Shown here: positions 1 to 64,000 of the stretch, in pieces | Numbering within the stretch: position 1 is the stretch's first letter | Layout: every line of letters begins with the position of its first letter | Origin: Verrucomicrobiota bacterium | GTDB lineage: Bacteria > Verrucomicrobiota > Verrucomicrobiia > JADLBR01 | Reading direction: 5' to 3' | Assembly: GCA_029560585.1 (NCBI GenBank) | Contig: JAKQKQ010000024.1 | Location: forward strand, 1 to 64,000 | DNA length: 64,000 nucleotides | Made by a program: the position numbers and the translations under genes | The notes under the pieces: generated by a model | Seen by the model: the letters and a program-made list of their open reading frames with translations, nothing else | Told to the model about the DNA's origin: nothing | The model's database searches: none

Positions 1-53
1 GCCGCCTGGCACAGGCGGCCTACAAATTTTGTAGGGCATCTCTGCGAGATGCC
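1..53. repeat. Triple-hairpin intergenic repeat, copy A
   Basis: Three adjacent short hairpins make up this 53-bp unit: GCCGCCTG/CAGGCGGC, CTACAA/TTGTAG and GGCATC/GATGCC, the last with loop TCTGCGA. A second copy lies at 20471-20523 in the same orientation. Between copies the third stem changes from GGCATC/GATGCC to GGCGTC/GACGCC, so both arms changed together. The first base of the window is the first base of the first stem, so the element may extend to the left. Bases 54-279, between it and the tRNA, show no gene. Confidence 0.75.
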
Positions 54-279
54 GTGCATTGTCGCGCGCCGCACACCATTGGAAGTCCCCTCTATCATCA
101 GATGGGCATTGATTGTTGGGTGTTCCGTGTTGGGCGTTTGAGTTTTGAGACAGCCTCAGGCCGCGGGGCCTCCCGGTGGAGACTCGCGACGCGGACCAGC
201 ATGGGCCCCGATGACGTTTTTCGACGGGCTGTTAGGGCTTGGCAGGCTGGCCGTTGGTGGTAGAGTAAAAAGCCTAAAC

Positions 280-353
280 GGCGGCCGTAGCTCAGTTGGT
301 AGAGCTCCAGATTGTGGCTCTGGCTGTCGCGGGTTCAAGTCCCGTCGGTCGCC
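280..353 (+). tRNA. tRNA-His (anticodon GTG)
   Basis: A full cloverleaf can be folded. The acceptor stem is 281-287 with 346-352, the anticodon stem is 307-311 with 319-323, and the anticodon GTG lies at 314-316. The T-stem is 329-333 with 341-345 around a TTCAAGT loop. An extra G at 280 can pair with C at 353, which is the G-1:C73 identity pair of tRNA-His. The 3' CCA is not encoded. Confidence 0.96.
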
Positions 354-404
354 CGTTTTGCTCCAATGTCCGCGAGTTTACCGTGGGGGGTCTGGCGGCA
401 CTCT

Positions 405-631
405 AGCCTGCATATTTCACGCTTCCGCCAGAAACATGCAGGCTCAAAGGAAAACCGCGCTCCGAAAGACGCGATTTTGGAGGATCTGGTGCCACCGATC
501 CGCGAAACACACTCTGCAACCGCGAAAAATCCCAGTCTTTGCCAGACCTTTCCCAACAAAAGGCTCTCATGGCGCGGTTTTCCCAGAGCCCGGAATTTCA
601 CAGGCCGCAAGGCTGTGAAATAGCCGGGCTA
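405..631 (+). repeat. 227-bp dispersed repeat with palindromic ends, copy 1
   Basis: The unit begins with a hairpin (407-442, arm CCTGCATATTTCACGC) and ends with a second hairpin (587-630, arms AGCCCGG...CCGGGCT with inner ATTTCACAG/CTGTGAAAT). An inverted second copy of the whole unit lies at 32959-33185, and a lone left-type hairpin lies at 2638-2675. The outer bases CTCTAGCC (401-408) and GGCTAGAG (627-634) form a short terminal inverted repeat. The right end supplies the TAG stop codon of the neighbouring minus-strand gene. A reading frame is open across both copies, but their differences fall evenly on the three codon positions, so it is probably not coding. No transposase is nearby. Confidence 0.85.
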
Positions 632-2512
632 GAGGGACAGCACAAACTCGGCTAGGTCCTTGAGATCGGATTCGGACAGGGGCAGAGGCTTGTCCTGCGG
701 GAAGCCGTGTTTGCCATCTTTGAGCAGTTCGAGCATGGACACGTTGCGCCCGTCGTGGAGGTAGGGTGCGGTGCGCCAGCACTCGATGAGGGTTGGGGTG
801 TCGATATTGGGGTCTTTGTCGGGCGCCTTGATGGTGCCGACATCATGCTCCTTGAGATCGGTGTAGAGTGGGGACGGGTGGCAGGTTGCGCAGCCGACCT
901 CTTTGCTGAAGTACAGTTCCTTCCCGTGCTCGGCGGCAGGGGTGAGTTCGCCCATGATGAGGGCCGGGCTGGGGACCGGCACCAGGGACTTGAGGTATGC
1001 ATCCACGTCGGCAGCGTCTTCGTCGGGGACGACGGCGAAGAGGATGTTGCGGAATCCGGAGCGGACGGCGGCCTCGGCGGTATCGCGCACGCCGCTGAAC
1101 ATGGCGGGCGGTGTCTTGTGCGTGAGTAGCATGCTCTTGTTATTCTTTGGGTTGCCGATGCCGTCGTTGAGCAGATCCCAGTTCAGGCCATCGACGCGCG
1201 CGTCCGGATGGCAGCTCGCGCAGCTCTGCCAGTGCTGGAAGCAGATGGTGGCGTCGGAGAATATGACGTTGCCGCGGCGCACCTTATCCCATTTGGGATC
1301 GGGTCCGAGAGGCAGTTTCGCGACGAGATTGCGGCCATTCGGGGGCAGGTTCAGGGCGCAGAGTTCATCCGAGAAGTACTGCGCGACGTAGGCCTTGCCG
1401 AGGGCGACGGCGACGCCGCGGGAGCCTTTCCCATCGAGCTGGATGCGCTGGCGCAGATCGACGAGGAAGGCCAGGTCGTTGGGCACGTCGGCTTGTGAGG
1501 CGGGCACGTAGCGGCCGCCGGTGTACGGGGGGGCACCGCCGGGTGGAGTCTCGACGGGGATTTGTGCGAGCTTGGCCAGCACGCCGGGGAAGTCGATGAC
1601 GCTCAGTTCGTGGGTGCCATAGTGCGCGACGCAGACCCACTTTCCATCGGGGGAGCATGTGACGCCCCAGGGGTTGGCAGCGCCGAGATCGACGTCATCC
1701 AGGAGGACCGTATTGACCAGTTTGCGATTGGCGGCGTCGATGATCGAAAGGGCGTTGGTGTTCTGCCAGCCGCGCTCCAGCTGCGTCGTGGGGAGATGGA
1801 AGCGGGCCAGGATGTGGGTCACGAGGACATACCTGCCATCGGGGGTGATGCAGATACCCCGGAGTCCGGTCGATCCGTTGGGCAAGGGAATGGCCGACGT
1901 CTGTCCGGAGGCGGCATCGATCGCCGTGATTTGCGCGGCGACGACGTCGCCATCAGCGCGGGCGATCGGGAGGTGGTTGATCACGTAGACCGTTTTCCCG
2001 TCCGGTGTGGCGACGGCCCCAAACGGTTCGCGGACCACTGGGATGCGGACCGTTTCCTTGCCGGAGGGGAGATCGATGACGGAGATGTCGTTGTTAAACC
2101 GGTTGCAGACGAAGAGGCGCTTGCCATCAGGGTGAGGCGCGAGACCGGTGGGGGTGTGGCCGACGGTGAGTTTCTTTGCGAGCTTAAGGGATGCAGGATC
2201 GATGAGGTAGACAACGCCGTCGGGTTCGCCGACCGTGACGTAGAGCGTCTTGCCGTCGGGGCTCAGGGCGAGGCCGGTGGGCTCGCCGGGCAGGTTGGCC
2301 GATGCCCCCGCTTTGCCTGTGCCCGTGTCGATGACCATCACCTTCGAGGCATCGGCGCACGCGGCGTAGAGCCGATTGCCATCCGCCGACGCGATGACCG
2401 CGGATGGACCGAGGTATTTGGGCGCGGCGCAGACCGCGTGGGGCAGGGCCCATGCCAAAGCAAGAAGGATTGGCCAAGGGCGGGTGGCGTGCGTTGAATT
2501 AGGTCGGTTCAT
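629..2512 (-). CDS. Secreted YVTN beta-propeller and di-heme cytochrome c protein
   Basis: The protein has 627 residues with an N-terminal signal peptide (hydrophobic stretch about residues 13-29, ending near CAA). Residues about 30-340 carry repeated blades of the YVTN type (DGKTLYV, DGKRLFV, DGKTVYV), expected to fold as a beta-propeller. The C-terminal half has two heme c motifs, CASCH near residue 430 and CATCH near residue 539, in an arrangement like the di-heme peroxidase/MauG class. It should act in the periplasm or at the cell surface in electron transfer or oxidation; the substrate cannot be read from sequence. The stop codon lies inside the right end of the repeat at 405-631. The upstream gap of 480 bp suggests its own promoter. 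Confidence 0.85.
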   Translation of the reverse strand: MNRPNSTHATRPWPILLALAWALPHAVCAAPKYLGPSAVIASADGNRLYAACADASKVMVIDTGTGKAGASANLPGEPTGLALSPDGKTLYVTVGEPDGVVYLIDPASLKLAKKLTVGHTPTGLAPHPDGKRLFVCNRFNNDISVIDLPSGKETVRIPVVREPFGAVATPDGKTVYVINHLPIARADGDVVAAQITAIDAASGQTSAIPLPNGSTGLRGICITPDGRYVLVTHILARFHLPTTQLERGWQNTNALSIIDAANRKLVNTVLLDDVDLGAANPWGVTCSPDGKWVCVAHYGTHELSVIDFPGVLAKLAQIPVETPPGGAPPYTGGRYVPASQADVPNDLAFLVDLRQRIQLDGKGSRGVAVALGKAYVAQYFSDELCALNLPPNGRNLVAKLPLGPDPKWDKVRRGNVIFSDATICFQHWQSCASCHPDARVDGLNWDLLNDGIGNPKNNKSMLLTHKTPPAMFSGVRDTAEAAVRSGFRNILFAVVPDEDAADVDAYLKSLVPVPSPALIMGELTPAAEHGKELYFSKEVGCATCHPSPLYTDLKEHDVGTIKAPDKDPNIDTPTLIECWRTAPYLHDGRNVSMLELLKDGKHGFPQDKPLPLSESDLKDLAEFVLSL

Positions 2513-2992
2513 GGGAGTTCCTGTTCAGTGCTATCCTATGGGTTTGGCATGGCAGCCTCAAGACGCTTCGGGAAGGACTTCAACAAGGACGAGGCTGGTC
2601 GCGGTCACGCTGTTATTAGCGATCTTTCTTGAGTCTGGCCTGCGGTCTTCACGCGCTCGCGTGGAAAATGCAGGCTTAGAGCGAGCAGGATCCCCCGTCG
2701 GTCATGTGCGCATCGGTCGAGAACGCTCCCGGCCACCGTGCGACATCGAACATGGGTGTCGGTCCCCGAATCGGGCAGGAGCGCAGATCTCATAAGCTCA
2801 TATTACGAGTGATCGGTGCCCCGTAAAGGTCAATCTCGCGAGCGAATAGGAGTGCCGCCGCGCGGGGTGATGGGGTTGTGAGCCCAGCGCGTGCTGCGAC
2901 GGGGCTTCGTGTTGGTACTGGGGAGGATTTCCGGGGCAAGGAATGCTCGCTTGCGACCGGAGTCGAACTGTTGAATTGTGGTGTGAAGCACC
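2513..2992. other. 480-bp divergent intergenic region
   Basis: This stretch separates the divergent cytochrome and subtilase genes and presumably holds both promoters. Apart from the hairpin at 2638-2675, I see no gene and no clear motif. Short open frames here have no recognisable product. Confidence 0.6.
2638..2675. repeat. Solo copy of the left-end palindrome
   Basis: A 38-nt hairpin with outer arms GCCTGC/GCAGGC and inner arms CACGCG/CGCGTG resembles the left-end hairpin of the 227-bp repeat (CCTGCATATTTCACGC...). The rest of the unit is absent, so this is a solo terminal palindrome or an unrelated hairpin with similar ends. Confidence 0.6.
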
Positions 2993-4816
2993 ATGCGCCA
3001 ATGGGTAGAGATGCACAAGGTCGAGGCGAGGAGGTGCCCTTGTGTTCTGCCGGAAGATGGGTGGCCATGGATCCTTGCCATGGTGGGGGGCGTTCTGTTG
3101 GTGTTCTCCTCGATCAGCATGGGGGAACCGGTCACTCGGGCCGGTGTCATGATTCTAACGAATCGTTCGCCGGATGTGGCGCTGTCAGACACCTTCTCGA
3201 TGCCGGGAGTGCTCAAGCCTCGGCGACCGCACCCGAAGGGGCCCCTTTTCCGGCCACCCGGGCAAAGACATCGCATCACGGCGAAGTTCCTCGATTGCGT
3301 CAGGGCGCGTCTTGTGGCCGAGAATGTGCTGAGTCTGATCGGCACGGAAGTTCCCGCGGCGATGGCCGAGGTGGTCGCGCGCTATCGGCTGAGGCTAACT
3401 CCCGTATTTCAGGATGTGGAGCGGACGGAACGCATGTGCCGTCGGGCTGCGGAGCGCAGCGGGCGCCAGCCGCCCGACCTCAATGGCACGATGCACGTCG
3501 AGATACTGTCACGCGGAGACGTTCTCGAAGTCGCGCGGGCCCTGCAGGCGCTCGATTGTGTCGAGAGTATTGACATCGAATCGCTTGACGTTCCGCCGCC
3601 ACCGCCGGGAGACATCGCGCCGCCGACGCCCAATCTTGAATCGCTTCAGGTCTATCGCGGTGCGGATCCGGGCTACGACGTCGACTATGCTCGGACCAAG
3701 GGGGCCGATGGCGGGGGAGTCCGATTCTCCGACTGTGAGTACGGATATGATGCCGCGCACGAGGATCTGGTCGATGCTGGCATCACCAACTGTTCGCGGG
3801 CCGCCATCCATCCGAGCGTCTATACAAACAACTGGGACGAACATGGCACCGCCGCGCTTGGCATTAGCATGGCCCAGGATAATGGATATGGGGTATCGGG
3901 GATCGCCCCGCGGGCAAGCACCGCGTTCTATTCGGAGTGGACGACTGCCGGGTATAGTCGAACCGCGGCCATAGCGGATGCGGTCGCGGATTCCGATGCG
4001 GGGGACGTCATGCTGCTGGAAATGCAAGCGACCGGTGCGGGCGGCGGCTACGGTCCGGCCGAATTGGACAGCACGGTCTGGAATCTCACCAAACTGGCGA
4101 CCGACAGCGGGATCATCGTCGTGGCGGCCGCGGGCAACGGTAATCAGGATCTCGATAGTGCCACGTATGCCAGCTACATGGCCATGGGCGACAGCGGGGC
4201 CATCATCGTCGGGGCGGGCACCAATGCCGTCGCGCACTCGAAGCTGATTTTCAGCACCTATGGCACCCGCGTCAATGTGCAGGCATGGGGAAGGCTAGTG
4301 GCATCGACGGGATACGGGGCGTATGCGCGCTATGGGAGCGACGACCACCAAACCTACACGGACAGTTTCAGTGGGACGAGCAGTGCCAGCGCATGCGTGG
4401 GTGGGGTGGTCTGCGCGCTCCAGTCCTACGTGATCGGCCGACTGGGCACCCGGCTCAGCCCCGCCGAGCTGCGCGATCTCCTGGAATTGACTGGGCATCC
4501 GCAAAGCGGCTCCGGCGGACACATCGGACCTGCCGTCTCCTTGTCTGGTGCCATTGGAGCGTTGCCTGGGAAGCGCCTGGGGGTGAAAAACTGCGTGATG
4601 GGTTCCCCGTTGCCAGGGGATATTTCCATCGGCTTCGTGGGCATTCCATTCCGCTCGTACCGCATCGAGGCGACGTCAGATCTGGAGGTGTGGGCCACGT
4701 TGGAAACCGGTGTCGTGGCATCCGCGGGATTGACATGGTGCACGCTGGAGGGGGCGGCCAATGGCCACGCGCGCCGGTTCTTCAGAGTGGTCGAGGAAGC
4801 GGCGGTCGGGCCGTGA
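2993..4816 (+). CDS. Secreted subtilisin-family serine protease (S8)
   Basis: The subtilase domain covers about residues 225-520 of 607. The catalytic triad can be seen: Asp in RFSDCEYG, His in DEHGTAA and Ser in FSGTSSASA (near residue 462). The oxyanion Asn lies in AAAGNGN. A hydrophobic segment near residues 26-43 (WILAMVGGVLLVFSS) is a signal peptide or anchor behind a long n-region, so the true start may be one of the downstream Met codons. The C-terminal 80 residues (YRIEATSDLEVW ... ARRFFRV) resemble a small beta domain found at the end of many verrucomicrobial secreted proteins. Role: extracellular or periplasmic proteolysis. It converges on the SDR gene 13 bp away. Confidence 0.88.
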   Translation: MRQWVEMHKVEARRCPCVLPEDGWPWILAMVGGVLLVFSSISMGEPVTRAGVMILTNRSPDVALSDTFSMPGVLKPRRPHPKGPLFRPPGQRHRITAKFLDCVRARLVAENVLSLIGTEVPAAMAEVVARYRLRLTPVFQDVERTERMCRRAAERSGRQPPDLNGTMHVEILSRGDVLEVARALQALDCVESIDIESLDVPPPPPGDIAPPTPNLESLQVYRGADPGYDVDYARTKGADGGGVRFSDCEYGYDAAHEDLVDAGITNCSRAAIHPSVYTNNWDEHGTAALGISMAQDNGYGVSGIAPRASTAFYSEWTTAGYSRTAAIADAVADSDAGDVMLLEMQATGAGGGYGPAELDSTVWNLTKLATDSGIIVVAAAGNGNQDLDSATYASYMAMGDSGAIIVGAGTNAVAHSKLIFSTYGTRVNVQAWGRLVASTGYGAYARYGSDDHQTYTDSFSGTSSASACVGGVVCALQSYVIGRLGTRLSPAELRDLLELTGHPQSGSGGHIGPAVSLSGAIGALPGKRLGVKNCVMGSPLPGDISIGFVGIPFRSYRIEATSDLEVWATLETGVVASAGLTWCTLEGAANGHARRFFRVVEEAAVGP

Positions 4817-4829
4817 TCGCGACTTGCGC

Positions 4830-5639
4830 TCAGGCCCCCACGATCTCTTTGGATTTATACGGTTCCCCGCTCACGAGCTGGCTGGTCATTCCCAGATCGG
4901 CCATGAGGTTGGCGCCGGTGATGCAGGAACTGCGGTCGCCCAGCAGGAACGCGCAGGCCTGGGCGATCTCTTCGGGTTCGACCAGGCGCTCGGCCGGGAT
5001 ATTGGAATTCCAGTAGCGGGTACATTCGGCCTCGCTGGGGGCGGCGGCGACGAGGGCATTCCAGATCTCGGTGCGGCAGAGGCCGGGGGAGAGGACATTG
5101 ACGCGCACCCGATGTTTTGCCAATTCGATGGCGGCGGCCTTGCTGAAGCCGACCATACCGTGTTTGGCGGCATCGTAGGGTGAGGCACCCGCGACCGAGG
5201 CGTGGGTGTGGACGCTGGCGATCTGGACGATGGATCCGCCGGTGTTCTGGGCGATCATTTGGCGCGCGCAAAGTTGCGAGAGAAAGAAAGAGCCCTTGAG
5301 GTCAACGTCGATCACGTGCTCCCACTCTTCCTCGGTGACAGTGAGGAAGGGCTTCACGAAATTGACCCCGGCGTTGTTAACGAGGCCGTGGATAGCGCCG
5401 TAGGCCGCCACGGTCTTTTCGACGAGCCGCCGGAGATCCGCCATGCATGATACATCGCAACGAACGGCGATTGCCCGTCCGCCGCTGCCCGTGATCCTGT
5501 CCCTCAATTCGGCAAGCTTCGCCTCGGATCTGGCGGCAAGGGCGACCGCGGCACCCTCGCGGGCACAGGTCTCCGCGATGGCGACGCCGAGACCCTTGCT
5601 TGCTCCGGTGACGATGATGGTCTTGTCGTTTAGCTGCAT
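4830..5639 (-). CDS. SDR-family NAD(P)-dependent oxidoreductase
   Basis: This is a classical short-chain dehydrogenase/reductase of 269 residues. It has the TGASKGLG cofactor loop at the N-terminus, a NNAG motif, an active-site Ser in QIASVHTHAS and the YDAAK catalytic Tyr/Lys pair. The start at 5639 places the Rossmann strand (KTIIVTG) directly after the N-terminus as usual; an upstream ATG at 5690 would add 17 residues unlike the family. The substrate is not predictable. It diverges from the kinase gene at 5766, leaving about 126 bp for two promoters. Confidence 0.85.
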   Translation of the reverse strand: MQLNDKTIIVTGASKGLGVAIAETCAREGAAVALAARSEAKLAELRDRITGSGGRAIAVRCDVSCMADLRRLVEKTVAAYGAIHGLVNNAGVNFVKPFLTVTEEEWEHVIDVDLKGSFFLSQLCARQMIAQNTGGSIVQIASVHTHASVAGASPYDAAKHGMVGFSKAAAIELAKHRVRVNVLSPGLCRTEIWNALVAAAPSEAECTRYWNSNIPAERLVEPEEIAQACAFLLGDRSSCITGANLMADLGMTSQLVSGEPYKSKEIVGA

Positions 5640-5765
5640 GATATTTTTGGGGTTGGTTTTGCAGGAATGTGACACCATGGCGTGTGGCACGTCGGTGGCC
5701 TTGCGTCAACGTTTCTTGGGGTGGGTTGGCCCATGGGTTCCTTGTCCGCGCGGATCGATTGTCCT

Positions 5766-7343
5766 ATGATGAGCCAGATTATGGAAACCGGCAATGAGGA
5801 CCGCCCCCAAGACCAGGCCGATAACGGCAGTTTCCTGTCCGCCTTCATCTCGGCCGACAATCAGGAGATCGTCCCGATCCGGTGGGAGCCGAACCCCGGC
5901 ATCGTGAACAAGGAGCGATTGCTCGGGGAGGGGACGCTTGCCGAGAATTATGATGCGGCGGACGAGGAGCGCCCCGGAGATTATTATCGAGTCATCAGGC
6001 TATCGGAGGAGGAATTTCAGAGGGAGGGGCCCACCGCATTTCAGGAGAGCTTCCAGCGCCGAACTGAAGACTTGGTCGAGGAGGCGCTGACGGTCCTGCG
6101 ATTGAACCCCGACGGTCAGATGGCCGGGATGGCGCAGCTTCTTGAAGTGGGCGTCGTGGCCGACGAACAAGTATTCTTGGATGGGGAAGCGCGGCAGTAC
6201 GTGTTTAAGGACTCCCGGATGTATTTCCGGTATCGTGGCATTCCGGGGGGGCGGGCGCTCTCTGCACCGGATTCCCATGCGTTGACCCTCTTCGAGAAGG
6301 CAGAGATCCTCATCCAGACCGCGAGGGTGCTGGCCGAGATACATGCCCTTTCATCAATCCATGGCGACGTGAAGCCCGAGAACATTCTCTGGGCCAGGGA
6401 TTCGGATGGGGTGCTCCGGGTCATACTCGTCGATTTTGGTTCCATCCATGTTGGCGCGAGGCTGTCCTCGGACTCGTCGGTGTATGCCGCCACCCGGGAT
6501 CGCGTGTTCGTCGGCGGCGGGCGGATCGTGCAACCGCGGATCGACATAGCGTCGTTTGGCAGAACGATGATGGAATTCATGCTGGACCTATCGTCGTTGC
6601 CGCACGAAGAGGAGGCCCCGTACGAGCGGGAGGAGCTCAACAGGAATGTGGATTACTGGTTGAACAAGGCGCCGCTGGAGGAACTCGTGGCGGAGTTGAA
6701 TCGGCGTGGCTATGCGGTCGCGGTGCCATTCATCCGCTACGCGCGGCGCATGAGCGATGCGGACATGAGCAGGCGGCCTCAATCCATGCACGAGGTGGAA
6801 GAGAAGCTGAGACGCCTGACGAAAAGGGCCGGGGCGAAGAAGCTGGGCAAGACGGTGTTTTTGAAGAACTTCCTCTGCGGGGATCCCGATGCACTGATCC
6901 GGAGGGCCGAGGCGCGGGGGCACATTCGGGGCCCGGAGGTTTCGGGAAAGGCGAAGGGGGGCTTCGCCCGATTTCTTCGGCACCACATGAGTGGGGATGA
7001 GATAAGGGTTTATGAGTTTGCCGGATTGGCCCGCGGCGTCGTCGTTGGCATCCTGTGCCCGGACGCGGGTGTGTGCGTCCTCGATCTGAGGATGGGGTTC
7101 AAGGTTTTTCGAACGGGAGAGCTGGATGATATGATGGTCGAAGCGCTCTTCGATCCGGCGAGCCCGGCGAGATTGCGGTACGTGGTCAGGCGACGCTCTG
7201 GCTGGAGGATCTATGAGGCGATCCGGTCCGCCATCGTGAAATCCGCCGACTATTTTTGCCAGGTCGCATTCTGGTGGCGCCGGCTCTGGCGCATGAGGGT
7301 GGCCGGTTCGGCGCGGGTTCCCGTCAAGGCGCGGAAGATCTGA
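5766..7343 (+). CDS. Atypical Hanks-type Ser/Thr protein kinase-like protein
   Basis: This protein of 525 residues has a kinase catalytic loop HGDVKPENIL near residue 199 and a metal-binding DFG (LVDFGSIH) near residue 222. The N-lobe has a possible glycine-rich loop (LLGEGTLAENY), but no clear VAIK-type lysine is visible, so activity is uncertain. About 230 further residues follow the C-lobe; they contain no recognised domain and are basic near the end. No transmembrane segment is evident, so it is probably cytoplasmic. The start at tandem ATG codons (5766, 5769) is chosen because the upstream extension resembles leader DNA. Its 3' end overlaps the convergent GH78-like gene by 20 bp. Confidence 0.72.
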   Translation: MMSQIMETGNEDRPQDQADNGSFLSAFISADNQEIVPIRWEPNPGIVNKERLLGEGTLAENYDAADEERPGDYYRVIRLSEEEFQREGPTAFQESFQRRTEDLVEEALTVLRLNPDGQMAGMAQLLEVGVVADEQVFLDGEARQYVFKDSRMYFRYRGIPGGRALSAPDSHALTLFEKAEILIQTARVLAEIHALSSIHGDVKPENILWARDSDGVLRVILVDFGSIHVGARLSSDSSVYAATRDRVFVGGGRIVQPRIDIASFGRTMMEFMLDLSSLPHEEEAPYEREELNRNVDYWLNKAPLEELVAELNRRGYAVAVPFIRYARRMSDADMSRRPQSMHEVEEKLRRLTKRAGAKKLGKTVFLKNFLCGDPDALIRRAEARGHIRGPEVSGKAKGGFARFLRHHMSGDEIRVYEFAGLARGVVVGILCPDAGVCVLDLRMGFKVFRTGELDDMMVEALFDPASPARLRYVVRRRSGWRIYEAIRSAIVKSADYFCQVAFWWRRLWRMRVAGSARVPVKARKI

Positions 7344-10038
7344 CGAGCGGGATCTGGAAAGAGGCGGTGCCCTTGGGCAACCGATAGCGTTTCAAGCCGA
7401 CGGGGTGGTCTGGCAACAAGGGTTCGAAAGTTGCGCTGCCCGCGCTGGGGAGCAGGAGTTCAACCTCGCATTCGGCGGGGAACGTGACGGTGACGCGGTG
7501 GGTCTCACCCTCGCGTTTAGCCTGGAGCAAGATGGGGCCGCGGGGCGTGTGGGCGATGGCCTCGAGGTCGGGCAGGTCACCCAGCTGGGGGCGCAATTGA
7601 AACCTGGCGAAGCCTGGCTCAAGGGGGCGCAGGCCGACGATCTCATCGAAGAGGATGTAGATGGGCGAGAGCGCACAATGGCTCCACTGGGCGGCGGAAT
7701 CCGGGGAGGATCGCCAATGCTCTTGGATGGTGTTGTTGATCGCGACGGATGGCATCGCGGCCCACTTGTTTCGAAACTCGTTGAGGATCACGTCGGCACG
7801 GCCGGCCTTGCCCAGGGCCCAGTAGCGCCAACCGGCATTGCATGGATACGAGAGGCCCATTTGCGGTGGGCAGTCGGCCAGCGCCCGCACTGAGGCGGCG
7901 GTATCGTTGCCTGGGCACTGGTCGAACAGGACGGCGGTGGCGCAGGTGCGGTCTGAAAGGCGAGGGCCCACCTCCTCCAGGAGCCAAGGCAGGTTGTCGA
8001 TGAATGCGTGATGCTCCTTGCTCCAGAATCGTTGGACCGTCGCCCGGAGCAGGGCATCGCCCCGCTCGCGAGCCTCGCTGGCGAGCCGGGCATTGCCCAT
8101 CAGATCGCACATGGGCGCGAGGGCGTGACGATACATCGCCGCGGTGTTCAGGTTGAAGGAGCAGATCTTGTGCCGCTGCTGTTTGAACGCGGTGAAGTCG
8201 ATCCAGACCACGGGCATGCCGAGCCCATCGACGGGGAGGAGGCCATCTCGACCCCTAAGGCCCCAGATATAGCCGGCGAATTGCACGAGCCGGGGATAGG
8301 GCTCACGGAGGGCGTCACTATCACCGCTGAACATGTAATGTTTCCAGCAATCAAAATTGAATTGGACGCCATGGTCGAGGATGGGGCCCCAGACGCTGGA
8401 ATCCAGTTCGCGCTGGGGCAGGCGGGCGAGCCTGTCGTAGGCGGGGTAGGCGTCGAGAAAGGCGCCGCTCTTTGTGAGGCCCTCGCTGAACGTTCGGAGA
8501 AATCGCGCCACGATGCGGCTTTCGCCGAACGCGTAACGTGCGGCGACGAGCTGGTGGCCCCCGTCGCCGCTGTATTGCTGACGCTCTCGGCCCATGCCAT
8601 CGACCAGCGTCTCGATAGCGGAGTTGCGCAGGGTGTTGATGCCGGCGTCAAAGAGGCGCTGGAGCGTCGGCTCGGAAGTCCGGATAAGCGGTTCGTTGGG
8701 CCATGGGAACTGCCGGCGGCGGACGCCGATGCCGCGCACGGTGACGGGGCGCGAGGCGTTGCGTATGTGGAGCTGGAGCCAGCGGAGCGATTCGAAGTCG
8801 GCGCCCTCGAACTCATTGTGCCCCTCTCGGCAGACAAAGCGTGACCACGAGAAATGATGCGAATCGAGCCAGCGCGTTTTCTCCGGGTCATGTCCCTCCT
8901 GGATCATCATTTCGACGATGGTGCCGGCCGGTGCGTCAATCGTGAATCGGGGGAAACCGACGATCTGTTCGTGGAACTCGAAGGTCGCCTCATTGCCCTC
9001 TCGCGGGTCCGGAGTGGCGGGCAGTTCCCACGAGTCTGCGTTCCCGGGGGGCACGATGGGATCACGCGATACCTGGAAGGCGTCGGGCATGCGCGCGTCG
9101 AACCAATCCTCGGGATCGCGTTTCCAGAGCACTCGGCCCGAATGGGCGAGCGCTTTCGCGGTGACGATTGTTTCCCGCGGCATTGGGATCTGGCGCGCCC
9201 GCAGGGTGCCGAACTCCTGCGGCACGCGGTCGACCGTGTCGGCGGCCCAGTGCTGGTCGGCCCGGCAGGAGGGCGGCTTGTCGGCTGGACATTTGATTTC
9301 CATCGATGCCGTCCAGCGGCCATCCGGCGCGAAGCCCTCGGCGTCCCAGCCATATGGATGAAGGCGGGCATCGAATTCTTCTTGGAGGGCCCGGAGGAAC
9401 CATCGCTTGTAGTGGCCCGGCGGGTGCGCGCGATCCAGCATCGACTGCCAAGAGGCATCGGTGAGGATATTCAAGTCGCCGGAGGGGGTCTTGATTGGAA
9501 CGTTGAGAATCAGCCCGGGTTTTCCACCGGGCCAGGTGCCGTCGCCATGTCCGTAGAAGAGCACTTCGACCGCGATGACATTCTTGCCGGGCCTTAGGAA
9601 GGGTTTCATGTCGATGGGATCGGCATCAAGGTTCCTTGGGTCGCAGGGGGCGGGGCCCCACTGGACGCGGTTACCATTGATGGCGAGCCGGTATCGGCTG
9701 TCCGCGGCGATCCATCCTCGCGCGAGCGTCGGGATGGCGGGGAGTTCGATTTCCTTTCTGAACAGGACGAAAGTGTTTGGCAGGGTTCGCTCGGAGGGCA
9801 GCCAGATCCACTTGGCGGGCGCGAGGGTGATCGTGTGGGGACGCCAGTCACCCTCCGATTGCGCCAGGCTCGCCTGTTCGACCGAGAGTGCGTGGGCGCC
9901 TGCATTGGTCGCCTCCTGCACCGCCGCGGTCATTTGTCCCCAGACGATCATGATGGCCGTCACGAAGGCGGCGAGAGACATTACTGGGCGCAAGGGGGTT
10001 TCTGGCGGAATGCCGAACATCATAGGCGACGGTTGCAA
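7324..10038 (-). CDS. Secreted GH78-like (alpha-L-rhamnosidase-type) glycoside hydrolase
   Basis: The protein has 904 residues and a signal-like hydrophobic segment near residues 20-38. An N-terminal beta-sandwich (KWIWLPSERTLPNTFVLFRKEIELP) matches the substrate-binding start of rhamnosidases. An (alpha/alpha)6 barrel follows, with the general-acid region DGMGRERQQYSGDGG in place of the family's DCPxRDERxGWTGD. A C-terminal beta-sandwich (GPILLQAKREGETHRVTV) ends it. Expected role: removal of terminal alpha-L-rhamnose or a related sugar from plant pectin or glycosides, outside the cytoplasm. It lies 27 bp downstream of the SSS symporter gene and is probably the last gene of the arabinose operon. 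Specificity is inferred from family and context only. Confidence 0.78.
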   Translation of the reverse strand: MQPSPMMFGIPPETPLRPVMSLAAFVTAIMIVWGQMTAAVQEATNAGAHALSVEQASLAQSEGDWRPHTITLAPAKWIWLPSERTLPNTFVLFRKEIELPAIPTLARGWIAADSRYRLAINGNRVQWGPAPCDPRNLDADPIDMKPFLRPGKNVIAVEVLFYGHGDGTWPGGKPGLILNVPIKTPSGDLNILTDASWQSMLDRAHPPGHYKRWFLRALQEEFDARLHPYGWDAEGFAPDGRWTASMEIKCPADKPPSCRADQHWAADTVDRVPQEFGTLRARQIPMPRETIVTAKALAHSGRVLWKRDPEDWFDARMPDAFQVSRDPIVPPGNADSWELPATPDPREGNEATFEFHEQIVGFPRFTIDAPAGTIVEMMIQEGHDPEKTRWLDSHHFSWSRFVCREGHNEFEGADFESLRWLQLHIRNASRPVTVRGIGVRRRQFPWPNEPLIRTSEPTLQRLFDAGINTLRNSAIETLVDGMGRERQQYSGDGGHQLVAARYAFGESRIVARFLRTFSEGLTKSGAFLDAYPAYDRLARLPQRELDSSVWGPILDHGVQFNFDCWKHYMFSGDSDALREPYPRLVQFAGYIWGLRGRDGLLPVDGLGMPVVWIDFTAFKQQRHKICSFNLNTAAMYRHALAPMCDLMGNARLASEARERGDALLRATVQRFWSKEHHAFIDNLPWLLEEVGPRLSDRTCATAVLFDQCPGNDTAASVRALADCPPQMGLSYPCNAGWRYWALGKAGRADVILNEFRNKWAAMPSVAINNTIQEHWRSSPDSAAQWSHCALSPIYILFDEIVGLRPLEPGFARFQLRPQLGDLPDLEAIAHTPRGPILLQAKREGETHRVTVTFPAECEVELLLPSAGSATFEPLLPDHPVGLKRYRLPKGTASFQIPLVRSSAP

Positions 10039-10065
10039 TCGAGGGCGTATGCGCGGTTCCTCGAC

Positions 10066-11865
10066 TCAGCCCCGGAAGTAAAGGTATGCGCCGATGATGA
10101 ACGCCATGACCACGAGGGATGCCGCGACGTCCCGCCAGTTCCAGCTGGCGCGGGTGCGGGCGCGGTCCTCGTCGCTGGCCGTGCCATAGGTGAGGCCCTT
10201 GATCTTGGTGTAATCGGGGGCCGGGGTGAGGTGGCTGACGACGATCATGACCGCGGCGGAGACGAGGGTGATGAGGATGCTGAAGTACTGGAAGTTGATG
10301 TTGTTGATGATCCAGAGGAAGGAGCCCTCGGCGTAGCCTTTTCCGGGGCCGAAGAGGCCGAGGGTTATCGGCGTATCGACCGCCATGCGGAATAGCCCGA
10401 GGAGAAAGCCGACGATCATGGCCCAGAGGCAGCCCCGGGCGTTTAGGCGTTTCCAGAAGACACCGAAGAAAAACACGACGAAGATGGGTGGGGCGAGATA
10501 ACCCTGGACGGCCTGGAGGTAATCGTAGAGGCCGTGGGCACCCTTGACGACGGGGATCCAGGCGAGTGCGATGAGGACCATGCATGCGGTCGCGATGCGT
10601 CCGGTGCGGACGATCTGATGCTGGGTGGCGCGGGGTCGCCATTTTTCGTAGAGGTCGACGGTGAAGAGGGTGGAGCAGGCGTTGAACACGCCGGCGAGTG
10701 AACCCATGAGGGCGGAGAGCAGTCCGGCGACGACGATGCCGCGGAGGCCGGGGGGGAGAAGATGTTGGACCATGAGGGGGAACGCGCCCTGGGCGGCCCC
10801 GGTTGTCTGGCCATCGGGTCCGATCATGATGGCCTGGAGTTCGGGGACCTTCCCGCTCTTTGCGAGGGCGAAACAGATGAGGCCGGGGATGATGAAGAGG
10901 TAGACCGGAAACAGTTTGAGGAATGCGGCGAAGATGCTGCCCTCGCGCGCGACGGTTTCATTGGGGGCGCCGAGGGCGCGCTGGACGATGTACTGGTCGG
11001 TGCACCAGTACCAGAGGCCGATGACCGGCGCGCATATGGCCATGCCAAGCCAGGGATAACTGGTGTTGAAGTACCACGCGATCCGGCCGGATTCTTTGAC
11101 TGGGGCCCAGGTGCCCTCCATGCCGGCAGGGATGAGGGGTTTCCAGAGATTGAACATCTCGGAGCCGCAGATGGCGCGGAGTTCGCCCCAGCCACCGAGT
11201 TTTGTCAGGCCATAGATCGTCAGGAGCGCCGATCCCGTGATGAGTATGACGACCTGGACCGCGTCGTTGTAGGCGACGGCGCGCATGCCGCCGAGCATCG
11301 TGTAGAGGCCGGTGAGGACGACCACGAGGACCGATCCGATCCAGAAGCTGTCGATGACGGCGCCACCGATCTCGATCCTGAGCTCGGGAAGCAGTGTCCC
11401 GAAGACGACGCCGCCGGCGAAGATGCCGACGGCGATCTTAGAAAGGATGAATGTGATGAGCGACACGATCGAGAGGACGTAGCGCGAGCTGGTGCAGAAG
11501 CGCCGCTCAAGGAACTCGGGCATCGTGAATACCAACGAGCGCGCGTAGAAGGGCACGAACACCCACGCCAGCACAAGGAGACACCAGGCGTGCAGCTCGT
11601 AATGCGCCATGGCGACGCCGTCCCTTGCGCCAGATCCGGCGAGCCCGACAATGTGCTCGGAGCCGATGTTCGAGGCGAAGATGGATGCGCCGATGATCCA
11701 CCAGCTGAGGTTGCGGCCCGCGAGAAAGTAATCTGCGGCGGTGTCCTTGTTTTTCCTGACAACCCACCAGGCCACCCCCAGAAGGATGCAGAAGTACAGG
11801 GCGATCATGAGCCAGTCGATCGTGGCCAGGGTCGGGGCGTGATGGGATGCGGCGAGGAAGGTCAT
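10066..11865 (-). CDS. Sodium/solute symporter (SSS/SGLT family)
   Basis: This 599-residue polytopic membrane protein has about 14 hydrophobic segments. It starts with an SSS-typical first helix (IDWLMIALYFCILLGVAWWV), followed by the DYFLAGR and GASIFASNIGSEHIVGLAGSG signatures of SGLT-like sugar symporters. Members couple Na+ influx to uptake of sugars and other small solutes. Its place between araD and a glycoside hydrolase suggests L-arabinose or a short oligosaccharide as substrate, which is inference. The 121-bp gap to araD holds a palindromic repeat (11913-11964) that may attenuate read-through. Confidence 0.9.
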   Translation of the reverse strand: MTFLAASHHAPTLATIDWLMIALYFCILLGVAWWVVRKNKDTAADYFLAGRNLSWWIIGASIFASNIGSEHIVGLAGSGARDGVAMAHYELHAWCLLVLAWVFVPFYARSLVFTMPEFLERRFCTSSRYVLSIVSLITFILSKIAVGIFAGGVVFGTLLPELRIEIGGAVIDSFWIGSVLVVVLTGLYTMLGGMRAVAYNDAVQVVILITGSALLTIYGLTKLGGWGELRAICGSEMFNLWKPLIPAGMEGTWAPVKESGRIAWYFNTSYPWLGMAICAPVIGLWYWCTDQYIVQRALGAPNETVAREGSIFAAFLKLFPVYLFIIPGLICFALAKSGKVPELQAIMIGPDGQTTGAAQGAFPLMVQHLLPPGLRGIVVAGLLSALMGSLAGVFNACSTLFTVDLYEKWRPRATQHQIVRTGRIATACMVLIALAWIPVVKGAHGLYDYLQAVQGYLAPPIFVVFFFGVFWKRLNARGCLWAMIVGFLLGLFRMAVDTPITLGLFGPGKGYAEGSFLWIINNINFQYFSILITLVSAAVMIVVSHLTPAPDYTKIKGLTYGTASDEDRARTRASWNWRDVAASLVVMAFIIGAYLYFRG

Positions 11866-11912
11866 AGGTCAGGGGTTCTGGGTCCGGGGCACCACCGTGG
11901 GTGAAGATGAGG

Positions 11913-11964
11913 CGTAGGAGCGCGCTTGCGAGCGATTCGAATCGCCTGCAAGCAGACTCCTACG
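11913..11964. repeat. 52-bp REPIN-like palindrome inside the ara operon
   Basis: The outer arms CGTAGGAG and CTCCTACG enclose inner arms GCTTGC/GCAAGC and a central 14-bp perfect palindrome GCGATTCGAATCGC. The layout is two REP-like half units in inverted orientation. It fills the gap between araD and the symporter gene and can form one long hairpin in the transcript. No second copy was seen in this window. Confidence 0.75.
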
Positions 11965-11986
11965 ATTCGGTGTCTGAATTCTTGCG

Positions 11987-12688
11987 CTAGCGCTGGCCAT
12001 AGTAGGCGGAGGGGCCGTGTTTGCGGAGGAAGTGTTTGTCGAGGAGGAATTGGGGGATAGTGCAGGCGGGTGGGTCGAGCTGCCATGTCAGGGATGCGGC
12101 CTGGGCGCAGAACTCTAGGGCGATGGCATTCTCAACGGCGTCTTCGATCGTCTTGCCCCAGGCGAAGGGCCCGTGGCCGTGGGCGAGGACGGCGGGGACA
12201 TCCATGGGGTCGAGGCGGAGGGACTCGAAGCACCCTTGGATGACGCGCCCGGTGTTGCGCTCGTAATCCTTCGCGACTTCCGCCTCGGTCAGCGGGCGGG
12301 TCACGGGAACGGCGCCGTGGAAGTGATCGGCGTGGGTCGTGCCCAGGCAGGGGAGTTCGCGCCCGGCCTGTGCGAAGGCGGTGGCGTGGAGCGAGTGGGT
12401 GTGGACGATGCCGCCGATGCCGGGGAAGGCATTGTACAGGTGGAGATGCGTGGGGGTATCGGAGGACGGTTTGGCGCGGCCATCGATGGCGCCGCCGCTG
12501 GGCAGCGAGAGCACGACGATGTTCTCGACACCGAGCTGGTCATAGGGAATGCCGCTGGGTTTGATGGCGATGACGCCCGCGTCGCGGTCGGCGGCCGAGG
12601 CGTTGCCCCAGGTGAGCGTGACGAGGCCGGCCTCGACGAGGGCGACGTTGGCGCGGAGCACGCGCTGTTTGAGTTCGTCGTGGGGCAT
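11987..12688 (-). CDS. araD: L-ribulose-5-phosphate 4-epimerase
   Basis: The enzyme converts L-ribulose 5-phosphate to D-xylulose 5-phosphate, the last dedicated step of L-arabinose catabolism, in the cytoplasm. The 233 residues have the normal length and all main class II aldolase-like motifs: WGNAS, KPSG, SSDTPTHL, the zinc ligands in HTHS and HGHG, and CLGTTHADHF. The start codon shares one base with the araB stop (TGATG), so translation is probably coupled. Confidence 0.96.
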   Translation of the reverse strand: MPHDELKQRVLRANVALVEAGLVTLTWGNASAADRDAGVIAIKPSGIPYDQLGVENIVVLSLPSGGAIDGRAKPSSDTPTHLHLYNAFPGIGGIVHTHSLHATAFAQAGRELPCLGTTHADHFHGAVPVTRPLTEAEVAKDYERNTGRVIQGCFESLRLDPMDVPAVLAHGHGPFAWGKTIEDAVENAIALEFCAQAASLTWQLDPPACTIPQFLLDKHFLRKHGPSAYYGQR

Positions 12689-14361
12689 CAGGCGCGGGCC
12701 CGGTTTCGGATCGCGAGCAGAGACTTCATAACATTATGAAGGTTACCGTTCCAAGTGGCGGTACCGAACGCGTCGTGGAGGACCCTGTATTGGGCGTAGA
12801 TCTCGCGGTAGACGGCGTGTGCGGCGGGATCGGGTTTGAACACGCGGGGCTTGAGGCCGGTCATCGCGCGCTGCGCCGACCCGCAATCGGGGAATGCGCC
12901 CCCGACGACGGCACCGGCGATGGCGGCGCCGAGCGCGCATGTCTGGGCCGAGCGGGAAACCTTCATGGGGCGGCCGGTGACGTCGGCATAGATCTGCATG
13001 GTCAGGGGGCTTTTTTCCGCGATGCCGCCGCAGTTGACGATTTGCTCCACCCTCACGCCGTACTCCTCGAAACGGTTGATGATGGTGAGAGCGCCGAATG
13101 CGGTCGCCTCGATGAGTGCGCGATATATCTCCGGCGGGGTCGTGTAGAGTGTCTGGCCCATGATCAGGCCGGTGAGGCGCTGGTCGACGAGGATCGTGCG
13201 GTTGCCATTGTTCCAGTCGAGGGCGAGGAGGCCGGACTCGCCGGGCTTGAGTTTGGCGGCGGCGGACTCGAGGGCCTCGTGCGTGACCGACTTGCCGCCG
13301 GGCTGTATATAACTGACAAACCAGTTAAATATATCGCCGACGGCAGATTGGCCCGCCTCGAGGCCGAAGTGGCCGGGGAGGATGCTGCCGGGAACGATGC
13401 CGCAGAGGCCCGGGATGTCGGCGAGCTCCTGGGATTGGGGAACGACCATCATGTCGCAGGTGCTGGTGCCGATGATTTTAGCCAGTGTGCCGGGGGCGAT
13501 GCCGGAGCCGACCGCGCCGAGGTGGGCATCGAAGGCACCGACGGCGACGGGGAGGCCCGGCGGGAGGCCGGTGCGTTTGGCCCAGTCGGCCGTGAGGCGA
13601 CCGACGGTCTTATCTATCGTCGCCGCGACGGGGCGGAGGCGGCGGCGAAGCTCGGCCATCTTGGGATCGAGGCGGGCGAGAAACTCCTCGTCGGGGTAGC
13701 CGCCCCAGGAATTGTGGAACATGGCCTTGTGGCCGGCCGCGCAGATGCCGATGGAGAGGTTGTCGGGGTGCTCGGTTCCGGTGAGCATGGCGGGAATCCA
13801 GTCGGCGCACTCGACCCACATGTGCGCGGCATCGAAGACCTCGGGGCTCGTGCGCAGGCAGTGAAGGATCTTGCTGAAGAACCATTCGGAGGAATAGGTG
13901 CCACCGCATTTCGCCAGATACTGGGGGCGGATCTCGCGGGCGAGGGCGGTGATTTCGGCGGCCTCGGCGACGCCGGTGTGATCCTTCCACAGCCACGCCA
14001 TCGCGGCGGGATTCTTGGCGAAACGCTTGTCGAAGGCGAGCGGGCGACCGTCCGCGTCGACAGGGAGTGGGGTGGATCCGGTCGTGTCGACGCCGATGCC
14101 GATGATCTGCTCGGGCCTGAAGCCGCGGACCGAGCGTTTGGCGGCTGCGAGCGCGGCGCGGACGGTCTTCTCGGCGCCCGTGACGTAGTCGGCGGGATGC
14201 TGACGTGCGAGGTTGGGATCGCGCGAGAGGATGACGCCTTTCGTGCCGTGTGCGAAATTCCAGACAGCGGTGGCGATCTCGCGGCCGTTTGCGCAGTTGA
14301 CGATCAGGGCGCGGACCGAGTTGGTGCCGTAGTCGAGTCCGATGGCGAATTGGGGTTTCAT
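12688..14361 (-). CDS. araB: L-ribulokinase
   Basis: This FGGY-family carbohydrate kinase phosphorylates L-ribulose with ATP. The 557 residues match ribulokinase length. The N-terminal phosphate-binding motif GLDYGTNSVRALIV and the following VGVDTTGST-type strand (IGIGVDTTGSTPLPVD) are clear, and the later segment GAFDAHLGAVGSG carries the sugar/catalytic Asp region. It lies between the isomerase gene (58-bp gap) and araD (1-bp overlap), which supports the assignment. Confidence 0.95.
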   Translation of the reverse strand: MKPQFAIGLDYGTNSVRALIVNCANGREIATAVWNFAHGTKGVILSRDPNLARQHPADYVTGAEKTVRAALAAAKRSVRGFRPEQIIGIGVDTTGSTPLPVDADGRPLAFDKRFAKNPAAMAWLWKDHTGVAEAAEITALAREIRPQYLAKCGGTYSSEWFFSKILHCLRTSPEVFDAAHMWVECADWIPAMLTGTEHPDNLSIGICAAGHKAMFHNSWGGYPDEEFLARLDPKMAELRRRLRPVAATIDKTVGRLTADWAKRTGLPPGLPVAVGAFDAHLGAVGSGIAPGTLAKIIGTSTCDMMVVPQSQELADIPGLCGIVPGSILPGHFGLEAGQSAVGDIFNWFVSYIQPGGKSVTHEALESAAAKLKPGESGLLALDWNNGNRTILVDQRLTGLIMGQTLYTTPPEIYRALIEATAFGALTIINRFEEYGVRVEQIVNCGGIAEKSPLTMQIYADVTGRPMKVSRSAQTCALGAAIAGAVVGGAFPDCGSAQRAMTGLKPRVFKPDPAAHAVYREIYAQYRVLHDAFGTATWNGNLHNVMKSLLAIRNRARA

Positions 14362-14419
14362 GGCTGATCTGGGATTGTGCGTGGGATCAGGTTAGGTGTC
14401 GAGGCGATGGAATTCCGAG

Positions 14420-15850
14420 CTAGGCATGCAGGTAGACATCCCAGCCCAGGTATTTTGCGAGGGCTTCCTTGAGGCCGTGCGAGACGCGCGCGGGGTTGAC
14501 GGCGACGTGGTGCTCGAAACCGTTTTCGCATATGTGGGCGAGGAGGGCCTGGAAGCGCGGGATTTTGACGACGCCGAAGCCGCCGAAAGTCTTGAGGGGG
14601 TCGTCGGTGAGTTCGCCCTCGCCGAGGTAGGCGCGGATCTTGCCGGCGGTGTCGTCGGTGGAGACGCGCAGGTAGGTGAAGCCGCCAGCCTTCACTCGCC
14701 CGACCACGGTGCCGTAGGTGTTCTCCCTGCCGACGGTGCCGGCGATGATCTCCTGATAGTCCATGACGGGGGCGCCATCGCCGGACGTCACAAAAATGTC
14801 CTTGGGAAGATTGGAGCAGTGGAAGATGACGCCTTTGTCGGGATCGTCGCCGTAGTTGTTGTTCCAATCCACGAGTGCCGATGGGCGACCGGAGCCTTGG
14901 ACCATGGCGTACATGGCGACGGTGCCCATGATGTCGACCTCGCACGCGCTGCTGAGCCCCATATTGCTGAGCATGCTCATGAGGGTGCAGGGGACCACGC
15001 CGAAGAACTCCTCCATGGCGGTCCAACATTGGATGGCGGTGGCCTGCAGGCGAGTGTCCGCCATCCATTTATCCACGGCGACGCCGAACTTGGCCATCTT
15101 CATCAGTGCCGGGGCCGGGATGGATTTGGCCGGGACGTACGAGGTGATCGCCCTGAGTTTTGCCTGCACGGGTTTATCTTCGTCCTTCATTTTCCCGATC
15201 CAGCCGAAGAGTTCGAAGAGGTCGAGGGTCTCGATGCTGATGCCGGCTCCCTCGAGGAGTTTCTCGCTATAGCGGACGGTATTGAAGGCGGTGGGGCGCG
15301 CGCCCAGGGCGCCGATGCGCAGGTTGCGGAGGCCTCGGACGACGCGGCATGCGACCGAGAAATCCTGCAGGTCTTCGGCGAAGCGAGGGCTATCGGGATC
15401 GACGGTGTGGAGCCGCGTCAGGGTGAAGGGGATGCGGTATTGGCGGAGGTTGTTGCAGACGGACATCTTGCCGCAGAAGCTGTCGCGCCGGTCGCGGATC
15501 GTCATGATCTTGGGTTCGTCGGCGAAGGCGTGCACGAGGACGGGGACGCGGAGGCCGGACCATCGGATGGCGTTGGCCACGCCGCGCTCGTCGCCAAAGT
15601 TGGGCAAAGTGACCAGGATCCCGTCGATGGTGGCGGCGTTCTCCCGGAATAGGTCGGCACATTTTTGCGCGTCGGCCAGAGATTCGACCGCTCCGAATTT
15701 CGTGGCATTGGTGGGGAGGACGATGGTGTCGATACCGAGTTTCTTGAGCAGGGCCAGGATCTTGGTGCGGCCGGCGTCGCAGAGGTGGTCGGGGAAGAAG
15801 CCGCGGTTGCCGACGATGATGCCGAGGGTGAGGTTTGTGTTCGTTTTCAT
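14420..15850 (-). CDS. L-fucose/L-arabinose isomerase-family protein (probable arabinose isomerase)
   Basis: The 476-residue protein belongs to the FucI/AraA fold, closer to the fucose-isomerase-like COG2407 group than to classical AraA. Probable Mn2+ ligands are visible: Glu in MEEFFGVVPC, Asp in CEVDIMG and His in FEHHVAVNP. It is first in a co-directional run with araB and araD, so its likely reaction is L-arabinose to L-ribulose. No classical AraA occurs in the window. The family also contains isomerases of D-arabinose and L-fucose and some uncharacterised members, so substrate is inferred from the operon. The start ATG at 15850 is followed by a normal beta strand (LTLGIIVGN). Confidence 0.85.
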   Translation of the reverse strand: MKTNTNLTLGIIVGNRGFFPDHLCDAGRTKILALLKKLGIDTIVLPTNATKFGAVESLADAQKCADLFRENAATIDGILVTLPNFGDERGVANAIRWSGLRVPVLVHAFADEPKIMTIRDRRDSFCGKMSVCNNLRQYRIPFTLTRLHTVDPDSPRFAEDLQDFSVACRVVRGLRNLRIGALGARPTAFNTVRYSEKLLEGAGISIETLDLFELFGWIGKMKDEDKPVQAKLRAITSYVPAKSIPAPALMKMAKFGVAVDKWMADTRLQATAIQCWTAMEEFFGVVPCTLMSMLSNMGLSSACEVDIMGTVAMYAMVQGSGRPSALVDWNNNYGDDPDKGVIFHCSNLPKDIFVTSGDGAPVMDYQEIIAGTVGRENTYGTVVGRVKAGGFTYLRVSTDDTAGKIRAYLGEGELTDDPLKTFGGFGVVKIPRFQALLAHICENGFEHHVAVNPARVSHGLKEALAKYLGWDVYLHA

Positions 15851-15882
15851 GGGGTTAACCTAATTGCTTCGATCTGAGGGTT

Positions 15883-15906
15883 TGTCATTGGTGATGGTGT
15901 CATTGG
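15883..15906 (-). promoter_or_regulatory. Direct repeat upstream of the isomerase-araB-araD operon
   Basis: On the gene strand the 9-mer CCAATGACA occurs twice with a 15-bp period, 33-56 bp before the isomerase start. The inner copy reads CACCAATGACAAAC, which resembles the motif before the second GH51 gene (CACCAATTTACGAAC) with one base missing. It may be a diverged site for the same regulator, but spacing and orientation differ. Confidence 0.35.
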
Positions 15907-15993
15907 ATGCGGCTGGATTTCGGCGGCGGGGGACCGTGCCCGGGCCGCTTCCTCGCGCGACCGGAGGTTCCGGGGCGGAATTGGCGGCACGCT

Positions 15994-18378
15994 TCATGGC
16001 GCTGGACCCTTCAATATCCGGACATCGAAGACCCCGCCTGCAAAGTTGCTCGGGTGGCCCTGGAAGCGGATCGTCACCTTCCTCTTGCCGGTGATGGCTT
16101 CGGCGGGGATGGGAAACGTGGCATCGAAGAACTGGCCGGGGCGATTCTCCTCAAGGTCCACGGTGGCGAGTTTTTGACCGTCGGCGATGATGTCAAACGT
16201 GCGGTTGCCGCGATCGGAGCCCCAAAAGGTGCAAAGGAGTTCGGCCGGGCCTTGGGCGGGGATTTTCAGATCGTACGAGAACCAGCCGCCATTGGTCGCG
16301 TGACGCCATGCGCGGCCCCGGAAATTGCCGGTGGATGTGTTCTCTCCCTGGAGGCTGTGGTTTCGTTCCACCTCGAAAGTGCCAATGGGGATGGAGTCGA
16401 TGGTGCGGGCGGTCAGTTCGCGCTCGTGGCGCTGCGCGGCCTCGATGGCGGTCTTGTGACTTTCCCAATCGGATTCCGTCATGAGGTCCCAGTAAAGGGC
16501 GTAGCGCTGGTGGTGGAGCCGATAGAAAGGGCTCAGCCTGACATCGGAGGGCCGTCCGACGCCGCGGGTGGTGTAGGTGAGGGGGCGGCTGGCGACGGGC
16601 TGGAGCCATTCGGCGGGAGCGCGGTCGCCGGTGACCAGGATAGGTTGGGGCGGCGGGGGCTGGGAAAAGAAATCGGTCTGGCGTTTGGCGTAGGGCATGG
16701 GGGGCGCAATGCCCTCGGTGCCGAGTTCGCCGGCGAGCAGGATGGGGCCGCAAAAGACCGAGGCGCGCCTGGGGTTATCGGGCATCGCTTCCAGGCGGAG
16801 GGACATGGGGAGATGGATCTCCATGCGATCGCCGTTCTTCCACTCGCGCCGGAGGGTCGCATAGGTGCCCGGTTTGCCACTGGGCGACATGGGTTCGCCA
16901 TTGATGGAGAAGGTGGCCGGCGACGCGATCCACGCCGGGCATCGGATCCGGAGCGAGAGCGGGGTTGGTTTCTCGCAGGTCCACTCCAGCCGCGTGATAT
17001 TCTCGTCGGGGAAAGACGTCCTCTGTGTCAGGGTTATGCCTTTCTCCCTCCATGTCAGGGTGGAGGGGATGAAAAGGTTCACGAACAGGCTGTCGTCGTC
17101 GTGCCAGTAGATGCTGTCGCCGTACTTGGCGTGGTTTTCGACCCCGGTGCCGGTGCAGCACCAGAAGGAATCGAGGGGCGTGTTGTATGGGTGGAACCAT
17201 GCGCCGAAGACGGGGATGTGGTACGCCATCATGCCGGTCTTCGGATCCTGCGAGGCCAGGATGTGATTATAGAGGGCGCGCTCGTAGAACTCCGCCCGGT
17301 CGGGCGATGCATCCCAGGCGAACAGATGGCGGGTGAGCTTGAGCATGTTGTAGGTGTTGCAGGACTCGGCGGTGGTTGGGCTGATGCGGTCAGAGAGCGC
17401 GTCGGGGGGGCCGAAATGCTCGTGGTCGCTGTTGCCGCCGAGCGAGTAAGAGTGATGGTGGACGACGCGGTCCCAGAAGAATTCGGTGGCGGCGCGGAAC
17501 GAGGGATCGCCGGTGAGTTCGTGGAGGCGCGCGAGGCCGATGATTTTGGGGAATTGGGTGTTGGCGTGGAGGCCGGCGAGCTTGTCCTCGCCCCGGGCGA
17601 GGGGATCGAGGACGGCGTGGTGATAGAAGCGCTTGGCCGTGGCGAGGTATTTCGCATCGCCCGTGGCGGCGGAGAGGTTGGCGAGGCAATCGATCATCCC
17701 GCCGTGCTCGACCTTGAGCATGGTTTCCATCCGCGCGTCATCGAGGCGGTCCGTGCGGGCTTTGACCCAGTCGCCAAACTTCCTTGCCACCTCGAGGGCC
17801 TGGGCGTTGTCGCAGTGCGCGTGGATGTCGAGCAGGCCGGCGTGGATCTTGTGGAGGGTGTAGTAGGGGGCCCAGACACGTTCGCCGCTTTCGACGCGGT
17901 CGAAGAAGGATTCGGAGAACGCGCTGAGATAGCCGGAAGGTCCGAGTGCCTTTTGGCATTCGGCGAGCCCGGCAACCATGACGGCGGCACGGTCCCTGAA
18001 GCGAATGTCGCCCGTGGAGGCATACATGAGGGCGCAAGCCGATAGGTAGTGGCCGACGAAGTGGCCCCGGAGTTCGCATTTCGGGTCCTCCCAGCCACCG
18101 AGCGGTTGTGCGGTGGTGGGAAGGCCCGCGTAGGCGCGGAACGCGTGGAGCAGGCGGTCGGGATCGAGATCGAGGAGGTACTTTGCGTCGCGCGCCTGCG
18201 CGTCTTTGAAGGGGGAATCGAGCAGGCGGATGGCGGTGAGGGGAAATGGGTGGGCCCTGGCACTGGCGAGGCCGGGTTCGGGGGCGGCAGCGCGCGCGAG
18301 AGGGATCAGCCAGCCGATGACGAGGAGGGCGATGGGGCCGATCGACCGACGAGGGGCGCAGGTGATCGTCGTGGCCAT
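15994..18378 (-). CDS. Secreted GH127 beta-L-arabinofuranosidase
   Basis: The 794-residue protein contains the GH127 (formerly DUF1680) (alpha/alpha)6 barrel. The zinc-thiolate active site known for this family is visible: Glu and Cys in AESCNTYNMLKL near residue 335 and the adjacent Cys pair in FWCCTGTGVEN near residue 404. A signal peptide follows the start at 18378 (RRSIGPIALLVIGWLIPLARA). Longer in-frame starts would give a basic, proline-rich leader unlike an exported protein. The C-terminal third forms beta domains. Expected role: release of beta-linked L-arabinofuranose from plant glycans. It lies 198 bp downstream of a GH51 gene in the same direction. Confidence 0.92.
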   Translation of the reverse strand: MATTITCAPRRSIGPIALLVIGWLIPLARAAAPEPGLASARAHPFPLTAIRLLDSPFKDAQARDAKYLLDLDPDRLLHAFRAYAGLPTTAQPLGGWEDPKCELRGHFVGHYLSACALMYASTGDIRFRDRAAVMVAGLAECQKALGPSGYLSAFSESFFDRVESGERVWAPYYTLHKIHAGLLDIHAHCDNAQALEVARKFGDWVKARTDRLDDARMETMLKVEHGGMIDCLANLSAATGDAKYLATAKRFYHHAVLDPLARGEDKLAGLHANTQFPKIIGLARLHELTGDPSFRAATEFFWDRVVHHHSYSLGGNSDHEHFGPPDALSDRISPTTAESCNTYNMLKLTRHLFAWDASPDRAEFYERALYNHILASQDPKTGMMAYHIPVFGAWFHPYNTPLDSFWCCTGTGVENHAKYGDSIYWHDDDSLFVNLFIPSTLTWREKGITLTQRTSFPDENITRLEWTCEKPTPLSLRIRCPAWIASPATFSINGEPMSPSGKPGTYATLRREWKNGDRMEIHLPMSLRLEAMPDNPRRASVFCGPILLAGELGTEGIAPPMPYAKRQTDFFSQPPPPQPILVTGDRAPAEWLQPVASRPLTYTTRGVGRPSDVRLSPFYRLHHQRYALYWDLMTESDWESHKTAIEAAQRHERELTARTIDSIPIGTFEVERNHSLQGENTSTGNFRGRAWRHATNGGWFSYDLKIPAQGPAELLCTFWGSDRGNRTFDIIADGQKLATVDLEENRPGQFFDATFPIPAEAITGKRKVTIRFQGHPSNFAGGVFDVRILKGPAP

Positions 18379-18461
18379 CGCGGAGGGTGGCATCGGCGGT
18401 GGTGATGGGCTCGAGTGTGGCGCGGGCAATCCTGTCCGCGGCGATGGCTTCGGCATGCGTC

Positions 18462-18481
18462 GGCAGACTGGACTGTCTGCC
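18462..18481. repeat. Short perfect hairpin between GH51 and GH127 genes
   Basis: GGCAGAC and GTCTGCC form a 7-bp perfect stem with a 6-nt loop in the 197-bp gap between the two arabinosidase genes. No T-run follows on either strand. It may be a REP-type element or a transcript-stabilising hairpin. Confidence 0.4.
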
Positions 18482-18575
18482 TCACCGAGCTCAGGTGATC
18501 CTAGAGTTCGCCGTGTATCCGCTTGTGGGCGCGGATGGCGACGTCGATGGGATTGCCAGCCTGTTTCCAGATCGG

Positions 18576-20138
18576 TCATGGCTGGATCTCGAGGGCGACA
18601 ACGGATCTTGGCGGGAGCGTGGCGGAGAAGCCGTTGGCGCTCGGTCTCGCGCCGTCGAAGGCGACGGGTCTGACGCGCTCGGGCTGGTCGAAGGTATTAT
18701 GGGCAGTGATCTCTGGGGCGGTGAGAACGCGGCCGGAGACACGCGAGGCCTTGGCACCGCGAAGCTCGCATTCGATCGGGGCGGGCCTATTGGGGTCGAG
18801 GTTGCAGAGGGTGATGTGGATTTTGCCGGCCGCGTCGCGGGAGGCCGAGGCATTCAGGGCGGGGATCTTCTCCCCTCCGATCGAGTAGTCGGCGGTGGTG
18901 AGCTCGTCGGGGAGCCGGATGGCGTCGTGGTGGGGGACAAACATCTCAAAGACGTGGTAGGTCGGCGTGAGGGTGATCCTTTCTTTGTCCGTGAGGATCA
19001 TGGCCTGGAGCACGTTGATCACCTGGGCGATGTTGGCCATGCGGACGCGATCGCAGTGGCGGTTGAAGATGTTCAGGGTGAGCCCGGCGGCGAGGGCGTC
19101 GCGGAGGCTGTTCTGCTGGTAGAGGAAGCCCTTGTTGGTGCCCGGCTCAACGGCGTGCCAAGCGCCCCATTCATCGACCATGAGCCCGACTTTCTTATCC
19201 GGGTCGAAGCGGTCCATGATCTCGGAGTGTTTCGTGACGAGTTCCTCCATGCGAAGGGCGGTCTTGAGATTGTGGAACCAGTCCCCCTCATCGAATTCGG
19301 TGGCGGAGCGGCTCTTCTTTCCCGTCCCGCAGTAGAAGTGCAGCGCGAGTCCATTCATGCGCCTGGCGCAGCGCTGCATGAGGACCTCGGTCCAGTGGTA
19401 GTCGTCGCGGTTTGGGCCGCAGGCGATCTTGAAGATGGTGTTACCGGCGAAGTTGCGCACGTAGGTGGCATAGCGCAGGTATTGGTCGGCGTAGTATTCT
19501 GCGGACATGTTGCCACCGCATCCCCAGTTCTCATTGCCGATGCCGAAATATTTCAATTTCCATGGATCGGGGTGGCCGTTGGCCTTGCGCAGTTCTGCCA
19601 TGGGGCTGACGCCGTCGAAGGTGATGTATTCGACCCACTGTTGCATTTCCAGGACGGCGCCGCTGCCGACGTTGCCACAGAGGTATGGCTCGCAGCCCAG
19701 CTGTGCGCAGAGGTCGAGGAATTCGTGCGTGCCGAAATGGTTATTCTCGGTGACCCCTCCCCAGTGCGTATTGATCATGGTGGGGCGGGCATCCTTTGGG
19801 CCGATGCCGTCTTTCCAGTGGTACTCGTCGGCGAAGCAGCCGCCGGGCCAGCGGAGGAGGGGGATCTTGATCCGCTTCAGTGCGGCGACGATGTCATTGC
19901 GGATGCCGCGGGTGTTTGGGATGGGGCTATCCTCGCCGACCCAGATCCCCTCGTAGATGCAGCGGCCGAGGTGTTCGGAAAAATGGCCGTAGATGTTGCG
20001 GTTGATTTTCTCTTTCCCCTGGTCGGCATGGATCACCAGGCGATTGGGCGCCGTGCCATCGTCAGCGGCCGGGGAGGAGACGGCAGCCAGAGCGAATGCG
20101 ATGTGGAGCAGGAGCGTGCCAACGGGCGACTTTTTCAT
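18576..20138 (-). CDS. Secreted GH51 alpha-L-arabinofuranosidase (first copy)
   Basis: The 520-residue protein has a signal peptide ([19 protein letters not shown]) and a GH51 TIM barrel. The acid/base Glu lies in GIGNENWG near residue 202 and the nucleophile Glu in VDEWGAWH near residue 320; [11 protein letters not shown] and [14 protein letters not shown] are further GH51 signatures. A short C-terminal beta-sandwich completes the usual compact form. Role: cleavage of terminal alpha-L-arabinofuranosyl residues from arabinan or arabinoxylan fragments. The start at 20138 is preferred because it gives a clean signal peptide. Two 15-bp motif copies lie 79-114 bp upstream. Confidence 0.93.
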
Positions 20139-20216
20139 AGGCTTTCTCGTTTGCAGGTGCGTGAGACCGGGTGCGGTCGGGATCCAACCGTAGGACGTGA
20201 CGCGTCGAGCGGACAA

Positions 20217-20252
20217 CGCCAATTTGCGCAGAAAGTTCACCTTTTTGCGAAC
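20217..20252 (-). promoter_or_regulatory. Tandem operator-like motif upstream of first GH51 gene
   Basis: Read on the gene strand, GTTCGCAAAAAGGTG (20252-20238) and CTGCGCAAATTGGCG (20231-20217) are two copies of one 15-bp motif, 21 bp apart start to start. That is two helical turns, as is common for AraC-family regulators. The same pair at the same spacing occurs upstream of the second GH51 gene (32819-32854). Confidence 0.7.
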
Positions 20253-20470
20253 GGGTGCAGGCGATCGGCCGCGCGGGCACCCGGGTTAGATGCGGTGGTC
20301 CGCGCGGCGTCCAGCGGCACTCGCCCGCTGGGATACGATGTTACCGCGAGCTGGGATATCGGACTGGAGCGCCCGCCCTGCGATCGCGATCACCGCGTGT
20401 TGTTTCTGGCTGGCCCCGCCTCTGGCGCGCGGACGCGCCGCATCATTCATGGGGAAACTTGACACCCGAT

Positions 20471-20523
20471 GCCGCCTGATACAGGCGGCCTACAAGACTT
20501 GTGGGGCGTCTCTGCGAGACGCC
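20471..20523. repeat. Triple-hairpin intergenic repeat, copy B
   Basis: This is the second copy of the 53-bp unit seen at 1-53, in the same orientation, with stems GCCGCCTG/CAGGCGGC, CTACAA/TTGTGG (one G-T pair) and GGCGTC/GACGCC. It lies 22 bp beyond the stop codon of the large minus-strand gene at 20545-24474. The remaining intergenic DNA from 20139 to 20544 shows no gene. Confidence 0.8.
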
Positions 20524-20544
20524 AAACGCGTGCGAAGTTTCAGA

Positions 20545-23500
20545 CTAGAAGCGCCTGCGGAGGCGCTCCCAGAGGGATCGTGGCTCGGGGTGGACCTGGG
20601 CGTGCCAGAGATAGCGGGCGCCAGATGGTAGGGGTTGGGTGATCGGATGCGTGTATTGGTGCAGGGTGGCGGCGACCGCGACGGGCACGACGACATCCGG
20701 ATTCGGATTGAAGCCGCCGACGCGCCACAGGTAGCCCCAGCCGCCGAGCCGATAGCCCCCGATAAAGCCGTTTGACGCACTGGCGACCAGAACGGTGGCA
20801 GGTGCGGACTCCGTAGAGGGGACGCCGCGGTTCACGGCGCTCAGGCTCTTTTCGATCTTTGCGGCGAGCGTCTCGCCCAGCCAGGCGCGACCGGTTTCGG
20901 TCGCGTGGAGTGGTTCTGCGGGGGCATTGACCTCGCCGTCGCCGACCGGGATGGTCAGGGCAGCGGCGCCGGCGGGACCGCAGTGGTCGATCTTCCAGCC
21001 GCTATCCGCTCGGTGCACTGGCTGATAGAACGGGTAGGCGGCTGTCTCCCACCACGAACCACCATTGTTGACGTATGATCGGATCGCGTCGAGGGTCTCG
21101 CGCCAGCGTCCGGCATCTGGCGCAGGGATGAATTCGCCGTAGGGGTTGATAATCGCGAACCATGACTGCGGGCCGGCGGCGAGGGCGGCGGTGATGTCTT
21201 GGTACCGGGACAGGGTCCTCACGGCCACGCCGTGCTGTTTTGCCAGCGCCGAAGCCTCGAACGCGGCGTGCCAGTCGGCGGGGCGGATCGCAGTTGAGGC
21301 GGGTGAGATGCCTGGGCCCAGGTCGATGATGCCGATGGCCGGTTTCGGACCGGGCCAGTCGTGCGGGGCAAGATCCTTGATACTTGGCGGAGGGAGAACG
21401 CGGGGCTTTTCATCGTGCGCCGGGAGAGCGAGGGTGACATGGCTGTCGGCGACGTCCGTAATGATGGGCTGAGCGCCATCCAGGATGACGCGCACGCGAC
21501 CGGAGAAGGGCGACGGCACCGCGACGCTGCATAGCGATGGCGCATAGACCCAGACATCGGCTTTGACTTTGGCGGTTTCGGTGACGAACGCCGTCCGCGA
21601 GGGTGAGCCATCGGCGTTAGTGCCAGCGAGAAGTCCGGCGCTCATTCCCGGCGATGACGCGTGGAAGCCGAAGGGTGCGAGGGCGTGGGCATCGACCGTG
21701 CGCGGCACGGGGCCGAGGTTGGCGACGATGCGCACGGGGCCGTAGGTCGCGCGAATCACGCCGTCGTCATCTTCGCGACGTGGATCGCCACCCGCCGCGA
21801 AAAGCGGTGCGCGGTCGTGGCTGAAATCGGCGAGCGGTTCGCCGATGTAGCGGGCGCAGACCGACTTTTGGAGACGATCGAGCCATGCGAGCCATTCGCG
21901 GGGGACGTCCTGGGCGAGACCGGCGGCGGCAAGCCGATAGCTGAGGCTGTAACCGAGGCCGAGCGACCACGACAGGACTTGATCGTTCGTGATGAACTGG
22001 CCTAGGTCGTGGTGGAGCAGGACGGTCTTGTCGTGCGCGATGGCCTGGGCGAGGGGGAAGATCGTCCATGTCTCGGGCGGGTATTGGGCCTTGAACAGGC
22101 GCACCCAACTGGGCCGGTGCTCTGTCGGGACGATGCCCCAGGACATGCCGCAGAGGAGCGCCTCGTAATTGGCGACGCGATCCCATCCGTTCTCAGTGCC
22201 GAGCGGGACGGTGCGGCTATCCTCATCCACCATGGCGATCATGCCCTCGCTATAAGCGTAGGGGGTGGGTGACGCGGGGTTGGTGTCGTAGAGCCAAGAG
22301 CGCGCGCCGCACTGGTCCTGGAAGAGGATGTCCACCGGATACTCCTGCGTGAACTGGCGGACGGTGAGCCGGTTGGCGGCCTGGACGGCCGGGTGCCAGA
22401 GGGTGATGGTCCAGCCGTCGTTCTTCTCATATCTCTCGTAGTGTGGTTTGCCCTCGAGTGTCTTGAGGAGTGGGGCGTCGCCCTCGCGCTCGAAAGTGGG
22501 GCCTTTGGGGTGGTCGCACCACCACGTCGGGTTTGTGTAGGGGCTGATCAGATGGCCGAGGGCGTGTGCGCGATCGAAGAAGGCGCGGAACTCCTCTGGT
22601 GTGCCGAAGTCAGGTTTGGGCGGGAGATGGTCGGGGTATTCTTTATCGAAACCGCCGCGCAGGTAATCGGCAAAGTGGATGAGGGTGGGCACGGGCAGGC
22701 GGTCGAGGGCGGAGACTTTGTCAGGACACGGACCGACGAGATAGACGAGCACGGAGCGCCTGAGGCGGGCGAGGGTGTCGGGCTTGAGTTTGGCGGCGAG
22801 CGCGCGGGTGAGGCCATTGGCGGCGCAGTAGCGCGCGAGATCGTCGTAGACGGGCGTGCCGAGGGTCATGCGAACGGGGGGGGGTCGCCAGGTCTCGCCG
22901 GGGCGGACGTAGGTGCCGTACGCGTGGTCGCAGTAGCCACCGTGTTCATCGCCGCCGCAGCGGAGCGAGCCCGGGATGAAGATGGCGTCGTGTTGGCTGG
23001 CGGCGTTCCAGGGCTGTTTGACGGTGCGCGGCTGGATGCGGTACAGCGCGGCGGTGCCGGCGCTGGCTTCGAGGTGCAGGAAGTCTGAGAACGCCACGGG
23101 GTAGGCGGTCTCATAGGAGAGATAGCGCAGGGGGCGAAGCACTTGATGGAAAGGATAGCCGCCAACCTCGAACCAATTGCCGCCAGCTTTAACATAGGCG
23201 CGGATTGAATCGATCACATCGGGAAGGCCAGCGTCACTGTCGGCGGGAATCCCTTCGCCATATGGGTTGAGGATGCAAAGGAAGTCCGATTGACGAGCGG
23301 CGGCGAGCATCGCCTGCGGGGATGCGAGTTCGGTGAACGTCACGCGCCCGCGAGAGCGCGCCGCGATCGCGCCGAGGCGAGCGCGCCAGTCGGCAATGGG
23401 GACTTCGGCCCAGTTGCCGCGCTCGGGTCCACTCGTGAGGCTCACGAGGCCGATCCGGGCGCGTCCGTTGGGTGCCGTGGCGGCGAGCCTGTCGACGGTG

Positions 23501-24474
23501 GCCGAGACGAGGGTCAGAGCGGTGGCAACATCGTCTTTGCCCACGCCGCCACCGATTCGCCACAGGTATCCGTTTCCGCCAAGGTGATTGCCTGAAAAAT
23601 AGGGACCGTTGGGAGAGTCGATCAAGATCGTGTCGGCCTGCGCGCGCGTGGGCGGTCGATTGACGACGGCCTTGGCGGCCACGATGCGGGAGGCGACGGC
23701 GGGAGGCAGCCAGCGGCGGCCGTCGTCTGTGATCGTGAGGTTGACGGGAGGGTCATGGGTGGGGCGCTGATCGAGCGGGCCGCCATACAGGGCCCTGTAG
23801 CCGCCGGGGCCTACAGTCGCGGGCATCCAGCCGGACGGGCGATCATTGGGCTGCGGCTCGAAGAACTTGCGGTTAAATGCGGCGCCGACGCCGACACCGC
23901 CGTTGTGGGGCATGACGAATCGTGTGACCGAATCGGGCGCGAAGCGGAGGCGGCCCGGCAGGTCGATACGAAGGAGCGGTTGGGAGGCGGGGGTGATTTC
24001 GGCAGCGAGCTCAATGCCGTCGGGCTTCGGGCGAGCAGTGATGCGGACGGTGAGCGCGGACGAGATGTACGTGAGCGCCAGGGAGTTCGTGTCTGGTCCG
24101 GGTTTCCACGAGAATGCGTTCACCGCGTTCGTGGCATGGAAGCGGGCAGCATCAAGGACGGCGCCGTCAGCGAAACGGGCGGCCCAAAGGCCGGATTCGC
24201 CGCTCTGCCAGACCGAGCTGGTGGTGCCCTTGGGCGTGACCGCGAGGATGGAGCCGTTGGCCGTTCTGAAGCGAACTTCGCCGGAAGGGGAGGACAGCGT
24301 GACGGCGCCATCGTGGGGTTCGATAGCGGCGTGGCAGGCGGGTGCCGTAAGAATGACGGCCAAACAGAAAAGGGCAGTCGCGCGTGAGAAGTTGGGTCTT
24401 TCTGCTCGAGGGCCGAAAACCGTCCACGCGAGCAATCTGCCTACGGGTCTAACGGCCGGGACGATGCCAATCAT
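20545..24474 (-). CDS. Very large secreted putative glycoside hydrolase with mirrored duplicated modules
   Basis: This 1309-residue protein has a hydrophobic signal segment near residues 33-49 (ALFCLAVILTAPACHAA). The middle (about residues 600-880) looks like a TIM-barrel glycosidase-like core (GHLISPYTNPTWWCDHP, DILFQDQCGARSW, VPLGTENGWDRV), similar to DUF6259-type putative glycosidases. Two modules occur twice. Module 1 (LGGNGYLWRIGG near 296; LGGWGYLWRVGG near 1244) and module 2 (ILNPYGEGIP near 399; IINPYGEFIP near 1107) flank the core in mirror order. Function and substrate are unknown; the neighbourhood suggests polysaccharide breakdown. It is divergent from the heparinase-like gene, 48 bp away. 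The family call is tentative; the duplication is directly visible. Confidence 0.7.
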   Translation of the reverse strand: MIGIVPAVRPVGRLLAWTVFGPRAERPNFSRATALFCLAVILTAPACHAAIEPHDGAVTLSSPSGEVRFRTANGSILAVTPKGTTSSVWQSGESGLWAARFADGAVLDAARFHATNAVNAFSWKPGPDTNSLALTYISSALTVRITARPKPDGIELAAEITPASQPLLRIDLPGRLRFAPDSVTRFVMPHNGGVGVGAAFNRKFFEPQPNDRPSGWMPATVGPGGYRALYGGPLDQRPTHDPPVNLTITDDGRRWLPPAVASRIVAAKAVVNRPPTRAQADTILIDSPNGPYFSGNHLGGNGYLWRIGGGVGKDDVATALTLVSATVDRLAATAPNGRARIGLVSLTSGPERGNWAEVPIADWRARLGAIAARSRGRVTFTELASPQAMLAAARQSDFLCILNPYGEGIPADSDAGLPDVIDSIRAYVKAGGNWFEVGGYPFHQVLRPLRYLSYETAYPVAFSDFLHLEASAGTAALYRIQPRTVKQPWNAASQHDAIFIPGSLRCGGDEHGGYCDHAYGTYVRPGETWRPPPVRMTLGTPVYDDLARYCAANGLTRALAAKLKPDTLARLRRSVLVYLVGPCPDKVSALDRLPVPTLIHFADYLRGGFDKEYPDHLPPKPDFGTPEEFRAFFDRAHALGHLISPYTNPTWWCDHPKGPTFEREGDAPLLKTLEGKPHYERYEKNDGWTITLWHPAVQAANRLTVRQFTQEYPVDILFQDQCGARSWLYDTNPASPTPYAYSEGMIAMVDEDSRTVPLGTENGWDRVANYEALLCGMSWGIVPTEHRPSWVRLFKAQYPPETWTIFPLAQAIAHDKTVLLHHDLGQFITNDQVLSWSLGLGYSLSYRLAAAGLAQDVPREWLAWLDRLQKSVCARYIGEPLADFSHDRAPLFAAGGDPRREDDDGVIRATYGPVRIVANLGPVPRTVDAHALAPFGFHASSPGMSAGLLAGTNADGSPSRTAFVTETAKVKADVWVYAPSLCSVAVPSPFSGRVRVILDGAQPIITDVADSHVTLALPAHDEKPRVLPPPSIKDLAPHDWPGPKPAIGIIDLGPGISPASTAIRPADWHAAFEASALAKQHGVAVRTLSRYQDITAALAAGPQSWFAIINPYGEFIPAPDAGRWRETLDAIRSYVNNGGSWWETAAYPFYQPVHRADSGWKIDHCGPAGAAALTIPVGDGEVNAPAEPLHATETGRAWLGETLAAKIEKSLSAVNRGVPSTESAPATVLVASASNGFIGGYRLGGWGYLWRVGGFNPNPDVVVPVAVAATLHQYTHPITQPLPSGARYLWHAQVHPEPRSLWERLRRRF

Positions 24475-24522
24475 GGAAAGAGGGTATTGTGGTGATTTGG
24501 GCTCGGCAATAGCCTACCGGCC

Positions 24523-27500
24523 ATGGGCAGTAGCATTGTGAAGCATTTCCATGTGTCCATGAGACCATTGGTGACGAGCGTTTGCCTTGCCCTGTTTGTG
24601 ATAACGCCGATCGCTTGGGTTAGCCTGGGCGCGGCCCACGGGGGTCCAGCATCCGCGAAGCCATCGCCCCTGGTGGTTTGGGATTGCGAGGCCGCGGCGG
24701 CCATTCCGGGGGTTCAGGTGACAACCGCCGATGCGAAGTCCGGCAACGGGGCGGTCGTTTGGCGCAATCATCCGGCACACCCAGCGCTCTCGGTGCCGAA
24801 CGTTCCGAAGGATTGGACGGGGTACCACGAATTGCGCTATTGGCTCTACAGCGCCAAGGCCGTTCCGGCTCGCGTGACAGTGATCATCTCTTCGGAGAAT
24901 CCGGCCACCAAGGGTGAGGACTACTGGGGCTACACCATCGCGTTGAACTTTGTGGGCTGGAAACAGATCGTCCTTCCGGTAGGTGGACCGGGAGGCACTC
25001 GTTCGCCCAGGGGCTGGGACAACGTCGACGGGATCACGCTCACGGCCGCGGGCTGGGGCAACACACCGCACCCGGAAGCGGATCTGCGGCTGGATCAATT
25101 TGAGCTGGTGGTCAATCCGCCTCGGCCGGGGCCCGGGATCGACGACGCGGAGTTCTTCGCCCAACTGGATCTTTCGCGTCCCGATCTCGCGGCGGTGAAG
25201 GAAGCGGTTGGACGCGCCGACATGCGCGCGGCCAAGGAGGCCATGTTGCGACACATGCGCGATCGGGCGACACCGAAGTGGTGGTTCGACTGGCGCGAGC
25301 GGCCGAGCGGGACGGTGCCCGTGAAAGGCGGGAGCGAGGGCTGGGACTACTTCGGCACGGCGATCACGATTAACTTCGAGGGCTGGAAGCAATTCACGAT
25401 TCCGTTGAGCCAGTTCAAGCCATCGCGAAAACCCATCGGATGGCAGCATATCAACAAACTTTCGTTCAGCGCGACCTATGGTGATCGGAAACCCAAGCCC
25501 GACACGCGCCTTGCCTTCGATGATATCCGACTGGAGGGTGCGGCGCCCCAAGGCCTCGGCGATTTCGAGGCATCATTCGCCTTCGACGCATGGCGCGGGC
25601 TGGTCCCGCTCAGTGGGGTTGCGAAGTCCGGCAAACAATCCGGTCTCTGGACGAATCCGGCCGGTGGCGTCGCCTGCGAGGCGGTCCCCAGAGACTGGAC
25701 GCCGTGGGCGGCGCTGAGCTTCTGGCTTTGGTCGGGAAAGGCCACCGGGGACCGGATCACGATCATCTGCGAATCGGAAACGCCCGATGTCCGGGCCGCC
25801 GAAAACGTCTGCCGCCATATTCATGGCGGATTCTTCGTTGGGGAGCGGATCAACTGGCAGGCGAACAAGCTGCCGCCGACCGAGCCGGCCTTTACCCGCG
25901 AGTGGACGTATGGCCTCAACCGTTTCCCCGATTGGAATGCGCTCGGCGATGCCTACTGGCGGACGGGGGACGAGAAGTACGCGAAGGAGTGGATCGCGCA
26001 GATGCGCTCATGGATCGAGGACAATCCCTTGCCCCGTTATTCCACCGGCAACGAAACCCTGACGTGGCGAACGATCGAGGCCGGTATTCGCACATCCGGA
26101 ACGTGGCCGGACGCCTTGTGCCGTTTCCTGGGTTCGCCCTCGCTCACCGCCGATGATCTGGTGACTTTTCTGAAGTCCTGGATCGAGCACGCGCGGCACC
26201 TGATGCGCATCACGGTGGAGCATCCAGAACACGAGGGCAACTGGGTGACGATGGAATGCAATGGCCTGGGGCACCTCGGCATCCTGTTGCCCGAGTGCCG
26301 CGATGCCGCACTGTGGCGGAAGACCGCGATCGATCGTCTGAGCGCCGAGCTTGATCGCCAGGTCTATCCCGATGGGGCGCAGAAAGAACTCACGACCGGC
26401 TACCATCAGGTTTCGCTCAGGAATTTCGTCGGCCTCTTGCGCCTGGCGCACCTCAATGCGGTGGACATGCCGCCGCAGTACCAGCGGCTGCTGGAGCGCA
26501 TGTATGATTACAACCTTCGCGTCATGACGCCGGAGGGCTTCCTCCCGCCGCTCAACGACGCCGGACCGACGGCCGTGATGGAATCGCTCCGCGAGGGGGC
26601 GGGGCTTTTCGGCAGGGAGGATTTTCTGTGGGCCGCGACCCGGGGTGTGGAGGGGCGCCGTCCCGAAGCCACTTCGGTTGCGCTCCCATACGCCGGGTGG
26701 TACGTCATGCGATCGGGGTGGGGGACCGAGGACAAATACCTCCATTTCGAGGCCGGGCCGTACGGGATCGGCCACCAGCACGAGGACAAGCTCACGCTAT
26801 TCATCTGGGCGCTCGGCCGCACGCTCCTGACGGAAGGGGGCGTTTACTCATACGACCAGAGCAAGTGGCGCCGGCATGTGCTGGGCACGTGGTCGCACAA
26901 CACCATTATTGTCGATGGCCAAGAACAACACCGCAGGGGGCTTAAGGAAACGTACGAGACTGCCGCGCCCTGCAGAAACCTGTGGGTCACCACGCCTGAA
27001 TTCGATGCCGCCGATGGTGCGTACGACCGCGGCTATGGTCCGAAGCACGAGGTCAAGATGGTCCACCACCGGACGGTCGTGTTTGTGAAACCGGACTACT
27101 GGGTTGTCGTCGATAGGCTCGAGGGAGCCGGGAAACACGACTACGACATTCTCTGGCATCTTGATAGCAACGACGCCGACCGTGATCCGGAGACTGGCGC
27201 GGCGTGGGGCACCGAGCCACGGGCCGCGAATTTGCAGGTGACTCCCGCGCCAAATCCCGCGCTGACCTTGGAGATCGTCAAGGGTCGCGAGGATCCCGTG
27301 CTCGGGTGGGGGCTGGTTGCCCGTCGGCAGCCGCGGCCTTGTCTCGATTATAAGGTTCGGGCAGAGGGCCCCGTCACGCTCGCCTGGGCCCTGACTCCGT
27401 TTCGTGATTCTCGACCCGCCGTCGCCATTCGGTGCATCGCGGAACGCGGATCGGACGTGGTGACCGTAACCGGCCCTTGGGGTGTGGACACCCTTCGGTT

Positions 27501-27552
27501 CGGGCCGCTGGGCGAGCCGGACCGCGTTCGCGTTGCCCGGGCGCCAAAGTGA
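24523..27552 (+). CDS. Secreted heparinase II/III-family polysaccharide lyase with inserted binding module
   Basis: The 1009-residue protein has a signal peptide; an alternative Met at 24559 gives a more typical one. Residues about 48-200 are a carbohydrate-binding-like beta-sandwich. The alpha-helical lyase domain begins near residue 205 (YVKEAVGRADMRAAKEAML-type helix, then PKWWFDWRERP), is interrupted at about 262-425, then resumes (AENVCRHIHGGFF). The C-terminal beta domain carries the catalytic segments GIGHQHEDKLT and WRRHVLGTWSHNTI. Role: probable uronic-acid polysaccharide lyase acting outside the cytoplasm. The inserted segment is a second binding module whose two halves are in swapped order. 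It is divergent from the large protein at 20545-24474. Confidence 0.85.
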   Translation: MGSSIVKHFHVSMRPLVTSVCLALFVITPIAWVSLGAAHGGPASAKPSPLVVWDCEAAAAIPGVQVTTADAKSGNGAVVWRNHPAHPALSVPNVPKDWTGYHELRYWLYSAKAVPARVTVIISSENPATKGEDYWGYTIALNFVGWKQIVLPVGGPGGTRSPRGWDNVDGITLTAAGWGNTPHPEADLRLDQFELVVNPPRPGPGIDDAEFFAQLDLSRPDLAAVKEAVGRADMRAAKEAMLRHMRDRATPKWWFDWRERPSGTVPVKGGSEGWDYFGTAITINFEGWKQFTIPLSQFKPSRKPIGWQHINKLSFSATYGDRKPKPDTRLAFDDIRLEGAAPQGLGDFEASFAFDAWRGLVPLSGVAKSGKQSGLWTNPAGGVACEAVPRDWTPWAALSFWLWSGKATGDRITIICESETPDVRAAENVCRHIHGGFFVGERINWQANKLPPTEPAFTREWTYGLNRFPDWNALGDAYWRTGDEKYAKEWIAQMRSWIEDNPLPRYSTGNETLTWRTIEAGIRTSGTWPDALCRFLGSPSLTADDLVTFLKSWIEHARHLMRITVEHPEHEGNWVTMECNGLGHLGILLPECRDAALWRKTAIDRLSAELDRQVYPDGAQKELTTGYHQVSLRNFVGLLRLAHLNAVDMPPQYQRLLERMYDYNLRVMTPEGFLPPLNDAGPTAVMESLREGAGLFGREDFLWAATRGVEGRRPEATSVALPYAGWYVMRSGWGTEDKYLHFEAGPYGIGHQHEDKLTLFIWALGRTLLTEGGVYSYDQSKWRRHVLGTWSHNTIIVDGQEQHRRGLKETYETAAPCRNLWVTTPEFDAADGAYDRGYGPKHEVKMVHHRTVVFVKPDYWVVVDRLEGAGKHDYDILWHLDSNDADRDPETGAAWGTEPRAANLQVTPAPNPALTLEIVKGREDPVLGWGLVARRQPRPCLDYKVRAEGPVTLAWALTPFRDSRPAVAIRCIAERGSDVVTVTGPWGVDTLRFGPLGEPDRVRVARAPK

Positions 27553-27560
27553 GGGACGAA

Positions 27561-27588
27561 AAACGCATGCGAGAAGGCTCGCGCGTTT
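27561..27588 (-). terminator. Putative intrinsic terminator of the methyltransferase gene
   Basis: The stem AAACGC/GCGTTT with inner CGAG/CTCG lies between two convergent genes. Read on the minus strand, a run of T residues (TTTTTC) follows the stem, 34 bp past the methyltransferase stop codon. Confidence 0.45.
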
Positions 27589-27621
27589 CACGGGCGGGAT
27601 TTCGGAGCGAGTGCCGCGCCG

Positions 27622-28488
27622 TTATGTTTTTTCCGCGGACGGTGACCATCTCGCGTAGGTGCCGCTCGGGAGGGGCAGGACGCCCTGTTCTCCTGTGAGG
27701 AGCATCTCGCCGCACTGGAGCGCGGGACCACCGGTTCTTGGGGTGATGGCTTGCAAGACATTCGCGAGGGCGACTGGCGTGCAGTAGGGCGTGTGCGATG
27801 ACAGGAGGATAAAGGCGGGCGATTCCGACATGAGTGAGCCGCATCTATCGATGGTCGCGGAGAGTTTCTCGTCGATCTTGTAGATTTCGTTGCGCCGACC
27901 GTGGCCGAACGTGGGTGGGTCGAGGATGATGGCATCGTATTTCTTGCCGCGCCTGATCTCGCGATCCAGAAAGCGATTGGCGTCGTCAACGATCCATTGG
28001 ATGGGTGCGTCGGCGAGGCCATTGAGGGCGGCGTTTTCCCGCGCCCATGTGACCATCCCCTTGGATGCGTCGACATGGCAGACCCGGGCGCCCGCCCGTG
28101 CGGCGGCCATGGTGGCACCACCGGAATAGGCGAAGAGGTTCAGGACCGTGGCATGATTTCCAGTCCCTTTGACGAAGGCGCCGAGCCTTCGGGTGATCCA
28201 TGCCCATGAGTCTCGTTGCTCTGGGAAAATGCCGAGATGACCGAAGGCGGTAATAGAGAGGCGAAACCGGATCCCCGAGACGGTGATAGACCACTCCTCC
28301 GGCAATCCCGTTTTCAGATTCCATCGATTCCCCTGTGAGCGATCGAAGGTGGCGTCTGCCTTCATCCAGTCCGATTGGCTTTTCTGAGGCCTCCAGATTG
28401 CCTGCGCGCAGGGGCGGATGAGCCGGTATTGACCAAAGCGCTCATATTTGCGGCCGTCGCCGCTGTCCAAGAGTTCGTAGTCATCCAT
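27622..28488 (-). CDS. Class I SAM-dependent rRNA methyltransferase (RlmI-like)
   Basis: The 288-residue protein has the Rossmann SAM-binding motif NLFAYSGGATMAAARAGA, an acidic second strand (VCHVDASKGM) and the catalytic-region motif DPPTFGHG. These are typical of the COG1092 group, which methylates cytosine in 23S rRNA. The N-terminal half is short compared with RlmI and lacks a clear PUA domain. The start at 28488 is preferred over 28527 because MDDYELLDSGDGRKYERFG matches the usual family N-terminus. It follows the formate-THF ligase gene by 39 bp in the same direction and may be cotranscribed. The exact target base is not known. Confidence 0.85.
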   Translation of the reverse strand: MDDYELLDSGDGRKYERFGQYRLIRPCAQAIWRPQKSQSDWMKADATFDRSQGNRWNLKTGLPEEWSITVSGIRFRLSITAFGHLGIFPEQRDSWAWITRRLGAFVKGTGNHATVLNLFAYSGGATMAAARAGARVCHVDASKGMVTWARENAALNGLADAPIQWIVDDANRFLDREIRRGKKYDAIILDPPTFGHGRRNEIYKIDEKLSATIDRCGSLMSESPAFILLSSHTPYCTPVALANVLQAITPRTGGPALQCGEMLLTGEQGVLPLPSGTYARWSPSAEKT

Positions 28489-28527
28489 GGCGCATGGGGT
28501 GCCGGGAAGACGCGCGCTGGAGGACAT

Positions 28528-30168
28528 TTAGGTCAACCCGGTGGCGTGGCCGGAGGGCAGCACCTTGATCCGCGCGGCGGCGGGTACTTTGGGGAGTCCG
28601 GGCATGGTGACGATGTTCCCGCAGATGGCGACGACGAAGCCCGCGCCGGCGGAGATGCGAAGCTCGTTGACGGTGATCCGGAAACCGGAGGGTCGCCCGC
28701 GGAGGGCAGGGTTGTCGGAGAGAGACAGGGGGGTTTTGGCGATGCAGACGGGGAGTCTGGAGAGGCCCTGCTTTTCGAGGAGTTGGAGGTCCTCGCGCGC
28801 GCGGCGATCAAAGTCGGTGCCGTCGGCGCCGTAGAGCTTCTTGGCGACCATCTCAATTTTCTTATCCAGTGGCATATCGAGGGGGTAGAGGAAACGCGGT
28901 TCACGGCGGCGATGCCTGGCCGTTGCGCGGAGAACCGCTTGCGCGAGGCCCACTGCCCCGGTGCCGCCCTTGTCGTAGTGCTCTGAGACCACGGCCTCGG
29001 TGCCCAGGGACTCACAGAATTTGACGATCTTGCGGAGGTTGGCCGCCGAGTCGTCTGGGAAGCGGCTGATGCAGACGACGGGTTGGACGCCGAAGAGGCG
29101 GATGTTCTCGATATGTTTCGCGAGGTTTCCTGAGCCGCCGTGGGTTTTGAAGCCGCCGTGGTACTCGATGGCCTTGGCGGTGGCGACGATGACTGCGGCC
29201 GACGGGTTGAGTCCGGCGGACCGGCACTTGATGTCGAAGAATTTCTCCGCGCCGAGGTCCGTGGCGAAACCGGCCTCGGTGACGACGATGTCGGCGAGTT
29301 TGAGCGCCAGGCGGGTGGCGATGGCGGTGTTGGTGCCCTGTGCGATGTTGGCGAAGGGGCCGCCGTGCACGAAGGCGGGGGTGCCCTCGAGGGACTGGAC
29401 GAGGTTGGGGTGGACGGCGTCTCGGAGCAGGACCTGCATGGCGCCGACGGCCTGGAGGGAATCGGCGCGGACGGGCTCACCCTTGTAGGTGAATCCGACG
29501 ATCATGCGGCTCATGCGGTCGCCGAGGTCGGCGTAATCCCTGGCCAGGCAGAGGATGGCCATGACCTCGGATGCGGGGGTGATGTTGAAACCGTCGCGCC
29601 GGGGCACGCCGTGCATGGGGCCGCCGAGGCCGACGATGATGTCGCGGAGCGACCGCTCGTTGAGGTCGATGACGCGGCGAAGGACGATGCGGCGGGGGTC
29701 GAGGCCGTGCTCGTTGCCGTGTTGGAGGTGGTTGTCGGCCATGGCGCAGAGAAGGTTGTTGGCCTTCTCGACCGCGTACATGTCGCCGACGAAGTGCAGG
29801 TTGATATCCTCGGCGGGGACCACCTGCGCGCGTCCAGCGCCGGTGCCGCCGCCCTTAATGCCGAAGTAGGGGCCGAGGGAGGGTTCGCGGAGGCAGATCA
29901 TGGCCTTGCGGCCGAGGCACCGGAGGGCGTCGGCGAGGCCGATGGTGGCGGTGGTCTTTCCCTCGCCCTGCGGCGTGGGCGTCATCGCCGAGACGAGGAT
30001 CAGGCGTCCGTCGGGTGCGGAGGCGCGTTTCTGTAGCTCCGCGATGGGGATTTTCGCGATATGGTGGCCGTGAGGCAGGATCTGTTCGAGGTCGAGGCCG
30101 AGTTCCGCGGCGACCTCGGAGATCCGGCGCGGGGGCAGGCCGTGGGTGGGCGCCGGTGCGTCGGGCAT
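28528..30168 (-). CDS. fhs: Formate-tetrahydrofolate ligase
   Basis: The enzyme makes 10-formyl-THF from formate, THF and ATP, feeding one-carbon metabolism in the cytoplasm. The 546 residues match the family. Key motifs are the ATP loop TPTPQGEGKTT, EPSLGPYFGIKGGGTGAG and the folate region VRALKMHGG-equivalent AKAIEYHGG. The start at 30168 gives the normal N-terminus (ISEVAAELGL); longer starts add a proline-rich leader. Upstream, about 100 bp separate it from the GH51 gene that ends at 30276. Confidence 0.95.
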   Translation of the reverse strand: MPDAPAPTHGLPPRRISEVAAELGLDLEQILPHGHHIAKIPIAELQKRASAPDGRLILVSAMTPTPQGEGKTTATIGLADALRCLGRKAMICLREPSLGPYFGIKGGGTGAGRAQVVPAEDINLHFVGDMYAVEKANNLLCAMADNHLQHGNEHGLDPRRIVLRRVIDLNERSLRDIIVGLGGPMHGVPRRDGFNITPASEVMAILCLARDYADLGDRMSRMIVGFTYKGEPVRADSLQAVGAMQVLLRDAVHPNLVQSLEGTPAFVHGGPFANIAQGTNTAIATRLALKLADIVVTEAGFATDLGAEKFFDIKCRSAGLNPSAAVIVATAKAIEYHGGFKTHGGSGNLAKHIENIRLFGVQPVVCISRFPDDSAANLRKIVKFCESLGTEAVVSEHYDKGGTGAVGLAQAVLRATARHRRREPRFLYPLDMPLDKKIEMVAKKLYGADGTDFDRRAREDLQLLEKQGLSRLPVCIAKTPLSLSDNPALRGRPSGFRITVNELRISAGAGFVVAICGNIVTMPGLPKVPAAARIKVLPSGHATGLT

Positions 30169-30259
30169 AGCGTGTACGGTGGATACAGGAGGCGGGGGCA
30201 AAAGGCAATTCTGGATGGGTGGCAGGTCCTGGCCGCCCATCCTCGTTTAGGCGTTTGGA

Positions 30260-30282
30260 ACCATGAGCCCCTGACTCATGGT
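30260..30282 (-). terminator. Hairpin overlapping the second GH51 stop codon
   Basis: ACCATGAG and CTCATGGT form an 8-bp perfect stem with a 7-nt loop; the TGA stop is inside the stem. There is no T-run, so this may be a 3' stability hairpin rather than an intrinsic terminator. Confidence 0.35.
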
Positions 30283-32783
30283 GTGAGCCGGAGGATGGTC
30301 AGGGAGTTGGCGGGGAGGGCATGGGAAAAAGAGGGACCGGGGATGTCGACTGTGGATTCGACGGGCACGATCTTGCGGGGTTCGCCGAGGGAGTTTTCGG
30401 CCTCTGGGTCGGGGTGTGCCAGGGTTGAGACCTTCGCGGTCTTGCCGATGGTGCCGATGCCCGTGATGTTTATCTGGGCGGTCTGCGGTTTGGCGGCGGC
30501 GTTGACGGCTTTGAGGATGATTTCGCCAGAGTCTGTTCTTCCGGCGCCGGCGTAAAGTGAGGGCAGTGGGCGGCGAGTGACTTCGTGGATGAGCTGGCCG
30601 TCGAGGAAGCATCTGATGCGGGGGCCGTCGAGTTCGACGCGGATGTCATACCAGCGCCCTGTCTCAATGGTGCCGGGGACGCGTGGGGCATCGACGCCGT
30701 GGACCTCGAGACCGTGCTGTTTGTTGCCCCAGCCGCCGAGATTCCACCAATTCTTGGCGTTGTCCTTTTGGGTCTGGAACAGGATGAGGAAACCCTCGGC
30801 CCCGGAGATCTTCCGCGCCTTGAGGGAGAGGGTGTAATCGCGCCACGTGTTATCGCCGATGAGGGCGCGCGCGCCGCGGTCAGGTCCCAATTGGCGCAGG
30901 ATGCCCTCGGCGACGGACCACGTGCCGCCTTTTGTCCGCCATGCTCCCAGGCCCTTGGAGAAATTGCTTTCGAAGAGGGTCTTTCCGTTTCGCGTGACGC
31001 GGATGTCTTTGAATTCGGTTTGGGTGGCCCACGTGCCGACGCCAGCGGCACCGCCGGGCCCTGGGAGTTCAAGGTTCGGGGATGTGGATTCGCATGCGAG
31101 AATGACGTCGGGGCGGTTGTTCGCGAACATCTTCTGGGCGTAGTAGCTGGCGCGGCCGAAGGAGCGGGCGTTGTCGAAACCGATGAGGTTGACGGGCCAC
31201 CTGCGGTCGTTGACGTTGTAGAATAGTGGCGCGTAGCTGGCCATGATCACGTAATCGCTATTGCGCTCCATGCCGAGCATGAATGCGGATTCTGCGAGTG
31301 CGGCGAGGAGGTTGCCGGCGCCGACATCGCGGTTGACGGCGTATTCTCCGACGTAGACTTTCGGCGGGGACTCGGGGCCGGGGCGCGCGTCGTAGCGATG
31401 AAAATTCTCAAAGAAGAAGGATGGCGCGACATAGAAATGCTGGTCGTGGACATCGGCACCGGCCAGGCCGACGTCGCAGATGAGGGTGATCTGGGGCCAT
31501 CTGTCCTTCAGCGCCCTTGCGAAGAGGCGGTAATAGGTCTCATAGCGGGGGCCGAAATTCTCGTTGCCGACCTCGAGATACTTTAAAGGGAATGGGGCGG
31601 GATGGCCGTTCTTGGCGCGCTCGGCGCCCCATTTCGAGTCGGCTGGGCCGAGGGCATATTCGACGGCATCGCACGTGTCCTGGATCAGCTCATGGATGCG
31701 GTCCTCGGGCCAGAAGTCGCCGTTGCGGCCGGTGCAGGACAGCCCGCAGTTGACGACGTACATGCCCTGTGCGCCGATGTCCTCGCAGAGCTGGAGGAAC
31801 TCGTGATAGCCGAGCCCGTCGATATTCCGATAGCCCCATAGGCTCCAGTGGCCGGGGCGTGCGGCGATGTCACCGATGGTTTCCTTCCAGCGATAGCGGT
31901 TCTCCATGGTGGCGCCCTCGACGACGCATCCTCCGGGGAAGCGAAGGAAGGCGGGCCTGAGGTCCGCGAGGAGCTGGGCGAGGTCGGGGCGACAGCCGTT
32001 GCGACGATCCTTGAAAGTGTGGCGCGGGAACAACGAGACCGCGTCGAGGTCGAGTTGGCCAGCGGAGAGGGGTTTGAGGAAGAAGCGGGCTTGGGAATCG
32101 GTGGTGGTTGCGGTGAGCGTCGCTTCATACTTGTGCCACGCGTCCTTGGTGACGGGTGGGGTGGAGGATTTGGCGATGACCTGACCGTTGTGGTCCAAGA
32201 TGCCGATTTCGAGAGGGCCGGAGAAGCCTGCGGCGGCGCGAGCGCGGCACGAGAAGTCGTAATCAGCGCCGGCCTTGGCGCTGACGCCCCAGTAACCCTC
32301 ATTGAGAAGCCGTGGCGAGGCGCCGGTGGGGATCGTGAGGCGGAGGTATCGCACATTTTTGGGGTGGGCGGGTCGTTCGGACTCGAGGGACATTGCGGCG
32401 GGCGGGCCGTTGGTTTCGAGCGACCAGGCGGGCCACGGAGAGGGGAAGGTCCAGGGGACCGTGAAGTGCTTGGAGTTTCCGCTCACGTAGTCTGGTAAGT
32501 CCGGCGCCCGACACTCGGTGCCGTCGATCGTGCAGCCCTCGACGGGCAGTGTCTCCTCGAAGGAGCGATTCTGGATCATTTCCGCGTAGAGGCCGCCGTC
32601 GCCAGCGTGGTTAATCTCCTCGAAGAAAAGCCCCCAGAGGGTGGGGCTGACCGTCGCCCCGGGCCGATCGGCGCGGACGGTGATCTGGGTGGCTGGCGCG
32701 GCGGCGGCGGCGCCGTGGGCGAGCATCGCGACGGCGAAGGCGATCCGGTGAACGGCAAGGGAAAGTGTGCGGCGGGTCATCAA
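30276..32783 (-). CDS. Secreted multidomain GH51 alpha-L-arabinofuranosidase (second copy)
   Basis: The 835-residue protein starts with a signal peptide (RIAFAVAMLAHGAAAAA). An N-terminal carbohydrate-binding beta-sandwich (about residues 90-255) is inserted after the first barrel strand (LWGLFFEEINHAGDGGLYAE). The GH51 barrel has its acid/base Glu in VGNENFG near residue 406 and nucleophile Glu in YVGEYAVN near residue 480. A concanavalin-like domain (about 595-730, GRWYDIRVELDGPRIRCFLDG) is set into the C-terminal beta-sandwich. It is of the larger type acting on polymeric arabinoxylan or arabinan. Two copies of the 15-bp motif lie 36-71 bp upstream. Confidence 0.92.
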   Translation of the reverse strand: MMTRRTLSLAVHRIAFAVAMLAHGAAAAAPATQITVRADRPGATVSPTLWGLFFEEINHAGDGGLYAEMIQNRSFEETLPVEGCTIDGTECRAPDLPDYVSGNSKHFTVPWTFPSPWPAWSLETNGPPAAMSLESERPAHPKNVRYLRLTIPTGASPRLLNEGYWGVSAKAGADYDFSCRARAAAGFSGPLEIGILDHNGQVIAKSSTPPVTKDAWHKYEATLTATTTDSQARFFLKPLSAGQLDLDAVSLFPRHTFKDRRNGCRPDLAQLLADLRPAFLRFPGGCVVEGATMENRYRWKETIGDIAARPGHWSLWGYRNIDGLGYHEFLQLCEDIGAQGMYVVNCGLSCTGRNGDFWPEDRIHELIQDTCDAVEYALGPADSKWGAERAKNGHPAPFPLKYLEVGNENFGPRYETYYRLFARALKDRWPQITLICDVGLAGADVHDQHFYVAPSFFFENFHRYDARPGPESPPKVYVGEYAVNRDVGAGNLLAALAESAFMLGMERNSDYVIMASYAPLFYNVNDRRWPVNLIGFDNARSFGRASYYAQKMFANNRPDVILACESTSPNLELPGPGGAAGVGTWATQTEFKDIRVTRNGKTLFESNFSKGLGAWRTKGGTWSVAEGILRQLGPDRGARALIGDNTWRDYTLSLKARKISGAEGFLILFQTQKDNAKNWWNLGGWGNKQHGLEVHGVDAPRVPGTIETGRWYDIRVELDGPRIRCFLDGQLIHEVTRRPLPSLYAGAGRTDSGEIILKAVNAAAKPQTAQINITGIGTIGKTAKVSTLAHPDPEAENSLGEPRKIVPVESTVDIPGPSFSHALPANSLTILRLTP

Positions 32784-32818
32784 CCGGGACGCTAGGCATT
32801 GTCGCGTGGGGGCGGCAA

Positions 32819-32854
32819 CGCCAGATCGCGTACAAATATCACCAATTTACGAAC
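32819..32854 (-). promoter_or_regulatory. Tandem operator-like motif upstream of second GH51 gene
   Basis: Read on the gene strand, GTTCGTAAATTGGTG (32854-32840) and GTACGCGATCTGGCG (32833-32819) stand 21 bp apart. Both the motif and the spacing match the pair upstream of the first GH51 gene, and the match continues a few bases past the inner copy (GGCGTTG in both). This suggests one regulator binding both promoters. Confidence 0.7.
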
Positions 32855-32958
32855 AGATGAACGCACCCGGCTGCCACTCTCCTGCCCACGGCTGAGGGCC
32901 CAGAGCCAGTCTTCGGCAAGCGCAGGCCCAATGCGGCTGTGGCATCGGGCCCCCGCGT

Positions 32959-33185
32959 TAGCCCGGATATTCCACAGCCTGCCGGCTGTGAAATTCCGGG
33001 CTCTGGGAAAACCGCGCCATGAAAGCCATTTGTTGGGAAAGGTCAGGCAAAGACTGGGTTTTTTCGCGGTTGCGGAGTGTGTTTCGCGAACCGGTGGTCC
33101 CAGACCCTTCAAAGTCGCGTTCTTCGGAGCGCGGTTTTCCCTTGAGCCTGCATATTTCACGCGGAAGCGTGAAATATGCAGGTTA
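32959..33185 (-). repeat. 227-bp dispersed repeat with palindromic ends, copy 2 (inverted)
   Basis: This unit is the reverse complement of the repeat at 405-631 over its whole length, with scattered substitutions. The terminal hairpin at 33147-33182 is perfect here: CCTGCATATTTCACGC pairs with its full complement around a 4-nt loop. The other end (32960 to about 33002) has arms AGCCCGG/CCGGGCT. It lies just past the stop codon of the PPC-domain gene. The rest of 32784-33190 holds the GH51 operator region and no gene. Confidence 0.85.
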
Positions 33186-33190
33186 GGAGG

Positions 33191-35266
33191 TCAGTTCAGC
33201 TTTTTCTGGCGGCCGCTTCGCTTCTTGGTGTCGGCGCGGCCGAAGACAGACGCGCACATTTCTTGGGAAGGGACGAGATGGCGATACTCGAACGCCTGCA
33301 TGCGGTCGTCGGCGGGCACGGCGGCGCGGACGATTTCCTTGCCATCGATGTTGGCGCGGCCCTCGAACTCGATGCTTATCGGATTGGGGCTGGGCTTTTC
33401 GGGGGCGGTCAGGGTGAGTTTGACCTTGTCTTCCTTGGAGGGCACTTTGCCGTCGGTCAGGATGAAACCGGGCGGGGGATTCTTGAGCGAGACTGCGATC
33501 TCGCCGGTGAAACCATCCTTGCGCAGGGCATAGACGATGACGGGGATCTTCGAGCCGGCGCGCGCGTTGATGGTCGAGGGCACGGCACGCAGCGCGAAGT
33601 CGGGCATCGGGGGGCTGATCCGCAGGCGGTATCCGAATTCGGGGCCGCCCTTGTGTTGCGTGTCTCTGAGGTTCAGGAGGTAGGTGCCGTCCTTGGGGAG
33701 CGTGGCGATCAGGTAGGAGTCGGCATGGTGGGTGGTGAGGCCGGCGCCGCGGTCGGTGTTATCGTCATTGAACGCGATCTCCTTGCCGGCCGCGTCGGTG
33801 AGCTGCAGCGAGGAATCGAGGGGCGAATTGAGGCGACGGGCCATGACCTCGGCGACGATCTGCTGTCCTGCTTTGCCCTCGAACGAGAACGTGTCCGCGG
33901 TGTCCGGTTTGAGGATGCGGCCGTTGACAATGACGGGCGGCGTGACGCGCTGCGCGCGCGCAGGGCCTTGGGGGAGTTCCTGGTCGAGGCATTCCGGCAG
34001 GTTGTCCACGGAGAAGGGGACGAAGTTCGAGACGTGGCTATCTTTTCGGACGGAGATGGGGTAGGCCCCGGGGGCCTTATCTCTGTCGTCGACGACGATC
34101 CTGGTGGCCGGCAGGTTCCATCCGTTCAGGTCGACACCGGTCCGGGTCCCGGCGGGTCCGCCCAGCGGGAAGATGCTGGTGATGAAGGGTGTTTCGCCGA
34201 CCGTGATGCGATATACAAAATCCTCGCGGCCGCGGTAGATGGAGTCCTTGATCTCGATGGCGTACTCTCCATCAGCCGGAATCTGGTAGTGGACGACGGG
34301 GTCGGGGTTGAAGCGGAAATCGTCCGTGTAGGCGAGTTCCTTGCCGCTGGAATCGTAGAGGGAGAGGGTGGCCTGGAACCAGCCGGGGACGGCATCGGAG
34401 ATATAGGGGATCAGGTCGCGCGCGCTGACCGCGATGACGAGCTTCTGTCCCTTCCTGGCCGTGAAATGATAATGGTCCACCTCTCCTGGGAGGATCTGCC
34501 CGTTGATGATCCCGGGAAGGGAGACGTTCATGACAGACTTTGTCGTGGCTCCCTTTTTCTTGGGCGAGAAGGAGGTTTTGGCAATGGAACTGCGCTGCTC
34601 CGCGATATTTTTCGAGGCCGCCTCGGAGAACTCGGGCAGTTCGCCGACGTAAAACACGAGCGGATTCGAGAGGCCGGCGGTCGTGCCGATCCGGAGTTCG
34701 CGTCGGCCCGGGGTGGCATCGGGGGCGACCGTGAGCTGGCAGACGACGAGCTCGCAGATCGCGGGGTTGGCGGGGCGGCGGACGCCGGAGGACATCTTTT
34801 TCCTCGTCTCGGCCAGCAACTTTTCGTCGGCCGCCGTCCATGTCGCATTGGCGTATTTCTTTTTGAGTTCCTCTATCTCCTTGTCGTCGGTCGCGCTGCT
34901 CTTGATGTCCTTGGAGTTCTTGAAGCTCCTGAAGTTCTCCAGCGCCTTGAAGTTCTTCTGGACGACGGCCTTTCGGGCCAGCAGCTCATCGACTTGTATC
35001 CGGGCGTTGTTGAGTTCTTTGCCGCTGATGGGGTGGATAAAGTCGGTGACGGTGGCGGATACGCCGCCGCCCGAGACGTAGATGTTGGTGGCGCCGTTGA
35101 GGAACTGGCCGGCGATGACGTGTTCGGACGTCGTGCCCTGTTTGGCCCCTGCGGGATAGACGTAGCCGATGGAGAACGAGCGGCCCTGCTGTTGCGCCCA
35201 GGAGGTGGGCGCGAGCGCGAGGAGGGCCAAGAGGCCAAGGGGCAGATGGGATGAGCGAGGTTTCAT
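33191..35266 (-). CDS. Secreted PPC-domain protein of the DUF1549/DUF1501 operon
   Basis: The 691-residue protein has a signal peptide (LPLGLLALLALAPTSWA). Two pre-peptidase C-terminal-like beta domains can be seen, each with the pattern GQILPGEVDHYHFTARKGQ and GRILKPDTADTFSFEGKAGQ. A helical, lysine-rich stretch lies near residues 90-150. No catalytic motif is visible. In planctomycetes and verrucomicrobia such proteins often follow DUF1501 and DUF1549 genes and are presumed surface or periplasmic. The start is 1 bp past the DUF1501 stop codon, so coupling is likely. Confidence 0.78.
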   Translation of the reverse strand: MKPRSSHLPLGLLALLALAPTSWAQQQGRSFSIGYVYPAGAKQGTTSEHVIAGQFLNGATNIYVSGGGVSATVTDFIHPISGKELNNARIQVDELLARKAVVQKNFKALENFRSFKNSKDIKSSATDDKEIEELKKKYANATWTAADEKLLAETRKKMSSGVRRPANPAICELVVCQLTVAPDATPGRRELRIGTTAGLSNPLVFYVGELPEFSEAASKNIAEQRSSIAKTSFSPKKKGATTKSVMNVSLPGIINGQILPGEVDHYHFTARKGQKLVIAVSARDLIPYISDAVPGWFQATLSLYDSSGKELAYTDDFRFNPDPVVHYQIPADGEYAIEIKDSIYRGREDFVYRITVGETPFITSIFPLGGPAGTRTGVDLNGWNLPATRIVVDDRDKAPGAYPISVRKDSHVSNFVPFSVDNLPECLDQELPQGPARAQRVTPPVIVNGRILKPDTADTFSFEGKAGQQIVAEVMARRLNSPLDSSLQLTDAAGKEIAFNDDNTDRGAGLTTHHADSYLIATLPKDGTYLLNLRDTQHKGGPEFGYRLRISPPMPDFALRAVPSTINARAGSKIPVIVYALRKDGFTGEIAVSLKNPPPGFILTDGKVPSKEDKVKLTLTAPEKPSPNPISIEFEGRANIDGKEIVRAAVPADDRMQAFEYRHLVPSQEMCASVFGRADTKKRSGRQKKLN

Positions 35267-35267
35267 A

Positions 35268-36650
35268 TCACATGATCTCGGTCAGGCGGCCGCCTGATTT
35301 TACGGTGCCGTCGAGCGCGGGGAGGACCGCGACGTCGAGTCCCTGCGGGTGCGGCAATTTCGCGGCGCCGTCTATGCCGAGCAGATCGTAGATGCTTCCC
35401 ACGAGATCCACCGGATAGACGGGGCGTTCCTTGACCTCCTCGCCGGTTTCGGTGGAGGAGCCGACGACGTGGCCGCCCTTGAAGCCGCCGCCGGCGACGA
35501 CGTGCGAGAAGACCTTGCCGAAGTGGCCGCGCCCGCCATTCCACGGGGGTTCCCATTGGACCTTGGGCGTGCGGCCGAACTCGCCGCCCCACCAGACGAT
35601 GGTGCTTTCGAGGAGGCCGCGGTCGGCGAGGTCCTGCAGCAGGGTGGCCATGCCCTTGTCCAATTCGGGCAATTTGCGCGTCATGATCTGGAAGTGCCCC
35701 TTATGGGTGTCCCAGCCCTCGAAGTTGATCGTGACGTAGGGCACGCCGCGCTCGACCAGTCGCCGGGCCACGAGGCAGGATTGCCCAAACTTGTTGCGGC
35801 CGTAGCGCTCGCGGATCTCGGCCGATTCCTGGGTCACATCGAACACCTTGCCGGCGTCGCCGAGGATCAGGTCGTAGGCCTGCTTTTCGCACTGTGCGGC
35901 GGTGATGAGCTCTGGGTCGCGATCCATTGATTGGCCGATCGTGTTGAGTTTGCCCAGGAGGTCGCGACGGGTCTTCTGGCGCTCTTCGGTGATGCCCTGG
36001 GTGACGACGCCCTCGACGACGAACTTGCTCTGGGAGGGGTCGCCGCCGGTGGCGAAGGGCTTGGCGCGCGAGCCGAGGAAGCCGGCCTCGGCGAATCGGC
36101 CCTGGAGTTTCGTCATGACGATATAGGGTGGGATGAGGCCCTTGTAGCCCCCGGCGTAGCCCTTGAAGAGCGAAACGACGGCGCCGGCGGTGGGAAAGCT
36201 CTGTCCGTCTCCGGGCGTGTGCGCGGTCTGGACCATGTACGCGGCCGTCTCGTGGCCGTTGCTCCCATGGGTCATGCTTCGGATGATCGAGTACTTATCG
36301 GCCTGCTTGGCGAGTTCGGGCAACAGCTGGCCGATCTGGATGCCGTCCACGTTGGTCGGGATGGGTTTGTCCAGCGGCCCGCAGTAGTCTTTGCCCGCGC
36401 CCGGTTTGGGGTCGAAAGTATCGAGGTGGCATGGGCCGCCCCACATCCAGATCTGGATGACGGACTTGGCTTTCGCCTTGGGGTTGACCTGGGGAGCCTG
36501 AGGGGCGCCAAACGCGCGAACCGACCATGAGTCGGCCAGCAAGAGGGCGGCGGCCCCCTGGAGTCCACGCCCCAGCGCCTCGCGTCGGGTGATGCGGCTG
36601 GCGCGGCCGTCCGGGGCCACGCCTCTTGTGGGAATGTATGGGTTGTTCAC
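35268..36650 (-). CDS. DUF1501 domain-containing protein (sulfatase-like fold)
   Basis: The 460-residue protein has a Tat-like N-terminus (TRREALGRGLQGAAALLLA) and the DUF1501 hallmarks: IQIWMWGGPCHLDTFDPKPGAGK, MTHGSNGHETAAYMVQT, FEGWDTHKGHF and WWGGEFGRTPK. The family has an alkaline-phosphatase/sulfatase-like fold but its reaction is not established. It is the middle gene of a three-gene minus-strand operon, 29 bp after the DUF1549 gene and 1 bp before the PPC gene. Confidence 0.88.
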   Translation of the reverse strand: MNNPYIPTRGVAPDGRASRITRREALGRGLQGAAALLLADSWSVRAFGAPQAPQVNPKAKAKSVIQIWMWGGPCHLDTFDPKPGAGKDYCGPLDKPIPTNVDGIQIGQLLPELAKQADKYSIIRSMTHGSNGHETAAYMVQTAHTPGDGQSFPTAGAVVSLFKGYAGGYKGLIPPYIVMTKLQGRFAEAGFLGSRAKPFATGGDPSQSKFVVEGVVTQGITEERQKTRRDLLGKLNTIGQSMDRDPELITAAQCEKQAYDLILGDAGKVFDVTQESAEIRERYGRNKFGQSCLVARRLVERGVPYVTINFEGWDTHKGHFQIMTRKLPELDKGMATLLQDLADRGLLESTIVWWGGEFGRTPKVQWEPPWNGGRGHFGKVFSHVVAGGGFKGGHVVGSSTETGEEVKERPVYPVDLVGSIYDLLGIDGAAKLPHPQGLDVAVLPALDGTVKSGGRLTEIM

Positions 36651-36679
36651 CGTGATACCTCTCTCTTCTCGTCGTTCGT

Positions 36680-38506
36680 TCAGTGGCGATACAGGAACTC
36701 GGGGTTGTTGATCAGGGCCCAGGCGAGGTCAACCGCGACATCGTACCTGGAGGAACTGGTCTTGGCGTATTCGGCCACGGTCTCCAACTCCTTTGGCGTC
36801 GGGAACCGCGAAAGGATCGTGAGATAGAGGGCTTCCGCGAACTCCGCCGGTTTGGCTGCGCTGGGGGCGTCGTCCTCGGCGTCGCGTCCCCTGTTCGACG
36901 CTTTGGCGCCCTTTTCGGATCTGTCGCGCCTGTTGGGCCGGTCGGATTTAGAAAACTTGCGAGCCCGCGCGGGGTCGGCGGCCTGGAATAGGGTCCTTAG
37001 CTTGGGGCTGTTGACAATCTTGTCCTGGATGTGGCTGGAGTTCAGGAGATACAGCCGCTGGTCGGTCGTCGGGGCGCTGGCGCGCTCGGACTGCAGGCCC
37101 GTGTCGCGCGCGGGCCGTCCGAACATCTCGAGGAACGAGCTGGTGATGCTGGAGTCAGGCAGCGCGATGGATCGCTGGTCTTCGGGGATGAACGTGAAAG
37201 GTTCGGGGACGGGGCTGGAATACGTTTCCGTCGTGCCCGTGATCTGGTTGAGGGCATCGATGAGGACCTCCGCCTCCAGCCGCCGGAGGGGATAGCAGGC
37301 GAAATTGGCGCGGGCCTCGGGGGTATCCTTTTTCGGGACGGACGAGAGCTGATAGACCTGCGAATTCATGATGAGCCGCATGATGTGTTTCAGATCGTAT
37401 TTGTTGGCCGCGAGTTCCTTTTCGAGATAGTCCAGCAGCTCCGGGCTCACCGGCTTGTTGTCCGGCCGAATATCGTCCGGCTCGTGAATGATCCCGCGGC
37501 CCAGCAGCCACGCCCAGGTACGGTTGACGGCGGCTCGCGCAAACCAGGGATTCTTTGGCGTGATCAGCCAGTTGGCGAAGACGACGCGGGGGTCTTGGTC
37601 GGGCCCGATTCGGGCGGGCATCCCATCCGGGAAATTGGTCCTGATGGGTTCGGTGGGCGGGGGTGGGGCCGCGACGGTGATCGTTACATTAGTCGCGGGC
37701 TCGGCGGCCGTTTGGGGGGCGGCGTTGGTTGGCGCGTCTGGGTCCTTGCGGGAATCGAAAAAGACGATTTCCTCCTTCCATTCGCCTGTGGGCTTGTAGG
37801 TGATCTTGGAGAAGAACTCCGCCATTTCGGCCAATTTGTCTTTTGGCCATTTATCGGCGCGGGTACCCATGAAAGTGAGGGCGACGGCCTCGGCGACTCC
37901 GGTGGGAGTTTTGTTTTGGACGGCGCGGTAGAAGTTGACCTGGCCGACGCGGAAGTTGCTGCCGTTTGCGGTGAGCATTTCGCGCACGAACCGGTCGTAG
38001 GGCATGTTGTCGCGGATGCTGTCTCGGATCCACCGGTGATACGCCTGGGCCGCGTTTGGCCAGAGGTTAATTGGGAACTCCGCCCTGACGCGGAGCACGT
38101 CGCTCCACCTCATCGCCCAGTAATCCGCGAATTCGGGGCGATCGAGGAGTTGATCGATTAGGGCCGCGCGCTTGTCGTGGTTCTCGCTGCGCAAGAATTC
38201 CTCGGTCTCTTTGGCGGTGGGCAGGGTACCGATCACATCGAGGTACGCGCGGCGGACGAAGACGGCATCGGAGCATGGGTTGGCCGGTTGGATGTTAAGC
38301 CTCCTGAGATTTGCAAAGACGAACTGGTCGATTTTGCCCTTGGGCATCAGGGTCGCGTCGGCTTCATACGGATTCGCCGTGGCGGTCGCAAGATGAACGG
38401 CCAGAAGGATAAACGCTGTGGCACTGACGCGAAATCGCACTGGGAGCGCGCGCCGGGATACACGGCAACCTCTACGGTCGGCAGGGACCGGATTGAGCAA
38501 GCCCAT
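36680..38506 (-). CDS. DUF1549/DUF1553 domain-containing secreted protein
   Basis: The 608-residue protein has an N-terminal hydrophobic export segment (RVSATAFILLAVHLATATA). The DUF1549 part includes RRAYLDVIGTLPTAKE and DRPEFADYWAMRWSDVLRV, and the DUF1553 part includes NRTWAWLLGRGIIHEPDD and YPLRRLEAEVLIDALNQ. It lacks the N-terminal cytochrome (CxxCH) domain of many relatives, so it is the short form. A proline- and threonine-rich linker (about residues 260-300) joins the halves. It is the first gene of the operon and is divergent from the XylR-type regulator. The function of the family is unknown. Confidence 0.88.
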   Translation of the reverse strand: MGLLNPVPADRRGCRVSRRALPVRFRVSATAFILLAVHLATATANPYEADATLMPKGKIDQFVFANLRRLNIQPANPCSDAVFVRRAYLDVIGTLPTAKETEEFLRSENHDKRAALIDQLLDRPEFADYWAMRWSDVLRVRAEFPINLWPNAAQAYHRWIRDSIRDNMPYDRFVREMLTANGSNFRVGQVNFYRAVQNKTPTGVAEAVALTFMGTRADKWPKDKLAEMAEFFSKITYKPTGEWKEEIVFFDSRKDPDAPTNAAPQTAAEPATNVTITVAAPPPPTEPIRTNFPDGMPARIGPDQDPRVVFANWLITPKNPWFARAAVNRTWAWLLGRGIIHEPDDIRPDNKPVSPELLDYLEKELAANKYDLKHIMRLIMNSQVYQLSSVPKKDTPEARANFACYPLRRLEAEVLIDALNQITGTTETYSSPVPEPFTFIPEDQRSIALPDSSITSSFLEMFGRPARDTGLQSERASAPTTDQRLYLLNSSHIQDKIVNSPKLRTLFQAADPARARKFSKSDRPNRRDRSEKGAKASNRGRDAEDDAPSAAKPAEFAEALYLTILSRFPTPKELETVAEYAKTSSSRYDVAVDLAWALINNPEFLYRH

Positions 38507-38677
38507 ATTTATTAATCTAATCGCAATTTTCGGCTGGTTTAGGACATGGTCAAACAGAATCGGAGGTCTCGTGGGTCGCTGGGCAGGGCTTTGGGTTCGT
38601 TCGAATCGGGCCGCGTGCGGAATAAGGGGAATCTATGGCGTTCTTCAACGGGGTGCCGGCCAGATCGGGTGAGCGAA

Positions 38678-38713
38678 TTGCGTTTTGGTGAAAAGAATCG
38701 CCATTTTGCGAAT
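38678..38713 (-). promoter_or_regulatory. Operator-like motif upstream of the XylR-type regulator
   Basis: Read on the minus strand, ATTCGCAAAATGGCG (38713-38699) matches the motif upstream of both GH51 genes at most positions. A weaker copy, TTCACCAAAACGCA (38692-38679), follows about 20 bp later. The site is 19-54 bp before the regulator start, so autoregulation is plausible. The divergent DUF1549 gene starts 172 bp to the left. Confidence 0.6.
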
Positions 38714-38731
38714 TAGGGGCAGCCTGGGGCC

Positions 38732-39895
38732 ATGGCGCGAAGGGGCGGCAGGAGGATCCCGCTGGTGGTGCTGTTGATCGAGTCCTCGCGATCTTCGGGA
38801 AGGGCGTTGCTGCGGGGAGTGGCGGACTACGCGCGACATCACGGGCCGTGGGCATTTCTGTGGGAGCCGGGGGGGTTGGAAAAGGCGCGGCCGCGGATGC
38901 GGGGTTTATCGGCTGACGGGGTGATAGCGAGGGACACGGAGCCAGTGCGGGAAGTGATGCGCCGGGGGCTGCCGGTGGTGGTGTTTGGGCACAGGCATGA
39001 GGCGGTGCCCGGTGTGGCGAACGTGATCACCGATTCGGCGGCGATCGGGAGGATGGGGGCAGGGCATCTTCTCGAGCGGGGATTTCGCGAGTTCGCCTAC
39101 TGCGGGCTGCCGGGTGCGCCATGGTCAGAATCGAGGGGCGAGAGCTTTCGGGGGTCGGTGGAGGGGGCGGGTTTTCGGGTGCACGAGTTTGGTTCTCGTG
39201 GGCAAAGGGGGGAGGGGCAGGGTGGGGCCGAGCAGCGGCGGATGGCGCGCTGGCTGGAGGGGCTGCCGAAGCCGGTGGGGGTGATGGCATGCAATGATGA
39301 CGTTGGCGAGCGTGTGATCGAGGCATGCAAGTTGGCGGGGTTGCGGGTGCCGGACGAGGTGGCGGTGCTTGGGGCAGACAATGACGAGCTGGTGTGCGAG
39401 CTATCGGACCCGCCGCTCAGCAGCGTCGCGATCGGATTCGAGCGCGCCGGCTACGAGAGCGCGCGGGTGCTTCACCGGATGATGGCGGGGCGACTTGCGG
39501 GCGGGCAGAGAATCGTGGTTCGGGCCTCGGGGGTGGTGCCCCGGCAGTCCACCGATGTACTGGCGATGGACGATGAGCAGCTGGTAAAGGGACTTCGCTT
39601 CATCCGGCAGGGGGGGGCATCGGCGATGCGGGTTGATGAGGTGGCCAGGGCGTCGGGCCTATCGCGGCGGGTGTTAGAAAAGAGGTTCCGGATGCGGCTG
39701 GGGCGCTCGGTCCTTGCGGAGATCCGGCGGGTCCGCGTGGAACGGATCGCGCGCATGTTGGCGGAGACGAATCTGACGGTGTCGCAGATTGCGCTAGAGC
39801 TGGGTTTTGAGGGCGTGGAGCACGTGGCGCGGTATTTCCGTCGCGAGCGTGGGATGACGCCGCTGGAGTTCCGGAGGAAATGCGGGGGGAGATGA
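38732..39895 (+). CDS. XylR-type transcriptional regulator (sugar-sensor plus AraC HTH)
   Basis: The 387-residue protein has an N-terminal LacI/periplasmic-binding-protein-like sensor (PLVVLLIESSRSSGRALLRGV, VVVFGH, GVMACNDDVGERVIEAC, VPDEVAVLGADND) and a C-terminal AraC-family double helix-turn-helix (VDEVARASGLSRRVLEKRFR and LTVSQIALELGFEGVEHVARYFRRERGMTPLEFR). This XylR architecture binds a pentose and activates catabolic promoters, usually at tandem sites about two turns apart. The matching motif before both GH51 genes and before this gene itself makes it the likely regulator of the arabinose system. The ligand (arabinose or xylose) is inference. Confidence 0.9.
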   Translation: MARRGGRRIPLVVLLIESSRSSGRALLRGVADYARHHGPWAFLWEPGGLEKARPRMRGLSADGVIARDTEPVREVMRRGLPVVVFGHRHEAVPGVANVITDSAAIGRMGAGHLLERGFREFAYCGLPGAPWSESRGESFRGSVEGAGFRVHEFGSRGQRGEGQGGAEQRRMARWLEGLPKPVGVMACNDDVGERVIEACKLAGLRVPDEVAVLGADNDELVCELSDPPLSSVAIGFERAGYESARVLHRMMAGRLAGGQRIVVRASGVVPRQSTDVLAMDDEQLVKGLRFIRQGGASAMRVDEVARASGLSRRVLEKRFRMRLGRSVLAEIRRVRVERIARMLAETNLTVSQIALELGFEGVEHVARYFRRERGMTPLEFRRKCGGR

Positions 39896-40042
39896 GGGGA
39901 TGTTTTGGATTCGGCTCCCAACAATCGACATCCAACAGGGCCGTGTTGCGGGATGGCGCGAAGATCGGGGCAGGCGCGGCTGGTCACACATCGGATGGCA
40001 ATGGAGGGCCTGCCCGCATGGCCGCAGAAGGCAAATTCCGCC

Positions 40043-40729
40043 TCAGCGTGATCTCGCAGATGGCCGTGCCGGACTTGATTTCGGAGGTATCGGCGATCGC
40101 GCAGGGTTCGATTTGAGAACATTCTTGCTGAGGTAGACACCCAGTGCCTTGCCGGTTTTCGCGTATCCTTCCTGAATCCGGTAGGCCACATCAAAATCAT
40201 AGCCTATCACATCGCGGCCCGGCGCTTTGAGGATTTCAACCACCGCAAGTTCTTTGGCGCGGTCATTGGTTTCCACGAACTGCGCTTGGGTGCTCACCGA
40301 CGCGGGAGCGCGCATCACGGCGGCGTTCCAACCGGGTTCGATGGCGATGGTCTTTAGCACTAGGGTGTACTTGGCTTCGGGGTCCTTGCCGACTTTTAGG
40401 GAGCATCCTTGATCGGTAATCTGCTTGTTGATTAACTCCTCGAATTTGGGTTCGAAACGGTTGGCCCGATCAGCTTTCCAGCTTTCGAGCCACTTGTCAC
40501 CTTTGCCCGCTTCTTTCGCGTTATACTCAGCCACTTTTTTGTTGGTGTAGGACTGCTCGGTATCCTTGCCCACGGTCAGGTTGGCGTACCTGTATTCTAC
40601 GTTCAGTGATTTCTCGCCTTTCAGGAAATCCAATGAACCCGACTTGACGGTGATCTTTTGCGCGTGCAGGCACGCAACGGAAAAGAACAATGCTCCTGCC
40701 AGAGCCATCTGCGTTTTAAGATTCTTCAT
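40043..40729 (-). CDS. Secreted protein of unknown function
   Basis: The 228-residue protein has a signal peptide (MALAGALFFSVACLHA). The mature part begins SGSLDFLKGEKSLNVEYRYANLTVGKD, then KEAGKGDKWLESWKADRANRFEPKFEELINK. This pattern resembles uncharacterised secreted proteins I associate with Bacteroidota. The composition looks less GC-rich than its neighbours. The last 22 residues are a low-complexity Pro/Ser/Arg/Ala tail that does not look like the rest and may come from a 3' frameshift or joined DNA. It sits in a patch with two gene fragments, which suggests acquired or rearranged DNA. Confidence 0.65.
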   Translation of the reverse strand: MKNLKTQMALAGALFFSVACLHAQKITVKSGSLDFLKGEKSLNVEYRYANLTVGKDTEQSYTNKKVAEYNAKEAGKGDKWLESWKADRANRFEPKFEELINKQITDQGCSLKVGKDPEAKYTLVLKTIAIEPGWNAAVMRAPASVSTQAQFVETNDRAKELAVVEILKAPGRDVIGYDFDVAYRIQEGYAKTGKALGVYLSKNVLKSNPARSPIPPKSSPARPSARSR

Positions 40730-40868
40730 GTTTCGTAATTCGTATAGTCCCGTTTAATGATGCACGCGTAGCGGGTAATGGCCCGCGTTTCAAGCATAAG
40801 CTCAAACGCCCTAGCGACTCCGAATTGCCTCAAACGAAACGAGACCTGGGCCGGTGTGTGGGAGGCGG

Positions 40869-41246
40869 TCATTCTGGATCGTTGCCTGACAACTGGCGAC
40901 ATCGGGAGTGTGCTCCCGCGGTGGTGAACTCGCCCCCCGCGTATAGGTCGGCGCCCGACACCGCCAGCGCAGAAATCCAATCGGTCATCCCGGAGCCCAG
41001 GGGCGACCACTGGGTGCCATTCCATTTTGCGACGCAGTTCGCGATTGCCTCGCCAACTATGATGAAACTACCGCCGACGTACAGATTGCCTGGACTATCC
41101 ACAACCGCAGGATTGACACTGTCATCAGCACCGGGCACGCGTCCCATTCTGATCCAATCCTCATCGCTGAAGGTGGGGTCGATGCGCACGGGATCGGTCG
41201 CGTCGGTGTCGTCCACCACAATGGCGAGATGTGAGGCAAAGGCCAT
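40869..41246 (-). pseudogene. Fragment of a delta-60/WD-like repeat surface protein
   Basis: The translation contains about one and a half units of a repeat common in large verrucomicrobial secreted proteins: NLYVGGSFIIVGEAIANCVAKWNG, then WSPLGSGMTDWISALAVSGADLYAGGEFTTAG. Full-length members have many such units and a signal peptide. Here there is no signal peptide, and the frame runs into unrelated residues after GEFTTAGAH. It is best read as a decayed remnant. The opposite end faces the fragment at 41383. Confidence 0.6.
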
Positions 41247-41382
41247 CTCGACTCTTCGGTGGCGGTCAACCGGTTCCTGATCTGCGGGGATCCGACTTTC
41301 GGTTTTGCGCGCATCTGGTGCGGCGACTGCGCACTGTTGATTTTCGATTGCCGACTGCCGATGGAAGATCGAGCATTTGGCC

Positions 41383-41565
41383 ATGGATAGGAACGAACTG
41401 AAGGATCGAACGAAGGCGTTTGCGCTGCGGGTCACGCGGCTGGTGGATCATCTGCCCAAATCGGTGAAGGGCCGTTGCATCGCGGATCAGTTGATGCGCT
41501 CGGCGACATCGGTGGCCGCAGACAATCGTGGGGCGTGCCGATCACGATCCAGGGTGGAGTTCGTC
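41383..41565 (+). pseudogene. 5' part of a four-helix-bundle (23S rRNA intervening-sequence) protein gene
   Basis: The first 60 codons of the sulfatase reading frame encode DRNELKDRTKAFALRV, then LPKSVKGRCIADQLMRSATSVAADNRGACRSRSRVEFVS. This matches the N-terminal half of the four-helix-bundle/IVP family (TIGR02436-like). The second half of that family is missing, and the frame passes directly into a sulfatase signal peptide. It therefore looks like the remnant of a gene joined by a deletion. Confidence 0.75.
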
Positions 41566-43458
41566 TCGATCCTATCCGCGTCTTTGTTGCTGTGCGTGGC
41601 GGCGGCCGGCGTGGTGGTCGCGGGGGAGAACCCCAATATTCTCTGGATAACGACGGAGGATATTGGCCCGGACCTGCGGTGCTACGGGACCGCGTATGCC
41701 ATCACGCCGAACTTGGACAAGATGGCGGCGGAGGGGGTGAGGTACACGCGCGCCTTCGCGCCCGCGCCCGCGTGCTCGCCTGCGCGGTCCTGCCTGATCA
41801 CTGGCGTTTACGCGACGACGCTGGGCACGCCGCACCTCCGGTCGGATTTTCCGATTCCGGAGCGGATGGAGGGATTCCCGTCGTACCTCAGGCGGGCGGG
41901 ATACTATTGCTCCAACAACGTGAAGACGGATTACAACACGAGCCGGGAGGGGGCGATCATCGCGGCGTCGTGGGACGACTGCAGCCGCACGGCGCACTGG
42001 CGGGGGCGCAAGGCGGGGCAGCCGTTTTTTGCCGTGTTCAACTATATGGGGACACATCAGGCGCCGACGACGATCGAGCCGGAGGAGAAGGCGCGGAAGC
42101 GGCTGGCGAAGTTGGCGCCTGCGAAGCGGCACGATCCGGCGAAGGCGCCGGTGCCGCCGTATTACCCGGACACGCAGGAGGTGCGCAAGATGCTGGCGCG
42201 GTATGCGGACAACATCACATTGATGGATCAAGAGCACGTGGCGAGGTTGTTGCGCGAGCTGGAGGAGGACGGCGTGGCGGGCGAAACCATCGTTTTCTTC
42301 TATGGTGATAACGGGGCCGGGATGCCGCGGCATAAGCGGCTGGCGCTGGACACCGGGCTGAGGGAGCCCCTGATCGTGCGGTTTCCCGAGAAGTACGCGC
42401 GCCTTGCGCCCGCGGCGCCGGGTTCGACCGTGGACCGGTTCGTGAGTTTCGTGGATTTTGCGCCGACGGTGCTGGCGCTGGCCGGGCTGCCGGCGCCCGA
42501 TTACATGCAGGGGCGGGCGTTCCTCGGGAAGGATGGGGCCGGCGGGCCGGATTTTTTCGTGGGTGCGCGGGACCGGGTGGACGAAGCGATCGACACGGTG
42601 CGCTGTGTTCGGGACGCGCGATTCCTGTACGCGCGGAATTTCTATCCGCATCTCTCGCACGCGGCACCCGAAGGCTTCTCCGATCAATCACCGATGCGCC
42701 GCGAGCTGTTGCGGTTGGCGCGAGAAGGTAAGCTGGGGCCGGCGCAGCAGGTCTACACGGCGCCGACGCGGCCGTTGGAGGAACTTTATGACCTCGAGGC
42801 CGATCCGTATCAGGTCAAGAATCTCGCGGGCGAGGCGGAAAAAGCCACCGTATTGCATCAGATGCGGACGAGGTTGAAGGCGTGGGTGCTGGAGACGCGG
42901 GATCTGGGGTTCATCCCGGAGTCGGACCTTCGGGCGAGGAGCCAGGGGACGACGCCGTACGAGCTGGCGGCGGAGGGAAAGGTGCCGGTGGGGAAGATCT
43001 TTGAGGCGGCGGATCTGGTGGGGAGGCCGGGGGCAACGAGGCAGCAGTTGGTCCTGGTGCGCGACGAGGACGCGGCGGTGCGATATTGGGCGGTGGTGGG
43101 CCTGCGCGCCGGGGACGAGGGCGATGCCGGGGTGAGCGTGGCATTGGTTAAGGCGCTGGGGGACGTGTCGGTGCCGGTGAGAATCGAGGCGGCGGGGGCG
43201 TTGATCGAGAGGGGCGAGGACGGCAACGCGATCGGGGTTTTGGAGGCGGCGCTGGTGGGAGAACAGGGCGATGCGGCCGTGCACGCCGCGCGGACGCTGC
43301 AGTTGCTGGGCCAGAAGGCGCGGCCCGCGCTCGGCGCGATGAAGCGGGAGTTGGCCGCGGCGTCGGACAAGGCGTCGAGGCGATCTCCGAGTGTGGCGAT
43401 GTATCTGAGATTCGCGCTGGCGCCGGCGGTGGATGCTCTGGAGGCGGGGGCCAAGTAG
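41383..43458 (+). CDS. Sulfatase with C-terminal HEAT-like repeats, fused to an IVP N-terminus
   Basis: The sulfatase core begins with PNILWITTEDIGPDLRCYG. It carries the formylglycine motif CSPARSCLITG, whose Cys is converted by a maturase, and the metal-binding segment FFYGDNGAGMPRHK. The last 140 residues look like HEAT-type repeats (RDEDAAVRYWAVVGLRAGDE, VPVRIEAAGALIERGE). The open frame begins 57 codons earlier inside an IVP-family fragment. A GTG at 41554 would instead start right before a clean signal peptide (EFVSILSASLLLCVAAAGVVVA). I judge that internal start likely to be the functional one. Role: hydrolysis of sulfate esters on polysaccharides outside the cytoplasm. Confidence 0.85.
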   Translation: MDRNELKDRTKAFALRVTRLVDHLPKSVKGRCIADQLMRSATSVAADNRGACRSRSRVEFVSILSASLLLCVAAAGVVVAGENPNILWITTEDIGPDLRCYGTAYAITPNLDKMAAEGVRYTRAFAPAPACSPARSCLITGVYATTLGTPHLRSDFPIPERMEGFPSYLRRAGYYCSNNVKTDYNTSREGAIIAASWDDCSRTAHWRGRKAGQPFFAVFNYMGTHQAPTTIEPEEKARKRLAKLAPAKRHDPAKAPVPPYYPDTQEVRKMLARYADNITLMDQEHVARLLRELEEDGVAGETIVFFYGDNGAGMPRHKRLALDTGLREPLIVRFPEKYARLAPAAPGSTVDRFVSFVDFAPTVLALAGLPAPDYMQGRAFLGKDGAGGPDFFVGARDRVDEAIDTVRCVRDARFLYARNFYPHLSHAAPEGFSDQSPMRRELLRLAREGKLGPAQQVYTAPTRPLEELYDLEADPYQVKNLAGEAEKATVLHQMRTRLKAWVLETRDLGFIPESDLRARSQGTTPYELAAEGKVPVGKIFEAADLVGRPGATRQQLVLVRDEDAAVRYWAVVGLRAGDEGDAGVSVALVKALGDVSVPVRIEAAGALIERGEDGNAIGVLEAALVGEQGDAAVHAARTLQLLGQKARPALGAMKRELAAASDKASRRSPSVAMYLRFALAPAVDALEAGAK

Positions 43459-43547
43459 CGGGCCGGTTCGTTGCACCGCCGGTCAAGGAATGGGATTCTG
43501 TTAGGCCCGGCGGCTCTGTCGCCATGGATTTGGGCCTATATTGATCC

Positions 43548-44276
43548 ATGCCCGACAGGCGACGGCACCGGGGCCCGCACCCGGACGATGCGCGGGCGTT
43601 CGCGCCGGAGGCGGTACGCGTATTGCGCGAGGCGGTGGCGGATCTGTGCTGGCTGTACTCGCGGGGGTACGCGCAGACGTCCTCGGTGAAGCTGGTCGGG
43701 GATCGATATGCGCTCACGGACCGGCAGCGGGCGGCCGTCATGCGATGCGCGTGTTCCGATGATGCGATGGCCTCGCGCCGGGGGCACGAGGTGGCGATCG
43801 GGGATCTTGCCGGCGCCGCGGTGCAGGTGGATGGGTACAATGTGCTGACGACGGTGGAGGCGGCGCTGGCTGGGGGGGTGTTGCTCGAGGGTCGCGACGG
43901 CTGCTACCGGGATATGGCGAGCATGGGCGGGCGGTTTCATTGGGTGGAAGAGACTGCGTCTGCCGTGGAATGGATCGGTCGCGTGCTAGAGGCGACGGGG
44001 GCGCGAGACATCCACTGGCTGCTGGATCGGCCGGTCTCCAACAGCGGAAAACTGGCGTGCCTGCTGCGAGAGACCGCGGCGGCCCGGCAATGGCCGTGGC
44101 GGGTGGAACTGGTGGTCGATCCGGACGCCGTCTTGGCCAAGGGCGAGGCGGTCGCGGCGACGGCGGACAGCGCGATCCTGGACCGATGCGGGCGATGGGT
44201 GAACCTCGGGCGGGCCGTTGTGTCGCGGGCTGCACCCGGGGCACGGGTGGTGCGGCTCGGCGATCATCTGCGATGA
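43548..44276 (+). CDS. DUF434 domain-containing protein
   Basis: The 242-residue protein has the DUF434 N-terminal part (LREAVADLCWLYSRGYAQTSSVKLVGDRYALTDRQRAAVMRC). The C-terminal part holds the segments VQVDGYNVLTTVEAAL, DIHWLLDRPVSNSGKLA and TADSAILDRCGRWVNLG. The spaced acidic residues recall a PIN-like nuclease fold, but activity is not established for the family. There is no signal peptide, so it is cytoplasmic. It stands alone between the sulfatase and a VOC-like gene. Confidence 0.8.
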   Translation: MPDRRRHRGPHPDDARAFAPEAVRVLREAVADLCWLYSRGYAQTSSVKLVGDRYALTDRQRAAVMRCACSDDAMASRRGHEVAIGDLAGAAVQVDGYNVLTTVEAALAGGVLLEGRDGCYRDMASMGGRFHWVEETASAVEWIGRVLEATGARDIHWLLDRPVSNSGKLACLLRETAAARQWPWRVELVVDPDAVLAKGEAVAATADSAILDRCGRWVNLGRAVVSRAAPGARVVRLGDHLR

Positions 44277-44336
44277 CGGCCGGACCCGCACCATCCCGAG
44301 TTGACCACTCGGGGTGGGCCGGGGACAATGGGGGTC

Positions 44337-44657
44337 ATGACGAGGACGTACCATCACATCGGGATTCCGACGGCGGCGAAGCACGAGAATGAAATCTATC
44401 TGCAGTCGATGAAGATCTGGATCACGGATGCCAGCAAGCAGGAGCACGGGATCGAGTGGCTGCGGTTCGAGCCGGGCAGCCCGATGCACCCGCTGGTCAA
44501 GACGGTGCCGCACGTGGGTTTCAAGGTGGACGATCTGAAGGCCGCGATCCGCGGGAGGAAGGTCATCGTCGAGCCATTCGAGCCGCTTCCGGGGGTCTGG
44601 GTGGCCTTTATCGACGACGGCGGTGCGCCGGTGGAATTCCTCGAATTCCGGGCCTGA
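44337..44657 (+). CDS. Glyoxalase/VOC-superfamily-like small protein
   Basis: The 106-residue protein has the beta-alpha-beta-beta-beta pattern of a VOC module: YHHIGIPT at the start, PHVGFKVDDLKAAIRGRKVIVEPFEP in the middle and WVAFIDDGGAPVEFLEF at the end. His and Glu in these segments could bind a metal. The start at 44337 is preferred because the conserved strand follows directly. The substrate is unknown. Confidence 0.75.
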   Translation: MTRTYHHIGIPTAAKHENEIYLQSMKIWITDASKQEHGIEWLRFEPGSPMHPLVKTVPHVGFKVDDLKAAIRGRKVIVEPFEPLPGVWVAFIDDGGAPVEFLEFRA

Positions 44658-44663
44658 TCGGGG

Positions 44664-45113
44664 TCAGTTCTCCAGGCAGACCAGGAGGTGTGCCTTGGAC
44701 CCGTGCCACGAGATGGGGATCACGAAGCTGCGGATGTTCTCCGGTAGCCGGATGTCGCTCGGGCGTCCCAGGAGGACGACAGGCACGGAGATCATGAACT
44801 CGTGCCCGAAGTAGAATCGGGCATTGCCCGAGATCGTGTTAGCGATTTCGCCGACCATGTCGGCCAGCATGGGTTGGCTGATCTGGGTTTCACCGTGGGC
44901 CTCGAGCACGTTCGTGAGCAGGTTGGACGTGGCGGTGAAGTAGATGGCGCCCTTCCTTGAGCCGGAGATGCCGATGACGCCGGTGAAGTCGTGGATGGGC
45001 GAATCGCCCTCCTTGCGCATGTAGGGGGGCTCCACGCGCGCGGGCTCGCCGCCGATCTGGTTGAAGTAATTGACGGTGATGTCGACAAAAGCCTGGATTT
45101 CACCCTCGTTCAT
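44664..45113 (-). CDS. CheX-like chemotaxis phosphatase
   Basis: The 149-residue protein has the CheC/CheX core: the signature DMVGEIANTISGNARFYFG carries the Glu and Asn that dephosphorylate CheY-P in the family. Its single signature and the SVPVVLLG strand fit CheX. It lies 16 bp downstream of a CheY-like regulator gene, which would be its natural target. No other chemotaxis genes (CheW, MCP, CheR, CheB) are in the window. Confidence 0.88.
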   Translation of the reverse strand: MNEGEIQAFVDITVNYFNQIGGEPARVEPPYMRKEGDSPIHDFTGVIGISGSRKGAIYFTATSNLLTNVLEAHGETQISQPMLADMVGEIANTISGNARFYFGHEFMISVPVVLLGRPSDIRLPENIRSFVIPISWHGSKAHLLVCLEN

Positions 45114-45129
45114 GTAGGTCTGGCTCCGG

Positions 45130-45495
45130 TCAGATTCCGTCGGTCAAGATCTCTTCGAGGGCCTCGTTGAGTTCCACGGAGTTGAATGGCTTCAGGAGGA
45201 ACCCCTTGGCCCCCTTGCGAACGGCCTGGATGGCGGTGTGCTTGTCGGCCATCGCGGAGACGATGAGGATGCGGACGTCGGGGCGGAGCTTGACGAGTTC
45301 CTCTACGGCGCGGATGCCATCCATCTCCGGCATGGTGATGTCCATCGTGACCAAGTCGGGGCGATGCACCGTGAACATCGTGACCGCCTCGACGCCATTC
45401 CTGGCCTCGATGATCTCGCTCACGCGGCCGTCGTCGATGTGGCGCTGGATGGCTCGCCGGACAACACTCGAATCGTCTACGATAAGCAGTTTCAC
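45130..45495 (-). CDS. CheY-like single-domain response regulator
   Basis: The 121-residue receiver begins VKLLIVDDSSVVRRAI, with the acidic pair at residues 7-8, phospho-acceptor Asp 52 in VTMDITMPEMDG and the conserved Lys in FLLKPF. I place the start at the GTG at 45495, because it overlaps the kinase stop codon as GTGA and gives a full receiver; an upstream ATG would add 29 residues copied from the kinase gene. It is probably coupled to the kinase and reset by the CheX-like protein downstream. Confidence 0.9.
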   Translation of the reverse strand: MKLLIVDDSSVVRRAIQRHIDDGRVSEIIEARNGVEAVTMFTVHRPDLVTMDITMPEMDGIRAVEELVKLRPDVRILIVSAMADKHTAIQAVRKGAKGFLLKPFNSVELNEALEEILTDGI

Positions 45496-48083
45496 GCGTA
45501 CGCCGGGGTTAGGGTGGAATCGATGCGGTTGGATCGCGCGACCAGGCTCTCCTTCTTGGGGATCCAGATCCAGAACTGGCAATAGTATTCGGGCTCGGAT
45601 TCGACGAGGATGGAGCCATTCAGCTCGCTGATGCGGTCGCAGACGAGGTCGAGACCGACGCCCATGCCGCCCTCGGTGGTGGCATCCTGGGCGGTCGTGA
45701 AGCCGGGGTGGAAAATGAGCTGGTAGACCTGCTCGCGGCTCCAGTGGCGCGTTTGCTCGCGAGATGCGATGCCCAGCCTGGCGGCGGTGGTCTTGAGACG
45801 TTCTGGGTCGAGGCCGTTGCCGTCATCACGAAAGCCGAAGATGAAGTAGTCCTCGTCCGAGCACGTCCACAAGTCGATGCGGCCGTCGGCGGGCTTGTTG
45901 CGTTGGAGGCGCAGGTCCGGGTCCTCGATCCCATGGCGCATGGAATTGCGGGTGAGCTGGACCAGCATGTCGGTGACGGTCTTCCTGGACCGGAAGGGGA
46001 TCTGTTCGGGATCGAAGTTCTCGGGGCGGAGGACGGCGCGTTTTCCGGTGCGCTGGGCGAGTTCGCCGATCAGGGAATCGATGGAGGTGACGATGGGGTG
46101 GGTGGTCGCGCTTGGGACGCCAGGGGTGGATCCGTTGCGCGGGGCGCGGGCGTCGGTGAGGCGTCCGATGACCCCGTTGGCCTCGGCCAGGTGGTCGTGG
46201 AGGGTGGCGAGTTCCAGGGTGATGCCGAGGAAGTCCTGGCCGCCGATGGCGGTCTTTTCGGCGAGCTTCTTGAGGCGGGTCTCGATGAGGTGCGCGGAAT
46301 TCTCGAAGAAGCGCAGCTTGAGCAGTGCGGCATTGCCCTTGATCGCGTGCATGAGGCGCTGGATGCGGCGGAGGCGATCGCGGTAGTGGCCCGAGATCGC
46401 GTTCTCGTCGGAGGTCTGCGGCACGGACTCGCGGAGGATGGCATCGATGACGGTGAGTTCCTCACGGGTGCCCGCGAGGAACTCGCGGACCATGCCCATG
46501 TCGACGTGGAGGATGCTGAGCATCATCTCGAGCTGCCTGTTGGTGCGCTCCTCGGCGGCCTTGAGGTCGCGGGCCAGGGCGACGCTGCGGGTGATGTCGG
46601 TGACGGAGGCCATGACCGCGGCGATGGCGCCGCCGTCTATCACGCGGCGGAAGCGGAAGTCCAGGTGGCGGGTCTCGAAGAGGCCACCCTCGCCCGGGAA
46701 GTTGAATTCTGCCTCCTTGAGGGGATTGAGGGTCTGGATGAGCTTCTCTTTGACATTGGGGTCGAAGAGGATGGCCATGTAGTCGCTGGTGGCCTCGAGG
46801 GTCTTGGGCGGAAGCGCGCTCTCGATGAGGGTGCGGAACGGCAGGCCGGCGAGGTCGGCGCGCATGAAGATGGTCTCGAGGGCCTTCGAGTACCTCGAGC
46901 CGATGACGAGTCTCCGGTCCATGAGGAAGAGGCCGTCGGTGACGGTGTTGAGGATGCGCTCCATCTCGGCGCCGGCGGCGCGGACGGATCCCTCGGCGGC
47001 CTGGAGGGCCCCGAGCATCTCGTTGACGGAGCCGCCGAGGTCGGCCAGCTCGTCGGTGCCTCGGGTGGCGACGCGGCCGGAGAAGTCGCGGGAGCGGCCG
47101 ATGGCGAGGGCCTGTTGGCTCAGGCGGCGGAGTCGGCTGATGACGTTGGCATCGAGCAGCAGCAGGGTCACGAGGAGGGAGACGACGCCGGCGGCGGCCA
47201 GGCTGGTCAGGAAGATGCGTCGGGTGGCCTGGCCCTTCTGGTGCACGTCCCTTGGCATCGCCATGCGAAAGATGACGGTCGCCCTGTGGTCAAGGTCGTC
47301 GAAGCGGCAGTAGCCGGCCATTTTCTGCTCGTCGATCATCTCGACATGCGTGGCGGTCTCGTTGGCCAGGGCGTCGGCGGCCTCCTTGAAGTTGGGCGGG
47401 AGGGCGGATGAGGAGAGGAACTCACAGGTTACTTCGGACAGCATGATCTCGGAGAATCGGGCGAGCAACTTGGCGTCGATTTTCCTCGCGAAAATCAGTG
47501 TGCCCATGGGCTGAACGGAGGCCTTTGCGTCCGTCATGGCCTGTGCGCCCACGAGGTAGGCGCCGTCGGGACCGAGGTCGACGAAGCCCCCGATTCGCGG
47601 CGTCGTGCCGGTCGGCCAGGGCGGCGGGCCGACGCCCTCGTGCTGGATGAATTTGGAGCCGGGGAGGACCAGCTTGAGGAAGGATTCTGGGGTCGGCTGG
47701 CCCTCGGGGTGGTGGACCCGCATGATCTTGCCTTTGAGATCCACGTAGACCATGAACGAGAGACTCGAGTTCTCGAGGATCTCCTGGGTCAGGTTGGCGG
47801 CGTCAAAGTCGGGCTTCTTGCCCTGGATGTAGAGATAGGAATCGTCCCAGTTCGACCAGTCGGTCAACTGGACGAGCATGGCGTTGAGGTTTTCTTTCAC
47901 GGCCCTCTGGAGGCGGCCGACGGAGTCGGTGGCCTGCGTCCTTTCGAGTTCGTCGAAACTTCGGATGAACGTCCGTGAGAGGATGACGTACAGGGCGGCG
48001 ACCAGGACGGCAAAGGTCCCGGCTACCATGAGGGCTGTTTTCGGTCTGAGCTTCATCGGGGGTGATTTCTTTGGCGGTGTCAC
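45492..48083 (-). CDS. Membrane sensor kinase with CHASE4-like, HAMP, PAS, Hpt and CheA-like ATPase domains
   Basis: The 863-residue protein has two transmembrane helices (about 17-37 and 290-312) around a periplasmic sensor (LTDWSNWDDSYLYIQGKKPDF) of CHASE4 type. HAMP, then a PAS region (ILNTVTDGLFLMDRRL) follow. An Hpt-like segment has its phospho-accepting His in RLMHAIKGNAALLKL near residue 578. The ATPase has a CheA-type N box (RNSMRHGIEDP, near 711) and the glycine-rich GGMGVGLDLVCDRI. No CheW-like P5 domain is present, so it is not a chemoreceptor-array CheA. It should phosphorylate the overlapping CheY-like regulator. It starts 24 bp after the porin stop codon. Confidence 0.85.
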   Translation of the reverse strand: MTPPKKSPPMKLRPKTALMVAGTFAVLVAALYVILSRTFIRSFDELERTQATDSVGRLQRAVKENLNAMLVQLTDWSNWDDSYLYIQGKKPDFDAANLTQEILENSSLSFMVYVDLKGKIMRVHHPEGQPTPESFLKLVLPGSKFIQHEGVGPPPWPTGTTPRIGGFVDLGPDGAYLVGAQAMTDAKASVQPMGTLIFARKIDAKLLARFSEIMLSEVTCEFLSSSALPPNFKEAADALANETATHVEMIDEQKMAGYCRFDDLDHRATVIFRMAMPRDVHQKGQATRRIFLTSLAAAGVVSLLVTLLLLDANVISRLRRLSQQALAIGRSRDFSGRVATRGTDELADLGGSVNEMLGALQAAEGSVRAAGAEMERILNTVTDGLFLMDRRLVIGSRYSKALETIFMRADLAGLPFRTLIESALPPKTLEATSDYMAILFDPNVKEKLIQTLNPLKEAEFNFPGEGGLFETRHLDFRFRRVIDGGAIAAVMASVTDITRSVALARDLKAAEERTNRQLEMMLSILHVDMGMVREFLAGTREELTVIDAILRESVPQTSDENAISGHYRDRLRRIQRLMHAIKGNAALLKLRFFENSAHLIETRLKKLAEKTAIGGQDFLGITLELATLHDHLAEANGVIGRLTDARAPRNGSTPGVPSATTHPIVTSIDSLIGELAQRTGKRAVLRPENFDPEQIPFRSRKTVTDMLVQLTRNSMRHGIEDPDLRLQRNKPADGRIDLWTCSDEDYFIFGFRDDGNGLDPERLKTTAARLGIASREQTRHWSREQVYQLIFHPGFTTAQDATTEGGMGVGLDLVCDRISELNGSILVESEPEYYCQFWIWIPKKESLVARSNRIDSTLTPAYA

Positions 48084-48107
48084 CGCGCCGCGATGGCGGC
48101 GCGAGTG

Positions 48108-49541
48108 TCACCAGAATATGTATGAGACATCGAGGGAGAAAGAGTGCTGGGTGCTTTGGTTGTTATCGAAGATATTGGCCTCGCCGTCGTGGCCGCCGTC
48201 GCTGGACGCGGCGTCGAGCCGGTACTCGAGGCGGAGGCGCATGGCATCGCAGAGGTCGAAGCCGGCGGTGAGCGTGTAGGACCAGAGGTCGGTGTTGCTG
48301 ACGTAGACATTGTTGCGGTCGATCGAGGCGGACGGTCCGTCGGGGACCAGGCCGTCGGCGAACCCGAGGGTGCCGTCGTCGGCGTGCATGTATTCGGCCC
48401 GGGTGGCGAGGTAGAGGAAGTCGGTGAGCTGATATTTCGCGTAGATGCCGGCGCCCCAGGCCATGGCGGCGTTCTCGTCGCGGTCGTAGGGCGGGTTGCC
48501 CGCGGTGCGGTGGAGGTTATCGAATCCCTTGAGCAGGTCGGCGTTGATGGCGAACTGCAGCTTGTCCGAGGCGCACTTTGGCCGCCACGAAGCGTTCATG
48601 TTGAGCGCGAGGAAACCGGCGTTCTCCACGGTGGTGTCGCTGCCGTCGAACGTGCCGTTGGATACGTTCCCGAAGTAGCCCTCGCCCTCGAAAGAGTAGG
48701 CGGCGCCGATGATGAGTTCTGCGTTCTCGCCCGGGCTCGTGATATCGATGCTGCCGGTGACGAGCTTGGCCCAGTCGGAGGGGCCGTCATCGCCGTTGCC
48801 ATTGACATTGTTGTCGAAGAAGTTGCTGTCGGAGTTATTCCAGCCGTTGGCAATGCCGAGGTTGACCGTGACCCTCTGGGAGAGGGGATAGGTCATCAGG
48901 ACGCCCGTGTGGGTGGCGGGTTCCAGGAACCACGCGAGAAGACCGGCGCTGAAATTATCATTCTGCACCCGGTCGGTGTACTCGTAGCCGAGGAGCGCCT
49001 GCCACTTGCCAAACTGGAAATCGAGGCCGTTGCCGACCGGCGCGCGGAAGGTGACGTACGCGAATTCGAGCGCCAGCGCGGACGAGCCGTCACCCATGCC
49101 GGGCTCATTGTCGAATCCCCACTTCTGGTCTTCGCCGAAGACCATGTCGACGCGAAATCCCGCGGCCCACGTATTCTCCTCGGGAAGCGCTTTCTCCAGG
49201 ATTATTCGGACGGAATTGACGGAGAAATCGTTGGAGTCCTCGATGTCCACCGCGGTGGGGATCGGCGTGCCGTTGATGCCGGTGTCGGTCGCGCCGCCAT
49301 TGAGATTATACGCGTAGCTCGCGTTCACCCAGCCACCGAGTTTGACACCGGTTTTCGCGGTCTCGAGGTAGATGCCCTGATCCTCGATGAGTTTTTCCAA
49401 CTCCTTGACGCGATCGGAAACGATTTCGCCGGCCCAGGCGCAGCTCGCGATCAGGGTGAACGCGAGGATGAGGCCAACGGACTGATGAGACGAGTAATCA
49501 GATTTTGCAGAGGGATAAATGGAATAAGTGAAAGTTGTCAT
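48108..49541 (-). CDS. Outer-membrane beta-barrel porin
   Basis: The 477-residue protein has a signal peptide (SVGLILAFTLIASCAWA) and a short coiled segment (DRVKELEKLIEDQGI), then alternating amphipathic strands (VKLGGWVNASYAYNLNG, LDFQFGKWQALLGYEYTDR). It ends in the aromatic residue expected for barrel assembly (LDVSYIFW). It resembles BBP2-type (DUF1302/OprB-like) porins, which allow diffusion of small solutes. The start at 49541 gives the clean signal peptide. It is co-directional with the kinase gene 24 bp downstream. The AT-rich gap upstream (49542-49738) probably holds its promoter. Confidence 0.85.
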   Translation of the reverse strand: MTTFTYSIYPSAKSDYSSHQSVGLILAFTLIASCAWAGEIVSDRVKELEKLIEDQGIYLETAKTGVKLGGWVNASYAYNLNGGATDTGINGTPIPTAVDIEDSNDFSVNSVRIILEKALPEENTWAAGFRVDMVFGEDQKWGFDNEPGMGDGSSALALEFAYVTFRAPVGNGLDFQFGKWQALLGYEYTDRVQNDNFSAGLLAWFLEPATHTGVLMTYPLSQRVTVNLGIANGWNNSDSNFFDNNVNGNGDDGPSDWAKLVTGSIDITSPGENAELIIGAAYSFEGEGYFGNVSNGTFDGSDTTVENAGFLALNMNASWRPKCASDKLQFAINADLLKGFDNLHRTAGNPPYDRDENAAMAWGAGIYAKYQLTDFLYLATRAEYMHADDGTLGFADGLVPDGPSASIDRNNVYVSNTDLWSYTLTAGFDLCDAMRLRLEYRLDAASSDGGHDGEANIFDNNQSTQHSFSLDVSYIFW

Positions 49542-49738
49542 CGAATCCGGACGATATGAGAACAACTTCTTAACGCGCAAGAAGAATGTCGCGTTTTTGT
49601 GAAAAAAACTGTCGGCGAAACCAAAAGGCACGCTCCCGAGCACGGATTGATCAATAAATCTGATGCCCGTGGGATCTTAGAGTGGGGTGACAGCGTTACG
49701 GGGGGCGTTGTTGTCGGGAGGATTCGGGAGAGTGGGCA

Positions 49739-50524
49739 TCAGGTCACGGTGGGCGGGTTGGTGCCGTTGCGGGAGAGGAACTCGAGGGCGAGGGCGCGAT
49801 AGGCGGCGGTGCCGGCGCTGAATTTGTCGTAGTGATTGATGGGTTGGCCGAAGGACGGGGCCTCGCCAAGGCGGACGGTTCTTGGGATGACAGTGGCAAA
49901 GACCTGGTCACCGAGGTGGGCTCGGACGTCATTGACGACATTCTGTGCGAGTCGGGTGCGGGCGTCGAACATCGTCATGAGCACGCCCTCAATCTGGAGG
50001 GCGGGGTTGAGGCCGTTGCGGATTCGGTCGATGACGGAGAGGATCTGGGTGAGGCCCTCCAATGAGAGGTATTCGCACTGAAGCGGCACGAGGATGGAAT
50101 CGGAGGCCGCGAGGGCGTTGACCATGATGGCGCCGATGGAGGGGGGGCAGTCGATGATGATGAAGTTGAAATTGCAGATATCGCGGAGGGCGCCGAGGAC
50201 GGATCGGAGGCGGATGGCGCCATCCTCCATGTGGGCGAACTCGTTTTCGATGCCCGCGAGATCCTGCTCGGAGGGGATCAGGGCAAGGTTCTCGTAGGGC
50301 GTGGGGCGGATGCAGTCGCGGGCGGTGCCGCGGCCGATGAAGGGACCATAGATGCTGCGCCCGGGTTCTTTGGCGACGCCGAGGGAGCTGGTGGCGGAGG
50401 CCTGGGGGTCCATGTCGACCACCAGTATCCGCAGTCCGCGCTCTGCGAGGCAGGAGGCGAGGTTGACGGCCGTGGTGGTTTTGCCCACGCCGCCCTTCTG
50501 ATTGGCCACCGCCACAAATTTCAT
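49739..50524 (-). CDS. ParA/Soj-family ATPase
   Basis: The 261-residue protein has the deviant Walker A motif KGGVGKTT with the signature Lys, the switch region VDMDPQASATSSLG and the Walker B segment FNFIIIDCPPSIGAIMVNALAASD. It is the chromosomal Soj type that segregates replication origins with ParB, or positions other cargo. No parB gene or parS site was seen beside it. It diverges from mcsB with a 77-bp gap. Confidence 0.92.
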   Translation of the reverse strand: MKFVAVANQKGGVGKTTTAVNLASCLAERGLRILVVDMDPQASATSSLGVAKEPGRSIYGPFIGRGTARDCIRPTPYENLALIPSEQDLAGIENEFAHMEDGAIRLRSVLGALRDICNFNFIIIDCPPSIGAIMVNALAASDSILVPLQCEYLSLEGLTQILSVIDRIRNGLNPALQIEGVLMTMFDARTRLAQNVVNDVRAHLGDQVFATVIPRTVRLGEAPSFGQPINHYDKFSAGTAAYRALALEFLSRNGTNPPTVT

Positions 50525-50601
50525 GAGGGGGGCATTCTGCGGAGGCGGCGGCCATGTTCAACCGGAAATCCGCATGCGCGTGTGATCTTGAAAGGGGTGG
50601 G

Positions 50602-51748
50602 ATGAAACCTATAGTTAAGGCGATGATCGTATCGAGATTGATCGGCTCCACGCCGGACTGGATGTGCACGGCATCCGGGGAGTCCAGCGTGGTGATGAGC
50701 AGCAGGCTGCGCCTGGCGCGCAACCTGGAGGGGCACGCGTTCCCCACCTGGGGGGACAAGGCCGAGCGCCAGAGAGTGTACGAGACGGTGATGCCACCGG
50801 TGCGGGCGCTGCCGGCGATGCGGGAACCGCTGGTGATCGAAGGGATGGAGAGCTTCTCCATGATTGAGAAGCAACTCCTTGTGGAGCAGCATCTCGTGAG
50901 CCGGGAGCATGCGGCGAAGGGCCCCGGAAGCGGGGTGGCGATAAGCGGTGATCGGGGCGTGAGCATACTGGTCAACGAGGAGGACCATCTGCGGATCCAG
51001 GCGTTTGCTGCGGGGTTCGACCTCGGATCGGTCTGGGAGACGGTGACGGGGATGGACGATGCGCTGGAGCGAGTGATCCCGTTCGCATACTCCTCGGATT
51101 TTGGGTACCTGACGGCGTGCCCGACGAACGTGGGCACGGGGATGCGGGCCTCCGCGATGCTGCATCTGCCGGGGCTCGTGCTCGGCGAGCAGATCAATCA
51201 GATCGTGCAGGCGGTGGGCAAGCTGGGCCTCGCGGTCAGGGGCCTCTACGGAGAGGGGACCGAGGCGCTGGGGAACCTCTTTCAGGTGTCCAACCAGATG
51301 ACGCTGGGCGAATCCGAGGCCGAGATCATGGCGCGGCTGGGCAAGGTGATCCGGCAGATCGTCGAGCACGAGCAGAACGCGCGGGCATCGCTGATGGAGC
51401 GCAAGCCGCGGATGGTGGCGGACAATGTGGGCCGGGCGTACGGCATCCTGACCAACACCTATTCGATCGCCTCCAAGGAGGCGATGAATCTTCTGTCCGT
51501 CATTCGGCTGGGCATCGAGCTGGAGATGATGGCGGAGGAGCTGAGAAAGACGGTGGACGAATTGATGATCTGGATGCAGCCGGCCCACCTCCAGGCCAAG
51601 GAGGAAAAGAAACTTTCGACGGAGGATCGGGACGGGTTGCGCGCTGACCTGATCCGTGAAAGACTTAAGGGCCTTGGCAAACCGGATGCGGGGAAGGTCG
51701 TGGAGCCCCCCGATGGTCCGGCGGACCGAGGCAAGCAGAGCAAAAAGG

Positions 51749-51756
<8 letters not shown>
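50602..51756 (+). CDS. mcsB: Protein-arginine kinase
   Basis: McsB phosphorylates arginine in proteins and marks them for the ClpC protease. The 384 residues have the phosphagen-kinase-like catalytic segments SSRLRLARNL, NEEDHLRIQ and LTACPTNVGTGMRAS. The start at 50602 follows a purine-rich ribosome-binding sequence (AAAGGGGTGGG). The end overlaps clpC by 8 bp, so the pair is translationally coupled. No mcsA or ctsR is nearby, unlike in Firmicutes. Confidence 0.95.
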
Positions 51757-54292
<2,536 letters not shown>

Positions 54293-54304
54293 TCACGTGG
54301 CCCT

Positions 54305-55105
54305 GTGGGTGGGCCGGGTGGCAAGAGCGCGATCTCGTGGGTGGAGCCGGTGTCATCTGTCGATGCTGATGGCGCGGTTGCGGTGGCGCGGGTGATGTCC
54401 CAGCGCTGGGGCGGGGGTTTTGTTCGGGAGATTATCGGCTGGCAGCGTGGGCAGCCGATCCTGTGCTTCCGGAGGGCGGCTGTGTCCGATGGGGCGCGAA
54501 GGCTGTATATCTCGGCGGGGATACACGGTGACGAGCCCGCGGGGCCAATCGCGTTGGCCGCCCTACTGGAGGAGGGTTTCGATTTCTGCGGCTTGGATGC
54601 CGTGCTTTTTCCGGCGCTGGCGCCCGATGCGCTGGTGGCAGGTTCGCGGACGAACATCGTCGGTATTGATTTGAATCGTGACTATCGTGATCCCCAGACC
54701 GATGAGGCGAGGGCACACCTCGTGGCGCTCTCGGGGCAGGGGGATTTCGATCTGGCAATCTGCCTCCACGAGGACTGGGAGGCGGAGGGCAGCTACATCT
54801 ACGAGGTTGTCCGCGCGGGGCGGATCGGCATGGCGAAGGCGCTGCTCGGGGCGATGGCGTCGCACATCGGGCCGGACGGGCGGGACGAAATCGACGGCCA
54901 TCGCGCGGAGGGCGGGATCATCCGCCCGGGGATGCGCGCCGCAGAGCGCCCCGATTGGCCCGAGGCGATCTTCTTATTCGAGAACCACTGTCCGATCGTC
55001 TACACCCTCGAGACCCCCTCGGGATTCGTTCTGGATCGGCGCGTGGCCGCGCATCGCGCGGCGGTACTGCGGGCGTGCGAGATCCTTGCGGGGTGCGCGC
55101 GGTGA
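54305..55105 (+). CDS. M14-like metallopeptidase (zinc carboxypeptidase/deacylase fold)
   Basis: The 266-residue protein has the zinc motif HGDEPAGP (His and Glu ligands) and a third-ligand region in LAICLHEDWEAEG, with substrate-binding NRDYRDP between them. The acidic segment VYTLETPSG carries the likely catalytic Glu. Such M14D-like enzymes include murein tripeptide amidase MpaA and succinylglutamate desuccinylase. The start is a GTG at 54305; ATG at 54395 is an alternative. There is no signal peptide. The likely role is peptide or amino-acid amide hydrolysis in the cytoplasm. Confidence 0.78.
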   Translation: MGGPGGKSAISWVEPVSSVDADGAVAVARVMSQRWGGGFVREIIGWQRGQPILCFRRAAVSDGARRLYISAGIHGDEPAGPIALAALLEEGFDFCGLDAVLFPALAPDALVAGSRTNIVGIDLNRDYRDPQTDEARAHLVALSGQGDFDLAICLHEDWEAEGSYIYEVVRAGRIGMAKALLGAMASHIGPDGRDEIDGHRAEGGIIRPGMRAAERPDWPEAIFLFENHCPIVYTLETPSGFVLDRRVAAHRAAVLRACEILAGCAR

Positions 55106-55161
55106 CGGGGGCGTCTCCCGTCGCGGCATGCAGCCCGGGCTAGGGGACGTCGATTCTCGGC

Positions 55162-56349
55162 TTGTGCGGCATGCCAGTTGGAGCAACGTGCAAGGCGTTG
55201 AAGTGCGCAACGTCGGTTCATTCGAGGTGCAGGGCTATCGGGCGTGGGACGTCGGGGCCCGATGGCGGTAGTCGCGCTGGAATCAAAGCGCCGCGCATCG
55301 GTGCGGTCTCGATTATCGTATTCATTTGGGGATTGGCGCCCATGTGGGCTGCCGAAGGCGCATCGGAAACGGGGCCCGCCTTCGTGGAAGTGTCCACTGC
55401 GGGCGAATTGCAGGCTGCCGTCGCGCGGGTTTCGAAACTGGGCGGCGCCATAAGGTTGAGACCCGGATCGTATGCCGTCGATGGCACCATCGAATTCAAG
55501 GGCGCGCATCGGATCGCGTTGTTTGGCAGCGGCTGGAGCACCATTCTGAAGAAGCGCGGCGACGGAGACGCGATCAGATTTGAGGGCGCGGGTTTTTGCG
55601 TGGTGCGCGATCTGTGGATCCGCGGGGACAAGGCGGCGAAAGTCGGCTCTGGCATAGTCTTTCGAAACTCGAGCTCCTGCAAGGTGGAGGGCTGCCAGGT
55701 CACCGAGTTTCCGGTGGACGGCGTGCGCCTCGAGGGCGATGAAGGCCGACCGATCTCGTCGAACACGGTGCGCGACTGCCATCTTCTGGGCAATCGCGAG
55801 GCCGGGCTCTCGAGCGTCTGCAACAACGACTTTTACATCGTGGGGAATCAGTTTGGCACCCATGGCGCGGCCCCGCGTGCGGGGTGCGTCCTCGATCGTT
55901 CATCGGCGGGGACATACTCTATGAACTATCACTGGGGCAACGTGAACGCGCTGCGGATCACCGGGGGCTCGAGCTTCAACCGGTTGGAGAACAACCGCTT
56001 CGAGGAGAGCCGTGAGACTGCGGTTGTCATGGGCGAGCTGCGGGTGGGCGGCATTTGCCGGTACAACATTTTTGCGGGGAACACATTCCACTCCAATTCG
56101 CAAGACAAACCCGGGGAATTTGCCGCCATGACCGCGAGCAACGCCAAGGCGATTACGTTCACCGGAAACCAGTTTTTCAGCTGGAATGCCACCGCCTACA
56201 AACATCGCTCCAGCCTGGTGCTCGGCTCCGGCTGCACGCGCTGGATCATCACCGGGAACATCTTCGATCACAACACCGGAACGCCGCTCCTGTATGATGG
56301 GGGCGCGCAGATCATCGTGAGGGATAATCTCACGGATTCGGAACAGTGA
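55162..56349 (+). CDS. Secreted right-handed parallel beta-helix protein
   Basis: A hydrophobic export segment lies near residues 47-64 (GAVSIIVFIWGLAPMWAA) of 395, so the true start may be a few codons later. The rest has repeated beta-helix coils with Asn ladders (RIALFGSGWSTILKK, NTVRDCHLLGNREAGL, NRLENNRFEESRETAV, ITGNIFDHNTGTPL), as in pectate-lyase-like and NosD-like proteins. No catalytic Asp/Arg set could be assigned. A polysaccharide-binding or lyase role is possible but unproven. Confidence 0.72.
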   Translation: MCGMPVGATCKALKCATSVHSRCRAIGRGTSGPDGGSRAGIKAPRIGAVSIIVFIWGLAPMWAAEGASETGPAFVEVSTAGELQAAVARVSKLGGAIRLRPGSYAVDGTIEFKGAHRIALFGSGWSTILKKRGDGDAIRFEGAGFCVVRDLWIRGDKAAKVGSGIVFRNSSSCKVEGCQVTEFPVDGVRLEGDEGRPISSNTVRDCHLLGNREAGLSSVCNNDFYIVGNQFGTHGAAPRAGCVLDRSSAGTYSMNYHWGNVNALRITGGSSFNRLENNRFEESRETAVVMGELRVGGICRYNIFAGNTFHSNSQDKPGEFAAMTASNAKAITFTGNQFFSWNATAYKHRSSLVLGSGCTRWIITGNIFDHNTGTPLLYDGGAQIIVRDNLTDSEQ

Positions 56350-56415
56350 TCCGGGGCGTGGCGCAGGCAATCCTGCATGCGGCGTGGTGCGGGGCGGTTG
56401 GTGGTGGGCGGGATG

Positions 56416-56433
56416 GTCCGCCACACGGCGGAC
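56416..56433. repeat. GC-rich hairpin between beta-helix and Nif3-like genes
   Basis: GTCCGCC and GGCGGAC form a 7-bp perfect stem around ACAC. There is no T-run. It lies 67 bp past the beta-helix stop and may be a REP-like unit or a weak terminator. Confidence 0.4.
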
Positions 56434-56523
56434 GGCGCGGGGGCGGAACTCTCGTCTGGTGCCTGCACTTTTTCTGGCGCCGGGGCGTGTTCGGGCTAGG
56501 AGTCTTTAAAGGTTTGATAGTCG

Positions 56524-57282
56524 ATGGGCATAAGACTCGACAGTTTGGTGCAGTACGCGGACCGCCTGCTGCGGCACGGCGGTGTTGGCGATTGGCCGGG
56601 GGCGCGCAATGGCCTGCAGTTGGAGAACGGCGGGCGGGTGACGCGCATCGCCGCGGCGGTCGATGCGCACGAGGGGACGATTCGGATGGCGCTGTCGGTG
56701 GGCGCGGATCTGCTGGTGGTGCATCATGGCCTTTTCTGGTCGGAGCTGGTTCCGATCACGGGGCCGTGCTACCGGAAACTCGAGGCGGCGATCCGGGGTG
56801 GTCTTGCGGTATATTCGTCGCACCTGCCGCTGGATTTGCATCCGACCATTGGGAACAACGTATTGCTGTGTCGGGCGCTGGGGCTGGGGGTTGGCCGACC
56901 GTTTTTTGAGGAGAAAGGCGCGAAGGTTGGCCGATTGGTGGTGACACGGGTCGGGCGGGATGCGTTGGTGAGCAGGATGAGGGCAGCGCTTGGCGGCGCG
57001 GCGCGAGTCGCCGGGGCCGGGCCGACGACGTGTCGGAGAATCGGGGTGGTGAGCGGCGCGGCGGGCGATGCGGTGGCGCGGGCGGTGGCCGAGGGCATCG
57101 ACACACTCATCACGGGGGAGGGCGCCCATTGGACCCACGGTTTGGCGGTCGAGCTTGGGGTCAACATCTTGTATGGCGGTCACTACGCGACCGAGACATT
57201 CGGCGTGAAGGCGCTCGCGGCCAGGATGGGGCGCCGATTCCGGTTGCCTTGGGAGTTCCTGGACGCGCCGAGCGGGCTGTGA
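56524..57282 (+). CDS. Nif3-like dinuclear metal-centre protein
   Basis: The 252-residue protein has the family's metal ligands: His-His in LLVVHHGLFWSE, Asp/His in YSSHLPLDLHP, and a late His/Glu in YGGHYATETFGV. The family (YqfO/YbgI, once annotated GTP cyclohydrolase I type 2) is universal but its reaction is not firmly known. The start matches the family (SLVQYADRLL). It begins a co-directional row reaching past NadA with short gaps. Confidence 0.88.
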   Translation: MGIRLDSLVQYADRLLRHGGVGDWPGARNGLQLENGGRVTRIAAAVDAHEGTIRMALSVGADLLVVHHGLFWSELVPITGPCYRKLEAAIRGGLAVYSSHLPLDLHPTIGNNVLLCRALGLGVGRPFFEEKGAKVGRLVVTRVGRDALVSRMRAALGGAARVAGAGPTTCRRIGVVSGAAGDAVARAVAEGIDTLITGEGAHWTHGLAVELGVNILYGGHYATETFGVKALAARMGRRFRLPWEFLDAPSGL

Positions 57283-57291
57283 GGTTTGCAG

Positions 57292-58227
57292 GTGGGCACA
57301 GGGAAGTCGTTTTCGGGGAGGGTTGCGATCGTTGGCGCGGGCGCGGTGGGACTCTACTACGGGGGGTGTCTTGCGCGTTCGGGTCTCGATGTGCATTTCC
57401 TGATGCGCGGCGATTATAATCATGCGCGGGAGCACGGCGTCGCGATCGAAAGCCCGCGGGGCGATTTCACTATCTTCCCGGCCCACTGTCATCGTGCGCC
57501 GGGCGAGATTGGCCCGTGCGAACTGGTCATCGTGGCGACCAAGGCCACGGCGAATGCGTCCCTGCCGGGGCTGGTGGGTCCACTGGTGGGGGCGGGGACG
57601 GCCATCCTGACGCTTCAGAACGGTCTGGGGAACGAGGATTGGTTGGCGTCGCACTTCGGTCCATCGAGGGTCATGGGGGGCCCGTGTTTCGTTTGCCTGA
57701 ATCGGGTGGGGCCGGCGCGCGTGGCGCACCTTGACCACGGGCTGGTGATGCTTGGAGAGTATCAGGGCCCGGCGGGCGAACGCGCGAGACAGATTGCGGG
57801 TGCCATGACAAGGGCCGGGGTACCGTGTGAGGTGACCGACGACCTGGCGCTGATCCGCTGGAAGAAGCTGGTTTGGAACGTCCCCTTCAATGGCCTCGCC
57901 ATCGCGGAGGGCGGGGCGACCGTCGCCGACGTGCTGGCGGATGCCAGATTGCTGGCGCGGGCCAGGGGGCTGATGGCGGAGATTGTGCGGGCGGCGGGCC
58001 GCCTGGGGCACGCGATACAGCCGGCTTTTGCGGACGATATGGTGGAGCGCAGCCGAACGATGGGGCCGTATCGGCCCTCGAGCCTTTTGGACTATATCGC
58101 TGGGCGGGACGTGGAGGTTGAGGCGATCTGGGGCGAGCCGCTGCGGCGGGGGCGGTCGGCGGGCGTCGCGATGCCAGAATTGGAGGCGTTGTATTCGCGC
58201 CTGAAGGCGCTGTGTCCGGGATCCTGA
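57292..58227 (+). CDS. Ketopantoate reductase-family protein
   Basis: The protein of about 311 residues has an N-terminal Rossmann motif VAIVGAGAVGLYYGG, the strand VIVATKA, the catalytic-region LTLQNGLGNED and the conserved Lys in WKKLVWNVPFNGL. This fits 2-dehydropantoate 2-reductase (PanE/ApbA), which makes pantoate for coenzyme A, though paralogs with other ketoacid substrates exist. I choose GTG 57292 as start, because GAGG at 57281-57284 gives proper spacing; TTG 57286 is possible. Confidence 0.85.
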   Translation: MGTGKSFSGRVAIVGAGAVGLYYGGCLARSGLDVHFLMRGDYNHAREHGVAIESPRGDFTIFPAHCHRAPGEIGPCELVIVATKATANASLPGLVGPLVGAGTAILTLQNGLGNEDWLASHFGPSRVMGGPCFVCLNRVGPARVAHLDHGLVMLGEYQGPAGERARQIAGAMTRAGVPCEVTDDLALIRWKKLVWNVPFNGLAIAEGGATVADVLADARLLARARGLMAEIVRAAGRLGHAIQPAFADDMVERSRTMGPYRPSSLLDYIAGRDVEVEAIWGEPLRRGRSAGVAMPELEALYSRLKALCPGS

Positions 58228-58236
58228 GGAGATGGC

Positions 58237-58770
58237 ATGACGCAAGAGAACAGAGAAGGGGGCGCGAGTCGGTGGAATGGTCCGGGGGCGGTGTTCTGGT
58301 GGACCGTGGCCGGATGGTTTGTCCTGGATCAGGTCACAAAACTGGCGGCGTCAGCTTGTCTGAAGGATATGCCTCCGCTGGTGATCGTGCCGGACTTCTT
58401 GCAGTTCATCTTCAGCACCAACACGGGCGCGGCGTTCGGGGTCTTGCGTAATTCGCCAGTGCTGCCGGTGCTGACGGTAGTGATCCTGTTCTGGATGATC
58501 TGGTTGGGGAGGGGTCTCGACTGGCGGGACTGGGTGGCGCAGCTGGGCGCGGGGATGGTGTTAGCCGGGGCGGCGGGCAACCTCTGCGATCGCGCGCGAC
58601 TGGGACACGTGGTGGACTTCATCGATTTTTTCGTGGCGGCGTGGGACTGGCACTATGCCACGTTCAACATCGCGGACACCGGCATTTGTGTCGGACTGGC
58701 CTTGGTGTTATGGTCCGAAACCAGACGTGGAAGGAAAAGGCATGAGCCCACAGCAGGAAAAGGTGCTTGA
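58237..58770 (+). CDS. lspA: Lipoprotein signal peptidase (signal peptidase II)
   Basis: The 177-residue inner-membrane aspartyl protease cleaves prolipoprotein signal peptides. Four hydrophobic segments are present. Family motifs are FSTNTGAAFGV, GNLCDRARLGHVVDFIDFF (first catalytic Asp region) and YATFNIADTGI (second catalytic Asp). It starts 9 bp after the preceding gene and its 3' end overlaps nadA by 29 bp. Confidence 0.95.
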   Translation: MTQENREGGASRWNGPGAVFWWTVAGWFVLDQVTKLAASACLKDMPPLVIVPDFLQFIFSTNTGAAFGVLRNSPVLPVLTVVILFWMIWLGRGLDWRDWVAQLGAGMVLAGAAGNLCDRARLGHVVDFIDFFVAAWDWHYATFNIADTGICVGLALVLWSETRRGRKRHEPTAGKGA

Positions 58771-59671
58771 GTTAAAGCGCGCCAAGAACGCAGTCATTCT
58801 GGCGCACAACTATCAGGTGCCCGAGATCCAGGACGTCGCCGATTTCGTGGGTGACTCGCTGGGCCTGTCCTATCGTGCCAAGGAGGCGCGCGCGGACATC
58901 ATCGTCTTCTGCGGGGTCCATTTCATGGCGGAGACCGCGAAGATAGTGAATCCGGGCAGGAGGGTTCTGATACCGGACATGGAGGCGGGTTGCTCCCTGT
59001 CCGACAGTTGTCCCGCCGATGCGCTCGGGGCGTTTCTGAAGAAGCACCGCGACAAGAACTACTATGTGGTGGCCTACATCAATTGCAGCGCGGCGGTGAA
59101 GGCGATGAGCGATGTCATCTGCACATCGGGCAATGCAGTGAAGATCGTGGGCCGCGTGCCGGCGGGCCGAGAGATCCTCTTCTTGCCGGACCGCAATTTG
59201 GGGGAGTGGGTCCAGGGGCAGACGGGCCGGCCCATGCGGCTGTGGGAGGGCGACTGCTACGTGCACGTCGAATTCACGCACCAGAGCATCCTGGCCGCGC
59301 GGGAGAAGCACCCGGGGGCGCCCGTGGTGGCGCACCCCGAATGCACCCGGGCGGTGCGGACGCTGGCGGACGAGATCTGCAGCACCGAAAAGATGGTGTC
59401 GTTTTGCCGAGATCACCCGGCGAAGGCGTTCATCATCGCGACCGAGGGCGGGATGTTGCACAGGTTGCGGAAGGAGATACCGGGCAAAGAGTTCATCGCC
59501 GGGCCCACGGACCAGTGCGCCTGCGCGGAGTGCAAATACATGAAGATGAATACGCTTGAGAAAGTCCGCGACGCCCTGTTGACCGGCGGGCCTGAGATCC
59601 TGCTGCCCGAAGAGCAGCGTGCCCGCGCTCTGGTGCCGATTGAACGCATGCTTGAATGGAGCCAGAATTGA
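58742..59671 (+). CDS. nadA: Quinolinate synthase
   Basis: NadA condenses iminoaspartate and dihydroxyacetone phosphate to quinolinate for NAD synthesis, using a [4Fe-4S] cluster. The 309-residue protein shows the three cluster cysteines in DMEAGCSLSD, YINCSAAVKAMSDVICTSGNA and DQCACAECKYMKMNTLE, and the start motif ILAHNYQVPEIQDVAD. The ATG at 58742 follows a purine-rich stretch (GGAAGGAAAAGGC). No nadB or nadC is adjacent. Confidence 0.96.
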   Translation: MSPQQEKVLELKRAKNAVILAHNYQVPEIQDVADFVGDSLGLSYRAKEARADIIVFCGVHFMAETAKIVNPGRRVLIPDMEAGCSLSDSCPADALGAFLKKHRDKNYYVVAYINCSAAVKAMSDVICTSGNAVKIVGRVPAGREILFLPDRNLGEWVQGQTGRPMRLWEGDCYVHVEFTHQSILAAREKHPGAPVVAHPECTRAVRTLADEICSTEKMVSFCRDHPAKAFIIATEGGMLHRLRKEIPGKEFIAGPTDQCACAECKYMKMNTLEKVRDALLTGGPEILLPEEQRARALVPIERMLEWSQN

Positions 59672-59692
59672 TGTTTTGATAAGTGAGGCCGG

Positions 59693-61258
59693 ATGGCTGG
59701 CCTGCCGATGGAACCGATCAAAAAGGCTGGGGTGCACCCGGACGATGTGAGGAACGCTGATATCGCGGGCAGTTTGGGGGGCGATCTTCCCCCGGTTCGG
59801 GCCCCATTTCGGGTCACCGAAGGGGAGGCGGTGCCCTGGGCTGTGAGGCGCGTGGGTGATGCGTACTGGCCCGCGGGAACGCTACCACCAGAGGAGCCCG
59901 TGTCCGAACCCGCGACGGGCGTTGCCGCGAGCGAACCATCCGATGCGGGGAGGGTTGAGTCCATTGCGCCGCCGTCGCCGCCGGTCCCGGTGGGTCCGCC
60001 GAGCGGGGCGACCGCCGTTCCGCCTGATGCGGTGGTGACGGCGGGGGCTAGTGTGCCGGGCGCGGGGACCGCCCCGCAGGCGGAGAGCGTCGCGGGGGTG
60101 GCCTCATCCCCGGTGGTCGCAGGTGGATCGTGGGGCGAGGCCGGAGGTTTCCCACGGCCGCCCAAGAGCCGCGCCGAGGTGGTGGCGCGCGGCCCGATTT
60201 TCGTGGAGGCCCTGAAGGATCCGCTGAGCATTGTGATGGCAGTGTTGCTTGGTGGGTTGGCGGGCGGTTTCGGGGCGTACTTGGGCTGGCGATTGGGTGC
60301 GGAGCAAGAGGCGAAGCTGGTTCGCGGGGAGGCGGAGAAGCAGGTCAATGCGGTGCGGGCGGAAAGCGAGGCGCGCCAGAAAGATTTGGACAATAAACTG
60401 CGGGCGGCCGAGGGGCGGGTCGCGGATATTGCACGCGCGAATGCGGTCTTAGAAACGCAGGGCAGAGAGCGCGCCAATGCGCTCGCGGAAGCCCGGGCGG
60501 CATCGGCGGCGTTGCAGGGGCAGATGGATGCCCTCAAGAAGGCCCAGGCCGAGGGGGAAGGGGCGGCGGGACGAGTGGCAGATCTCGTGACCTTGCGCAC
60601 CGAACAGGAGCGCTTGCAGGGGTTGCTGCTCGGGGCGGTTGGGGACACTTGCGAGGTGGGAACGGACGGGCCGTACGTCTTCGTTCGACCGAAAGTCCCG
60701 CTCTATGGCGAGGGTTCGGGCAAGCCGGCGGAGGCGGTGGTCGATGCGATGAAGAAAGTGGCGGGGGTCGTGAAGGCATACGACGGGCCATATCGCCTGC
60801 ATGTCGAGGGGCACACGGACGCGAGCCCCGGTCCGACCGTCGCCGGGCAGGGGTCGAATCTGTACGCGGGCGCGATGCGGGCGCTAGAGATTGCGCAGGT
60901 GTTTGCGGATGCCGGAATCCCTGCGTCGAAGATGGCGCTGCTCTCGGAAGGTGAGGCGTTTCCTCGGCGGGCCGGGAAGGATGCGGAGTCGGTGAAGGTC
61001 AATCGCCGTGTCGAACTCGTGTTTGCGCCCAGCCGGAAGGTCGAGATCGTTGCGGCGGAGGTTTCGCCGCCCGGTGGGGGGGCGGGGACGGCGGCCGTCC
61101 CGAAGGCGGTTCCGGTCAAGCCCGAGACGGGCGCGCAAGCGCAATCCGGGGGTACGACGAGCTCGGCGCCGCCAGCCGCGGCGCGGGAACCTGCGCCCGT
61201 TGCTCCGGCGGTCATCAAAGCGGAGACCACTCGCGAGGGTGCGCAACCGACCCGGTGA
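59693..61258 (+). CDS. OmpA-domain protein with Pro/Ala-rich N-terminus and one membrane helix
   Basis: The 521-residue protein has a disordered Pro/Ala/Val-rich N-terminal region (about 1-170) and one transmembrane helix (about 180-202, IVMAVLLGGLAGGFGAYLGW). An Ala/Glu-rich coiled coil (205-310) and an OmpA/MotB-type domain (LHVEGHTDASPGPTV, ALEIAQVFADAGI, NRRVELVF) follow. Another Pro/Ala-rich tail ends it. The layout is that of an inner-membrane protein whose periplasmic part binds peptidoglycan. It has no canonical MotB plug or Asp, so a motor role is doubtful. Confidence 0.75.
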   Translation: MAGLPMEPIKKAGVHPDDVRNADIAGSLGGDLPPVRAPFRVTEGEAVPWAVRRVGDAYWPAGTLPPEEPVSEPATGVAASEPSDAGRVESIAPPSPPVPVGPPSGATAVPPDAVVTAGASVPGAGTAPQAESVAGVASSPVVAGGSWGEAGGFPRPPKSRAEVVARGPIFVEALKDPLSIVMAVLLGGLAGGFGAYLGWRLGAEQEAKLVRGEAEKQVNAVRAESEARQKDLDNKLRAAEGRVADIARANAVLETQGRERANALAEARAASAALQGQMDALKKAQAEGEGAAGRVADLVTLRTEQERLQGLLLGAVGDTCEVGTDGPYVFVRPKVPLYGEGSGKPAEAVVDAMKKVAGVVKAYDGPYRLHVEGHTDASPGPTVAGQGSNLYAGAMRALEIAQVFADAGIPASKMALLSEGEAFPRRAGKDAESVKVNRRVELVFAPSRKVEIVAAEVSPPGGGAGTAAVPKAVPVKPETGAQAQSGGTTSSAPPAAAREPAPVAPAVIKAETTREGAQPTR

Positions 61259-61303
61259 GCTCGCGACTGTCCCAATCGCTCATAGCTGTTCGGAGAGAAG
61301 CGG

Positions 61304-62917
61304 ATGAAGATCTTACTGGTGGGTCTTGACGGTCCTACCGCCGCGTTGGTGGGCGGCTGGCTCAGCGAGATGGGGCATGGCGTGGAGTCCTGCGCATTGG
61401 GCGAGGAGAGGTTGGCGGCCAATCGTGGGCGGCCCGATGTGATTTTGATGCGGACTGATGCGCCCGAAGCATTGACACAATTTGCGGGGTGGCTCAGGGC
61501 GCGGCATCGGCTGGCGGAAGCTCGCATGATGGCCGTTTTGCCTGAGGCCGGCAAGCCGGGCGCGGTGGAGTACCTCCGGGCCGGGGCGAACGAGGTTCTG
61601 GCGTCTCCGATTGCCCGGGTAGATCTTGGGGTTCGACTTGCCATCATCGGGGCCGAAGGCGGGCTACGGGCGCAGCTTGCGCGCGCCGAGAGCGCGGCCG
61701 CTGCGGCGAAGGCGGAGTTGGACGGGCTCAAGAAGAACGCCTCGGATGCCGCGGCGGCCGCGGCAGAGGCGGAGCGGGAGAGGGGACGGTTGGCCGAAGA
61801 TCTTGTGCGGGCGAGGGCCGAGTTGAAGGAGGAGGCTGCCCGGTCGACCGATTTGGACCGCAACTTGGAAGACGTCAGGAGGCGGCTCGAGAAGGCCCTG
61901 GGGGATCTTTCGGCGGAAACAAAGCGCGGGTCGGATCTCTTGGTGAGAGCGGGGCGCGCGGCACTGCTCGAAAAGGAGGTGGAAGATCTCCGGACTGCGC
62001 TCGCGGATTTGCACGAGAAGACCAAGGCATCCGAGGCGCGGGCATCGACGGATGGCGCGATGGCCGAGGCGTTGGACAAGGCGCGGAGCGAACTGCGGGC
62101 GCTGAGGGTGGAGTTCGGTGAGGCGCAACGCCTGCCGATGCGTTTGTGTGAGGCGGTGGGCTCGGCCCTGCCGGAGGGGCTGTTGCTCCTGGAGCAAACC
62201 CCGGAGAAAAGCGAGCCCACGGTGGTCTTTGCAAATCCTGGCTTCGAGTTGCTCACAGGCCGGAAGCGGGGAGACCAGATGGGCGAACCCCTGTGGTTTT
62301 CTGCGACGGATGTCGATCTGGACTGGAAATCCAGGCAGCCGTCCATGTTCCATCGGGAGGAGCCCAAGGAGGGCGGGGGCACGCGACGATTGCGCGCCGA
62401 GGTGTTGCCGGTGCCGGGCGTCGTGGGGGGGCGGGCGCTCTGGGTGATGATCCTCACTGAGGAGGTGACGCAAGTCCTAGTGCGAGCGCAAGGCACGTCC
62501 TTGTCGGCGAAACTCTCGACCCAGACGCTGCCATCGGCCGCGGGAGCCGGGGCGCGGAGGGTGCTGCTGGTGCGAGACGCGGGACCGTTGAACCCGCGGC
62601 TGGCGGGCGTGCTGCGCGATTCGGGCTTTCAGGTTTCCATCGGGGAACCGAACAGCGGTGTGATGGAAAAGGCGCAGGAGGGTGATTTCGATCTCGTGGT
62701 ACTTGAGATCAACCGGCCGGGATCAGGGGGGCCGGGCATGCTGCGACTGATGAGGCAGCGACTGCCGAAACAACGGGTCATGGTCGTCAGCCGCCTGCTC
62801 ACCCTGAGGCAGAAGCAGGAGGTGGAGCGCCTCGCTGTCGATGACATCTTGACCGAGGAATTGAGCGGTTCGGAATTATTGAAGCGGGTCGAGGCGGTGC
62901 TCGCGGCGGTCGGGTGA
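61304..62917 (+). CDS. Two degenerate receiver domains flanking a coiled coil and PAS domain
   Basis: The 537-residue protein has an N-terminal receiver-like domain (MKILLVGLDGPTAALV), a long Ala/Glu/Arg coiled coil (about 120-260), a PAS-like region (LLLLEQTPEKSEPTVVFANPGFELLTG) and a C-terminal receiver-like domain (ARRVLLVRDAGPLNPRLAG). The phospho-acceptor position is Arg in the first (VILMRTDAPE) and Glu in the second (LVVLEINRPG). Neither should be phosphorylated normally. It may be a scaffold or PAS sensor. It follows the OmpA-domain gene by 45 bp behind a good ribosome-binding site (GGAGAGAAGCGG). Confidence 0.75.
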   Translation: MKILLVGLDGPTAALVGGWLSEMGHGVESCALGEERLAANRGRPDVILMRTDAPEALTQFAGWLRARHRLAEARMMAVLPEAGKPGAVEYLRAGANEVLASPIARVDLGVRLAIIGAEGGLRAQLARAESAAAAAKAELDGLKKNASDAAAAAAEAERERGRLAEDLVRARAELKEEAARSTDLDRNLEDVRRRLEKALGDLSAETKRGSDLLVRAGRAALLEKEVEDLRTALADLHEKTKASEARASTDGAMAEALDKARSELRALRVEFGEAQRLPMRLCEAVGSALPEGLLLLEQTPEKSEPTVVFANPGFELLTGRKRGDQMGEPLWFSATDVDLDWKSRQPSMFHREEPKEGGGTRRLRAEVLPVPGVVGGRALWVMILTEEVTQVLVRAQGTSLSAKLSTQTLPSAAGAGARRVLLVRDAGPLNPRLAGVLRDSGFQVSIGEPNSGVMEKAQEGDFDLVVLEINRPGSGGPGMLRLMRQRLPKQRVMVVSRLLTLRQKQEVERLAVDDILTEELSGSELLKRVEAVLAAVG

Positions 62918-62992
62918 GGGCACCCGATTCTTGGGCCGCTGGTCGGCCATGCCGCTTGACGACTCCCGGATCGCTGGCATTATCAGTAAGTT

Positions 62993-64000
62993 ATGTGGGT
63001 GACCACGCTGCAGGCCGCCGTGGCGGGGCTATATCTTGGTGCGGTGCCCGCGCCTGGGACCTGGAATTGGAATCTCTTCGAACTCGAAGGGCGGGATTAC
63101 GTTTCGGTGGATCAGGTGGCGGAGTTCTACCGGCTGCCTCAGCCGGCCCGGAGCGGCGACTCGGTCAAACTCGGCACGGGTGACAAGGGCGTGGAGCTTT
63201 GGGTGTCTCGCAAGGAGGCGGTGGTCAACGGGGTACGATTCTCGCTGTGTTTTCCGGTGACCGAGCACCGCGGGCAGCCGATGCTTTCGCGCAAAGATCT
63301 GGTGAAGGTTTTCGAACCGCTGATGCGTCCGGAGCGGATTCCCTTTGGCAAGGCCTTCAAGACCGTCGTGATAGATGCCGGCCACGGCGGCGGCGACCGG
63401 GGCGCGCGGAGCCGATGGAGCACGGAGGAGGCGCAGCTGACATTGAGTGTCGCCAAGCGCCTCAGGCCCCTTCTGGAGGCGGCGGGTTTCAAAGTCGTGA
63501 TGACGCGCATCCGCGACGAATTCAAGGAACTGGCGGACAGGGCCGCGGTGGCGGAAAACTACGAGAACAGCATCTTCGTCAGCCTCCATTTCAACTCTGG
63601 GGATTCTGCGGCGCGGGGCGTGGAGACGTACGCGCTGGCGCCGGCGGGCTCGCCGTCGACGGCGTCCGAGAGGTTGCGGATGTCTGATTTCCAGTCGTTC
63701 GCCGGCAACGCGAATGACGGCAACAACGTGCTGCTGGCGGCTGCGGTCCACCGGCGCATGAGCCAGCTTTGGGGCAATGCAAAGTTGGACCGGGGCGTGA
63801 AGAGGGCCCGTTTCGTGGTGTTGTACCAGTGCAAGCGTCCCTCGATTCTGATCGAGGGGGGGTTCGTCTCAAATCCAGAAGACGGGAAGTTGATCTCCAA
63901 CCCCGATTTCCAATTGCGGATGGCCGAGCACATCAAGCTCGGAATCCTCGATTACCAGTCGCTCCTGAACGAGGGCGTCCAGTACGAGCCGGGCATGATG
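62993..64000 (+). CDS. N-acetylmuramoyl-L-alanine amidase (AmiC type), cut by window end
   Basis: The 336 visible residues run to the last base with no stop codon. An N-terminal copper-amine-oxidase-like/SH3-like region (YVSVDQVAEFYRLPQPARS) precedes an Amidase_3 domain. Its zinc ligands are His in VIDAGHGGGDRG, Glu in STEEAQL and His in FVSLHFNSGD, and the catalytic Glu lies in SILIEGGFVSN. It cleaves the amide between MurNAc and the stem peptide in peptidoglycan. An in-frame stop lies just upstream of the ATG, which fixes the start. The signal peptide is weak. Confidence 0.9.
   Translation, partial: MWVTTLQAAVAGLYLGAVPAPGTWNWNLFELEGRDYVSVDQVAEFYRLPQPARSGDSVKLGTGDKGVELWVSRKEAVVNGVRFSLCFPVTEHRGQPMLSRKDLVKVFEPLMRPERIPFGKAFKTVVIDAGHGGGDRGARSRWSTEEAQLTLSVAKRLRPLLEAAGFKVVMTRIRDEFKELADRAAVAENYENSIFVSLHFNSGDSAARGVETYALAPAGSPSTASERLRMSDFQSFAGNANDGNNVLLAAAVHRRMSQLWGNAKLDRGVKRARFVVLYQCKRPSILIEGGFVSNPEDGKLISNPDFQLRMAEHIKLGILDYQSLLNEGVQYEPGMM

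Follow-up and report, generated by a model that had tools for sequence, protein, structure and literature searches.

The window, i.e., the whole 64,000-nucleotide stretch of DNA analysed here, which comes from an uncultured member of the Verrucomicrobiota, comprises an arabinose gene cluster, a second, separate arabinofuranosidase gene, a gene for a XylR-type regulator, and three copies or pairs of copies of a short motif, as follows:

7324-10038, minus strand: GH78-like alpha-L-rhamnosidase family protein, the final gene of the run
10066-11865, minus strand: sodium/solute symporter, SSF family
11987-12688, minus strand: L-ribulose-5-phosphate 4-epimerase AraD (PRK08193 320 bits, cut-off 257; under the TIGR00760 cut-off)
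12688-14361, minus strand: ribulokinase AraB (TIGR01234 588.4 bits, cut-off 583.25)
14420-15850, minus strand: isomerase with a Fucose_iso_C domain, a predicted L-arabinose isomerase replacing AraA
15994-18579, minus strand: GH127 beta-L-arabinofuranosidase, overlapping the end of GH51-1
18576-20138, minus strand: GH51-1 alpha-L-arabinofuranosidase, N-terminus resembling a signal peptide when the start is set at ATG 20138 (mechanical ORF from 20240)
20217-20251, minus strand: predicted tandem operator 1, two half-sites with a 21-bp period, 78 bases to the GH51-1 ATG at 20138
30276-32780, minus strand: GH51-2 alpha-L-arabinofuranosidase with ASD1 and Alpha-L-AF_C domains, start set at ATG 32780
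32819-32853, minus strand: predicted tandem operator 2, 38 bases to the GH51-2 ATG at 32780
38699-38712, minus strand: single half-site, perfect, reading away from the regulator, 19 bases to the regulator's ATG
38732-39895, plus strand: XylR-type regulator, with a LacI/periplasmic-binding-like sensor domain and an AraC-type double helix-turn-helix

A preliminary description of the window had reported paired 15-bp copies before both GH51 genes and no clear copy before GH127 or the araD and symporter genes, and both observations hold: the two pairs are exact, lie in gene-strand orientation, and display an identical 21-bp period. The site at 20217-20251 is followed by the genes for GH51-1, GH127, the isomerase, ribulokinase, AraD, and the symporter, consecutively and in the same orientation, which accounts for the missing separate copies before GH127 and araD. 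No further tandem site reaching 12 bits lies inside the cluster, whether upstream of araB or of the isomerase gene. The genes spanning 10066-20138 probably form a single operon led by the site at 20217-20251, and those for AraD and the symporter would therefore belong to the regulon.

The tandem pattern TNCGYAAAWWGGYG-N7-TNCGYRNNNTGGYG, defined partly from the two GH51 sites themselves, has five matches with at most three mismatches in the 7.06-Mb genome (four with 0 and one with 1 mismatch), compared to none for the reversed pattern in the same search and none when the spacer is lengthened by one base to eight. The other three matches precede a GH4 gene, a Gfo/Idh/MocA oxidoreductase gene, and a GH2-like gene. 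The genome-wide matches are few and lack the random spread that the preliminary description would have counted against shared control, with 5/5 located before genes and four of these encoding glycoside hydrolases, including the two GH51 genes whose sites helped to define the pattern. In the congeneric genome, matches with 0, 1, and 3 mismatches precede GH127, Gfo/Idh/MocA, and GH51-2 genes, respectively, and the weight matrix adds a site before araB; the reversed control gives two matches there, and the 3-mismatch matches of the congener are weak alone. One such match (G001:C197, 3 mismatches) was set aside as chance, given these two control matches and the lack of a 20-bit pair at L214. Six accepted matches in the two genomes are independent of the pattern definition: two precede arabinofuranosidase genes (GH127 and GH51-2), and four precede GH4, GH2-like, and two oxidoreductase genes, for which a tie to arabinose is unproven.

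The sites occupy a fixed position relative to promoter-like boxes. TTG, resembling the start of a −35 box, directly adjoins the site in 27/37 cases, and TANNNT occurs at offsets 22-24 in 23/37 as against at most three at any other offset, both in columns outside the matrix. At operator 1, the −35-like TTGTCC starts at the next base and TACGGT follows 24 bases on; at operator 2, the corresponding elements are TTGCCG, again at the next base, and TAGCGT, 24 bases on, the −10 boxes in the window being poor matches. The sites of class II activators characteristically overlap or adjoin the −35 box at a constant phase, and the predicted operators abut their −35-like boxes in this manner.

The regulator comprises (i) a sensor domain (PF13377, residues 111-274) and (ii) a DNA-binding domain (PF12833, residues 305-383), in the order typical of XylR; the AraC model matches only the DNA-binding part, residues 274-384. 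Full-length homology relates it to E. coli XylR (E 1.3e-48, residues 12-381), the best full-length solved relative, whose structure 4fe4 is also the top fold match. No xylose genes were found among the targets in the window's genome and its congener, and control of xylAB, the hallmark of XylR proper, is not apparent there. The genome holds 13 further regulator matches (L002-L014), each covering 245-381 residues. The second recognition helix of the window's regulator is unlike that of the other XylR-type paralogs, and residues H364, A366, and Y368, located on the predicted recognition helix 362-373 of the second helix-turn-helix, are typical of site-bearing regulators.

Beside the regulator gene, the preliminary description had placed a good copy and a weak second one; only the former stands. 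The proposed second copy, whose own letters imply a period of 20, scores −3.8 bits (−10.3 at period 21) compared to 21.4 for the good half-site and was rejected, no partner exceeds 1.6 bits at any period from 15 to 30, and the best opposite-strand partner reaches 4.1 bits. The 16-base core of the half-site is identical in the congener (16/16) when the upstream regions are aligned, compared to 119 matches at the other 275 positions of the window in that alignment, and a tandem site is absent from the upstream region of the congener's regulator (best 5.8 bits). We predict that the lone half-site is either an autoregulatory site, which would confer weak autoregulation, or a relic.

Among relatives, direct repeats at period 21 accompany one regulator clade. 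A tandem site of at least 22 bits, a threshold chosen once the scores were known, lies within 1.3 kb of 21/25 regulators at 49-64% identity, 13 of those 21 outside the training set, and of 0/74 regulators below 49% identity; the count of 25 omits the window's regulator and that of the congener (one protein with two entries, L041 and L026), both of which display the half-site only. Loci near the threshold comprise L095 (48.9% identity, 21.4 bits) and L033 (39%, 19.9 bits), and regulator loci without a 22-bit site comprise L055, L056, L061, and L063 (cut by a contig end), as well as L228 and L230. On the regulator tree the site label requires 4 changes compared to a shuffled mean of 20.8, with L001 and L041 counted as site-bearing because their genomes carry sites at other loci, and with L095 and other short matches excluded for length. 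The period recurs in 66 loci (999,462 bases) unused for the matrix: ten pairs of half-sites scoring 10 bits or more have a period of 21, single pairs have periods of 22, 39, 62, and 71, and the reversed control gives no pairs; this set omitted L061, L077, and L096, though these contributed no letters to the matrix.

Conservation of the motif before GH51 orthologs, which the preliminary description had expected, is partial: it lies within 1.5 kb in three of the seven genomes, the window's included, that hold both the regulator and a GH51-1 ortholog, and not in the other four, so that an association with all GH51 orthologs is rejected. By comparison, of 20 genomes with GH51 for which the search at E 1e-95 yielded no regulator, none has the motif there. 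L144, from a genome with GH51 but lacking the regulator, carries a 19.9-bit pair, under the 22-bit threshold. One genome, G031, displays a site before the isomerase gene, yet the regulator was not found in it at E 1e-95. Within the class, 14/14 genomes with the regulator at this cut-off have AraA or the isomerase (at least 59% identity), compared to 73/272 others (Fisher p 2.7e-8, a value that ignores shared ancestry).

Altogether 40 distinct sites were collected, of which 25 precede pentose genes, with the first genes encoding GH51 (8), AraA (7), the Fucose_iso_C isomerase (6), AraB (1), GH127 (1), GH43 (1), and XylA (1), and the remainder prepilin-like (7) and other (8) proteins; most loci were retrieved via the regulator, the isomerase, or GH51, which biases these counts to such neighbourhoods, and the target was assigned automatically, taking the longest ORF in the vicinity. 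At L211, a short frame separates the site from GH127, which begins 243 bases past it, an assignment supported by Pfam. At L062 the site precedes a xylose isomerase gene, and the gene on the other side, read by eye, is xylulokinase-like at its start; the effector may vary among relatives.

The isomerase of the cluster merits separate consideration. AraA was not found in the window's genome, a PF02610 match being absent in G000 and the congener G001, and the isomerase itself carries only PF02952, falls outside the AraA sequence model, and has no convincing match among PDB sequences. The predicted structure (pLDDT 90) nevertheless appears to share the AraA fold (match with an arabinose isomerase at Foldseek E 6e-24): L-arabinose isomerases fill the first 32 places among its fold matches, with TM-scores of 0.73-0.80, above L-fucose isomerases, whereas sequence identity in the L-arabinose isomerase matches is 11-15% and PF02610 is lacking. 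Residues E304, D328, H344, H447, and H448, which we take to be catalytic after AraA/FucI, are invariant across 28 aligned relatives, and some close relatives are already named 'L-fucose/L-arabinose isomerase family protein' by NCBI. Because AraA was not found in the genome, the Fucose_iso_C isomerase likely performs the conversion of L-arabinose to L-ribulose in its place.

We consider it probable that the paired motif is the operator of the regulator encoded at 38732-39895 and that it mediates L-arabinose-dependent activation at the abutting promoter. In the presence of L-arabinose, a regulator dimer would occupy both half-sites at their 21-bp period and recruit RNA polymerase to a promoter whose −35 box would adjoin the motif. 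The predicted regulon would comprise (i) the GH51-1 cluster, with GH51, GH127, isomerase, ribulokinase, AraD, and symporter genes, (ii) GH51-2, and (iii) the unlinked GH4, GH2-like, and Gfo/Idh/MocA genes. The proposal of the preliminary description, a XylR-type regulator controlling dispersed arabinosidase genes, is supported at the level of sequence by the few genome matches, the tracking of the clade, and the arabinose targets in relatives. We infer the effector from the targets, and in this genus it is more likely L-arabinose than xylose.

Other explanations differ on the direction of control, the sugar, or the protein involved. Repression relieved by the sugar would fit a site that adjoins the −35 box and could equally block polymerase, and a half-site 19 bases before the regulator's ATG suits self-repression; we regard it as unlikely, since the fixed phase of site and −35 box corresponds to class II activators. 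In addition, PMC12125979 describes both the XylR of E. coli and the XylRA of Vibrio as activators. That the regulator senses D-xylose like E. coli XylR, the arabinose genes being co-induced by arabinoxylan breakdown, draws on the relationship to that protein and on L062, but seems quite unlikely against sites that precede AraA genes seven times, AraA-like isomerase genes six times, and AraB once, compared to once for XylA, an arabinose isomerase candidate in every class genome with the regulator, and a ribulokinase and AraD in the cluster that belong to arabinose use.

Binding of the motif by another XylR-type paralog might be entertained given the 13 further matches and the mere half-site beside the window's regulator; it is, however, very unlikely, as 0/13 of these paralogs (L002-L014) have a 22-bit tandem site within 1.3 kb (best 12.8 bits), in contrast to most of the closer regulators, and the tree places them outside the site-bearing clade. 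A motif that arose by chance or serves as a general promoter element, with no dedicated regulator, would be compatible with the abundance of single half-sites (141 with at most two mismatches, compared to 40 in the reversed control), but tandem copies are rare and track one protein clade, which leaves this reading a negligible chance.

Searches of an openly licensed literature library found no arabinose regulon in Verrucomicrobiota. Tentatively, and at somewhat less than even chances, we propose that Verrucomicrobiota and some Planctomycetota possess their own regulator class for L-arabinose use, with XylR architecture and a private operator and recognition helix, in which the operator stays fixed while the enzyme is swapped (AraA, an AraA-like isomerase whose sequence shows no detectable relationship to it, or, once, XylA). 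On this proposal, the operator would also control prepilin-like surface proteins and thereby link the sensing of sugars with the capture of polysaccharides. More generally, if the paired motif is the operator of the regulator, sugar control in Verrucomicrobiota could be approached at the level of the operator. The operator would then serve as a functional label, assigning genes under it, such as those for the Fucose_iso_C isomerase and prepilin-like proteins, a testable role beyond their family names.

At E. coli araBAD, AraC binds the I1-I2 tandem half-sites with a 21-bp period, the half-site nearer the promoter lying at the −35 box. The system described here resembles it in tandem half-sites of the same period and in arabinose catabolism targets, but differs in its LacI-type sensor domain. 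In domain architecture, a LacI-type sensor joined to an AraC-type DNA-binding domain, the regulator is like E. coli XylR (PDB 4fe4, 4fe7), whereas its predicted targets are mainly arabinose genes, unlike those of E. coli XylR and Vibrio XylRA. As reported in PMC12125979, the operator of Vibrio XylRA comprises two direct repeats and supports sugar-dependent activation; those repeats are AT-rich, whereas the candidate operator is CG-framed (TTCGCAAAnTGGCG). L-Arabinose use is regulated in Bacillus and Bacteroides by AraR proteins of the GntR/LacI and NrtR/Nudix types, respectively, that of B. subtilis being a repressor, according to PMC4666351. The Bacillus AraR sensor is also LacI-like, with PDB 3tb6 among the fold matches of the regulator, whereas the DNA-binding domains of both AraR proteins belong to families other than that of the regulator described here.

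Each of the two GH51 genes of the window is preceded by a predicted operator comprising two half-sites of a 15-bp motif, and the tandem copies that the preliminary description placed there are exact. The features are:

20217-20251, minus strand, tandem site before GH51-1 (18576..20138), half-sites 21 bp apart
32819-32853, minus strand, tandem site before GH51-2 (30276..32780), half-sites 21 bp apart
38699-38712, minus strand, single half-site with a perfect match, pointing away from the regulator gene (38732..39895, plus strand) and 19 bases from its ATG

The pattern TNCGYAAAWWGGYG-N7-TNCGYRNNNTGGYG, allowing at most three mismatches, finds five matches in the window's own genome (7.06 Mb, 336 contigs), including the two GH51 sites, which contributed to defining it and are not independent matches; in this genome neither the reversed pattern nor an 8-base spacer in place of N7 gives any match. 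The other three sites lie on other contigs, upstream of genes encoding GH4, a Gfo/Idh/MocA oxidoreductase and a GH2-like protein, the last apparently split in two ORFs (L217, about 8494-9876 of G000:C289), either because the gene is broken or because the assembly is faulty there. A matrix was built from 23 half-sites, of which ten come from this genome and the other 13 are spread over eight relatives (L042, L043, L044, L046, L047, L048, L054 and L059). Across 66 held-out named loci, 999,462 bases in all, half-sites scoring 10 bits or more are paired ten times at period 21 and once each at 22, 39, 62 and 71, with no such pairs in the reversed sequence.

Of the copies claimed before the regulator gene, the perfect half-site stands and the second falls, scoring -3.8 bits, with all periods from 15 to 30 reaching at most 1.6 bits. 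The 16-base core of this half-site is identical in the upstream region of the congener, with 119 of the window's 275 other aligned positions matching. The PSCyt2/PSD1, DUF1501 and PPC-domain genes (33194-38506, minus strand) lead away from the regulator, and the lone half-site is directed at them, so that they could be targets.

The regulator displays a LacI/periplasmic-binding-like sensor followed by an AraC-type double HTH, with E. coli XylR as a full-length match (E 1e-48) and top fold match. Among 102 regulator loci, a tandem site scoring 22 bits or more, a threshold chosen once scores were seen, occurs within 1.3 kb of 21 of the 25 regulators with 49-64% identity to that of the window, and of none of the 74 below 49%, the closest being L095 (21.4 bits, 48.9% identity). 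The remaining three loci, the window's regulator and that of the congener (one protein, listed as both L041 and L026), carry the half-site only. Thirteen of the 21 site-bearing loci played no part in building the matrix. In a tree built from 95 regulators, the site label requires four changes versus a shuffled mean of 20.8, the 13 own-genome paralogs falling outside the site-bearing clade; because shared ancestry inflates such counts, the argument is the separation and not a p-value. At E 1e-95 the regulator is found in 14 of 286 class genomes, and ten of the 12 outside the genus carry a site within 1.5 kb, absent at that distance in L228 and L230. Against the link stands another genome, G031, with a site before its isomerase and no regulator at E 1e-95. 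Some residues are conserved at 85% or more in 24 regulators with the site label and at 35% or less in 72 others; they include H364, A366 and Y368, which lie on a helix predicted at 362-373, the recognition helix of the second HTH. This pattern is consistent with a private operator, although not thereby proving contact. Each of the 13 paralogs (L002-L014) presumably has its own operator, and eight of them have a congener protein as partner in the tree.

In 27 of 37 distinct tandem sites TTG is the triplet immediately after the second half-site, and TANNNT starts 22 to 24 bases further along in 23 of 37, any other offset giving at most three; these columns lay outside the matrix. Five relatives (L042, L043, L044, L077 and L096) display a full TATAAT. 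A site whose promoter-proximal half-site adjoins a -35-like box is, as judged from sequence, a predicted class II activator layout, and the weak -10 boxes predicted in the window (TACGGT and TAGCGT) would fit an activated promoter. AraC half-sites have a spacing of 21 bp, and one of them is at the -35 box.

Behind the 20217-20251 site lie seven genes on one strand, no gap exceeding 143 bases, probably a single transcript, in the order GH51-1, GH127 (overlapping), the Fucose_iso_C isomerase (14420..15850), ribulokinase AraB, AraD, a sodium/solute symporter and a GH78-like protein. The place of GH127 and araD within this run would explain why the preliminary description found no motif copy before either; the congener has an extra tandem site upstream of araB.

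Neither the window's genome (95.7% complete) nor the congener gave a match to AraA (PF02610), which 68 of 286 class genomes have. Relatives of the cluster's isomerase occur in 41 of 286 and fall into three groups: (i) at least 59% identity, 21 genomes, two with AraA; (ii) 50-53%, 14 genomes, 12 with AraA; and (iii) 36-41%, six genomes. In group (i) the tandem site lies directly upstream of the isomerase at six of 21 loci and before araB or a same-run GH51 at four more, with none within about 1.5 kb at the other 11; in group (ii) it occurs at none of nine loci examined of the 14. All 14 regulator-bearing class genomes encode AraA or the closer isomerase (isomerase alone eight, AraA alone four, both two), compared with 73 of 272 others. 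Among solved structures the isomerase model (pLDDT 90) matches L-arabinose isomerases best, with identities of 11-15%, and L-fucose isomerases rank behind them. The failure to find AraA, the co-occurrence with the regulator and the fold match point to an isomerase that would replace AraA. Some close relatives bear the NCBI name 'L-fucose/L-arabinose isomerase family protein', so this is an existing family; the prediction concerns its role here.

The target tally comprises 40 sites, the 37 and three later ones (L227, L229 and L231), and is biased because most of the loci had been chosen for a nearby regulator, isomerase or GH51 gene. The first gene is pentose-related at 25 (GH51 eight, AraA seven, Fucose_iso_C isomerase six, and AraB, GH127, GH43 and XylA one each), those at L077, L184 and L193 being identified by the search for isomerase relatives; the rest are prepilin-like (seven), Gfo/Idh/MocA (two), GH4, GH2-like and GH16 (one each) and others (three). 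Whole-genome pattern searches gave six accepted non-defining matches, before GH4, GH2-like, two Gfo/Idh/MocA, GH127 and GH51-2 genes, two of the six being arabinofuranosidases. Both congeners keep the site at GH51-2 and at the Gfo/Idh/MocA gene, whose products, encoded on G000:C135 and G001:C85, are similar to each other. The prepilin-like genes (L049, L053, L057, L060, L079, L227 and L231) all encode an N_methyl motif and two a DUF1559, suggesting candidate sugar-induced surface pseudopilins; at L079 the gene directly follows the regulator. Prepilin motifs near regulators generally (12 of 101 loci versus about seven motifs expected) do not stand out clearly from the background. At L062 (5369-7184) the same operator lies upstream of xylose isomerase, and across the regulator is a gene start that by eye looks xylulokinase-like; here the effector has possibly switched while the operator was kept.

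The single arabinose or xylose regulon proposed earlier is thus real and tied to arabinose genes; operator binding by the regulator, activation and the effector are what we infer. Titles and abstract openings in the literature disclosed neither an arabinose regulon in Verrucomicrobiota or Planctomycetota nor a report of this isomerase replacing AraA. Vibrio XylRA, which is closely related to XylR, is reported to activate in response to xylose and to have a motif of two AT-rich direct repeats (PMC12125979); the arabinose regulators named in PMC4666351 are AraC, the GntR/LacI AraR and the NrtR-family AraR. This kind of regulon is already known, and the new element is the XylR architecture associated with arabinose genes and an operator of its own.
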